Source: an uncultured Dokdonia sp. (GTDB lineage: Bacteria; Bacteroidota; Bacteroidia; Flavobacteriales; Flavobacteriaceae). From it: DNA of 34,793 nucleotides. The stretch lies in NCBI GenBank assembly GCA_913060645.1, contig CAJXSW010000022.1, positions 1 to 34,793 on the forward strand, given 5' to 3'. The translations under genes were made by a program, and so were the position numbers. Below the pieces are notes generated by a model. That model ran no database searches, had not been told where the DNA came from, and was given only the letters and a program-made list of their open reading frames with translations. This document shows positions 1-34,793 of this stretch, piece by piece (the stretch's first letter is position 1; each line of letters begins with the position of its first letter).

Positions 1-21
1 TCAGATGTGTATAAGAGACAG
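1..21 (+). other. Illumina Nextera adapter remnant (not genomic)
   Basis: Positions 3-21 are the Tn5 mosaic end AGATGTGTATAAGAGACAG, preceded by TC. The TC matches the end of the read-1 (i5-side) Nextera adapter, whereas the i7-side adapter would give GG. The genomic sequence therefore starts at 22. Translated in the frame of the first gene, the adapter gives the artefactual peptide MYKRQ. Confidence 0.97.
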
Positions 22-780
22 ATGGTAGACATGGCGCTGCTAGACATTGCTTCAAAAAAGATGAATGTGCCGCTTTATCAATTTTTAGGCGGTTATCGTG
101 ATAGTATTGCAACGAGTATTACCATAGGTATTTTAAGTATTGAGGAAACATTAAAGCAGGCTCAAGAATATGTAGACCAAGGATTTACAATTATTAAGCT
201 CAAAGGAGGTTTATCGCTAGAGGAGGATGTAGAAAAAATACACCGCTTGCGCGAAAATCATCCACACCTCACCCTACGCTTTGATGGAAACCAAGGCTAC
301 ACCGTAGCGCAGGCTGTGACATTTGTTGAAAAAACTAGAGCGTCCCGCATAGAAATACTAGAACAACCAACCCTAGTCGCAGACGAAGAAAAACTAGGAG
401 AAGTAACGAGAAAAGTTCACATCCCAGTTATGGCAGATGAGAGTTTAAAATCACTGAAAGATGCCTTTAGACTTGCTCAGAACAGCCGTATGAATATGGT
501 AAATATCAAGATTCAAAAAGTAGGTGGTATTATGGAAGCAATGCATATCAACTCTGTAGCGAGAGCTGCAGGACTAGAAGCAATGATAGGCTGTATTGAT
601 GAGTGTAGACTTGGCATTTCTTCTGGATTACACTTTGCATTATCTCGTCCTAATACAGTGTATGCAGATCTTGATGGACATCTAGATTTTGAGAATGATC
701 CTTTTAAAGGATTGTTTAGCCTAGAGAAAGGAATCTTAAGACCTAATGGAAAAGCTGGCTTGGGGTTGAGTGATTTTTAG
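22..780 (+). CDS. Dipeptide epimerase (enolase superfamily), 5' end missing
   Basis: This is the C-terminal 252 residues of an enolase-superfamily enzyme of the L-Ala-D/L-Glu (dipeptide) epimerase type, which inverts a dipeptide alpha carbon, often in cell-wall peptide recycling. Numbering from position 22, the barrel shows the KxK pair (K59, K61), metal ligands D88 (RFDGNQG), E114 (EILEQP) and D139 (MADES), and the opposing lysine in NIKIQKVGG (about 163). A DxD pair (D216, D218) is the motif that binds the substrate ammonium group in Ala-Glu epimerases. The ATG at 22 is internal: family members have a capping domain of roughly 100 residues before the DMALLDI helix, lost here at the adapter junction. 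Muconate cycloisomerase-like annotation is the main alternative, and substrate specificity is not proven. Confidence 0.85.
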   Translation: MVDMALLDIASKKMNVPLYQFLGGYRDSIATSITIGILSIEETLKQAQEYVDQGFTIIKLKGGLSLEEDVEKIHRLRENHPHLTLRFDGNQGYTVAQAVTFVEKTRASRIEILEQPTLVADEEKLGEVTRKVHIPVMADESLKSLKDAFRLAQNSRMNMVNIKIQKVGGIMEAMHINSVARAAGLEAMIGCIDECRLGISSGLHFALSRPNTVYADLDGHLDFENDPFKGLFSLEKGILRPNGKAGLGLSDF

Positions 781-796
781 GGAATAAAATGATAGT

Positions 797-821
797 AAGG
801 CAAGTTAAATCAACTTGTCTT
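797..821. terminator. Weak bidirectional terminator between convergent genes
   Basis: A ten-base stem (797-806 with 812-821, one G-U pair, loop AAATC) lies between the epimerase stop and the convergent gene ending at 810, overlapping the stop codon of the latter. T-runs on both sides are short, so efficiency is uncertain. Confidence 0.4.
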
Positions 822-1229
822 ATTGTCTTTAATTAAAATAATAACTCCAATAAAAATCAATAGAGACGCAAAAACGAATTGCATAGGATCGTACTCTCCT
901 TCAAATATAAAATAGTCTTCATCTTTATTAGATAGCATTCTAACCTGATTATTACCAGAAACAAGATGACAGAATTTATTGCCTGCCTTCTTTCCATAGG
1001 TTTCACCTTTAAATAGAAGTTTACAATAGCCTCCTCTAGTACTCAAATTACGACAAGATAATGGAGCCTCTATGACATCCATAATAACTATCATATTAGC
1101 ATCGACCATCTCCTTCTTTTCATATGTATTGTAGATCGAAAGAAAGGCAACAGTAATAATAAGTCCCGCTCCAATTTTGAGGCCTTTACTGATAATAAAA
1201 TAGAGAAACTTATTCTTCAACAACTTCAA
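810..1229 (-). CDS. Hypothetical two-TM membrane protein
   Basis: I do not recognise this 139-residue protein. It has an N-terminal membrane segment (about residues 17-34), a central soluble part of about 80 residues with three cysteines (CRN, YCK, FCH), and a C-terminal membrane segment (about 115-133) before a short charged tail. The loop would lie on one side of the inner membrane. The start is a TTG: the first ATG comes after the first membrane segment, so a TTG in the 1220-1229 region is more credible. It overlaps the upstream lipoprotein gene by about 20 nt and looks translationally coupled to it. It is the last gene of the cmk-headed run. No function can be assigned. Confidence 0.6.
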   Translation of the reverse strand: MKLLKNKFLYFIISKGLKIGAGLIITVAFLSIYNTYEKKEMVDANMIVIMDVIEAPLSCRNLSTRGGYCKLLFKGETYGKKAGNKFCHLVSGNNQVRMLSNKDEDYFIFEGEYDPMQFVFASLLIFIGVIILIKDNKTS

Positions 1230-1821
1230 TTAGTCCAGAGTTTTCAAACATAAATCCAAAATCTACATTACTTTCAATACTATTAACTTCATCAATTATT
1301 TTAAGTAATAAAATTTTTGTGTCATCAATCTTTTTTGACTCATCAACGTTGATACTTATCCACTTTCTTTCTGTACCTAGAGGGTAATTATTATCACCAT
1401 TAAAATTTAGCAAGTGATAACGCAATACCGAGTTTAGACTATCTATTGGATATTTTAGATCATTATTTACAGTAATACTATCTGTATTAATATAAACTAC
1501 TTCTTTCATTTTATAATGAAATATATCTCCGCAAAATTGTAGTGGTTGTATTTTAAAGATTTTACTATTAGTTTCTAGCTTAAATAGCGCATAATTTTTT
1601 TCGCAATCAATCTCTTCTAAAATTTTAGTTATTTCACTAAAGCTCGCTAATGTGTCGATATCATACTCAATAAATCCATTCGCCAGATTTCTAATTGTAA
1701 GAAAATTTTGCTGCTCTTTCTTAAATGGATTTTTGCCATTATTATGATTACAGCTAGTTGTGAAATACATCAAAGCTGAAACAATTATTATGTTTCTAAA
1801 ACTTTTAAAAAATTTCATCAT
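1210..1821 (-). CDS. Hypothetical lipoprotein
   Basis: This is a 203-residue protein with a type II signal peptide: basic N-terminus, hydrophobic stretch at 11-20 and a lipobox TTSC with Cys24, so it is probably anchored in the inner or outer membrane. The mature part is rich in Asn, Ile, Lys and Asp, with no motif I recognise. Its start (tandem ATG ATG) lies inside the 3' end of the upstream DUF4345-like gene (17-nt overlap), and its own 3' end overlaps the next gene by about 20 nt, so the three appear to be expressed as one unit. It is noticeably AT-rich compared with cmk and porQ, which may indicate a fast-evolving or acquired gene. Confidence 0.65.
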   Translation of the reverse strand: MMKFFKSFRNIIIVSALMYFTTSCNHNNGKNPFKKEQQNFLTIRNLANGFIEYDIDTLASFSEITKILEEIDCEKNYALFKLETNSKIFKIQPLQFCGDIFHYKMKEVVYINTDSITVNNDLKYPIDSLNSVLRYHLLNFNGDNNYPLGTERKWISINVDESKKIDDTKILLLKIIDEVNSIESNVDFGFMFENSGLIEVVEE

Positions 1822-2194
1822 AAAACCTAAGATTCCATAAACCCCACCACATCATGACAGCTTCGGCTATCATTCCTGCGCCGTATTGTGGTGACCAGCC
1901 ATCTAGAATGGTGCTCACTAGCCTTCCTCCTGCGAGACCACCCATAAATAGTACATTTACTATGGTTGCAGATTTCCAGTGGTTTTTATTATTAATACCA
2001 TAAATCCAATAACCACCAAAGGCGATGTAGATTCCCATAATCGCTCTAAAGATATTCTTGAGCTCTAAGTCTTGTACTTCAAAACCAAATATATAAGGCA
2101 GTATAACACTGGGATGCGCTCCATAAACAAATGACATGGCTATCACAATACATGCAGATAGTGCTAGTTGTAAATTTTTAGGGAGCCTAGACAT
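1805..2194 (-). CDS. DUF4345-like small integral membrane protein
   Basis: A 129-residue protein with four predicted membrane helices (about residues 8-24, 45-66, 76-92 and 105-122). The pattern YGAHPSVILP, NIFRAIMGIYIAFGGYW, GGLAGGRLVS and DGWSP resembles the DUF4345 family of small bacterial membrane proteins, whose function is not established. It starts 6 nt downstream of the cmk stop and overlaps the following lipoprotein gene by 17 nt, so it is probably co-transcribed with cmk. The family assignment is from memory of the motif pattern and is moderately certain. Confidence 0.7.
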   Translation of the reverse strand: MSRLPKNLQLALSACIVIAMSFVYGAHPSVILPYIFGFEVQDLELKNIFRAIMGIYIAFGGYWIYGINNKNHWKSATIVNVLFMGGLAGGRLVSTILDGWSPQYGAGMIAEAVMMWWGLWNLRFYDEIF

Positions 2195-2200
2195 TATCGA

Positions 2201-2896
2201 TTAAACGAGACGTTTTGCAATACGATCTTTTGCCAGTTGTAATATAGTATGAAACTGATCTTCAATATTAGTTTCTGTATTGTCTATCTCAATAGCATCG
2301 GCTGCTTTTACGAGTGGAGAATCTTCACGAGTAGTATCTATGTGATCTCGCTCTACTACGTTAGAAAGTACTGCTTCATAACTCACTTTATCACCTCTTT
2401 CTACAAGCTCATTGTAACGACGTTTTGCACGCTCCTCTGCACTAGCAGTCATAAAAATTTTAAGCTCAGCTTTAGGAAATACTACGGTACCTATATCACG
2501 ACCGTCCATCACGATTCCTTTTTCTTCTCCCATGCGCTGCTGCTGCTCTACAAGTTTAGCGCGCACTTCTGAGATAGTAGCTATAGGGCTCACAAAGGAG
2601 GAAACCTCTAGGGTTCTGATGTACTTCTCTACACTCTTGCCATTAAGACAAACCTCTGCTTTTCCAGAAGCGGTATCTCTTGTAAATGAAATCTCGATAT
2701 CATCAAGCCTTTTTACTAAAGATTCTTTGTCAAAAAAACCATCAGAGATAAGGCTGTTTTCCATTGCATATAAGGTTACTGCGCGATACATCGCACCCGT
2801 ATCTACATAAATGTATTCTAGCCAGTCTGCAAGTTGTTTGGCTACTGTACTTTTTCCTGTGGATGAATATCCGTCTATGGCAATGGTAATTTTCAA
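2201..2896 (-). CDS. cmk: Cytidylate kinase
   Basis: CMP/dCMP kinase, which phosphorylates (d)CMP to (d)CDP using ATP in the cytosol. The 231-residue length is typical. The P-loop is at residues 8-16 (GYSSTGKST), followed by the NMP-binding segment DTGAMYRA (about 32-39), the DGRDIGT motif characteristic of Cmk, and a C-terminal lid region with RAKRR and RDHIDTTREDSPL. The start is the ATG at 2896, directly before the P-loop strand MKITIAIDG. It heads a minus-strand run with three small membrane/lipoprotein genes and lies 251 bp downstream of porQ, from which it is separated by a repeat element. Lon, porQ and cmk all point the same way. Confidence 0.96.
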   Translation of the reverse strand: MKITIAIDGYSSTGKSTVAKQLADWLEYIYVDTGAMYRAVTLYAMENSLISDGFFDKESLVKRLDDIEISFTRDTASGKAEVCLNGKSVEKYIRTLEVSSFVSPIATISEVRAKLVEQQQRMGEEKGIVMDGRDIGTVVFPKAELKIFMTASAEERAKRRYNELVERGDKVSYEAVLSNVVERDHIDTTREDSPLVKAADAIEIDNTETNIEDQFHTILQLAKDRIAKRLV

Positions 2897-3030
2897 GAGT
2901 ATGTGTTTTACACAAAAATAGGAAAACGTATGCTAGTGCTTACCATATAGATTTAAAGATTATACCTACTTGTATAGATGAGCATACTCGCTTCTTTAAA
3001 TGGAAGAAAGCGACAGCATGACTCGCTAGC

Positions 3031-3096
3031 CCCGATTGCAATGAAAATCCCACAGTGTAGCGATAGCGCAACGAGGAATTGTAATGAAAAGCGGGA
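3031..3096 (+). repeat. Dispersed two-unit repeat element, copy A
   Basis: In the porQ-cmk gap. Two imperfect direct repeat units, one starting CCCCGATTGCAATGAAAA and ending in TCCC, the other reading GAGGAATTGTAATGAAAAG and ending in GCGGG. They are about 42 nt apart and separated by a variable core. The CCC end of unit 1 can pair with GGG of unit 2. A second copy in reverse orientation is at 17551-17623. It is not coding in any frame. Confidence 0.7.
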
Positions 3097-3147
3097 AATC
3101 ACCTTATAAATACACCTAAAATGTGTTGCTCCTAAAATTGAAAAGAA

Positions 3148-4164
3148 TTATTGTAAGTCGATGCCTAGACCAAAGAAACTACTTGCCGCAGCGCTGTTAT
3201 AACGAGCATATGCATAATTGAAACGCATCTTGTTAATCTTGATCCCAAAGCCTGCACTGATACCAGCAAAACTGCGCTGATTGATAATACGCAGCTCCTC
3301 ACTCCTGCGGAAGTTGTAGCCCAGTCGCACGTTAAAACCACCTTTAGGAAACAACTCTACGCCTACAATCGCGTGACGAATTACATTATCGAGAATTCCT
3401 ATTTTTTCTGTGGTGGTATTGCCGTCAAGATCTGTGGTACCTCTAGCTTCATTTTCGAAGGCGATGTTCCACAGTTGTAAATTTTCTAGCGTCACGTGCC
3501 AGCGTATAGGCACGTTAGGTAAAATCTGAGAAATACCAGCGTCTATCTCTAGTGGAAGCTTCTCAAAAGTATCTACATAGGGTGTAAACTGGGTTCCTAT
3601 ATTACGTACCACTAATGCTGCGTTGAGATCCCAATCTTCGTAATTATAAGTAAGTCCAAGATCTATCGCTCCTCCCGCCGATGAATATTCGGCTAGTGTG
3701 GAGGTGATTAATTTTACATTTGCCCCCACGTGAAAATCCGTGTACGGAATATTAAGCGCGTAGCCCAATGAAAGCGACGCCTCACTACCGCCAAAATCTC
3801 CAGTAGAATTCCCATTCTCATCCCTACCATCAAAGGTTCCATAATTTACGTAAGTGATTCCCGCATGTAAGACCTGCGTGCGTCTATCCCATAAATAGGC
3901 ATAAGATGCCGTCCCATAATTAATATCTGCCAGGTAGTTTACATAATTCACAGAAAGCTGATTATCCATCCTATAATTAATGTTGGCTGGATTATAAAGC
4001 GCAGAGTCTGGGTCGTAGTCGTAGTTTGTAATGATTTTCCCTCCTAAAGCAGCTTGCCTAGGAGATGACATCAAGTTGAGAAACTGATAGGTAGCACGTC
4101 CTCCTAACTGGCTATAAGCCGTTAGTGAACACGCAAACAACAATAAAAAGAGACTCTTTTTCAT
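3148..4164 (-). CDS. porQ: Type IX secretion system protein PorQ
   Basis: A 338-residue outer-membrane beta-barrel of the PorV/PorQ family, a component of the Bacteroidota type IX secretion machinery that exports proteins with C-terminal sorting domains. A Sec signal peptide covers residues 1-18 (hydrophobic core LFLLLFACSLTA). The mature start GGRATYQFLNLMSSPRQAALGG and the following DPDSALYNPAN stretch are typical of PorQ. The rest is alternating amphipathic strands ending in an aromatic-rich strand (FGLGIDL), as expected for a barrel. It lies between lon and cmk on the same strand. A strong terminator at 4253-4283 separates it from lon, so it probably has its own promoter in 4165-4250, though I see no clear box. 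Confidence 0.88.
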   Translation of the reverse strand: MKKSLFLLLFACSLTAYSQLGGRATYQFLNLMSSPRQAALGGKIITNYDYDPDSALYNPANINYRMDNQLSVNYVNYLADINYGTASYAYLWDRRTQVLHAGITYVNYGTFDGRDENGNSTGDFGGSEASLSLGYALNIPYTDFHVGANVKLITSTLAEYSSAGGAIDLGLTYNYEDWDLNAALVVRNIGTQFTPYVDTFEKLPLEIDAGISQILPNVPIRWHVTLENLQLWNIAFENEARGTTDLDGNTTTEKIGILDNVIRHAIVGVELFPKGGFNVRLGYNFRRSEELRIINQRSFAGISAGFGIKINKMRFNYAYARYNSAAASSFFGLGIDLQ

Positions 4165-4252
4165 TAATCAGTACTGCATCATGATACATAACGATTGCAA
4201 TGATAGTATATTTTGAGAGGGATGGGAAATAATTAGAACTATAGGATAAAGA

Positions 4253-4283
4253 AAAAGGGAAACTCGTGATGAGTTTCCCTTTT
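4253..4283 (-). terminator. Intrinsic terminator of lon
   Basis: A perfect 13-bp stem (4253-4265 with 4271-4283, 5-nt loop). On the minus strand it ends in a run of T, 40 nt after the lon stop codon. Confidence 0.9.
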
Positions 4284-4293
4284 ATAATTTTTA

Positions 4294-4312
4294 CGCTTTC
4301 GCAAAAATTTGA
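4294..4312. repeat. Degenerate TTTCGCGAAA-family repeat downstream of lon
   Basis: CGCTTTCGCAAAAATTTGA: the left half matches the CGCTTTCGC arm of the dispersed palindrome, while the right half is altered. It lies 10 nt past the lon stop codon, between the stop and the terminator. The 18-nt sequence from 4295 is repeated exactly at 6932-6949, on the other side of lon. Confidence 0.75.
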
Positions 4313-4322
4313 CAATCTAACC

Positions 4323-6776
4323 TTAAGCTAGCGTTTTTGCATTCTTTACTTTTTGCTTAGTAAGTGCTAGTTCTAACACTTCGCTCATGTCACTTACGTA
4401 GTGGAATGTTAAGCCTTTTAAGTAGTCTTGCTTGATCTCTTCTATATCACGACGGTTTTGCTCACATAAGAGTATTTCCTTGATTCTTGCACGTTTGGCA
4501 GCAAGAATCTTTTCTTTAATACCACCTACAGGCAGTACTTTTCCTCTCAGGGTAATCTCACCCGTCATCGCTAGATTTTTCTTCACTTTACGTTGTGTAA
4601 ATAAAGAAACTAAAGATGTAAGCATGGTAATACCTGCACTAGGACCATCCTTAGGAGTTGCTCCTTCTGGTACGTGAATGTGCACATTATAATTATCAAA
4701 AATGGTAGGCTCTAGTCCTAAAATCTCTGCATTTGCTTTAATGTACTCCATCGCTATGGTAGCACTTTCTTTCATCACTTTACCTAAGTTTCCTGTGATA
4801 GATAGTGTTCCTTTACCTTTTGATAAAGCAGATTCTATAAATAAAATATCTCCTCCTACTCGTGTCCATGCAAGACCAGTAACAACTCCGGCAACTTCGT
4901 TATTTTCATATTTGTTTCGTTCCATTTTTGGAGAGCCTAGTATCTCGATAACATCTTCATTAGATATTTTCACATTATACTCTTCTTCCATCGCGAGGTT
5001 TTTTGCCCCGTAACGCACCATTTTTGCAACTTGTTTTTCTAGTCCACGTACTCCAGATTCTCTTGTATATCCTTCTACAATTTTTTCTAGTTGTGGCTTT
5101 GCTATTTTAAGTTGGTCATCTGTCATACCATGCTCTTTAAGCTGCTTAGGTAGTAAGTGACGCTTTGCAATCTCTGTCTTCTCCTCTATCGTGTATCCAG
5201 TAACGTTTATAATCTCCATACGATCTAGCAATGCTGGCTGTATGGTATTTAAACTATTTGAAGTTGCAATAAACATCACTTTAGAAAGGTCGTAACCCAT
5301 CTCAAGGAAATTATCGTGAAACTCACTATTCTGCTCTGGATCGAGTACCTCTAGTAAAGCAGAAGATGGGTCTCCCTGACTTCCTGTACTTAGTTTATCA
5401 ATCTCATCAAGTACAAAAACTGGATTACTAGTTCCTGCCTTACGTAAGCTCTGGATAATACGTCCAGGCATTGCTCCTATGTATGTCTTTCTATGCCCGC
5501 GTATTTCAGATTCGTCACGCATTCCACCTAGACTTACTCGCACGTACTCACGACCTAATGCTTCTGCTACCGACTTTCCTAAAGAAGTTTTACCTACTCC
5601 TGGAGGTCCGTACAAGCATAAAATAGGCGACTTCATGTCGTTACGTAATTTTAGTACCGCTAGGTATTCTATAATACGCTTCTTCACATCATCAAGACCG
5701 TAATGATCGCGGTCTAGAATCTTCATGGCACGTTTTAAATCAAATTTATCTTTAGAGAACTCATTCCAAGGAAGGTCTAAAAATAAATCAAGATAATTGC
5801 GCTGTATGCTATACTCAGCTACCTGAGGATTCATGCGTTGCATTTTTGAAAGCTCTTTACTAAAGTGCTTCTCTACTTTTGCATCCCACTTCTTTTTCTT
5901 TGCACGTACACGCATTTCTTCTAAATCATCCTCAGAGCTAGCTCCACCCAGTTCTTCTTGGATAGTCTTCATCTGCTGGTGTAAGAAATACTCACGCTGC
6001 TGCTGGCTCATGTCATTTTGAACCTTGTTCTGGATATCATTTTTAAGCTCCAACTTCTGGCGCTCCATATCCATAAACTTAAGCGTCTCAAGTGCTCGCA
6101 TATGCAAGTCGTTTATGTTAAGAAGCTCTTGCTTCTCTGCAACAGAGAGGTTCATGTTTGAACTCACAAAGTTGATCAAGAAAGAATCACTCTGGATATT
6201 CTTAATTGCAAAGGAAGCCTCAGAAGGAATATTTGGAGAATCTTGGATAATCTTAAGCGACAATTCCTTTATAGAATCGATAACTGCTTTAAAACCTTGA
6301 TCACCTGCTTCTGGGCGAACTTCTACATATTCCTTAATAGTAGCCTTCATGTAAGGCTCTACTTGCGTTACTTCATCTACCTCAAAGCGTTTTTTACCTT
6401 GTATGATAACTGTAACGTTACCGTCAGGCATTTTAAGCACACGTAAAATACGCGCTACTACGCCTACCTTATGAATATCATCTTCACCTGGATTTTCTAC
6501 CTCTTCATCTTTCTGAGCTACTACTCCTATTACTTTCCCTCCTTTATTTGCTTCATCTATAAGCTTTATAGAAGTATCTCTTCCTGCCGAAATAGGGATG
6601 ACTACTCCTGGAAAAAGTACGGTGTTACGCAAAGGTAAAATAGGCAAGCTTTCTGGAAGCTCCTCGTTATTAATTGCCTCCTCGTCTTCTGGAGTCATTA
6701 AGGGGATTAATTCTGCATCTCCATCTATCTCTTGCAGTGACAATCTGTCTAATGTTGTAAATTTTGGTTTTGCCAT
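4323..6776 (-). CDS. lon: ATP-dependent endopeptidase Lon
   Basis: Cytosolic AAA+ serine protease (about 817 residues) that degrades misfolded and regulatory proteins. Domains in order: acidic N-terminal leader, LonN substrate-binding domain (about 45-235, [14 protein letters not shown]), helical linker, and AAA+ module with Walker [10 protein letters not shown] (about 389-397) and Walker [10 protein letters not shown] (about 455). The LonC protease domain follows, with catalytic Ser713 in DGPSAG and Lys756, the second lysine of GGIKEK. The frame extends 6 codons further upstream, but the ATG at 6776 ([10 protein letters not shown]) is the better start. The gene is divergent from the ECF sigma gene and ends at a strong terminator. 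An identical 18-nt repeat lies just outside both ends of the gene. Confidence 0.97.
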
Positions 6777-6931
6777 ATATAATGTGTGCCACAATGTCGT
6801 GTACTGCTACGCGCCTTGTGGATGTATAACTATTAGTATTCTCTTTAAATATAGTGAGTTTAGCCTATCATAAGATAATGGTTACCCTCACTGTGGGCTT
6901 TAATTCAATTGTTGTGCCAAGGGAGTATTTT

Positions 6932-6949
6932 GCTTTCGCAAAAATTTGA
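6932..6949. repeat. Degenerate palindrome copy upstream of lon
   Basis: GCTTTCGCAAAAATTTGA, identical over 18 nt to 4295-4312 and in the same orientation, so lon is bracketed by direct copies. Its left arm matches the dispersed CGCTTTCGCGAAAGCG palindrome. Confidence 0.75.
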
Positions 6950-7031
6950 AGAACCAACACAAATGCGCGTTCTTTATCTATGAAGTAAATACCTCCTTAC
7001 AATCGTTAGATTCAAAATAATGTTGTCAAAT

Positions 7032-7044
7032 TTTCACGAAAGTG
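7032..7044. repeat. TTTCACGAAAGTG palindromic variant
   Basis: Thirteen bases identical to the reverse complement of 27704-27716, where the sequence contains the xerD start. It resembles the TTTCGCGAAA family with CG changed to CA/TG. Here it abuts the candidate -35 element of the sigma gene. Confidence 0.5.
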
Positions 7045-7070
7045 TAACAAAGAAATAAAACCCGCATCTT
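7043..7070 (+). promoter_or_regulatory. Candidate ECF-type (autoregulated) promoter
   Basis: TGTAACAAAG (7043-7052) and GCATCTT (7064-7070), with 16 nt between GTAAC and CATC. This resembles the GTAAC / CGTC-type pairs recognised by ECF sigma factors, with one mismatch in the -10 element. It lies 20 nt before the GTG start of the sigma gene, consistent with autoregulation. This is an inference from motif shape only. Confidence 0.4.
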
Positions 7071-7090
7071 TACTATAGAATGAACCAAAA

Positions 7091-7669
7091 GTGAATTTTA
7101 CCAACCATCAAATAACCGAATTAATAACACTGTGCCAGCAAGGTGATCAGGGTGCTCAAATGGAGGTGTATAACCGCTACTACAAAGCGATGTACAATAC
7201 TTCGCTACGCATCGTAAAACACGAGGCAGAGGCAGAAGATATTATGCAAGAGTCCTTTTTGAGTGCTTTTACAAAGCTTCATAGTTACAAAGGGGAGGCA
7301 TCTTTTGGGAGTTGGCTAAAACGTATTGTAGTAAATAATAGCCTCAATGCTTATAACAAGGGAAAGAAACTCGATGAAACTCCACTAGAAGATCATTTAT
7401 ATAAGATAGAAGATGATGCAGAAGGTGTGAGTGAGGTAGACCTCACTAGTGTGAGAGCACAAGAAGTCGTTCATGCTATGAGTATGCTTAAAGATAATTA
7501 TAGACAATCACTGTCTTTACATCTTATAGAAGGTTATGACTACGAGGAAATGAGTGAGATAATGAATGTAAGCTATGCAAACTGCAGAACCATGGTGTCA
7601 AGAGCAAAAGACAGCTTACGAAAACTATTAAATAACAATGAAAAAGGAACCTATAGATCAAGTATTTAA
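7091..7669 (+). CDS. ECF-type RNA polymerase sigma factor
   Basis: A sigma-70 family extracytoplasmic-function sigma factor of 192 residues. Region 2 spans about 25-90 (YNRYYKAMYNTSLRIV, EAEDIMQESFLSAF, SFGSWLKRIVVNNSLN) and region 4 about 130-180 (LKDNYRQSLSLHLIEGYDYEEMSEIM, CRTMVSRAKDSLRK). The start is GTG at 7091: the nearby ATG at 7080 runs into a stop after four codons, and no ATG precedes region 2. The 3' end overlaps the next gene, a membrane anti-sigma-like protein, by 32 nt, which is the usual arrangement for a sigma held at the membrane until a signal. The downstream secreted proteins are the likely regulon. Target genes beyond that cannot be read from the sequence. Confidence 0.93.
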   Translation: MNFTNHQITELITLCQQGDQGAQMEVYNRYYKAMYNTSLRIVKHEAEAEDIMQESFLSAFTKLHSYKGEASFGSWLKRIVVNNSLNAYNKGKKLDETPLEDHLYKIEDDAEGVSEVDLTSVRAQEVVHAMSMLKDNYRQSLSLHLIEGYDYEEMSEIMNVSYANCRTMVSRAKDSLRKLLNNNEKGTYRSSI

Positions 7670-8198
7670 ACGTCTGGAAGGACGACTGGATACAGCTGCA
7701 CCTAGTGCAGATCACAAAGCTAATTTTCTAGCAAAATTACAGGCACAGGCTACAGAGGATATTCCTGCAAAGGAAACAAAAATAATACAATGGATGCGAC
7801 CACTGTTTATTGCAGCGAGTGTGATTCTTCTTGCAGGATTAATGTTTACACAGTTTAACGCTACGCCTAAAGCTAAGGAACTCGCAGATGTTTCTCCAGA
7901 AATGGAAAACACGCAAGATTTCTTTACAAAAACAATAGAACGTGAGCTCTTTGATATTAAAGAGAACATGAATCCTGAGAACCAAGCCATGGTAATGGAT
8001 GCCATAAAACAACTTGAAATCTTAGAGAAGAATTATGACAGTTTAAAGAAAGACCTTTCTGAAAGTGGAGAAGATAAGCGTGTGATCTACGCAATGATAG
8101 ACAACTTCCAGAATAGAATTGACCTCCTACAGCATGTAGTAGAACAAATGGATGCCATCAAAGAATTAAATGCTATTGAAAAAGCCGTAACGCTCTAG
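7638..8198 (+). CDS. Anti-sigma-factor-like single-pass membrane protein
   Basis: A 186-residue protein with a soluble N-terminal part (1-52), one membrane helix (about 53-73, PLFIAASVILLAGLMF) and a C-terminal helical, acidic domain (about 85-186) with coiled-coil character (IKQLEILEKNYDSLKKDL). The topology places the N-terminus in the cytosol, where it could bind the sigma factor whose gene it overlaps by 32 nt, with the C-terminus in the periplasm as a sensor. There is no zinc HxxxCxxC motif, so it is not a classical ZAS-type anti-sigma. The anti-sigma role is inferred from position and topology. Confidence 0.75.
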   Translation: MKKEPIDQVFKRLEGRLDTAAPSADHKANFLAKLQAQATEDIPAKETKIIQWMRPLFIAASVILLAGLMFTQFNATPKAKELADVSPEMENTQDFFTKTIERELFDIKENMNPENQAMVMDAIKQLEILEKNYDSLKKDLSESGEDKRVIYAMIDNFQNRIDLLQHVVEQMDAIKELNAIEKAVTL

Positions 8199-8217
8199 TT
8201 ACTCAAATAATAATCTT

Positions 8218-9306
8218 ATGAAAAAGAAAATAACGCAACTCTTACTTATAGCACTCATGATCCCTTCTATGGTGATCGCTGCAAGTGTAGATCCTCAGGG
8301 AAAATACACTAAGGAAAAGAGAATCAAAAAAGAATATGCTGTAAATCCAGATGTAAAACTGGTGATTGACAATAGTTACGGCAATGTCAATATGGTGAGC
8401 TGGAACGAAAACAGAATCGTCATTGAAGTTCTAGTAAAAACTAATGGCAACGACGAGGAGCGCGTAAAAGAAAAACTAGACGATATAGATGTATATTTTG
8501 AAGGTTCAAGTAGCTATGTAAGCGCAAAAACAAACTTCGAAAAAAGCAGTAGCAGATCGTGGTGGAACAGCTGGAAAAACAGTAATGTAAATATGGAAAT
8601 CAACTATACCATTAAACTTCCAGCAACTAGTATGGTAGATGTAAGCAATGATTATGGAGGAATCAATATTGACCGACTAGAGGGTAATGCAAAAATAAAT
8701 TGTGACTATGGGAAAATCACGATAGGCGAACTACTAGCAGAAAATAACTACCTCAACTTTGACTACACTAAAAATAGCACCATAGGATACATGAAAAGCG
8801 GCCGCATTAATGCCGATTATTCAAGCTTTTTCTTAGAAAGAGGTGGAGATATTGAACTTAATGCAGATTATAGTAAATCTGAATTTGGACGTATTGAAAA
8901 CTTAAACTACAACTGTGACTATGGCTCTGTAATTACTGGAGATACTAAAGACATTATAGGTCGAGGAGATTACATATCTGCAAAAATTGGTGTAGTACAT
9001 GGAGATCTTAACATCAATGCAGATTATGGGAGCATACGTATAGAAGAACTGGCTAGCGATGCTGGAGACATCTCTATACAGAGTGACTACACCGGTATTA
9101 AAGTGGGCTATAACTCTCAATACAACTTTACGTTTGCAATAAAACTAGAGTATGCTGGATTGAGCGGTAAAGAAGACCTCACTTTTAATAAGGAGCGCAT
9201 AGAATCTTCAGACAAATACTACGAAGGATACAGAGGAAATTCTAATACTAATAATCACGTCAACATCAACTCAGAATACGGTGGTGTCACTTTATTCAAA
9301 AACTAA
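8218..9306 (+). CDS. Secreted DUF4097-like repeat protein (beta-solenoid)
   Basis: A 362-residue exported protein with a Sec signal peptide (about 1-22, LLLIALMIPSMVIAA). The mature part carries about ten short repeats built around a hydrophobic residue plus DYG, DYS or DYT (for example SNDYGGINI, NCDYGKITI, NADYSSFFL, NADYGSIRI, NSEYGGVTL), spaced roughly 20 residues apart, as in right-handed parallel beta-solenoids of the DUF4097/putative adhesin type. An aromatic segment, SSSRSWWNSWKN, sits at about residue 115-126. It follows the anti-sigma gene by 19 nt and precedes a second solenoid gene by 26 nt, so all four are probably one transcript. Function is unknown; a surface or periplasmic stress-related role is an inference from the operon. 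Confidence 0.75.
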   Translation: MKKKITQLLLIALMIPSMVIAASVDPQGKYTKEKRIKKEYAVNPDVKLVIDNSYGNVNMVSWNENRIVIEVLVKTNGNDEERVKEKLDDIDVYFEGSSSYVSAKTNFEKSSSRSWWNSWKNSNVNMEINYTIKLPATSMVDVSNDYGGINIDRLEGNAKINCDYGKITIGELLAENNYLNFDYTKNSTIGYMKSGRINADYSSFFLERGGDIELNADYSKSEFGRIENLNYNCDYGSVITGDTKDIIGRGDYISAKIGVVHGDLNINADYGSIRIEELASDAGDISIQSDYTGIKVGYNSQYNFTFAIKLEYAGLSGKEDLTFNKERIESSDKYYEGYRGNSNTNNHVNINSEYGGVTLFKN

Positions 9307-9332
9307 TAATCAATCATCAAAAAACAACAATC

Positions 9333-10058
9333 ATGAAAAAATTAATCACACTCAGTATTATTCTTTTAGCAAGTACACAAATCCACGCACAATGGTGGGG
9401 AAAGAGTATAAAAGGTAATGGACAGCTAGAAACAGAGACACGCAACGTAGGAGAATATGATGAGATTAGCATCGCTGGTTTCTTTGACGTAACACTCGTT
9501 GCCGGAGAGGAAGGAGAAATCACATTACAAGGAGAAAGCAACCTATTAGATTATGTTGAAACAGAAGTGAGCGGTGATAGACTTACTATCAAAGTTCAAA
9601 ACAAGCAAAATCTAAAGACGAGCTACGGAAAGGATATTAAAATTAAAATTCCTTTTAGAGATTTAAATCGAGTGTCACTATCAGGATCTGGGGAGATTAT
9701 GAGTGATGATGTAATAAAAGCAAATACTTTTGAAGTTTCTGTCTCTGGATCTGGAGATGTTGCTCTTATTGTGGAAGCAAACCGTACCGAGAGTCGTGTT
9801 ACAGGGTCTGGGGACCTTATTCTTAAAGGCTACACAAAAGACCACACTGTAAAAGTTACAGGCTCTGGTGATATAGAAGCTGGGCGTTTTAAAGCTGAGA
9901 CGGTAGATGCTCAGGTTACAGGTTCTGGTGACATACGCGTAGCTTGTGAAAAAAGCATCAAAGCCCGTGTAACTGGTTCTGGTGACATAGAGTACGTAGG
10001 AAACCCATCAAAACAAGACACTAAGGTTTCTGGTTCTGGAGATATTACAAGGGGATAA
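9333..10058 (+). CDS. Head GIN domain (DUF2807) secreted protein
   Basis: A 241-residue protein with a Sec signal peptide (1-19, cleavage near IHAQ). The start of the mature part (GNGQLETETRNVGEYDEISIAGFFDVTLV in outline) is the typical entry of the head GIN/DUF2807 domain. The C-terminal half contains seven copies of a VxGSGD/E motif (SGSGEI, SGSGDV, then TGSGDL, TGSGDI three times, and SGSGDI) at about 15-20 residue spacing, predicted to stack as a beta-solenoid. It is the last gene of the sigma-factor operon and ends at a strong bidirectional terminator. Proteins of this family are often labelled auto-transporter adhesin, but no adhesin activity can be read here. Confidence 0.85.
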   Translation: MKKLITLSIILLASTQIHAQWWGKSIKGNGQLETETRNVGEYDEISIAGFFDVTLVAGEEGEITLQGESNLLDYVETEVSGDRLTIKVQNKQNLKTSYGKDIKIKIPFRDLNRVSLSGSGEIMSDDVIKANTFEVSVSGSGDVALIVEANRTESRVTGSGDLILKGYTKDHTVKVTGSGDIEAGRFKAETVDAQVTGSGDIRVACEKSIKARVTGSGDIEYVGNPSKQDTKVSGSGDITRG

Positions 10059-10085
10059 TCCTTAAAAACATTTCTTTACAAGAAT

Positions 10086-10116
10086 AAAAAATGCCCTCAT
10101 AAGAGGGCATTTTTTT
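10086..10116. terminator. Bidirectional terminator between convergent GIN-domain genes
   Basis: A perfect 8-bp stem, ATGCCCTC (10091-10098) with GAGGGCAT (10103-10110), loop ATAA, with five A before and six T after it. It serves both the plus operon ending at 10058 and the minus gene ending at 10139. Confidence 0.92.
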
Positions 10117-10138
10117 ATAGAATTCCATGTTGTAATTT

Positions 10139-10975
10139 TTATTCCTTCTTTAAGATTTTTGAGGTTCCTGTAAAACGTTCTATCGTTAATTTAGGTTCAC
10201 CATATACTTGAAGTTGTGCTTTATCTGCAAGATCTACAACAATCTCCTGATCTGCAGTTACAATTGTTGTCGAATTTCCTGCTCCGATTACGTTGATCAC
10301 ATCTGCATTAAATGTTTGAGCTTTGCACTCAGCATTGTCTTTTAAAGCCAGCGTGACAGTTTGAGCATTTCCTATTAATTCTAGGTCTGATCTTTCAGAT
10401 GCAGATAGCGTGAATTTTTTTGTATTGATATCCGCTTTCGCGAAAGCGTTATCTGTAACATTCATGGTCAAATCATCTCCCATATAATCCATCTCAATTT
10501 TTGAGTTTGAATTTGCAGTTATGGTAGCTTGTGTTGCTTTTACCTCTCCTTCAAACTGACTATCATCTAAAAAACTTCCTCTAAAAAAATCTGATTTAAG
10601 AACAGATTGTGCTTTCACCTTACTCTCTGCATCTAAGCTCACAGAATTAAGAGTCACAAAACGCACCGTGATATCAAGACGTTTTGCACTTCTGATATCC
10701 TTTCTCGCAGAAACTAGCAATACACTATCACGCACATCAAAGCTTATTAATTCAATAAGGTTATCATCCATCTCAAGCTCGTAGCCTGGTTGAGAATCTG
10801 CAATAAGTGTTACTTCTAGACCATCTGTTACTTTAATATCTGTAAATGGACGTAATACCTCAGATACATCTTTCACATTTCTACTTCCTTTCACTCGCTC
10901 TCTTTGAGCGCTTACAGCCGTAGTCACAAACATAAGCACAGCAATAGCTATACCTTTCATATATATTTTTTTCAT
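10139..10975 (-). CDS. DUF2807-type (GIN domain) secreted protein
   Basis: A 278-residue exported protein with a Sec signal peptide (about 1-24, IAVLMFVTTAVSAQ). The LRPFTDIKVTDGLEVTLIAD segment (41-60) matches the entry of DUF2807 domains, followed by repeated short strands with Ser/Asn/Asp turns and no TGSGD motif. It converges on the sigma-factor operon and is a distant relative of its last gene, so the locus has two GIN-type proteins on opposite strands. A copy of the dispersed palindrome (10433-10448) lies inside the gene in frame and encodes AFAKA at 177-181 without breaking the reading frame. There may be an alternative start at the second Met (residue 6). Function is unknown. Confidence 0.78.
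   Translation of the reverse strand: MKKIYMKGIAIAVLMFVTTAVSAQRERVKGSRNVKDVSEVLRPFTDIKVTDGLEVTLIADSQPGYELEMDDNLIELISFDVRDSVLLVSARKDIRSAKRLDITVRFVTLNSVSLDAESKVKAQSVLKSDFFRGSFLDDSQFEGEVKATQATITANSNSKIEMDYMGDDLTMNVTDNAFAKADINTKKFTLSASERSDLELIGNAQTVTLALKDNAECKAQTFNADVINVIGAGNSTTIVTADQEIVVDLADKAQLQVYGEPKLTIERFTGTSKILKKE
10433..10448. repeat. TTTCGCGAAA-family palindrome inside a GIN-domain gene
   Basis: CGCTTTCGCGAAAGCG, a perfect 16-bp palindrome in coding sequence. The frame used gives A-F-A-K-A at residues 177-181. Confidence 0.95.
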
Positions 10976-11020
10976 AGAATTAAATGTACAATAAATGAGC
11001 CATCATTAATAACAACACAT

Positions 11021-11046
11021 AAAAAAAGCATCTGGTTACAGATGCT
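11021..11046 (-). terminator. Intrinsic terminator of the Cys-repeat lipoprotein gene
   Basis: An 8-bp stem, AGCATCTG (11027-11034) with CAGATGCT (11039-11046), loop GTTA. On the minus strand it is followed by seven T. It lies 27 nt past the stop of the gene ending at 11073. Confidence 0.9.
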
Positions 11047-11072
11047 CTTTAAAAATATGTCGTTTATGGATA

Positions 11073-12131
11073 TTAATAGATAATATTAATCATTCCATCT
11101 GCCGTGAGTACTTCTTCGTTATCTGGATTTGTAAATGTTCCAGAAAAAGTTCCTACGATTGTAGTACCATCGTTTGCTGTAATAGAATTTATAAATGGAG
11201 TCGTCGCTTCTATAGATGGTGTGTGCACAACACCTCCTACTGTTAGAATCGTATTTTGCATCACATTATCTCCTGTTTGCTGTAATACGATATCAAAAGT
11301 AAACGTATCTCCTGTATCTATATCTGTTGCAACCACGCTCAGTAAAGATCCGCTTATGGAAACAGTAGCTGTATTAAAATTTGTAAATACTTCTCGCACG
11401 GTTACTTGTACTGGCCCATCTTGTTCTGGTGGAGAGCAATCTCCTAGATCTTGTACAATAGCATTAAGACTTCCATCTGTATCTCCACAAGCGGCTATTT
11501 GAGCTTGTAAAGCCATGGAGTAGTCTGCACAAGCTTCAGTATAACTATCTTCATCAAGAGGATCTAATGCATTAAATATCTCTCGCGCTTCTGATGTCGC
11601 AACCTGCGCTGCAGCACAATCACCACCACAATTCAACGCGTCAATGGTAGCCTGTATATTTCCGCTTGCATCACCACAAGCTTCTATTTGAGTAGATAAA
11701 GCGGCGCTATAAGCAAGGCATAATTGTTCTTCGTTATCACTAGAAGCATTGTTTAAAGCTCCCAAGGCTGAATTTGCAGCAGTCTCCGCTTGAAAACAAG
11801 GATCTGGCGTAGAGCATTCTCCTAAGCTTGTAAGAGTAGCTTGTAATGTTCCGGATGCATCACCACAAAGTTGAATTGTTGCTTGAATTGCAGTCGCATA
11901 TGCACCACAAACTTGTGAGTAATTTGCCTCCGTTGCACTACTAAAAGCCGCCTGTGCTGCTACGAGAGTATCAAAAGCTAATTGGCAAGTTTCACTATCT
12001 GGATCCGGTTCACTTGGATCAGATCCATCACCTGTAACGCTAAACACGCCTTCTAGTGGTTCGTCATCACAAGAGACAACCGTCACTGCAGCCATCAATA
12101 TAAATAAAAATAAAACGTGTAGTTTTTTCAT
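11073..12131 (-). CDS. Lipoprotein with three four-cysteine helical repeats
   Basis: A 352-residue lipoprotein: signal peptide with lipobox VVSC (Cys21), then an acidic Asp/Ser/Pro linker. It is followed by three tandem repeats of about 57-61 residues (49-106, 112-168, 172-232), each with four cysteines in the pattern C-x25(28)-C-x13-C-x15(16)-C. Each repeat is Ala/Gln-rich and helical and contains a CGDASG or CGDTDG turn. The C-terminal part (about 240-352) is Thr/Val-rich and beta-like. Twelve regularly spaced cysteines in an exported protein suggest disulphide-braced helical hairpins. I do not recognise a named family. It stands alone between terminated or convergent units, and a hairpin follows its stop. 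Confidence 0.75.
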   Translation of the reverse strand: MKKLHVLFLFILMAAVTVVSCDDEPLEGVFSVTGDGSDPSEPDPDSETCQLAFDTLVAAQAAFSSATEANYSQVCGAYATAIQATIQLCGDASGTLQATLTSLGECSTPDPCFQAETAANSALGALNNASSDNEEQLCLAYSAALSTQIEACGDASGNIQATIDALNCGGDCAAAQVATSEAREIFNALDPLDEDSYTEACADYSMALQAQIAACGDTDGSLNAIVQDLGDCSPPEQDGPVQVTVREVFTNFNTATVSISGSLLSVVATDIDTGDTFTFDIVLQQTGDNVMQNTILTVGGVVHTPSIEATTPFINSITANDGTTIVGTFSGTFTNPDNEEVLTADGMINIIY

Positions 12132-12197
12132 TGTAGTAGTAATTTCTAAATCTGAAACACAAACATAATCAATTTATTGCACTGTTTTGCTCTTAGA

Positions 12198-12632
12198 CTA
12201 TGAGTCCTTGCGAGCCTTTAACAGGTTGTTCTGCTCTTGCATAAGATGCTCAATGTTTGCAAGCAATTCTATATTTTTCGGAGTTTTTTCTTCTGTATTT
12301 TTAGGATCTTCTGCTTTATCCTTAAATCTATTTATTCCTTTAATCACTACAAAAATGGTAATTGCGATTACCAAAAAATCTATTGAAACCTCAATAAGTT
12401 CTCCATAACCAATTGCTATTTCCTTTTCTTCACCTTCGGCTGCACGCAAGAGGTACTTTCTATCTGCGAGATTAATACCATCTGTGAGTAGTGATAACGG
12501 TGGCATCACAACTTTTTTTACAATAGTGTTCACCACATTATTAAAAGCAGTACCTATAATAATACCTACTGCCATATCGATCATGTTACCCTTGATCGCA
12601 AAATTTTTGAATTCTTGAATAAATCCAGCCAT
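12198..12632 (-). CDS. mscL: Large-conductance mechanosensitive channel MscL
   Basis: A 144-residue inner-membrane channel that opens under membrane tension to release solutes on hypo-osmotic shock. The N-terminal amphipathic helix (FIQEFKNFAIKGN) leads into TM1 (about 16-42), with the pore-lining MIDMAVGIIIGTAFNNVV and the following PPLSLL. The periplasmic loop is short, TM2 is at about 80-100 (IDFLVIAITIFVVIKGIN), and a C-terminal helix bundle ends in LLANIEHLMQEQNNLL. Length and motif order are normal for the family. It stands between the MFS transporter upstream (minus, ending at 12746) and the Cys-repeat lipoprotein gene. I see no terminator directly after it. Confidence 0.96.
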   Translation of the reverse strand: MAGFIQEFKNFAIKGNMIDMAVGIIIGTAFNNVVNTIVKKVVMPPLSLLTDGINLADRKYLLRAAEGEEKEIAIGYGELIEVSIDFLVIAITIFVVIKGINRFKDKAEDPKNTEEKTPKNIELLANIEHLMQEQNNLLKARKDS

Positions 12633-12722
12633 AACTATCTATTGTATGCCGTAGCAACTTAATTATTGAATAATAAACTTTAGCAAAACTCTCTCTAATT
12701 ATAAGATTGGGGATTTGAGTAT

Positions 12723-12744
12723 TTACGCTTTCGCGAAAGCGTAA
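12723..12744. repeat. Perfect 22-bp TTTCGCGAAA-family palindrome
   Basis: TTACGCTTTCG followed by its exact reverse complement. It begins one nucleotide beyond the stop codon of the MFS gene (ending at 12746) and could form a hairpin at its mRNA 3' end. Confidence 0.95.
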
Positions 12745-12745
12745 C

Positions 12746-14062
12746 CTACGTAATTACCGTCCTGTCCTTAGGCACTCGAAGTAATAACACGACACCTGCC
12801 GCAAAAAATAAAATTAAAAACACAATCGAATAGCGCATGCTTCCTGTAAGTTCTTCTATGAAACCGTATAAAAACATACCGATGATGATACCTATTTTCT
12901 CAGCAACATCATAAAAGCTGAAATATGAAGTAGTGTCCTCTGTTTCTGGTAAAAACTTAGCATACGTAGATCGTGATAGCGACTGAATTCCTCCCATTAC
13001 TAAGCCTACAAATGCCGCCGTAATGTAAAACTGAACAGGAGTGTACACGAAGTAGGCCCAAGCGCAGATAAAAATCCAAACAATATTAATGATAATAAGT
13101 GCCTTAAGATTCCCTATTCTAGCCGATAATTTTGAGGTCAAGTAAGCTCCAGCAACGGCGACTAGTTGTATTAATAAAATACTACCTATAAGTCCCGTGG
13201 TACGCTCGCTATCACTTCCCCATTCTAGTTCTTGCTCTCCAAAGTATGCTGCTGCGAGCATTACTGTTTGAACTGCCATACTATATACAAAGAATGCAAT
13301 AAGATATTTTTTGAGTCGTAGCTGTGACTGCATGGATCTCCAGATAGCTCTCAACTCGTTAAAACCATTTAAGAGCACAGCTCCTGTAAGCTTACCGTCT
13401 GCCTCATTACCCTTAGGAAGGTACCTGTAAGTGTACTGACTAAAACCTATCCACCAAACTCCAGTGAGCACAAAAGAAAGCCTCGTTGGAAAACCTTCAT
13501 CTTCAAAGCCAAAAATCTCATACCCCAGAATCATAAACAAACACCAGCCAAGCAATATGACACTCCCTATATATCCCCAAGAATATCCTTTGGCACTTAT
13601 TGCATCGTGCTGATCTGGAAAAGCAATATCTGGTAAGTAGGAGTTGTAAAATACGAGACTACCCCAGAAACCTATAAGTCCTAATGCATATAGAAGCAGA
13701 CTTAAATATATATGCTCTAAGCTGAACCAGTATAGTCCTATGGTCGCTAGCGCTCCCATGTAACAGAAAAACTTAAGAAAGTATTTTTTATTACCTAGAT
13801 AATCTGCCACTCCAGATAGAATAGGAGAAATGATTGCTACTATTAAAAAAGCCACAGCAGTAGTATAAAATATAAGCGGACTGCGACGTAGCATCATTCC
13901 AAAAACTTCAATTTCTTCTATACCGGCTCCTCTAAAGAGAGCTCCATAAAATAATGGAAATATAGCAGATGCAATGACAAGACTGTAGGTGGAGTTTGCC
14001 CAATCATAAAATGCCCATGCATTTAATAATTTTTTATCTCCTTTTTGTAGTTCGTTATTCAT
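12746..14062 (-). CDS. MFS transporter, Atg22/UMF1-like
   Basis: A 438-residue integral membrane protein with about 12 hydrophobic segments. The N-terminal KKLLNAWAFYDWANSTYSLVI, with the conserved YDWANS, is the signature of the UMF1/Atg22-like branch of the major facilitator superfamily. Further matches are the loop SGVADYLGNKKYFL and the second-half segment GGIQSLSRSTYAKFLPE, both typical of this branch. In fungi the family exports amino acids from the vacuole; the bacterial substrate is not established. It starts just downstream of the terminator of the M48 peptidase gene and ends at a perfect palindrome. Confidence 0.9.
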   Translation of the reverse strand: MNNELQKGDKKLLNAWAFYDWANSTYSLVIASAIFPLFYGALFRGAGIEEIEVFGMMLRRSPLIFYTTAVAFLIVAIISPILSGVADYLGNKKYFLKFFCYMGALATIGLYWFSLEHIYLSLLLYALGLIGFWGSLVFYNSYLPDIAFPDQHDAISAKGYSWGYIGSVILLGWCLFMILGYEIFGFEDEGFPTRLSFVLTGVWWIGFSQYTYRYLPKGNEADGKLTGAVLLNGFNELRAIWRSMQSQLRLKKYLIAFFVYSMAVQTVMLAAAYFGEQELEWGSDSERTTGLIGSILLIQLVAVAGAYLTSKLSARIGNLKALIIINIVWIFICAWAYFVYTPVQFYITAAFVGLVMGGIQSLSRSTYAKFLPETEDTTSYFSFYDVAEKIGIIIGMFLYGFIEELTGSMRYSIVFLILFFAAGVVLLLRVPKDRTVIT

Positions 14063-14075
14063 AGTACTAAAATAG

Positions 14076-14101
14076 AAAAGCTGTGCGATTGCACAGCTTT
14101 T
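14076..14101 (-). terminator. Intrinsic terminator of the M48 peptidase gene
   Basis: A perfect 11-bp stem (14076-14086 with 14091-14101, loop GATT) with A/T-rich flanks, 25 nt past the stop at 14127. It closes the transcript coming from the peptidase, and possibly from the glycogen genes upstream. Confidence 0.88.
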
Positions 14102-14126
14102 CTTACTATATATTTCGTGTAAACTT

Positions 14127-14948
14127 CTATTTAAAAGAAGTCACTCCAAATTTTGCGGCTTCTGCTCTCGCCATCGGCGCTTTGGCAGTAAGATTTGCAA
14201 TACGACTATCTGATGATGGGTGCGTACTCATAATCTGTGGTGGTGCTTCACCTCCACTTGCAGCTTTCATACGTTTCCATAACTCTGCAGCTTCATCAGG
14301 ATTGTATCCAGCTATTGCTGCAATTACGATTCCGATTTCGTCTGCTTGTGTCTCATGGCTACGTGAGAAAGGAAGCATCCCTCCTACTTGTGAACCTATA
14401 CCATAGAGTTGCATGATTTGTTGTTGCTTTGCTTGATCTTGACCTCCTACCGCAATAGCAGTGGCAACACCACCATATTGTTGTAATTGTGCAGCACTCA
14501 TACGTTGTGCTCCGTGATCTGCAAGTGCGTGAGCAAGTTCATGCCCCATTACCATTGCTAGTCCAGTTTCTGATTGAGTTATCGGTAAAATTCCAGTGTA
14601 TACTACAATCTTTCCTCCTGGCATACACCAAGCGTTTACTGCTTCATCTTTAACTAGATTGTACTCCCAGCGATAATCTTGTAAATAACCAGGCTCTCCT
14701 AGTGCTGTAAGGTAACGCTCTGCTGCTACGGCTATTTTTTCACCTACGCGCTTTACCATATTAGCATCTGCTGTTCCAGTAATCACATTATTTTCAGATA
14801 GGAATGCGTCATACTGTTGGAATGCCATTGGAAATAACTGATCGTTACTTACAAAGTTAAGGGTCTTCTTACCTGTAAACGGGCTTGTCTTACATGCACA
14901 CACAAGGAGTACGGTCATGATAAGAACAAATGTATTTTTAAGTTTCAT
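14127..14948 (-). CDS. M48 family metallopeptidase lipoprotein
   Basis: A 273-residue zinc protease with a type II signal peptide (lipobox VCAC, Cys19). The catalytic HExxH is H136-E137-L-A-H140, and the third zinc ligand is E199 in SHETQAD, as in M48 Oma1/BepA/LoiP-like proteins. The AWCMPGGKIVVYTGIL stretch before the active site and the STHPSSDSRI segment near the C-terminus are also typical. It probably acts in the periplasm on misfolded envelope proteins, although substrates are not readable from sequence. It begins 39 nt downstream of the GH31 gene on the same strand and could be read through from it. A terminator follows. Confidence 0.92.
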   Translation of the reverse strand: MKLKNTFVLIMTVLLVCACKTSPFTGKKTLNFVSNDQLFPMAFQQYDAFLSENNVITGTADANMVKRVGEKIAVAAERYLTALGEPGYLQDYRWEYNLVKDEAVNAWCMPGGKIVVYTGILPITQSETGLAMVMGHELAHALADHGAQRMSAAQLQQYGGVATAIAVGGQDQAKQQQIMQLYGIGSQVGGMLPFSRSHETQADEIGIVIAAIAGYNPDEAAELWKRMKAASGGEAPPQIMSTHPSSDSRIANLTAKAPMARAEAAKFGVTSFK

Positions 14949-14987
14949 AATGATGGTTTTTAATCAGGATATAAAAATACGCAAATG

Positions 14988-17390
14988 TTAAATACCGCTC
15001 AGGTGCAGCTCTGTGAAATCTTTCTTAATGATTAAAGCACAAGCTTTCGGGTCAAACTGCACATCTTCCATAGAAATCACTTCATTATCTAACTCTATGG
15101 TCGTAATTTCAAATGGTAGACCTATTAAATGTATTCTAAAAGTGTCATATGTAGTGATAAAGTCACCACGTTTGTGCTGCTGTATAATCCAGTCTTTTTC
15201 TCTACCTACCATTTTGAAGGTTCGGTAACTGTAACGATCTTTTTTATAATCATATCCATCTTGAGCATCTTCATACAATTTTGAAGCATTTTTACCAAGA
15301 CCGTAGTACACTTCAAGTTCTACTTGCTCTATTTCAAGCTCTCCTACATATTGTTGTATAGGATATTTAGGAAGTATGGTTCCTTCTTTTACAAATAATG
15401 GCATCTCATCAATATCTGCATCCACCCATTGCTCTTTACCTCCTTGTACAATTTGCTTAGTCCAGTAGTTGTACCATTGTCCTCTAGGCACGTACATGCG
15501 ACGTCCTTTAGCATTAGGTTCAAGTATTGGACAAACTAGAATATGATGTCCAAAGATAAACTCATCTGTACGGTAATGTGTTTGTGCATCATCTTGATCA
15601 AAATATACAAGCGGCTTTAATAATGGCGTACCTTTCTTGATATACTCATAAAACATAGTATATAAATAAGGCAATAATCTATAACGCAAGTTGATAAACT
15701 TACGAGCAATATCTGTCACACCTTCGTCAAAAGTCCACGGTTCTTGATCTCCATGATGCCCAGAAGAGTGCGTTCGGCAGAAAGGATGAAATACTCCTAG
15801 CTGTATCCATCTTGCATAAAGCTCTCCAGTAGGTTGCTCTGCAAACCCACCAATATCTGTACCTGTAAAACTCATACCTGAGATACACATACGTTGCACT
15901 TGTATGTTTGCTACCCATAAATGTTCCCAGCTAGCCACGTTATCACCCGTCCAAGAACTTGTGTAACGTTGCGCTCCAGAGTATGCAGACCTTGTAATTA
16001 CAAACGGCCGCTTAGGATACGCAAATTTCTTCACACCCTCATAGGTCGCTCGAGCCATTTGAGTACCGTAAATGTTATGTGCTTTTAGGTGGCTACAAGG
16101 ATGTCCATCATAATTATGACGCACATCTGGAGGAAATGTTTTTCCTGGAACCTCCATCACTGCAGGCTCATTCATATCATTCCACACTCCTTTTACACCC
16201 ACATCTTGGATAAGTTCTTTAAATAATCCTGCCCACCAGTCACGTACTTTAGGGTTTGTATAATCTGGAAAATTACATTCTCCAGGCCACACTTTACCTT
16301 TCATAGCAGGACCATCTGCGCGCTTACAGAAGTAATCATTCTCTACGCCTTCATTATAAACCCAATAATCTTTATCAATTTTAATCCCTGGATCTATGAT
16401 AACAATGGTTTTAAAACCATCATCTGCTAGTTCCTTTACCATTCTTTTAGGGTCAGGGAAATGATCTTTATTCCATGTAAAACATCTCCAGCCATCCATA
16501 TAATCAATGTCTAGATAAATCCCATCACAAGGAATTTTGAGTTCGCGAAATTTACTTGCAATCTCCTTTACATTACTTTCTGGAAAGTAACTCCATTTAC
16601 ACTGGTGATATCCCAGCGCCCATAATGGCGGAAGCTCAGGAACACCTGTAAGATTCGTATAACTTGCTACAACCTCAGACATATCTGGACCATAGATGAA
16701 GTAGTAATTCATCTCACCTCCTTGCGCCCAGAAGCTTGTAACTCCCATACGCTCATGAGCAAAATCAAAATACGTTTTAAACGTGTTATCAAAAAACACA
16801 CCGTACGCCTTCTTTTGATGTAGCCCTATGTAAAAAGGAACTGCTTTATATATTGGATCTTGATCCTTTGCAAATGCATATTGATCTGTTGCCCAGTTAT
16901 GCACTCGCTTTCCTCGTAAATTAGAATGCATAGGCTTATCACCTAGCCCATAATAGGACTCTGCATGCTGTGCTTTCTTACTCATCTTAACGATATTACC
17001 TCCATACTGGAAGCTCTCCTCGTAGTGAAAACCTAATTCGTCTTCATTAATAAGATTCCCTTTTGTATCGTAAATACTTGTCTGCAAACTCTCTTTCTCA
17101 ATACGTATGTGAAGCTTTGCAGTATTTACGTGATAATATTTATCATCATCTGTAAGTTCCAGATGATTGTAGCCACGAGGTGCATCTTCATCTATCGCAT
17201 AAGAAAAGTCTGGCTCAAAAACGCCACCTGTTGCAAAGCGAAAACGTATCACACTATCTCGCAACACAGTAAGTTCTAAAATCACCTCATTTGAGGTAGT
17301 AAAATATAAGATATCTGTCTCTTGTTTGACATCTACCACGTTTTTAGGAAATTGATTCCCTTTTTGCTCTAATTCTGTATTTACAATCAT
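14988..17390 (-). CDS. GH31 family alpha-glucosidase, cytosolic
   Basis: An 800-residue glycoside hydrolase family 31 enzyme that releases glucose from alpha-linked glucans or related glycosides. It has an N-terminal beta-sandwich with GLGDKP at about 150, then the barrel with YHQCKWSYFPE and DIDYMDGWRCFTWN. The catalytic nucleophile is Asp405 in GVWNDMNEP, and the acid/base is Asp483 in SWTGDNVASW. The GGFAEQPTGELYARW and PFCRTHSS segments form the rest of the active site, and C-terminal beta domains follow. There is no signal peptide, so it should act inside the cell, consistent with its place after glgB (310-bp gap) on the same strand and a role in glycogen or maltodextrin breakdown. The precise linkage specificity is not known. 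Confidence 0.93.
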   Translation of the reverse strand: MIVNTELEQKGNQFPKNVVDVKQETDILYFTTSNEVILELTVLRDSVIRFRFATGGVFEPDFSYAIDEDAPRGYNHLELTDDDKYYHVNTAKLHIRIEKESLQTSIYDTKGNLINEDELGFHYEESFQYGGNIVKMSKKAQHAESYYGLGDKPMHSNLRGKRVHNWATDQYAFAKDQDPIYKAVPFYIGLHQKKAYGVFFDNTFKTYFDFAHERMGVTSFWAQGGEMNYYFIYGPDMSEVVASYTNLTGVPELPPLWALGYHQCKWSYFPESNVKEIASKFRELKIPCDGIYLDIDYMDGWRCFTWNKDHFPDPKRMVKELADDGFKTIVIIDPGIKIDKDYWVYNEGVENDYFCKRADGPAMKGKVWPGECNFPDYTNPKVRDWWAGLFKELIQDVGVKGVWNDMNEPAVMEVPGKTFPPDVRHNYDGHPCSHLKAHNIYGTQMARATYEGVKKFAYPKRPFVITRSAYSGAQRYTSSWTGDNVASWEHLWVANIQVQRMCISGMSFTGTDIGGFAEQPTGELYARWIQLGVFHPFCRTHSSGHHGDQEPWTFDEGVTDIARKFINLRYRLLPYLYTMFYEYIKKGTPLLKPLVYFDQDDAQTHYRTDEFIFGHHILVCPILEPNAKGRRMYVPRGQWYNYWTKQIVQGGKEQWVDADIDEMPLFVKEGTILPKYPIQQYVGELEIEQVELEVYYGLGKNASKLYEDAQDGYDYKKDRYSYRTFKMVGREKDWIIQQHKRGDFITTYDTFRIHLIGLPFEITTIELDNEVISMEDVQFDPKACALIIKKDFTELHLSGI

Positions 17391-17699
17391 AGTAATTGTT
17401 ATTTCCTTTCAAATAAACACTATATCGTGTAAAAATGAAGTTAATTCGTAATTAGTTATTAACGCTAACGTTTTCGTAAGCTCAGAAATGGTATTTATAT
17501 CACCTTTAGAGTGTTTGGAACGCACAATCACAGCTCTTTTGCTAGATGTTCATCCCGCTTTCCATTTCAATTCCTCATCGCGACTTTGTCTGCTCTTGCG
17601 GGATTTTCATTGCAATCGGGGTTATAGAGCCCCGCAAGTGTGCATTTTTATAAGCCTCATTATTTTCTCAGTTTACCGAAGTGAAACTTAGTACGCTAA
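17391..17699. other. Gap between GH31 and glgB genes
   Basis: This 309-bp region has no credible gene. It holds the GH31 upstream sequence (17391-17480), the two-unit repeat element (17551-17623) and a G/C-rich hairpin continuation to about 17636. The longest open frame there runs straight through the repeat and has no recognisable protein. Confidence 0.65.
17551..17623 (-). repeat. Dispersed two-unit repeat element, copy B
   Basis: On the minus strand this reads a CCCCGATTGCAATGAAAA unit ending TCCCGC, then about 23 nt of spacer, then a GAGGAATTGAAATGGAAAG unit ending CGGG, matching copy A at 3031-3096. CCCGC of unit 1 and GCGGG of unit 2 are complementary, so an RNA could fold into a stem enclosing the second unit. 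Upstream on that strand, GCGGGGCTCTATAACCCCG forms another potential stem. It lies downstream of glgB in the transcript direction. Confidence 0.7.
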
Positions 17700-19613
17700 C
17701 TACTTTTTCAATTCAAAAATCACTCCCGCCAAAGGCCCTATTTTCACCTCCGCCGAGTGGTCTTTTCCATTCCAAGAAGTTTCGGTAACATCGAGTGTTT
17801 TGTTGTGATAATCACCCGTTCCAGCATACTTACTTGCGTCGCTGTTATATATTTCGCGTAAGCTTCCTTTAAAAGGTAACCCTATGCGATATTGAGGCTG
17901 CGGCGTAGGTGTCATATTAAAGACACACACAACTACACTATTCTCATCATTACCTTTTCTAATGTAACTTAGTATGGCATTTGTATTATCATCATGTGCA
18001 ATCCATTCGAAACCATCTGGTTCAAACTGCTTCTCGTACAAAGCTGGTGTACTTATATACAGACCATTAATATCTTTAAAAGCGCTTAGTGCTGCTTTGT
18101 GAATATCATATTCTAGCACATACCAATCGAGCTGTTCTTGGAAATTCCACTCTGTACCTTGACCAAATTCGCTTCCCATAAAGAGTAACTTACTACCAGG
18201 ATGCGTATACATATATGTATATAAAAGCCGAAGATTTGCAAAGCGTTGCCACTCATCTCCAGGCATTCTACCTATGATAGATTTTTTACCATAAACCACC
18301 TCATCATGAGATAATGGTAGCATAAAGTTCTCTGTAAAACCATAGGTCATTGAGAAGCTAATCTCATTGTGGTGATGATTTCTATAGATAGTATCTCTTT
18401 TAAAATAAGCAAGGGTATCATGCATCCATCCCATCATCCACTTCATCCCAAAACCTAAGCCTCCTGAAAATACTGGCCTACTCACTGCTGGAAAATTAGT
18501 AGACTCTTCTGCAATGGTTTGAACATCTGGAAAACTAGCATACACCTCTGCATTAAGCTCCTTTAAAAACGAAATTACAGCGAGGTTTTCTCTTCCTCCT
18601 TGATCATTAGGCTCCCACTCGCCTTCTTCTCTACTATAATCGAGGTAAAGCATAGAAGCGACAGCGTCTACTCTCAAGCCATCTACATGATATTGCTCTA
18701 ACCAGAATAGCGCATTACTAATCAAGAAGCTTCTCACTTCATTACGTTCGTAATTGAAAATAAGTGACTTCCAGTCGGGATGCCATCCTTTCTTTCTATC
18801 TGGGTGCTCGTAACAGGCTGTTCCATCAAAGTTACCAAGACCGTGCGCATCTTCTGGAAAATGAGAAGGTACCCAGTCTAAAATTACTCCAATGTCATTT
18901 TGATGCAGCGCATCTATCAAAGTCATTAACTCCTCAGGATATCCAAAACGAGAGGTAGGCGCAAAATATCCTGTAATTTGATATCCCCAGCTGGGATCAT
19001 AAGGATGCTCCATCACTGGCATAAACTCCACATGTGTAAAATTTAATTCTTTCACATAAGCCACGAGTTCGCTAGCTAGTTCTGTATAGCTAAGGCTACG
19101 ATTTCCTTCATCTTGCTTTCTTCTCCAGCTTGCAAGGTGCATTTCATACACAGAGTACGGCGCATTAAGACTATTGTGCTTATGGCGTTTTTTCATCCAT
19201 GCAGCATCCTTCCATTTATGATTTGCTTTGTAAACTAGAGAAGCGGTTTGAGGTGGGTGCTCTGCTCGTCTCGCGTATGGGTCTGCCTTTTCTGTGATAA
19301 CGTCGTTGTGGTTGGAGTGAATTTTGTATTTGTATACTTCACCATGAGCGATCTCAGGAATAAAACCTTCCCAAATCCCGCTTCCATCCCATCGTACGTT
19401 GAGAATATGCTCGTCCTCATTCCAGTAATTAAAATCACCTACAACAGATACTCGCTTTGCACTAGGTGCCCATACGGAGAAATAAGTTCCATCTACACCA
19501 TCTACAGTTATGGGGTGACTACCCATTTTATCATGAAGACGGTAGTGTTTTCCTCCCTTAAAAAGGTCAATGTCAAATGCTGTAAATAAGCTATGTGCTA
19601 TTACTTCTGCCAT
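17700..19613 (-). CDS. glgB: 1,4-alpha-glucan branching enzyme
   Basis: Glycogen branching enzyme of 637 residues, which transfers glucan segments to make alpha-1,6 branches. An N-terminal CBM48-like domain (about 25-120, GTYFSVWAPSAKRVSVVGDFNYW) is followed by the GH13 barrel with the family regions: nucleophile Asp316 in GLRVDAVAS, the acid/base in IAEEST (Glu about 369) and SHDEVVYGK (Asp about 437). A C-terminal all-beta domain ends in GPLAGVIFELKK. Its ATG shares one base with the glgC stop (TAATG), indicating translational coupling. It is shorter than the enterobacterial enzyme because it lacks the extra N-terminal module, which is common for the family. Confidence 0.96.
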   Translation of the reverse strand: MAEVIAHSLFTAFDIDLFKGGKHYRLHDKMGSHPITVDGVDGTYFSVWAPSAKRVSVVGDFNYWNEDEHILNVRWDGSGIWEGFIPEIAHGEVYKYKIHSNHNDVITEKADPYARRAEHPPQTASLVYKANHKWKDAAWMKKRHKHNSLNAPYSVYEMHLASWRRKQDEGNRSLSYTELASELVAYVKELNFTHVEFMPVMEHPYDPSWGYQITGYFAPTSRFGYPEELMTLIDALHQNDIGVILDWVPSHFPEDAHGLGNFDGTACYEHPDRKKGWHPDWKSLIFNYERNEVRSFLISNALFWLEQYHVDGLRVDAVASMLYLDYSREEGEWEPNDQGGRENLAVISFLKELNAEVYASFPDVQTIAEESTNFPAVSRPVFSGGLGFGMKWMMGWMHDTLAYFKRDTIYRNHHHNEISFSMTYGFTENFMLPLSHDEVVYGKKSIIGRMPGDEWQRFANLRLLYTYMYTHPGSKLLFMGSEFGQGTEWNFQEQLDWYVLEYDIHKAALSAFKDINGLYISTPALYEKQFEPDGFEWIAHDDNTNAILSYIRKGNDENSVVVCVFNMTPTPQPQYRIGLPFKGSLREIYNSDASKYAGTGDYHNKTLDVTETSWNGKDHSAEVKIGPLAGVIFELKK

Positions 19614-20881
19614 TAAATAGTTGTTCCTGACACTATAGTAGCTCCATTTTTTACAACCACGATGCCATCTCGCACTACATAAGTATCTGTTTCTACATCG
19701 TCTAGATGCTTTCCTCCAGTAATACGAACATCGTCTCCTATTTTTGCATTTTTATCAATAATACAGTTGGTTATAAAACAGCGATCTCCTATACCTACGT
19801 GTGGGATGCCTTTTTCACGAGCCGCATTAATTTCTTCAAGATCTAAGAAGCGATTGCTTCCCATTACATAGCAGTTTTCAATAACCGTTCCTTTACCTAT
19901 ACGTGATCGTATTCCTATTACAGAATTTGCAATACGACTACCGTGTATGATACTACCTTCTGCTACTATAGATTTTTCAAGTGTTGTTCCTGAAATCTTT
20001 GTAGGTGGTAGTACACGTGGTCTGGTGAGTATGGTTTGTCCTTTATTAAATAAATTGAATTTAGGCATATCTGACGTCAAGTCTATGTTTGCCTCAAAAA
20101 AGGAATCGATATTCCCTATATCTGTCCAATACCCTTCATAGGCATAACTAAGCACCTTATGGTTTTCTATAGATTGCGGAATAATCTCTTTTCCAAAATC
20201 CATAGTATCCGTCCCCTCTAGCAGATTAATCAATAAGTCTTTATTAAAAATATAAATCCCCATAGATGCGAGATAATGTTTACCCTCGCTCTTCATTGCT
20301 GGTGAAACTTCAGATTCCCATTCTGGAAGAAGTTCGGCAGCTGGTTTTTCTATAAAAGAGTCAATCATATTATCCTCTTTTGTTTTAAGAATCCCAAAGG
20401 ACGTAGCATCTTTTGCATTAACAGGCAGTGATGCAATACTTATCTCTGCTCCCGAAGCCTTGTGAGCATCAAGCATTTCATTAAAATCCATTTGATATAA
20501 TTGATCTCCAGAGAGTATCATAATATAATCAGACTCATAACCTTTAAAATGGTGTAAACACTGTCTTACAGCATCTGCAGTACCTTGAAACCAACCTTTG
20601 TTTTCTGGAGTTTGCTCTGCAGCAAGAATATCTACAAAAGCATCAGAAAAATAAGAAAATTGGTAGGTATGCTTAATATGTTTATTAAGTGAAGCCGAGT
20701 TAAACTGAGTTAACACGAACATCCTTTTGATATTTGAATTCAAACAATTTGAAATAGGAATATCTACTAGACGATATTTCCCTGCAATAGGAACAGCGGG
20801 TTTTGATCTCTGTGCTGTGAGTGGGTATAATCTTGAGCCTTGACCTCCTCCTAATATAATCGCTAGTACTTCCTTATTCAT
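19613..20881 (-). CDS. glgC: Glucose-1-phosphate adenylyltransferase
   Basis: ADP-glucose pyrophosphorylase of 422 residues, making ADP-glucose from glucose-1-phosphate and ATP, the committed step of bacterial glycogen synthesis. The nucleotide-binding start is ILGGGQGSRLYPLT (about 9-22), followed by the RSKPAVPIAGKYRLVDIPISNC signature. Further motifs are GTADAVRQ, SGDQLYQMD and the sugar-phosphate segment FIEKP. The C-terminal third is a left-handed beta-helix (repeated hydrophobic hexapeptides from IVAEGSIIHGSRIANSVIG onward) that carries allosteric contacts in the family. It sits 28 nt downstream of glgA and overlaps the glgB start by one base, so glgA, glgC and glgB form one operon. Confidence 0.96.
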   Translation of the reverse strand: MNKEVLAIILGGGQGSRLYPLTAQRSKPAVPIAGKYRLVDIPISNCLNSNIKRMFVLTQFNSASLNKHIKHTYQFSYFSDAFVDILAAEQTPENKGWFQGTADAVRQCLHHFKGYESDYIMILSGDQLYQMDFNEMLDAHKASGAEISIASLPVNAKDATSFGILKTKEDNMIDSFIEKPAAELLPEWESEVSPAMKSEGKHYLASMGIYIFNKDLLINLLEGTDTMDFGKEIIPQSIENHKVLSYAYEGYWTDIGNIDSFFEANIDLTSDMPKFNLFNKGQTILTRPRVLPPTKISGTTLEKSIVAEGSIIHGSRIANSVIGIRSRIGKGTVIENCYVMGSNRFLDLEEINAAREKGIPHVGIGDRCFITNCIIDKNAKIGDDVRITGGKHLDDVETDTYVVRDGIVVVKNGATIVSGTTI

Positions 20882-20909
20882 TATTTATTGCTTTTAGAGT
20901 TTGGAATTT

Positions 20910-22337
20910 TTATTTTTTGATAGTTACTTTTTTTGGTATCATTTCTTCATATAATGAAGCGTAAGTTCCAGCTGCATTTTCCCAGCTGTGGTCTATCTCC
21001 ATCATTTGTTTTTGATTTGCACTAAAGGCTTTCTTATCCTTATAAAAAAGAGAAGCACGTTCTATACTGTATACAACATCCCATACAGAAGTTTGATCAT
21101 GACAAATACCATTACCGCCATCACCTATGTCTACTACTGTATCTTTTAAACCACCCGTACGGCGTACAATAGGCATACAACCATATCTCAAGCTATACAA
21201 CTGATTTAAACCACAAGGCTCAACCCTACTAGGCATTAAAAGAAAATCTGCTCCAGCATATACTTGATGTGACATCCTTTCTTCATAACCTATATGAGCA
21301 TTATATCTTCCTTTATAAGTGGTTTTAAGTTCCTCTAGCTGGCGTTCCACTTCTGGCGAGCCGCTTCCTAGTAAAATGATATTAATATCGTGTTGCTTTA
21401 ACACAGTATCGATAATCTCAGGCAGTAAATCTGCTCCTTTTTCCCAAACAAGTCTACCTATAAACCCAAAGAGTGGTTTTGAGGCGTCTAGTCCAAACTC
21501 ATCACAAATAGCCTTTTTATTAGCCTCACGGCCTTTAGCCCTCGTTCTTATTGAATAATTTTTAATAAGATAATTATCGGTGGCAGGATTCCATGTTTCG
21601 GCATCAATACCGTTTAGAATTCCCACGCACTTTAATTTCTCTTCTCTAAGCAAGCCTTCTAATCCATTTGCTTTTTCTTGTAATTCCATCATATATGATG
21701 GAGAAACGGTATTCACTCGCCATGCACATTTAATAGCAGCAGCAAGTGGATTTATATCACCGTACCAATCTAGGAGTCCTAGATCGCTTTCGCGAAAGCG
21801 TGGTAACATTCCTACCATATCGTGAGGAAAATTACCTTGGTACTGCGCATTATGAATTGAAAGTAACGTAGGCACCTTCATGAGACTATCAAACTCTGGG
21901 CAATGCTGCATCATAAAGGGTATAAAACCAGTATGGTGATCATGACAATGAATAATGTCTAACTTTCTCTTTAAACTCAGCACCCACTGCAGCGCTACTC
22001 GCTGAAAAGCAACAAAGCGCAAAGAATCGTCCTCATACCCATATACATTTTTTCTATCTGTGAGTTCTGTAATCCTAACCACAAATAATGGAAAACCAAG
22101 CTCATTATCTACATCAATCACTTCGCTGAAATACGTCTTACCTTCAATCACTAAGTCATGACAAAAAACAATGGTGCCATTTGCATGTTCCACCCAGCTT
22201 GTTTTATAGTACGGCATAATCACCGCAGCAGTATGACCTATGCGGTTTTGATATTTAGGAAGAGCTCCAACCACATCTGCCAGCCCACCCACTTTTGCAA
22301 CAGGATAACACTCGGCACTTACGTGAAGAATATTCAT
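20910..22337 (-). CDS. glgA: Glycogen synthase, ADP-glucose dependent (GT5)
   Basis: Starch/glycogen synthase of 475 residues (GT-B fold), extending alpha-1,4-glucan from ADP-glucose. The N-terminal KVGGLADVVGALPK (about 15-28) binds ADP-glucose. LSIHNAQYQGNFP, the GFIGRLVWEKGADLL linker and the C-terminal MPSRVEPCGLNQLYSLRYG with its conserved Glu are family marks. It is the first gene of glgA-glgC-glgB, and its promoter lies in the divergent region with msrB, which contains a 15-bp inverted repeat. A perfect copy of the dispersed palindrome (21785-21800) is embedded in the coding sequence and read as R-F-R-E-S at residues 180-184, in the GMLPRFRESDLGL loop. Confidence 0.96.
   Translation of the reverse strand: MNILHVSAECYPVAKVGGLADVVGALPKYQNRIGHTAAVIMPYYKTSWVEHANGTIVFCHDLVIEGKTYFSEVIDVDNELGFPLFVVRITELTDRKNVYGYEDDSLRFVAFQRVALQWVLSLKRKLDIIHCHDHHTGFIPFMMQHCPEFDSLMKVPTLLSIHNAQYQGNFPHDMVGMLPRFRESDLGLLDWYGDINPLAAAIKCAWRVNTVSPSYMMELQEKANGLEGLLREEKLKCVGILNGIDAETWNPATDNYLIKNYSIRTRAKGREANKKAICDEFGLDASKPLFGFIGRLVWEKGADLLPEIIDTVLKQHDINIILLGSGSPEVERQLEELKTTYKGRYNAHIGYEERMSHQVYAGADFLLMPSRVEPCGLNQLYSLRYGCMPIVRRTGGLKDTVVDIGDGGNGICHDQTSVWDVVYSIERASLFYKDKKAFSANQKQMMEIDHSWENAAGTYASLYEEMIPKKVTIKK
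21785..21800. repeat. TTTCGCGAAA-family palindrome inside glgA
   Basis: A perfect 16-bp CGCTTTCGCGAAAGCG within glgA. The frame used gives RFRES, different from the AFAKA reading in the GIN-domain gene and menC, so the DNA rather than the peptide is what is shared. Confidence 0.95.
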
Positions 22338-22362
22338 AGTTTCAGGTAATTAGATAACATCT

Positions 22363-22370
22363 TAAATGTA
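22363..22370 (-). promoter_or_regulatory. Candidate -7 box of glgA
   Basis: On the minus strand this reads TACATTTA, one mismatch from the Bacteroidota -7 consensus TAnnTTTG, 25 nt before the glgA ATG. No convincing -33 TTTG was seen, so this is tentative. Confidence 0.3.
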
Positions 22371-22481
22371 ACCGTTATTAAGAGTACGATGCTTTATGAG
22401 CTATTAAATATAGGTTAAATCATAAATAACTAAGCATGTTTTCGCAGGATTTATAGACAATTACTACAATTAATTTCACAA

Positions 22482-22525
22482 ATTATTAATGATTAAGTAA
22501 CAACACCTAATTAATCATTAATAAT
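22482..22525. repeat. Perfect 15-bp inverted repeat in the glgA/msrB promoter region
   Basis: ATTATTAATGATTAA (22482-22496) and its exact reverse complement (22511-22525) are separated by a 14-nt spacer. It lies near the middle of the 295-bp divergent gap. There is no T-run, so it is unlikely to be a terminator. It could be an operator for a dimeric regulator or a cruciform-prone site. Confidence 0.8.
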
Positions 22526-22632
22526 AGAGCCTTATGATTAGTATCATTTTATACAACCTCACGTCATTTTCACAATGCTTTAACGACCAAGTGTGAACTA
22601 ATGAATTAACTTTACTTAAAAAGAAAATAGTT

Positions 22633-23112
22633 ATGAGAAGAATAATTGGAGTATTTGCTTTGTTAAGCATTTTTACAAGTTGCAAGGGGTCTGCTCAAGA
22701 GAGTAAAAAAGAAAGTTTTGAGATCACAAAAACAGATGCCGAGTGGAAAGCACAACTCACAGAAGAGCAGTATTATGTATTGCGCTTAGAAGGTACAGAG
22801 CGACCTAATTCTAGCCCCCTCAATAATGTAAAAGAAGCAGGAACTTTTCACTGTGCTGCTTGTGACACGCCGCTATTTAAAACAAAAGATAAATTTGATA
22901 GTGGTACTGGCTGGCCTAGTTTTGACAAAGGTATAGAAGGAAATATAGCATATAGCTCTGATCGTAAACTTGGGTATACAAGAACCGAAGAGCATTGTGC
23001 TACTTGTGGTGGACATCTTGGACACGTTTTTAATGATGGACCTAAAGAAACTACTGGAAAGAGACATTGTATTAATGGAGACGCACTCGTATTTGTGCCA
23101 GAATCAAAATAA
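22633..23112 (+). CDS. msrB: Methionine-R-sulfoxide reductase, exported lipoprotein
   Basis: MsrB of 159 residues that reduces R-methionine sulfoxide in proteins. A lipoprotein signal peptide with lipobox FTSC (Cys17) places it outside the cytoplasm. The MsrB domain starts at about 34 (TDAEWKAQLTEEQYYVLR). Zinc cysteines are C74/C77 (HCAAC) and C122/C125 (HCATC), and the catalytic cysteine is C146 (KRHCINGDALVF). The site that holds the resolving cysteine in many MsrBs is Thr92 here (DSGTGWPSF), so regeneration may need an external thiol donor directly. It is followed after one nucleotide by a second msrB without a signal peptide, and is divergent from glgA. Confidence 0.94.
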   Translation: MRRIIGVFALLSIFTSCKGSAQESKKESFEITKTDAEWKAQLTEEQYYVLRLEGTERPNSSPLNNVKEAGTFHCAACDTPLFKTKDKFDSGTGWPSFDKGIEGNIAYSSDRKLGYTRTEEHCATCGGHLGHVFNDGPKETTGKRHCINGDALVFVPESK

Positions 23113-23113
23113 T

Positions 23114-23503
23114 ATGAGTTACCCAATAGAAAAAACAGAGGCAGAGTGGCTCGAGGAGCTGGGCCCAGAACGTTATCGCATTTTGAGAGAAAAAGGAACA
23201 GAACGCCCATTTACTGGAACTTATAATCTACACAATGAAGAAGGTGCTTACCATTGTGGTGCTTGTGATCAAAAGCTTTTTGAAAGCGCATCAAAATTTG
23301 ACAGTGGTTGTGGATGGCCTAGTTTTGACGAGTCCATACCGGGAACTGTGGAATATGTACGTGACAAAACGCTAGGGATGATAAGAACAGAAATTCTTTG
23401 TTCTAATTGTGGTTCCCACTTGGGACACGTCTTTGATGACGGCCCTACTGCAAGCGGACAACGATACTGTGTAAATTCGCTCAGTATAGACTTTGAAAAA
23501 TAA
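23114..23503 (+). CDS. msrB: Methionine-R-sulfoxide reductase, cytosolic
   Basis: MsrB of 129 residues with no signal peptide, so cytosolic. The frame is open upstream to 22970, but the ATG at 23114 (MSYPIEKTEAEW) fits the family start and lies one base after the preceding stop (TAATATG), giving tight coupling. Zinc ligands are C48/C51 (HCGAC) and C96/C99 (CSNC). The catalytic cysteine is C119 (QRYCVNS), and C66 in DSGCGWPSF is at the usual resolving position, unlike the upstream paralogue. The pair splits the same repair reaction between envelope and cytosol. It ends shortly before a palindrome and a strong terminator. Confidence 0.95.
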   Translation: MSYPIEKTEAEWLEELGPERYRILREKGTERPFTGTYNLHNEEGAYHCGACDQKLFESASKFDSGCGWPSFDESIPGTVEYVRDKTLGMIRTEILCSNCGSHLGHVFDDGPTASGQRYCVNSLSIDFEK

Positions 23504-23520
23504 AATATTTGAAAATAACT

Positions 23521-23534
23521 CTTTCGCGAAAGCG
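23521..23534. repeat. TTTCGCGAAA-family palindrome after msrB
   Basis: CTTTCGCGAAAGCG, 17 nt past the stop of the second msrB and just upstream of the intrinsic terminator at 23548-23575. Confidence 0.92.
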
Positions 23535-23547
23535 TAAAAACAACATT

Positions 23548-23575
23548 AAAAACCGAAGCAAACACTTCGGTTTTT
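23548..23575 (+). terminator. Intrinsic terminator of the msrB pair
   Basis: An 11-bp stem with core CCGAAG/CTTCGG (23548-23558 with 23565-23575), loop CAAACA, ending in five T. Confidence 0.92.
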
Positions 23576-23602
23576 CTGTTTTATATATGACGGGATAATC
23601 CG

Positions 23603-23610
23603 TATTTTTG
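23603..23610 (+). promoter_or_regulatory. Candidate -7 box of lpdA
   Basis: TATTTTTG matches the Bacteroidota -7 consensus TAnnTTTG exactly and lies 33 nt before the lpdA ATG. The upstream -33 region is only a weak match. Confidence 0.45.
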
Positions 23611-23643
23611 AACTACAATAATTAGACTTAAAAAAATCTAGAT

Positions 23644-25020
23644 ATGAGCAAATATGATGTAATCGTTTTAGGAAGTGGTCCAGGCGGATATGTAACAGCA
23701 ATACGCGCAAGCCAGTTAGGCTTAAAAACAGCGGTTATTGAAAAAGAAAGCCTAGGAGGCGTTTGTTTAAACTGGGGTTGTATCCCTACAAAAGCCCTTC
23801 TTAAAAGTGCTCAAGTATTTGAATACTTAAATCACGCAGAAGACTACGGTCTTAAAGCAACAGGAGTAGAAAAAGACTTTACTGCAGTTGTAAAACGTAG
23901 CCGTGGTGTTGCTGAGGGAATGAGCAAAGGTGTTCAATTCTTAATGAAGAAAAATAAAATTGACGTTATAAACGGTTACGGAAAAATCAAGCCTGGTAAA
24001 AAGGTAGATGTAGACGGTAAAGAATATAGCGCAAACCATATTATTATTGCAACGGGAGCTCGCTCACGTGAGTTACCTAATCTTAAGCAAGATGGTGAGA
24101 CGGTAATAGGTTACCGTAAAGCGATGACACTTGAGAAGCAACCTAAATCTATGATCGTAGTGGGATCTGGAGCAATAGGTGTTGAGTTTGCTAGTTTTTA
24201 TAACACAATGGGTACAGATGTAACTATTGTAGAGTACTTACCAAACGTTGTTCCTGTAGAGGATGAAGATGTATCAAAGCAATTTGAGCGTTCTATGAAG
24301 AAGGCTGGAATTAAAGTGATGACAAACTCTTCTGTAGAAAAGGTTGAAAAAACAAAGACTGGCGTAAAAGCTACGGTAAAAACTAAAAAAGGAGAAGAAA
24401 TCCTTGAAGCAGATATTGTACTAAGTGCTGTAGGTATCAAAACCAATATTGAAAACATAGGCCTTGAAGATGTAGGTATCGTTACAGATAAGGATAAAAT
24501 TATCGTTAACGATTTTTACCAAACTAACATGCCAGGTTACTATGCAATAGGTGACGTAACTCCTGGTCCTGCTCTTGCTCACGTAGCATCTGCAGAAGGA
24601 ATTACTTGTGTAGAAAAAATTGCAGGTATGAACGTAGAAAAAATAGACTACGGCAACATACCAGGATGTACATATGCCTCTCCTGAAATTGCTTCTGTAG
24701 GAATGACAGAGAAGCAAGCAAAAGAAGCTGGATACGAATTAAAAGTGGGTAAATTTCCTTTTTCTGCATCTGGTAAAGCAAGTGCTTCTGGAGCAAAAGA
24801 TGGTTTTGTAAAAGTAATCTTTGACGCAAAATACGGTGAGTGGCTAGGTTGTCACATGATAGGTGCAGGAGTTACAGATATGATTGCAGAAGCTGTCTTA
24901 GGACGTAAACTTGAAACTACAGGTCACGAAGTATTAAAAACTATTCACCCACACCCTACAATGAGTGAGGCTGTAATGGAAGCAGTAGCAGATGCTTATG
25001 GAGAAGTAATTCACTTATAA
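23644..25020 (+). CDS. lpdA: Dihydrolipoyl dehydrogenase
   Basis: E3 component of 2-oxoacid dehydrogenase complexes (458 residues), re-oxidising dihydrolipoyl groups with NAD+ via FAD. The FAD-binding GSGPGGYVTAIRASQLG is at 10-26, and the redox-active cysteines are C41 and C46 (GGVCLNWGCIPTK). The NAD-binding GSGAIGVEFASFY is at about 175, and the second FAD motif is YYAIGDVTPGPALAH. The C-terminal HPHPTMSEAVMEA carries the His/Glu pair that completes the partner active site in the dimer. No E1 or E2 genes are adjacent, so it probably serves several complexes. It is monocistronic, with a promoter box upstream and a terminator directly downstream. Confidence 0.97.
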   Translation: MSKYDVIVLGSGPGGYVTAIRASQLGLKTAVIEKESLGGVCLNWGCIPTKALLKSAQVFEYLNHAEDYGLKATGVEKDFTAVVKRSRGVAEGMSKGVQFLMKKNKIDVINGYGKIKPGKKVDVDGKEYSANHIIIATGARSRELPNLKQDGETVIGYRKAMTLEKQPKSMIVVGSGAIGVEFASFYNTMGTDVTIVEYLPNVVPVEDEDVSKQFERSMKKAGIKVMTNSSVEKVEKTKTGVKATVKTKKGEEILEADIVLSAVGIKTNIENIGLEDVGIVTDKDKIIVNDFYQTNMPGYYAIGDVTPGPALAHVASAEGITCVEKIAGMNVEKIDYGNIPGCTYASPEIASVGMTEKQAKEAGYELKVGKFPFSASGKASASGAKDGFVKVIFDAKYGEWLGCHMIGAGVTDMIAEAVLGRKLETTGHEVLKTIHPHPTMSEAVMEAVADAYGEVIHL

Positions 25021-25050
25021 GAGCTATACTTTATACATATAAAGTTTTTA

Positions 25051-25077
25051 GAAAATCCTGCCTTTGGCAGGATTTTC
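25051..25077 (+). terminator. Intrinsic terminator of lpdA
   Basis: A perfect 12-bp stem, GAAAATCCTGCC (25051-25062) with its complement (25066-25077), loop TTT, 30 nt after the stop codon. Confidence 0.9.
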
Positions 25078-25133
25078 TGTTTTATAACCTCTCAAAATAG
25101 TTAGCTTTACTACCGGCCCTTAACAGTTGTATT

Positions 25134-26423
25134 ATGAAACATTCCGCTCTCTTTAAGTCATTGTTCCTTTTAGTAATTTTCTTAGCGCTCGTATCATGTG
25201 GATCCACTTCAAACGTGAGCAGTTTTTCACCACTTACTACGGTAAATACTGCGGAGTCCTTAAAGAAACCATATGTAATATTAATATCACTAGATGGTTT
25301 TAGACATGATTATGTAAATACTTATACCCCTCCTTATCTAAGTTCATTTATAGAAGAAGGATCTCAAGCCGCTTCCCTAATACCATCTTTTCCCACTAAA
25401 ACATTCCCTAATCATTACACTATCGCAACAGGAATGTATCCTGATAACCACGGGCTGCTTGCAAACTCATACTATGATTATGATAAGAAAAAAACGTACA
25501 GCATAGGTAATCGCGAGACCGTTGTAGATGGGTCTTTTTATAAAGGAACTCCATTATGGGTAAATGCAAATAGTGCAGGTATGGTAACAGCTAGTTACTT
25601 TTTTGTTGGCACAGAGGCAGATATTAAAGGCGTACACCCTACATATTACTACAACTACGATGGGAAAGTAACCAATCAAGAACGCGTAGATCAAGCAATA
25701 AAGTGGTTAGAAATGCCCGAAGAAACAAGACCACATCTTATCACTTTATACTTCTCTGATATGGATGATACTGGACATCGTTACGGCCCTAACAATAAAG
25801 AGAAAATTAAAGAAGCGCTATTAAAGTTAGATAGCACGCTAGGAGATTTATTTGATCGCGTTGACAGCACAGGTTTACCTGTAAATATTGTCATTGTATC
25901 AGACCATGGTATGGCAGAGCAATCTATTGAAAAACTTATTACCACAGATACATTAGTAAATGATGCTCTTTACAACATGATTGACAATGGTGTCATTCTC
26001 AATGTACACCCTCATAATAATGAGGAAACTGATAACATTTTCAACCAATTAAAGCAATTAGAAAGTAATTTCACAGTTTACAAAACCAAAGACACACCAC
26101 ATTTTGAAAATGTCCCAAAAAATAAGAACTGGGGACCCATACAAGTAATCCCTGATGATGGATATTACTTTAGCTCAAATAAGAGTATCGAAAGAAGAAA
26201 GGCTGGAAATCAGGAAGTATTTGGTGTACATGGGTATACTCCCGCTTTAAAAGATATGCACGGCATTCTTTATGCAAAAGGCCCTGCTATTAATGTGGGA
26301 AGTAGTTTACCTTCTGTAAAAAACATTCACGTTTACCCTATGATATGTGAAATTCTAGGGCTTCCTGTACCTAGTAATGTAGATGGTAAATTATCTTACT
26401 TAAAAGGTATGCTACAAGAATAA
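25134..26423 (+). CDS. Ectonucleotide pyrophosphatase/phosphodiesterase lipoprotein
   Basis: A 429-residue alkaline-phosphatase-superfamily enzyme of the NPP type, which cleaves nucleotide or other phosphodiesters in the periplasm or at the surface. A lipoprotein signal peptide has its lipobox around Cys22 (LVSCGS). Two-zinc site elements are visible: Asp54 (LISLDGFR), nucleophile Thr90 (PTKTFPNHYT), DMDDTGHRYGP, VSDHGM and the HGYTP histidine. The ENPP-like order of motifs and the length match bacterial NPPs. It stands alone, converging with aroQ across a 29-bp gap with no clear terminator. The natural substrate (nucleotides, phosphonate or lipid head groups) is not readable. Confidence 0.92.
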   Translation: MKHSALFKSLFLLVIFLALVSCGSTSNVSSFSPLTTVNTAESLKKPYVILISLDGFRHDYVNTYTPPYLSSFIEEGSQAASLIPSFPTKTFPNHYTIATGMYPDNHGLLANSYYDYDKKKTYSIGNRETVVDGSFYKGTPLWVNANSAGMVTASYFFVGTEADIKGVHPTYYYNYDGKVTNQERVDQAIKWLEMPEETRPHLITLYFSDMDDTGHRYGPNNKEKIKEALLKLDSTLGDLFDRVDSTGLPVNIVIVSDHGMAEQSIEKLITTDTLVNDALYNMIDNGVILNVHPHNNEETDNIFNQLKQLESNFTVYKTKDTPHFENVPKNKNWGPIQVIPDDGYYFSSNKSIERRKAGNQEVFGVHGYTPALKDMHGILYAKGPAINVGSSLPSVKNIHVYPMICEILGLPVPSNVDGKLSYLKGMLQE

Positions 26424-26452
26424 CCGCTGAATGAAGAGGATTAAAATCTCTT

Positions 26453-26875
26453 TCAATTCTTCATCAAGAAATTCTCAATAGCAAGATTATAACTATTAAG
26501 ACCAAAGCCTACTATTACACCCTTAACATATTTAGAAAGGTATGAATGATGTCTAAACTCTTCTCTCGCAAATGTATTTGAAATATGCACTTCTATAACT
26601 GGAGTACTTATAGCTGCTACAGCGTCTCCTAATCCTATAGAGGTATGGGAATAAGCTGCTCCGTTTAAAATCACTCCGTCAAATGTGTCATTTGCTTCGT
26701 GTAATTTTGAAATGAGCTCTCCTTCTATATTACTTTGAAAATAGCTAAGCTCAGTGTCCTTATATGCAAACTGAAGTTGAGTGAAGTAATCCTCAAATGT
26801 TTCGGTTCCATAAATTTCTGGTTCACGCTTACCTAACATATTCAAATTAGGGCCATTTATTATAAGTAATTTCAT
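26453..26875 (-). CDS. aroQ: 3-dehydroquinate dehydratase, type II
   Basis: Third step of the shikimate pathway: trans-dehydration of 3-dehydroquinate to 3-dehydroshikimate, as a cytosolic dodecamer. The 140-residue length is typical of the type II enzyme. GPNLNMLGKREPEIYG contains the catalytic Arg/Tyr (Tyr22 on the flexible loop). NGAAYSHTSIGLGDAV binds substrate, and EVHISNTFAREEFRHHSYLS carries the catalytic histidine and the conserved Arg. The next gene upstream on this strand, a beta-barrel gene, is closed by a terminator, so aroQ probably has its own promoter, near a degenerate palindrome 19 nt before its start. Confidence 0.96.
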   Translation of the reverse strand: MKLLIINGPNLNMLGKREPEIYGTETFEDYFTQLQFAYKDTELSYFQSNIEGELISKLHEANDTFDGVILNGAAYSHTSIGLGDAVAAISTPVIEVHISNTFAREEFRHHSYLSKYVKGVIVGFGLNSYNLAIENFLMKN

Positions 26876-26894
26876 AGATTATAGTTGTTGAGTA

Positions 26895-26909
26895 CGCTTT
26901 CGCGAGTGC
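26895..26909. repeat. Degenerate TTTCGCGAAA-family palindrome upstream of aroQ
   Basis: CGCTTTCGCGAGTGC: the left arm and centre match the family, and the right arm is decayed. It lies between the beta-barrel terminator and the aroQ start. Confidence 0.65.
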
Positions 26910-26937
26910 ATAAAAATACAGATTTACAAGGCGTAAA

Positions 26938-26963
26938 AAAAGCGCCTCTACTGAGGCGCTTTT
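26938..26963 (-). terminator. Intrinsic terminator of the beta-barrel gene
   Basis: A perfect 11-bp stem, core GCGCCTC/GAGGCGC (26938-26948 with 26953-26963), loop TACT. On the minus strand it runs into seven T. Confidence 0.92.
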
Positions 26964-26985
26964 GATAATTCTTTTTACTTATGAT

Positions 26986-27594
26986 TTAAAATGCAAATCC
27001 AGCTCCTATCATAAATACTCTATTACGAGCATCAAGGTCAAAACCTCCTAAATCTTCACTACTAAAAACGTCAGAAAGTCCTAGATTATAACGTGCGTTA
27101 AAAAATAAACCATTGTTAAGTTTATATCCTAAACCACCCACAACAGCAAAGTCTACCGTGTTTATAGCATCGTTATTAAAATTGATATCTCCAGAATCAC
27201 CATCAGGATTAGAATCAATCTCACTATTTACATTAAATCCTATTTGTGGTCCCACTTCTCCATAAAACCCATCTACAAAGTAATACTTTGCAAGTACTGG
27301 CACATTAATGTAATCTAGCTGAAACTCAATATCATCTCCGTTATCAACACTCTGGATATCGTACCCCTGACCCGAATAATAAACCTCTGGTTGTATTGAG
27401 AATTTCTCTGTGATAGGCACTTCTACAAATCCTCCAAAATGGAAGCTTGTTCTTGCATCTGGATCATCAAAATCGTCTCCTCCTACAGTTGCAAAATTAA
27501 CTCCTCCTTTTGCTCCAAATGACACCTCATCTTGTGCTTGAACGGCTACAGTTCCAAATAAGGCTGCGATTGCTACTACTACTATTTTTTTCAT
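26986..27594 (-). CDS. Outer-membrane beta-barrel protein (porin family)
   Basis: A 202-residue protein with a Sec signal peptide (about 1-20, VAIAALFGTVAVQAQ). The mature start (VSFGAKGGVNFATVGGDD) and the alternating strands (FHFGGFVEVPITEKFSIQPEVYYSGQG, YINVPVLAKYYF, YGEVGPQIGFN, VGGLGYKLNNGLFFNARYNLGLSD) are the classic pattern of the small Bacteroidota PorT/OmpA-like eight-stranded barrel family. It ends in an aromatic residue (GFAF) as barrel proteins do. An acidic insertion (residues about 120-145) is a surface loop. It is monocistronic, with a consensus -7 box upstream and a terminator downstream. The transported or bound ligand is unknown. Confidence 0.88.
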   Translation of the reverse strand: MKKIVVVAIAALFGTVAVQAQDEVSFGAKGGVNFATVGGDDFDDPDARTSFHFGGFVEVPITEKFSIQPEVYYSGQGYDIQSVDNGDDIEFQLDYINVPVLAKYYFVDGFYGEVGPQIGFNVNSEIDSNPDGDSGDINFNNDAINTVDFAVVGGLGYKLNNGLFFNARYNLGLSDVFSSEDLGGFDLDARNRVFMIGAGFAF

Positions 27595-27619
27595 GTTTGT
27601 GTTTGTTTTAAATGATGTC

Positions 27620-27627
27620 CAAAGCTA
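27620..27627 (-). promoter_or_regulatory. Candidate -7 box of the beta-barrel gene
   Basis: On the minus strand this reads TAGCTTTG, an exact match to TAnnTTTG, 25 nt before the ATG at 27594. The -33 element is not obvious. Confidence 0.5.
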
Positions 27628-27703
27628 TCCATCATCGTGTTAAATGCATGTTAAGCACTTTCTAAACTCTTGTTAATTGAGAATCCTTTAATAATTGTAT
27701 TTT

Positions 27704-27716
27704 CACTTTCGTGAAA
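27704..27716. repeat. TTTCACGAAAGTG variant containing the xerD start codon
   Basis: CACTTTCGTGAAA is the exact reverse complement of 7032-7044. The GTG start of xerD (27711) lies inside this near-palindrome, so a hairpin or bound protein could affect its translation. Confidence 0.45.
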
Positions 27717-28613
27717 TGGGAAACAGGCATATTAAATTATAAAAGTTACTTACGCATAGAACGTGGTCTCTCTGAGAACACTATAGACAACTATGCTCGA
27801 GACTTAAAAAAACTAACCCGCCATCTAGAGCAATTAGATAGTGCGCCAGATCCTATTACTATAACTAAGGATGATATTCAAGACTTTATATACACCATAG
27901 CCAAAGAAGTACAAGCCAGATCACAGGCTCGTATTATCTCTGGGCTTAAAGGCTTTTTCAATTATCTGATATTTGAAGATTATAGAAAAGATAATCCTCT
28001 AGACCTTATTGAATCTCCTCGCCTAGGAAGAAAACTACCAGACACACTCGCCGAAGAAGAAATAGACGCTCTTATCACGGCAATTAACCTCTCTACTCCT
28101 CAGGGAGAACGCAATCGTGCTATGCTCGAGACACTCTATTCTTGCGGTCTGCGTGTAACAGAATTAATAAGCTTAAAGCTTTCTGACTTATATTTTGAGG
28201 AAGGGTTTATAAATGTAATAGGTAAGGGAGACAAACAGCGCTTTGTACCCATAAGTGAGCATACTCAAAAATACATCGACATTTACCGTAATGAAATACG
28301 AACGCATATAGACGTCAAGCCAGAGCATGTAGATATTTTATTTTTGAATAGAAGAGGTCGCCAGCTCACACGCGCCATGATTTTTACAATCATAAAAGAT
28401 CTCGCAGTAAAAGCTGGAATTAAGAAAAGTATTAGTCCGCATACGTTTCGTCACAGCTTTGCCACACACCTTTTACAAAATGGCGCCGATTTGAGAAGTA
28501 TTCAGCAAATGCTAGGTCACGAGAGCATTACAACTACCGAAATCTATATGCATGTAGATCGCAGTGACCTCGCTCGAGTGATGGAGCAATATCACCCTAG
28601 AAAGAACTACTAG
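27711..28613 (+). CDS. xerD: Site-specific tyrosine recombinase XerD
   Basis: A 300-residue tyrosine recombinase that resolves chromosome dimers at dif with a partner recombinase. The N-terminal SAM-like DNA-binding domain is at about 1-90 (LRIERGLSENTIDNYARDL). The catalytic domain has Arg148 (CGLRVTEL), Lys172 (GKGDKQR), His244 and Arg247 (PHTFRHSFATHLL), His270 (LGHESI) and nucleophile Tyr279 (TEIYMHV), at the numbering I remember for E. coli XerD. The start is GTG at 27711, with no better ATG upstream of the DNA-binding domain. It is divergent from the beta-barrel gene and converges with the M24 peptidase gene. Xer is a housekeeping call; nothing suggests an integron or mobile element here. 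Confidence 0.93.
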   Translation: MKWETGILNYKSYLRIERGLSENTIDNYARDLKKLTRHLEQLDSAPDPITITKDDIQDFIYTIAKEVQARSQARIISGLKGFFNYLIFEDYRKDNPLDLIESPRLGRKLPDTLAEEEIDALITAINLSTPQGERNRAMLETLYSCGLRVTELISLKLSDLYFEEGFINVIGKGDKQRFVPISEHTQKYIDIYRNEIRTHIDVKPEHVDILFLNRRGRQLTRAMIFTIIKDLAVKAGIKKSISPHTFRHSFATHLLQNGADLRSIQQMLGHESITTTEIYMHVDRSDLARVMEQYHPRKNY

Positions 28614-28626
28614 GGTTTTCTTTCAA

Positions 28627-28641
28627 TTTTTCGCGAAAGCG
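28627..28641. repeat. TTTCGCGAAA-family palindrome between convergent genes
   Basis: TTTTTCGCGAAAGCG, 13 nt past the xerD stop and 9 nt before the stop of the convergent M24 peptidase gene. It is the only strong symmetry in this 37-bp gap, so it may serve as the 3' end signal for both. Confidence 0.9.
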
Positions 28642-28650
28642 GACTTGTAA

Positions 28651-29961
28651 TTACTTCACAATAAGTATTTCTTCTTGCCTTCCTGAAACATATCTAAAGC
28701 CATCTTCACCCCAAAATCCTGCTTCCTCAAGCATAATTCTAATGTCCTTATTCCACTCTGGAATGGTTACGGTAGTATTGAGTTCAATAGCGTATGCTGT
28801 GTTCTCATAAAGCTTGTAGTCTCCTGTACCTGGCACACCACCTTGAGAGTCCCACATTCCAATCGTTGGCCCAGCGGCATGACCGTATAGTCCAAGTGGA
28901 TGCGTATAGATAGAAGGCATAAGACCTTCTGCTCTAGTCTCCTTTAATGATTTTAATAGAATCTCATTTCCAGTTCTACCTGTCTTAAAATTTGAAGCAA
29001 GTACATCTTGCACGCGGTTACCGTCTGCAAATGCTTTACTCAAGAACGCTGGCAGTTCCTTCTCGTCATCCTTTAAAACATATGCGTGCTGCTGGCAATC
29101 TGTATTAAGACGTAGGTAAGTAATTCCAAAATCACAGTGCAACAAGTCACCCTTCTGGATTACTTTTCCTTCTGGTCTATTAGAAAATGAAACAATATGA
29201 CTCTCTAGCTTTTCTTCAGATCGTTGAATATCAACCGTAGGGTGAAACCATGTTTCTAATCCAATATCTGTAACTCGCTGGCGTAAATACCACACCACAT
29301 CATCTGTAGTTGTAACTCCTGGAACAATCACTTTATAGCTGAAGGCATCCTTAATAATATCATGCGTCACATCTACTAGCTGTTCAAAATATTTCATTTC
29401 AAGCGCCGTGCGTGTTTCTAACCATCCCACTGCAAGATTCTGTGCAGAGACTACTTTTGATTGCTGAGTAGGTGATAGTTTTGATATAAAAGCCTCATAA
29501 TCTGTCTTTACAATTCCGTCTGCAAGTCCAAAATCATCAGAATAATTAAGTCCAATTTTTGAAGGGTTGCGCTCTTCTATAATCTCTAGAAGACGTGCCC
29601 ATTGATCGGGTTGTTTTTCTTTATCCCAAGCAGAGATGATATTCTTCCCTACGTTATATCTAGCTACTGCTAGCTTTTCAATAGTATTCTTTTCTTTATT
29701 TCTGTAGAAAACTAAAATAGTTCTCCTTCTCGCATTAAGCCACGTAGAAGGAAGCATTGTTTTTATAACAGGATCTTCATTATATTCTCTAGAAATCACA
29801 ACCCACATATCAATATCAGTGCGGTCCATTAATGTAGGTAGTAAATTATCAAATCTATCTGCTAAGACCTCATCAATTACATCCGCTCTATCGCGTTCTG
29901 TTAAGATTTGACCATTAATGCATGCAAACGGAAGTAGTAAAAGTAATAGTAATGTTTTCAT
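28651..29961 (-). CDS. M24 family metallopeptidase (Xaa-Pro aminopeptidase-like), exported
   Basis: A 436-residue peptidase of the pita-bread fold. The frame extends 12 codons further upstream, but the ATG at 29961 gives a clean signal peptide (KTLLLLLLLPFACINGQ) and is preferred. The N-terminal creatinase-like domain (DMWVVISREYNEDP) precedes the M24 domain with expected metal ligands: two Asp in LLHCDFGITYLRLNTDCQQ, His in HPLGLYGHAAGP, Glu in AIELNTTV and Glu near IMLEEAGFW. Secretion to the periplasm suggests peptide scavenging or envelope peptide turnover. It converges with xerD over a 37-bp gap containing a palindrome. Specificity for proline is assumed from the family. Confidence 0.88.
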   Translation of the reverse strand: MKTLLLLLLLPFACINGQILTERDRADVIDEVLADRFDNLLPTLMDRTDIDMWVVISREYNEDPVIKTMLPSTWLNARRRTILVFYRNKEKNTIEKLAVARYNVGKNIISAWDKEKQPDQWARLLEIIEERNPSKIGLNYSDDFGLADGIVKTDYEAFISKLSPTQQSKVVSAQNLAVGWLETRTALEMKYFEQLVDVTHDIIKDAFSYKVIVPGVTTTDDVVWYLRQRVTDIGLETWFHPTVDIQRSEEKLESHIVSFSNRPEGKVIQKGDLLHCDFGITYLRLNTDCQQHAYVLKDDEKELPAFLSKAFADGNRVQDVLASNFKTGRTGNEILLKSLKETRAEGLMPSIYTHPLGLYGHAAGPTIGMWDSQGGVPGTGDYKLYENTAYAIELNTTVTIPEWNKDIRIMLEEAGFWGEDGFRYVSGRQEEILIVK

Positions 29962-29995
29962 AGTTAAGTTGCTAGTCCTTAAAAATACTAAAAAC

Positions 29996-30025
29996 AAAAA
30001 AGAGTATTCATCTGAACACTCTTTT
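29996..30025 (-). terminator. Intrinsic terminator of the Lys-rich exported protein gene
   Basis: An 8-bp stem with one mismatch (30002-30009 with 30014-30021, loop ATCT). On the minus strand it is followed by six T, 28 nt past the stop at 30054. Confidence 0.8.
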
Positions 30026-30053
30026 CTTAATTATAAATTGATGTAAGACTATT

Positions 30054-30542
30054 TTACCTGTCACCTTTATTTCTACGCTTTTTCTTGCGTTCCTTTTTCT
30101 TTTCTTTTTCTACTTTCTTATCAGTTCGTCCTGACTCTTCCTCTGCTATGATCTTCACCACTTGTTCCTCGGTGAGAATATCTCTTAATTGAGATTCAAA
30201 TTTCTTTTTTTCTAATTCCGCTTTTTTGCGCTTATCATCAATAACCATGTCCTGATCATCTTGGATTGCCAATAATACAGTATAGTAATCTTTTAAATAA
30301 CTTCTAAGCACCTCTTTACCAAAAACGTCTAGTTCAAACATTTCCTGGTATACGCTTGATCGCTCTAAACTTAACACATTAGGGTCTGGTTTCTCATTAT
30401 AAGATGCTGCTACTCCTGGTGTGGAAGGAACTAAGCGCCTGCCTCTACCACTAAAGTCAGTCCCATTTTGACCTCCAAATCCTTGAGCTTCAACACTCAC
30501 TAGACACAACAACATCACTACCACTAAAAAATATCTCATCAT
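30054..30542 (-). CDS. Hypothetical exported protein, Lys/Glu-rich tail
   Basis: A 162-residue protein with a Sec signal peptide (about 1-19, FLVVVMLLCLVSVEAQ) and a Gly/Arg-rich start (GFGGQNGTDFSGRGRR). A helical central part follows, containing DILTEEQVVKI, a phrase reminiscent of the LTxxQ motif of Spy/CpxP-like periplasmic proteins. The C-terminal 25 residues are almost only Lys, Glu and Arg (VEKEKKKERKKKRRNK). I cannot assign a function; a periplasmic helical or chaperone-like protein is one possibility. It lies between the VWA-like gene and the M24 peptidase, both on the same strand, and is closed by a terminator. Confidence 0.65.
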   Translation of the reverse strand: MMRYFLVVVMLLCLVSVEAQGFGGQNGTDFSGRGRRLVPSTPGVAASYNEKPDPNVLSLERSSVYQEMFELDVFGKEVLRSYLKDYYTVLLAIQDDQDMVIDDKRKKAELEKKKFESQLRDILTEEQVVKIIAEEESGRTDKKVEKEKKKERKKKRRNKGDR

Positions 30543-30615
30543 CTTATCTATCTATTTTTGCAAATATGCATAATTATTTCGTGAATACTCATATTCAATA
30601 ATGATGCCCAAATCT

Positions 30616-31317
30616 TTAATCCTTAATTACATCAAGTATTTCTGGCAATAAAGTGAGTGCAGTTAAAGCAATCGCTCCGCCTAAATTTTTATGATCTGTA
30701 GCTCTTGATTGTTTGCGCTGTTCTCTTTCTTGTCTTCTTTTATCCCGACTAGAAACTCCTATTCCTTGGTATAATGACGTGCTACTAGCTCGACTTTTAA
30801 TATCGTTGGCGCTGGCCATTAACTCTTGAGCATCTTCAATAACATCAATACCGGCACCTCGTATCATGATCACACTACTCAATTTTTTCTCATAATAATG
30901 TGCCTCCATCATATCATACGCTATAGAAATTCCCGAGGAAGTCATCGCCATAAACTCACCCTTAAACAAACTCTCTACAGACTCTCGCAATACTGCCGCT
31001 TTGCTTACTTCTGTAAAGGGAAGAATATTTGCACTTATCGCTCCATAGGTTCCTATCGCTATCATATCATTATCATCAAGCCTTTTAATGAGTAGCTTTA
31101 TTCCTTGCTCTATATAAAATTTATCTTCGGGAGAGATTCCTGCTTTTCCCGTCTCTACCAGGATATAGAGTTGCTGGGCATCTTCGCTTGGGAAGTTTTC
31201 GGCAGCATAGGTGATGAGATGTTCTGCTTTAATTACTACAGATTTGGTCTCAATTTCATTTTGACTAGGTAGTTGGAATGCAATAAATAATAGGGCAAGT
31301 GTGAAGATGCTTTTCAT
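30616..31317 (-). CDS. Exported VWA-like protein with degenerate metal site
   Basis: A 233-residue protein with a Sec signal peptide (about 1-18, LALLFIAFQLPSQ). From 49 to about 160 the strand/helix order matches a von Willebrand factor A domain: first strand QLYILVETG, helix IEQGIKLLIKRLDDND, strand MIAIGTYG, then a Ser/Thr loop (MAMTSSGISIAYDMM) and strand SSVIMIRGAG. The usual MIDAS DxSxS is replaced by E55-T-G57-K-A59, and the TDG after the later strand by RGA, so metal binding looks lost. A basic stretch (RDKRRQEREQRKQSR, about 191-205) and a hydrophobic C-terminus (GGAIALTALTLLPEIL) follow. VWA assignment is my structural inference; function is unknown. Confidence 0.55.
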   Translation of the reverse strand: MKSIFTLALLFIAFQLPSQNEIETKSVVIKAEHLITYAAENFPSEDAQQLYILVETGKAGISPEDKFYIEQGIKLLIKRLDDNDMIAIGTYGAISANILPFTEVSKAAVLRESVESLFKGEFMAMTSSGISIAYDMMEAHYYEKKLSSVIMIRGAGIDVIEDAQELMASANDIKSRASSTSLYQGIGVSSRDKRRQEREQRKQSRATDHKNLGGAIALTALTLLPEILDVIKD

Positions 31318-31425
31318 AGGTCATACATTTTAAATGAATTGTAAACCTATAGCCTATATGATCTCATTTCCAGTTAGAATGAGCAAAAGCCTAGTACCAA
31401 TGAGTGAAGTAATATAAGATGATTA

Positions 31426-31447
31426 TTACGCTTTCGCGAAAGCGTAA
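31426..31447. repeat. Perfect 22-bp TTTCGCGAAA-family palindrome
   Basis: Identical over 22 bp to 12723-12744 (TTACGCTTTCG plus its mirror). It lies 8 nt past the menE stop codon and is the only hairpin-capable sequence I see at that 3' end. Confidence 0.95.
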
Positions 31448-31455
31448 CTTCAACT

Positions 31456-32550
31456 CTATAAATTGTTTAAATACTCTTTTAAGGTTTGCCCTCTCTGTAT
31501 TTTACCTGTAGCCGTACGCTGAAAGGAGGTTAATGAAACCGCAAGTTTAGGTAGTTCAAAAGACCCAAAAGCCGATATATCTGTAATATGCTCCTTTATA
31601 AAAAGAGGTTCTTCTTGCTCTACAAATAACGTTAATCGCTCGCCAAGCAGTTCATGTGGAACTCCGGCTACAAAATATGGAACATGGATAAATGGCGCCA
31701 ACTTTGCCTCTATCTGTTCTGGAAACAATTTTACTCCACCGCTATTAATTACATTATCAATGCGACCTAGCCAGATGAACTTCTTATACGTTATGAGCTC
31801 TACAAGATCATTTGTAATCACGGGATCCGTGCTCACCTTAGGAGCTTTTATTACAAGACAATCCCTATTATCGATTTCGACTGTAACTTTGTCAAGTACT
31901 TTAAAAGGGATGATTCCTTCTTTATTTTTTTTTGGATTGACTCTTCTTGCTGCAATGTGAGTTACAGTTTCTGTCATTCCATAGGTTTCATAAACCTTGG
32001 TTTTAAGTCCTTGTAATCTTAATGACAGTGCTGGTGATATCGCTCCTCCTCCTACAATAAGCTTTGAAAGTAAGTGTAATCGCGATAAGGAATTATCAAG
32101 CTGAAAAGGCGTCATCGCACAAAAGTCATACGTTCTATAAACAGCATCCAGCGGGTTTGATTTTGGCTGCGCCATATCAATACGCCATCCTAATGTCATT
32201 GCTCTTACAAGCATCATTTTTCCAGCAATGTAATGTGCAGGAAGACAAAGCAATGCCGTTGTTTTTTCAAATACATCAAAGTGCTTTGCAGTTGCTTTTG
32301 CACTATTGATCATATGCTCTTTGTTTATCTTAATAGGCTTAGGTGTTCCCGTAGACCCAGATGTATGTACCGTCACATACTTCTTAGCATCTAGCCACTC
32401 TATAATAAACTCACCTACAGATTCCTCATAAGGTTCACCTTCTTTAATAAAGGTATGCGCTTGCTCCTTTAATGAAGCAATGGTAAATGAAGCACCATTA
32501 AGTTTAAATTTAGGGTGTAAGCGCGTGTATTTTTCAGCAAGCTCCGTCAT
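31456..32550 (-). CDS. menE: o-Succinylbenzoate-CoA ligase (AMP-forming)
   Basis: Acyl-adenylate-forming enzyme activating o-succinylbenzoate to its CoA ester in menaquinone synthesis. The 364-residue protein shows VHTSGSTGTPKPIKI (about 60-74, ATP-binding P-loop), YETYGMTET (A5), the WLGRIDNVINSGG hinge (A8) and the A10 lysine in TATGKIQRG. It is shorter than MenE of Firmicutes or enterobacteria because the N-terminal region before the P-loop is reduced, a form I have seen in Bacteroidota and consider normal. Assignment to MenE rather than a generic acyl-CoA synthetase rests on menC two genes upstream on the same strand. It ends 8 nt before a perfect palindrome. Confidence 0.88.
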   Translation of the reverse strand: MTELAEKYTRLHPKFKLNGASFTIASLKEQAHTFIKEGEPYEESVGEFIIEWLDAKKYVTVHTSGSTGTPKPIKINKEHMINSAKATAKHFDVFEKTTALLCLPAHYIAGKMMLVRAMTLGWRIDMAQPKSNPLDAVYRTYDFCAMTPFQLDNSLSRLHLLSKLIVGGGAISPALSLRLQGLKTKVYETYGMTETVTHIAARRVNPKKNKEGIIPFKVLDKVTVEIDNRDCLVIKAPKVSTDPVITNDLVELITYKKFIWLGRIDNVINSGGVKLFPEQIEAKLAPFIHVPYFVAGVPHELLGERLTLFVEQEEPLFIKEHITDISAFGSFELPKLAVSLTSFQRTATGKIQRGQTLKEYLNNL

Positions 32551-32621
32551 ATCATTTAAATATACGGGTTCCTTGTAAGATTAATATTAAGCAAATGTAA
32601 AATGTAAGTCTGCTCAACTAT

Positions 32622-33560
32622 TTAAGCGCCAGCAAGAGGCTTTACACTTCCTGTGAGTTTCTGTTTCCAGTTAGACCATTTATATTTTCTAGCAAAAATA
32701 TACATGAGAATAGGTAGTATAATAAATATAGGAACAATCTGCCCTATAGCCGAAGGCTCTGCCACATCACGAAAGATAGAATTAGTTTGTAATGCACTCC
32801 AATCTGAAGTTACGAGCAGTGCAATAAACATATTATTTGCCGCATGAAAGCCTAGAGCAAGCTCCATTCCATCATCCATAAGCGTTATAATCCCGAGAAA
32901 GAAACCTAAACCTATGTAGACCGATAGTATGCTGTATCCAAGCTTTTCTATTTCAGGATTAAGCGCGTGCATGAGTCCAAAAATAAGTGAAGTAATAATA
33001 AGAGGCACGAGCTTATTACCAGCAGCAACTCCTATCCCCTGCATTAAATATCCTCTAAAAAGAAATTCCTCAAAAGAAGTTTGTAAGGGTAGTAGTATTA
33101 ATGTGATGGCTAGAAGCCCTAGAAAAGGCATAAGATTAAAATTCCACACAAGATCTTCTGGAGCAAAATAGTATGCTACAAGTGTGGATACTATAGAAAA
33201 CGCACCCCAAATAGCAAAAGCAAAGAAAAAACGAGACCAATCTATTTTTTTTCTAGCGGTTACTAGCTTTGTAAATCGCTGCTTATGTAGATACTTAACA
33301 ACAACAACGAGTCCAAGTAAACCCCCTAAAAAGGTGCAAAGTGCAAGTACTAAGTAAAAATTACTTTCCCCTTCAAAAAGCGGAAAAAAATTCTCTTCTC
33401 CTGCTTCTAGAAAAGTATTTATATCACCAGCTCTCATCCACGAGCCTACCATTAATGGAATTGCTCCTAAAATTTGCCAGCCTAAAATAAATATAATCAA
33501 GAAACCTATTATATACCTCCAACCCTCATATAAACTCTTATACGCCTGCTCAATATACAT
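32622..33560 (-). CDS. CPBP family intramembrane glutamic endopeptidase-like protein
   Basis: A 312-residue polytopic membrane protein with about eight helices. The three CPBP (Rce1/Abi) motifs are present: EEFLFRGYL (EExxxR), FGLMHALNP (FxxxH) and GFHAANNMF (HxxxN). The proteolytic glutamate and histidines all appear intact. The family includes prenyl-protein proteases and many bacterial proteins of unknown substrate. It lies between menC (3 nt upstream, likely coupled) and menE on the same strand, so it is co-expressed with quinone-precursor enzymes. Whether it has any link to the isoprenoid tail or is just a passenger cannot be told from this window. Confidence 0.9.
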   Translation of the reverse strand: MYIEQAYKSLYEGWRYIIGFLIIFILGWQILGAIPLMVGSWMRAGDINTFLEAGEENFFPLFEGESNFYLVLALCTFLGGLLGLVVVVKYLHKQRFTKLVTARKKIDWSRFFFAFAIWGAFSIVSTLVAYYFAPEDLVWNFNLMPFLGLLAITLILLPLQTSFEEFLFRGYLMQGIGVAAGNKLVPLIITSLIFGLMHALNPEIEKLGYSILSVYIGLGFFLGIITLMDDGMELALGFHAANNMFIALLVTSDWSALQTNSIFRDVAEPSAIGQIVPIFIILPILMYIFARKYKWSNWKQKLTGSVKPLAGA

Positions 33561-33563
33561 ATG

Positions 33564-34598
33564 TTATAATTTAAAATTCCAGTGCTTATTATTATCCGTT
33601 CTTAAAGTTCCATTCACTACTTCTAGTGGTGAAGATATATTATTTGTAAAAAGGCTCCCCGTACCTAGTCCTTGAGGCCCTTTTGCTCCTAATTCATGGG
33701 TCCATTGTGCGATAGCATTAAGACCAATATTACTTTCTAATGCAGAGGTTATCCACCATGCAATCCCTAATGAATCTGCTACGTCAATCCACTCTTGACT
33801 TCCTTTAAAACCTCCAATAAAGCTAGGCTTTAAAATAATATATTGTGGTTTTATAGTTTCAAGCAGCTTGCGTTTTGAAGGGAGATCTGTCACTCCTATA
33901 AGTTCTTCATCTAGCGCTATTGGTGTAGGTGTACTCGCACATAATGATGCCATTGCCTCCCACTGTTTTGTAGCAATGGGTTGTTCTATAGAGTGAATAT
34001 CTAGCTCGGCTAGTTGGAATAGGACTTCTTTTGCTTTCGCGAAAGCAAAACCACCATTTGCATCTACCCGCAAGGTAAGCTGCTCATTATTGTAACTCTT
34101 TCTTATAGAGGATAGAATCGCCATTTCGTCTTTAAAGTCAATGGCTCCTATCTTCATTTTTATACAATCAAAACCTTGCTCAAGCTTTTCTGCTACCTGC
34201 GCTCTCATAAAATCTTCATCTCCCATCCATATCAAGCCATTGATTTCTATAGCAGAGGTTCCTTCTGTAAAGGTAGATGGAAATAAAACATAGGGATGAT
34301 TAGATTTAAGTGATAAAAACGCCATCTCAATACCCGCTTGTATACTTGGATAGGCTATTAGTTGTTCCCAAAGAGCTTGAGGTCCTTTAGTTATATTACT
34401 ACATGCCCATTCCAGCTTCTGCTCATAATCTGGCACATCATCATAACTAAGGCCTCTAAGGATTCCACATTCTCCTACACCCATCTTCCCATTATCATCA
34501 ATGATAATATACCACGTCTCTTTTGTACGTAAGACACCTCGTGAAGTACCGCTGGGGCTCTTGAACTCTAATATGTGCTTTTTATAATGTGCTTTCAA
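33564..34598 (-). CDS. menC: o-Succinylbenzoate synthase
   Basis: Enolase-superfamily enzyme (344 residues) that dehydrates SHCHC to o-succinylbenzoate in menaquinone synthesis. Catalytic KxK is K147/K149 (CIKMKIG), metal ligands are D179 (RVDANGG), E205 (SIEQP) and D230 (ALDEE), and the opposing lysine is K257 (IILKPSFIGG). The N-terminal capping part FKSPSGTSRGVLRTKETWYIII is typical of the OSBS branch in Bacteroidota. The start is a TTG at 34598: a TAG lies seven codons upstream and no ATG is available, and the family N-terminus begins here. A perfect palindrome (34029-34050) is embedded right after D179-A-N-G-G and reads FAFAKAK (184-190). It heads menC-CPBP-menE. Confidence 0.93.
   Translation of the reverse strand: MKAHYKKHILEFKSPSGTSRGVLRTKETWYIIIDDNGKMGVGECGILRGLSYDDVPDYEQKLEWACSNITKGPQALWEQLIAYPSIQAGIEMAFLSLKSNHPYVLFPSTFTEGTSAIEINGLIWMGDEDFMRAQVAEKLEQGFDCIKMKIGAIDFKDEMAILSSIRKSYNNEQLTLRVDANGGFAFAKAKEVLFQLAELDIHSIEQPIATKQWEAMASLCASTPTPIALDEELIGVTDLPSKRKLLETIKPQYIILKPSFIGGFKGSQEWIDVADSLGIAWWITSALESNIGLNAIAQWTHELGAKGPQGLGTGSLFTNNISSPLEVVNGTLRTDNNKHWNFKL
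34029..34050. repeat. TTTCGCGAAA-family palindrome inside menC
   Basis: A perfect 22-bp palindrome (TTTTGCTTTCG plus its mirror) within menC, four residues past metal ligand Asp179. Flanks are TTTT/AAAA instead of TTAC/GTAA, which preserves the reading frame as FAFAKAK. Confidence 0.95.
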
Positions 34599-34655
34599 TA
34601 CGATTTTATTGGTCTAGTAAAAGTACTTAATCATGTGCATAAAACATCTACAGAA

Positions 34656-34743
34656 ATGAATTCTCAATATGATTTATTACATATATTTTCTTCAAGAAGT
34701 AAGCGGTTCATCCCCTATTTATTACCTTATATCTATGTTTTTT
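34656..34743 (+). CDS. Possible 5' fragment of a divergent gene, cut by the contig end
   Basis: An ATG at 34656 opens a frame of 29 residues (starting MNSQYDLLHIF, ending in a hydrophobic YLLPYIYVF) that continues into adapter at 34744. It diverges from menC with a 57-nt gap. It may be the true start of a membrane protein, but it is too short to identify and could be chance. Any annotation that includes residues SYTHLTLPT after it is reading adapter. Confidence 0.3.
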
Positions 34744-34793
34744 CTGTCTCTTATACACATCTGACGCTGCCGACGAAGAGGATAGTGTAGATC
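34744..34793 (+). other. Nextera adapter with i5 index (not genomic)
   Basis: 34744-34762 is the reverse complement of the mosaic end, 34763-34776 is GACGCTGCCGACGA (read-1 adapter), 34777-34784 is AGAGGATA (reverse complement of index TATCCTCT, which I recall as S503/N503), and 34785-34793 is GTGTAGATC, the start of the P5 flow-cell sequence. This is read-2 read-through on a short insert. Confidence 0.98.

Follow-up and report, generated by a model that had tools for sequence, protein, structure and literature searches.

A palindromic DNA word iterated at even spacing in the genomes of Dokdonia and a few other Flavobacteriaceae

A perfect palindrome of 14–22 bp forms a lineage-specific, genome-wide family of DNA sites that is limited to a few genera. 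Its core, TTTCGCGAAA, occurs 932 times in the 3.11 Mb Dokdonia genome that includes the window (the whole 34.8-kb stretch of DNA that was analysed), compared with 10 occurrences of a reversed control. The dispersed palindrome family of the original prediction is thus real and was understated; the outcomes named as speaking against it (a near-chance count, random placement, lack of conservation) did not occur. The repeat unit approximates TTACGCTTTCGCGAAAGCGTAA with AT-rich flanks, the common 16-bp word is CGCTTTCGCGAAAGCG, and the copies share no longer unit. With ∼900 near-identical, evenly placed sites per genome that are kept between species, the palindrome illustrates constraint on a genome-wide word with unusual clarity. 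No earlier description of the family was found in the non-subscription literature searched, and papers that contain the word do not, judging by their titles, concern a bacterial repeat.

Copies in the window and across the genome

All seven predicted perfect cores were recovered in the window (at 10436, 12729, 21788, 23522, 28629, 31432 and 34035), together with three degenerate forms (4297, 6934 and 26895; Table 1); the identity of two intergenic copies over 22 bp and the distances to stop codons were also as claimed. When up to one mismatch to the core was allowed, 14 matches were found against 1.06 expected, with a maximum of 4 in 100 shuffles. The claim that copies cluster at gene 3′ ends held in part: the bias in gaps between co-directional genes of this genome is real, but three of the seven perfect copies are intragenic (10436 in a DUF2807 gene, 21788 in glgA, and 34035 in an enolase-superfamily gene that, adjoining menE, is by position probably menC). 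The copies at 4297, 23522, 26895 and 28629 each have a separate terminator, a stem-loop with a T-run, discernible alongside.

Table 1. Palindrome copies in the window, with their surroundings and the state of the equivalent place in relatives.
Copy	Position	Strand	Context	Further observations
Perfect 16-bp copy, CGCTTTCGCGAAAGCG	10433..10448		Within DUF2807 gene 10139-10975 (-)	
Perfect 22-bp copy, TTACGCTTTCGCGAAAGCGTAA	12723..12744		Directly past stop of ATG22/MFS transporter gene 12746-14062 (-)	
Perfect copy	21785..21800		Within glgA 20910-22337 (-)	Core at same place in Dokdonia 3-709 (L039)
Perfect copy	23521..23534		17 nt past stop of SelR/msrB-type gene (gene end 23503, +)	Followed by separate stem-loop and T-run; L039 lacks copy at equivalent place
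Perfect core	28627..28641		Between convergent xerD (27711-28613, +) and M24 peptidase gene (28651-29997, -)	Separate terminator upstream; L039 and L041 also have copy past xerD
Perfect 22-bp copy	31426..31447		Past stop of menE, gene 31456-32550 (-)	Present in L039 despite differing flanks
Perfect copy in 22-bp palindrome TTTTGCTTTCGCGAAAGCAAAA	34029..34050		Within enolase-superfamily (probably menC) gene 33564-34598 (-)	Unrelated sequence at equivalent place in L039
One-mismatch core, TTTCGCAAAA	4297..4306	+	Past stop of lon, gene 4323-6794 (-)	GCTTTCGCAAAAATTTGA in common with copy at 6934
One-mismatch core, TTTCGCAAAA	6934..6943	+	Upstream of lon	GCTTTCGCAAAAATTTGA in common with copy at 4297
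Degenerate copy, CGCTTTCGCGAGTGC	26895..26909	+	Between dehydroquinase II and outer-membrane beta-barrel genes	Perfect core in this gap in L039, L042, L043 and L044

Placement relative to genes was assessed with a home-made gene caller on a 595-kb sample of the Dokdonia genome that included the window (∼19% of the genome). About half of the copies (84/182) were coding, as were 65/79 in the carrier genome G190. Coding copies in the Dokdonia genome occupied all three reading frames and imposed peptides such as AFAKA, LSRKR and RFRES. Intergenic enrichment was tenfold; convergent gaps were the densest class (21 copies, 2.9 per kb), and divergent gaps held 18 copies. Within co-directional gaps, 22/54 copies lay ≤20 nt from a stop codon, compared with 9.5 ± 2.5 under random placement in the same gaps. 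This 3′-end bias in the Dokdonia genome is real but secondary, and it was not significant in the smaller samples (5/14 in other Dokdonia, P = 0.06; 3/8 in g11 and Nonlabens; 1/8 in G190).

Spacing in the Dokdonia genome was far more even than chance (CV 0.60 vs 0.95 ± 0.06), with 11 pairs of copies <1 kb apart where 46 ± 5 were expected, and 4–9 copies per 20 kb (variance/mean 0.30). Four other sets deviated in the same direction. A skew by chromosomal position, which the original prediction had raised, was not seen with distance from the parS-marked origin over 24 stretches of one genome, G190 (rho −0.07, P = 0.75). Among Dokdonia genomes ≥93% complete, density was lower in larger ones (rho −0.64, P = 0.02), and therefore not all DNA is equally covered.

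Constraint, conservation and carriers

The Dokdonia word accounted for 136 of the 203 perfect 14-bp palindromes in the 595-kb sample, where 1/36 two-mismatch sites was a compensatory palindrome. Because other palindromes do not substitute for the word, its sequence rather than a hairpin is what is kept. Copy number drops steeply from perfect to one-mismatch forms, and mismatches within the core were scarce in Dokdonia and g11/Nonlabens (6/228 sites); G190, the third carrier, keeps the word less faithfully (24/89). Outside the palindrome, the inner word TCGCGA showed no clear enrichment in the Dokdonia genome (46 vs 38.6) and stood at 104 vs 107 in G190 and 13 vs 11 in g11/Nonlabens; the half-word GCTTTCGC stood at 15 vs 7.5 in the Dokdonia genome.

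Conservation between relatives was borne out, with the perfect 12-mer kept in 26/40 aligned site-species pairs within Dokdonia despite diverging flanks, from which 1.2 would be expected. The 14 pairs without a perfect word in the partner comprised 11 with BLAST gaps near the site and 3 that were gap-free. Copy L018:9059 lies opposite unrelated sequence in the Dokdonia genome with no alignment gap, and the menC-like copy is gap-free against L039 in MAFFT, with gaps placed there by BLAST. Islands in other genera had core mismatches at 9/43 sites, compared with 6/228 in Dokdonia and g11/Nonlabens (P = 7e-5), although any island copies that share descent do not count as independent; islands (13 to 34) and the Dokdonia genome (42 to 143) had similar ratios of one-mismatch to perfect 12-mers. 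As a test of decay outside the host this gives a mixed result: the islands look decayed in the core, yet the whole-12-mer ratio is alike and G190 is equally loose.

The 12-mer was present in 383–937 copies in 18/18 Dokdonia genomes searched, and hundreds of copies were found in only 5/299 and 6/397 Flavobacteriaceae genomes in two samplings. In a XerD tree, Dokdonia, Nonlabens and g11 grouped together (support 86/86, not starred) with G190 unplaced, a topology compatible with a single origin of the trait as well as with two. Two Nonlabens phages had no copy of the word and no TCGCGA at all in 71,352 bp, where ∼15 copies are expected at g11/Nonlabens density; with every TCGCGA missing, avoidance is an alternative account of the missing word. 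The word may act as a tracer of DNA once resident in carrier hosts. Named cultured carriers, including Dokdonia sinensis, Dokdonia pacifica and Nonlabens ulvanivorans, exist, and a putative reader protein could therefore be retrievable with one oligonucleotide.

Candidate proteins and possible roles

Protein families were compared using five carriers (G242, G190, G000, G206 and G010). A single ParB_N match was found in four of them and two in G000, one of which is partial; two non-carriers also had two. The DNA-binding region of the carrier ParB was unremarkable. The sequence of the parS site is TGTTNCACGTGNAACA, and this pattern occurred 0–2 times per carrier genome against hundreds of copies of the palindrome, canonical parS being found separately in 4/5 carriers. 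With no extra ParB paralog in the carriers and parS separate and few, the suggestion of a ParB/parS partitioning site was not upheld, and a Noc reading was rejected as well, carriers having no extra ParB/Noc paralog; both site count and half-site spacing also differ. The suggested methylation site was examined for C5 methylation, the one part tested: the C5 methyltransferase family PF00145 was present in G000, G206 and G010 and gave no match in G242 and G190, for which a C5-methylation word is rejected. The pilus/secretion ATPase PF00437 exceeded the cut-off in 1/5 carriers (G242) and 3/16 non-carriers, and pilus-type DNA uptake thus fits poorly, with the note that G000, among the four carriers without a match, is 89% complete.

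The best explanation we can offer, held tentatively and at a shade under an even chance, is that the copies are sites of a putative dimeric chromosome-organising protein. A homodimeric, sequence-specific protein would bind the palindrome and form local complexes or loops roughly every 3–4 kb, organising the chromosome; a second site less than ∼1 kb away would add little because the first would already serve that stretch. The original prediction of a dimeric DNA-binding protein site or a HIP1-like palindrome fits the count, the even spacing, the conservation, and the finding that sequence, not palindromy, is constrained. We infer both the reading of the palindrome by a dimeric protein and its chromosome-organising job from the excess over the control, the even spacing, the dominance of the word among 14-bp palindromes, its retention in 26/40 pairs, the scarcity of core mismatches, the peptides imposed by coding copies, and the absence of an origin trend in G190. 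Counted against a chromosome organiser are the poor fit of ParB/Noc-type proteins, which among readers of comparable palindromes are the most familiar; the looseness of G190, with most of its copies coding; the fall in density with genome size; and the reports that uptake sequences, too, are evenly spaced and have far fewer one-mismatch than perfect copies. A more specific version, which we consider rather doubtful, is a chromosome-scale ruler, in which the putative dimeric protein would need one 14–22 bp palindrome per ∼3–4 kb in a few flavobacterial genera, giving ∼900 sites, with short protein stretches rewritten and second sites within ∼1 kb redundant. If true, such a ruler would amount to a sequence-encoded, regularly spaced chromosome scaffold.

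A DNA uptake signal, in which the palindrome would mark self DNA and biased uptake with recombination would spread and repair copies as in DUS/USS systems, is an unlikely alternative. The density, genic copies, even spacing and perfect-to-one-mismatch drop are all known for uptake sequences (PMC1939737), with Karlin cited there for even spacing; the AT-rich flanks also fit, and Riemerella columbina, of the same family, is competent and favours its own DNA according to PMC7965970. PMC1939737 (Bakkali 2007) describes known uptake sequences, however, as not palindromic and as less evenly spaced than compacting sequences should be, and the PF00437 result also stands against uptake, although it bears on the pilus type only.

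We regard as improbable, too, a HIP1-like, repair, recombination (Chi-like) or self-marking word kept by a methylation, repair, recombination or nuclease-protection system. Like HIP1, the palindrome is highly iterated with few variants, and the two phages could lack TCGCGA because they avoid a site that would be cut or read. Against this, no clear excess of the inner words exists beyond the palindrome itself, PF00145 has no match in G242 and G190, and methylases and Chi usually involve less than the constrained length of at least 14 bp. A transcription terminator or an mRNA 3′-end stabilising hairpin, the role to which the original prediction gave first mention, would account for the excess close to stop codons and for the density of convergent gaps; as the main role we reject it and consider it very unlikely, given that about half of the copies are coding, 18 lie in divergent gaps, sequence rather than pairing is constrained, separate terminators stand beside copies, and TTTT follows within 12 nt of only 1/44 3′-end copies in the Dokdonia genome (0/7 in other Dokdonia, 1/11 in g11/Nonlabens, 0/2 in G190). 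Hardly credible is a mobile REP-like repeat spread by insertion. High copy number and intergenic enrichment would suit it, and insertion or deletion is possible at the 11/14 lost pairs with BLAST gaps, but L018:9059 is gap-free against unrelated sequence, the menC-like copy is gap-free in MAFFT, and all three frames are used with even spacing and no longer common unit; insertion is an unlikely origin of the copies. Whichever answer applies (scaffold, uptake signal, or repair or self mark), it would make directly testable why some genomes keep highly iterated palindromes.

Comparison with known systems

The sites of ParB/parS and Noc/NBS are palindromes built of TTTC and GAAA half-sites and read by dimers, and the Dokdonia word is likewise a palindrome with TTTC/GAAA half-sites, though the spacing of its half-sites differs. 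For Noc, PMC4331003 gives 1–2 kb as coverable per site, which is the scale of the spacing gap between Dokdonia copies, and ∼70 sites in all, compared with ∼900 Dokdonia copies. REP/BIME elements resemble the family as short palindromic repeats that are denser between genes; the Dokdonia word differs in being about half genic, evenly spaced and without a longer repeat unit.

HIP1 is likewise a palindrome that recurs very often, both within genes and between them, and orphan methyltransferases have been proposed for it in cyanobacteria (PMC4390886, in which Flavobacter- or Bacteroid- terms are not mentioned). The HIP1 word, GCGATCGC, belongs to cyanobacteria, whereas the Dokdonia word, CGCTTTCGCGAAAGCG, belongs to another phylum, has a longer constrained unit (14–22 bp) and is carried by G242 and G190 without a match to the C5 methyltransferase family. 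The DUS/USS of Neisseriaceae and Pasteurellaceae share with it hundreds to thousands of genic and intergenic copies, reported even spacing and a steep one-mismatch drop; they differ in that known uptake words are not palindromic (PMC1939737), and PF00437 is absent from 4/5 carriers of the Dokdonia word. Finally, as in a family of nucleoid-protein sites, the Dokdonia sites are evenly spread, with a variance/mean of 0.30 per 20 kb.

Copy number and taxonomic range of the palindrome

All seven perfect copies of the 10-mer core, TTTCGCGAAA, that had been noted in the window were confirmed, and 14 matches with at most one mismatch were found there against 1.06 expected. The enrichment extended to the whole assembly of this genome (G000; 3.11 Mb, 219 contigs, the window being contig C22), with 932 copies of the 10-mer compared to 10 of a reversed control, 727 of the 12-mer and 503 of the 16-mer CGCTTTCGCGAAAGCG. 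The consensus of aligned copies was approximately TTACGCTTTCGCGAAAGCGTAA; the outer flanks in Dokdonia and in g11 (a genus grouped here with Nonlabens as one set) were AT-rich with a C-poor 5' side, and position -9 was mixed in g11. In a 595-kb sample of G000, 136 of 203 perfect 14-bp palindromes were the one under study. Another, CCTCTTCGAAGAGG, occurred three times in the same sample.

The 12-mer was found at 383–937 copies in 18/18 Dokdonia genomes searched. Among 299 family genomes it reached hundreds of copies (445–917) in five, the carriers (G000, G206 of the same genus, G010, G242 and G190), the next highest count being 21; for the 14-mer, 6 of 397 family genomes had 408–857 copies and the next highest had 19. 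Of 392 genomes sampled from the phylum, none but G000 had more than 2 copies of the 16-mer. A set of 73 named loci from other genera, totaling 1,359 kb, contained no 12-mer, and a palindrome-rich Nonlabens ulvanivorans locus had 5 copies in 20.9 kb. The six closest relatives of XerD among the matches listed were all Dokdonia, which assigns G000 to this genus, and the XerD tree placed Dokdonia, Nonlabens and g11 together (86/86), with G190 unplaced; the genome search found no second genome from the genus of G190.

Placement, spacing and conservation

Using a home-made gene caller, 84 of 182 copies in the G000 sample were assigned as coding (0.16 per kb, vs 1.57 per kb between genes), as were 16/27 in G206, 10/22 in other Dokdonia, 18/39 in g11/Nonlabens and 65/79 in G190. 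Coding copies in G000 used all three frames (45, 22, 17); encoded peptides include AFAKA, LSRKR and RFRES. Of the intergenic copies, 54 lay in tandem, 21 in convergent and 18 in divergent gaps. The original prediction of clustering at gene 3' ends does not extend to three of the seven perfect window copies, which are intragenic (one in a gene for a DUF2807 protein, one in glgA and one in the enolase-superfamily gene adjoining menE), and holds as a placement bias in this genome: 22 of 54 tandem-gap copies lay ≤20 nt from a stop codon vs 9.5 expected, with no significant bias in three smaller sets.

Spacing was compared with 1000 random placements in which every stretch retained its own number of coding and of intergenic copies. 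The coefficient of variation (CV) was 0.60 in G000 vs 0.95±0.06 in draws (lowest 0.77), 0.45 vs 0.88 in g11/Nonlabens (lowest 0.52) and 0.58 vs 0.84 in G190 (lowest 0.61); pairs <1 kb apart numbered 11 vs 46±5, 0 vs 6.8, and 3 vs 10.2, respectively. D. sinensis (0.56 vs 0.89) and other Dokdonia (0.61 vs 0.97) deviated in the same direction, within the range of draws. The ori/ter skew considered earlier was not seen in G190, where density had no trend by distance from the parS-marked origin. Across 13 Dokdonia genomes at least 93% complete, copy number had no clear relation to genome size (rho 0.43, P=0.14) and density decreased with it (rho -0.64, P=0.02).

Within Dokdonia, the perfect 12-mer was kept in 26 of 40 aligned site-species pairs (non-independent, as sites and species are shared) vs 1.2 expected, with flanks 71% identical. 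The other 14 pairs comprised three matching 11/12, nine matching 3–8/12 and two unscorable; alignment gaps lay nearby in 11 and three were gap-free. One gap-free site (L018) indicates that copies can be made or broken by substitution. Counting only sites that retain the outer C and G, core mismatches occurred at 6/190 sites in Dokdonia, 0/38 in g11/Nonlabens and 24/89 in G190; G190 is thus looser, or more burdened with look-alikes.

Coordinates of individual sites and stretches
Feature	Location	Observation
One-mismatch copies flanking lon	window 4294-4311, 6931-6949	18 letters, GCTTTCGCAAAAATTTGA, in common; no further occurrence in Dokdonia samples
Copies beside terminators	window 4297, 23522, 26895, 28629	distinct terminators visible alongside
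Gap-free site	L018:9059	copy opposite unrelated sequence of equal length
G076 stretch	C3:32332-110017	78 kb; all 19 copies of that genome
Short ParB-like frame (L251)	G000 C53:18677-18955	second such frame, 176 aa

Copies outside the carriers

Some motif-poor genomes had 4–21 copies each, scattered in G144 (13) and G042 (11) and confined to one stretch in G076. Ten proteins scanned in the latter include a CusA-like efflux protein, an outer-membrane efflux protein, two P-type ATPases and a multicopper oxidase. Stretches from G078, G215, G101, G087 and G012 match portions of this G076 region at 74–81% (G101 vs G215, 93–95%), and a copy pair 933 bp apart recurred in five genomes. Loci L182-L195 (from these six genomes and G287) carry metal-efflux and copper/zinc-type ATPase genes with the palindrome at carrier-like density; they are probably metal-resistance islands derived from carrier hosts. 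Excluding near-duplicate G287 islands, core mismatches affected 9/43 island sites vs 6/228 in Dokdonia plus g11/Nonlabens (P=7e-5), five of the nine being C-to-T or G-to-A; for the full 12-mer, the difference between islands and carriers was small.

Nonlabens phages P12024L and P12024S (L196, L197) had no palindrome copies in 71 kb and no TCGCGA (about 35.7 kb each), which may reflect avoidance of a restriction-like site. The exact 18-mer was found in three contigs of a viral collection. Two of these, L180 and L181, have three copies each, with spacing mirrored between them, a G+C of 0.47 and base composition resembling G190.

Candidate readers and functions

Candidate families were compared between the five carriers and 16 non-carriers. 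ParB had one full copy per genome, with an extra partial match in G000 and long extra matches in two non-carriers; alignment of its DNA-binding region revealed no carrier-specific change, and canonical parS numbered 0–2 per carrier genome. C5 methyltransferase had no match in G242 or G190. A pilus/secretion ATPase scored above cut-off in 1/5 carriers and 3/16 non-carriers. Noc was excluded as the reader of the palindrome.

Compensatory palindromes were few among two-mismatch sites (1/36 in G000, 0/39 in the other four sets); therefore the sequence is kept rather than hairpin-forming ability. Such constraint on a perfect 14–22 bp palindrome suggests a symmetric dimer as putative reader, and the even spacing, in which neighbors <1 kb apart are few, suggests a role for each site in the DNA around it. 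That the copies are terminators is very improbable given this constraint and the near absence of T-runs at 3'-end copies in G000 (1/44), and a mobile repeat is less probable still. A HIP1-like, repair or self mark is unlikely, to the same degree as a DNA uptake signal; the small remainder falls to some other explanation.

As discussed in PMC1939737, Karlin read the even distribution of uptake sequences as indicating compaction or repair, and Bakkali described these sequences as insufficiently even and non-palindromic. The word studied here forms a palindrome and is very evenly spaced, and the pilus ATPase is missing from most of its carriers; on these grounds we tentatively favor, at somewhat below even probability, sites of a putative chromosome organizer. 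According to PMC4331003, Noc molecules suffice to cover 1–2 kb per site, the same scale as the gap in palindrome spacing, where few pairs lie <1 kb apart.
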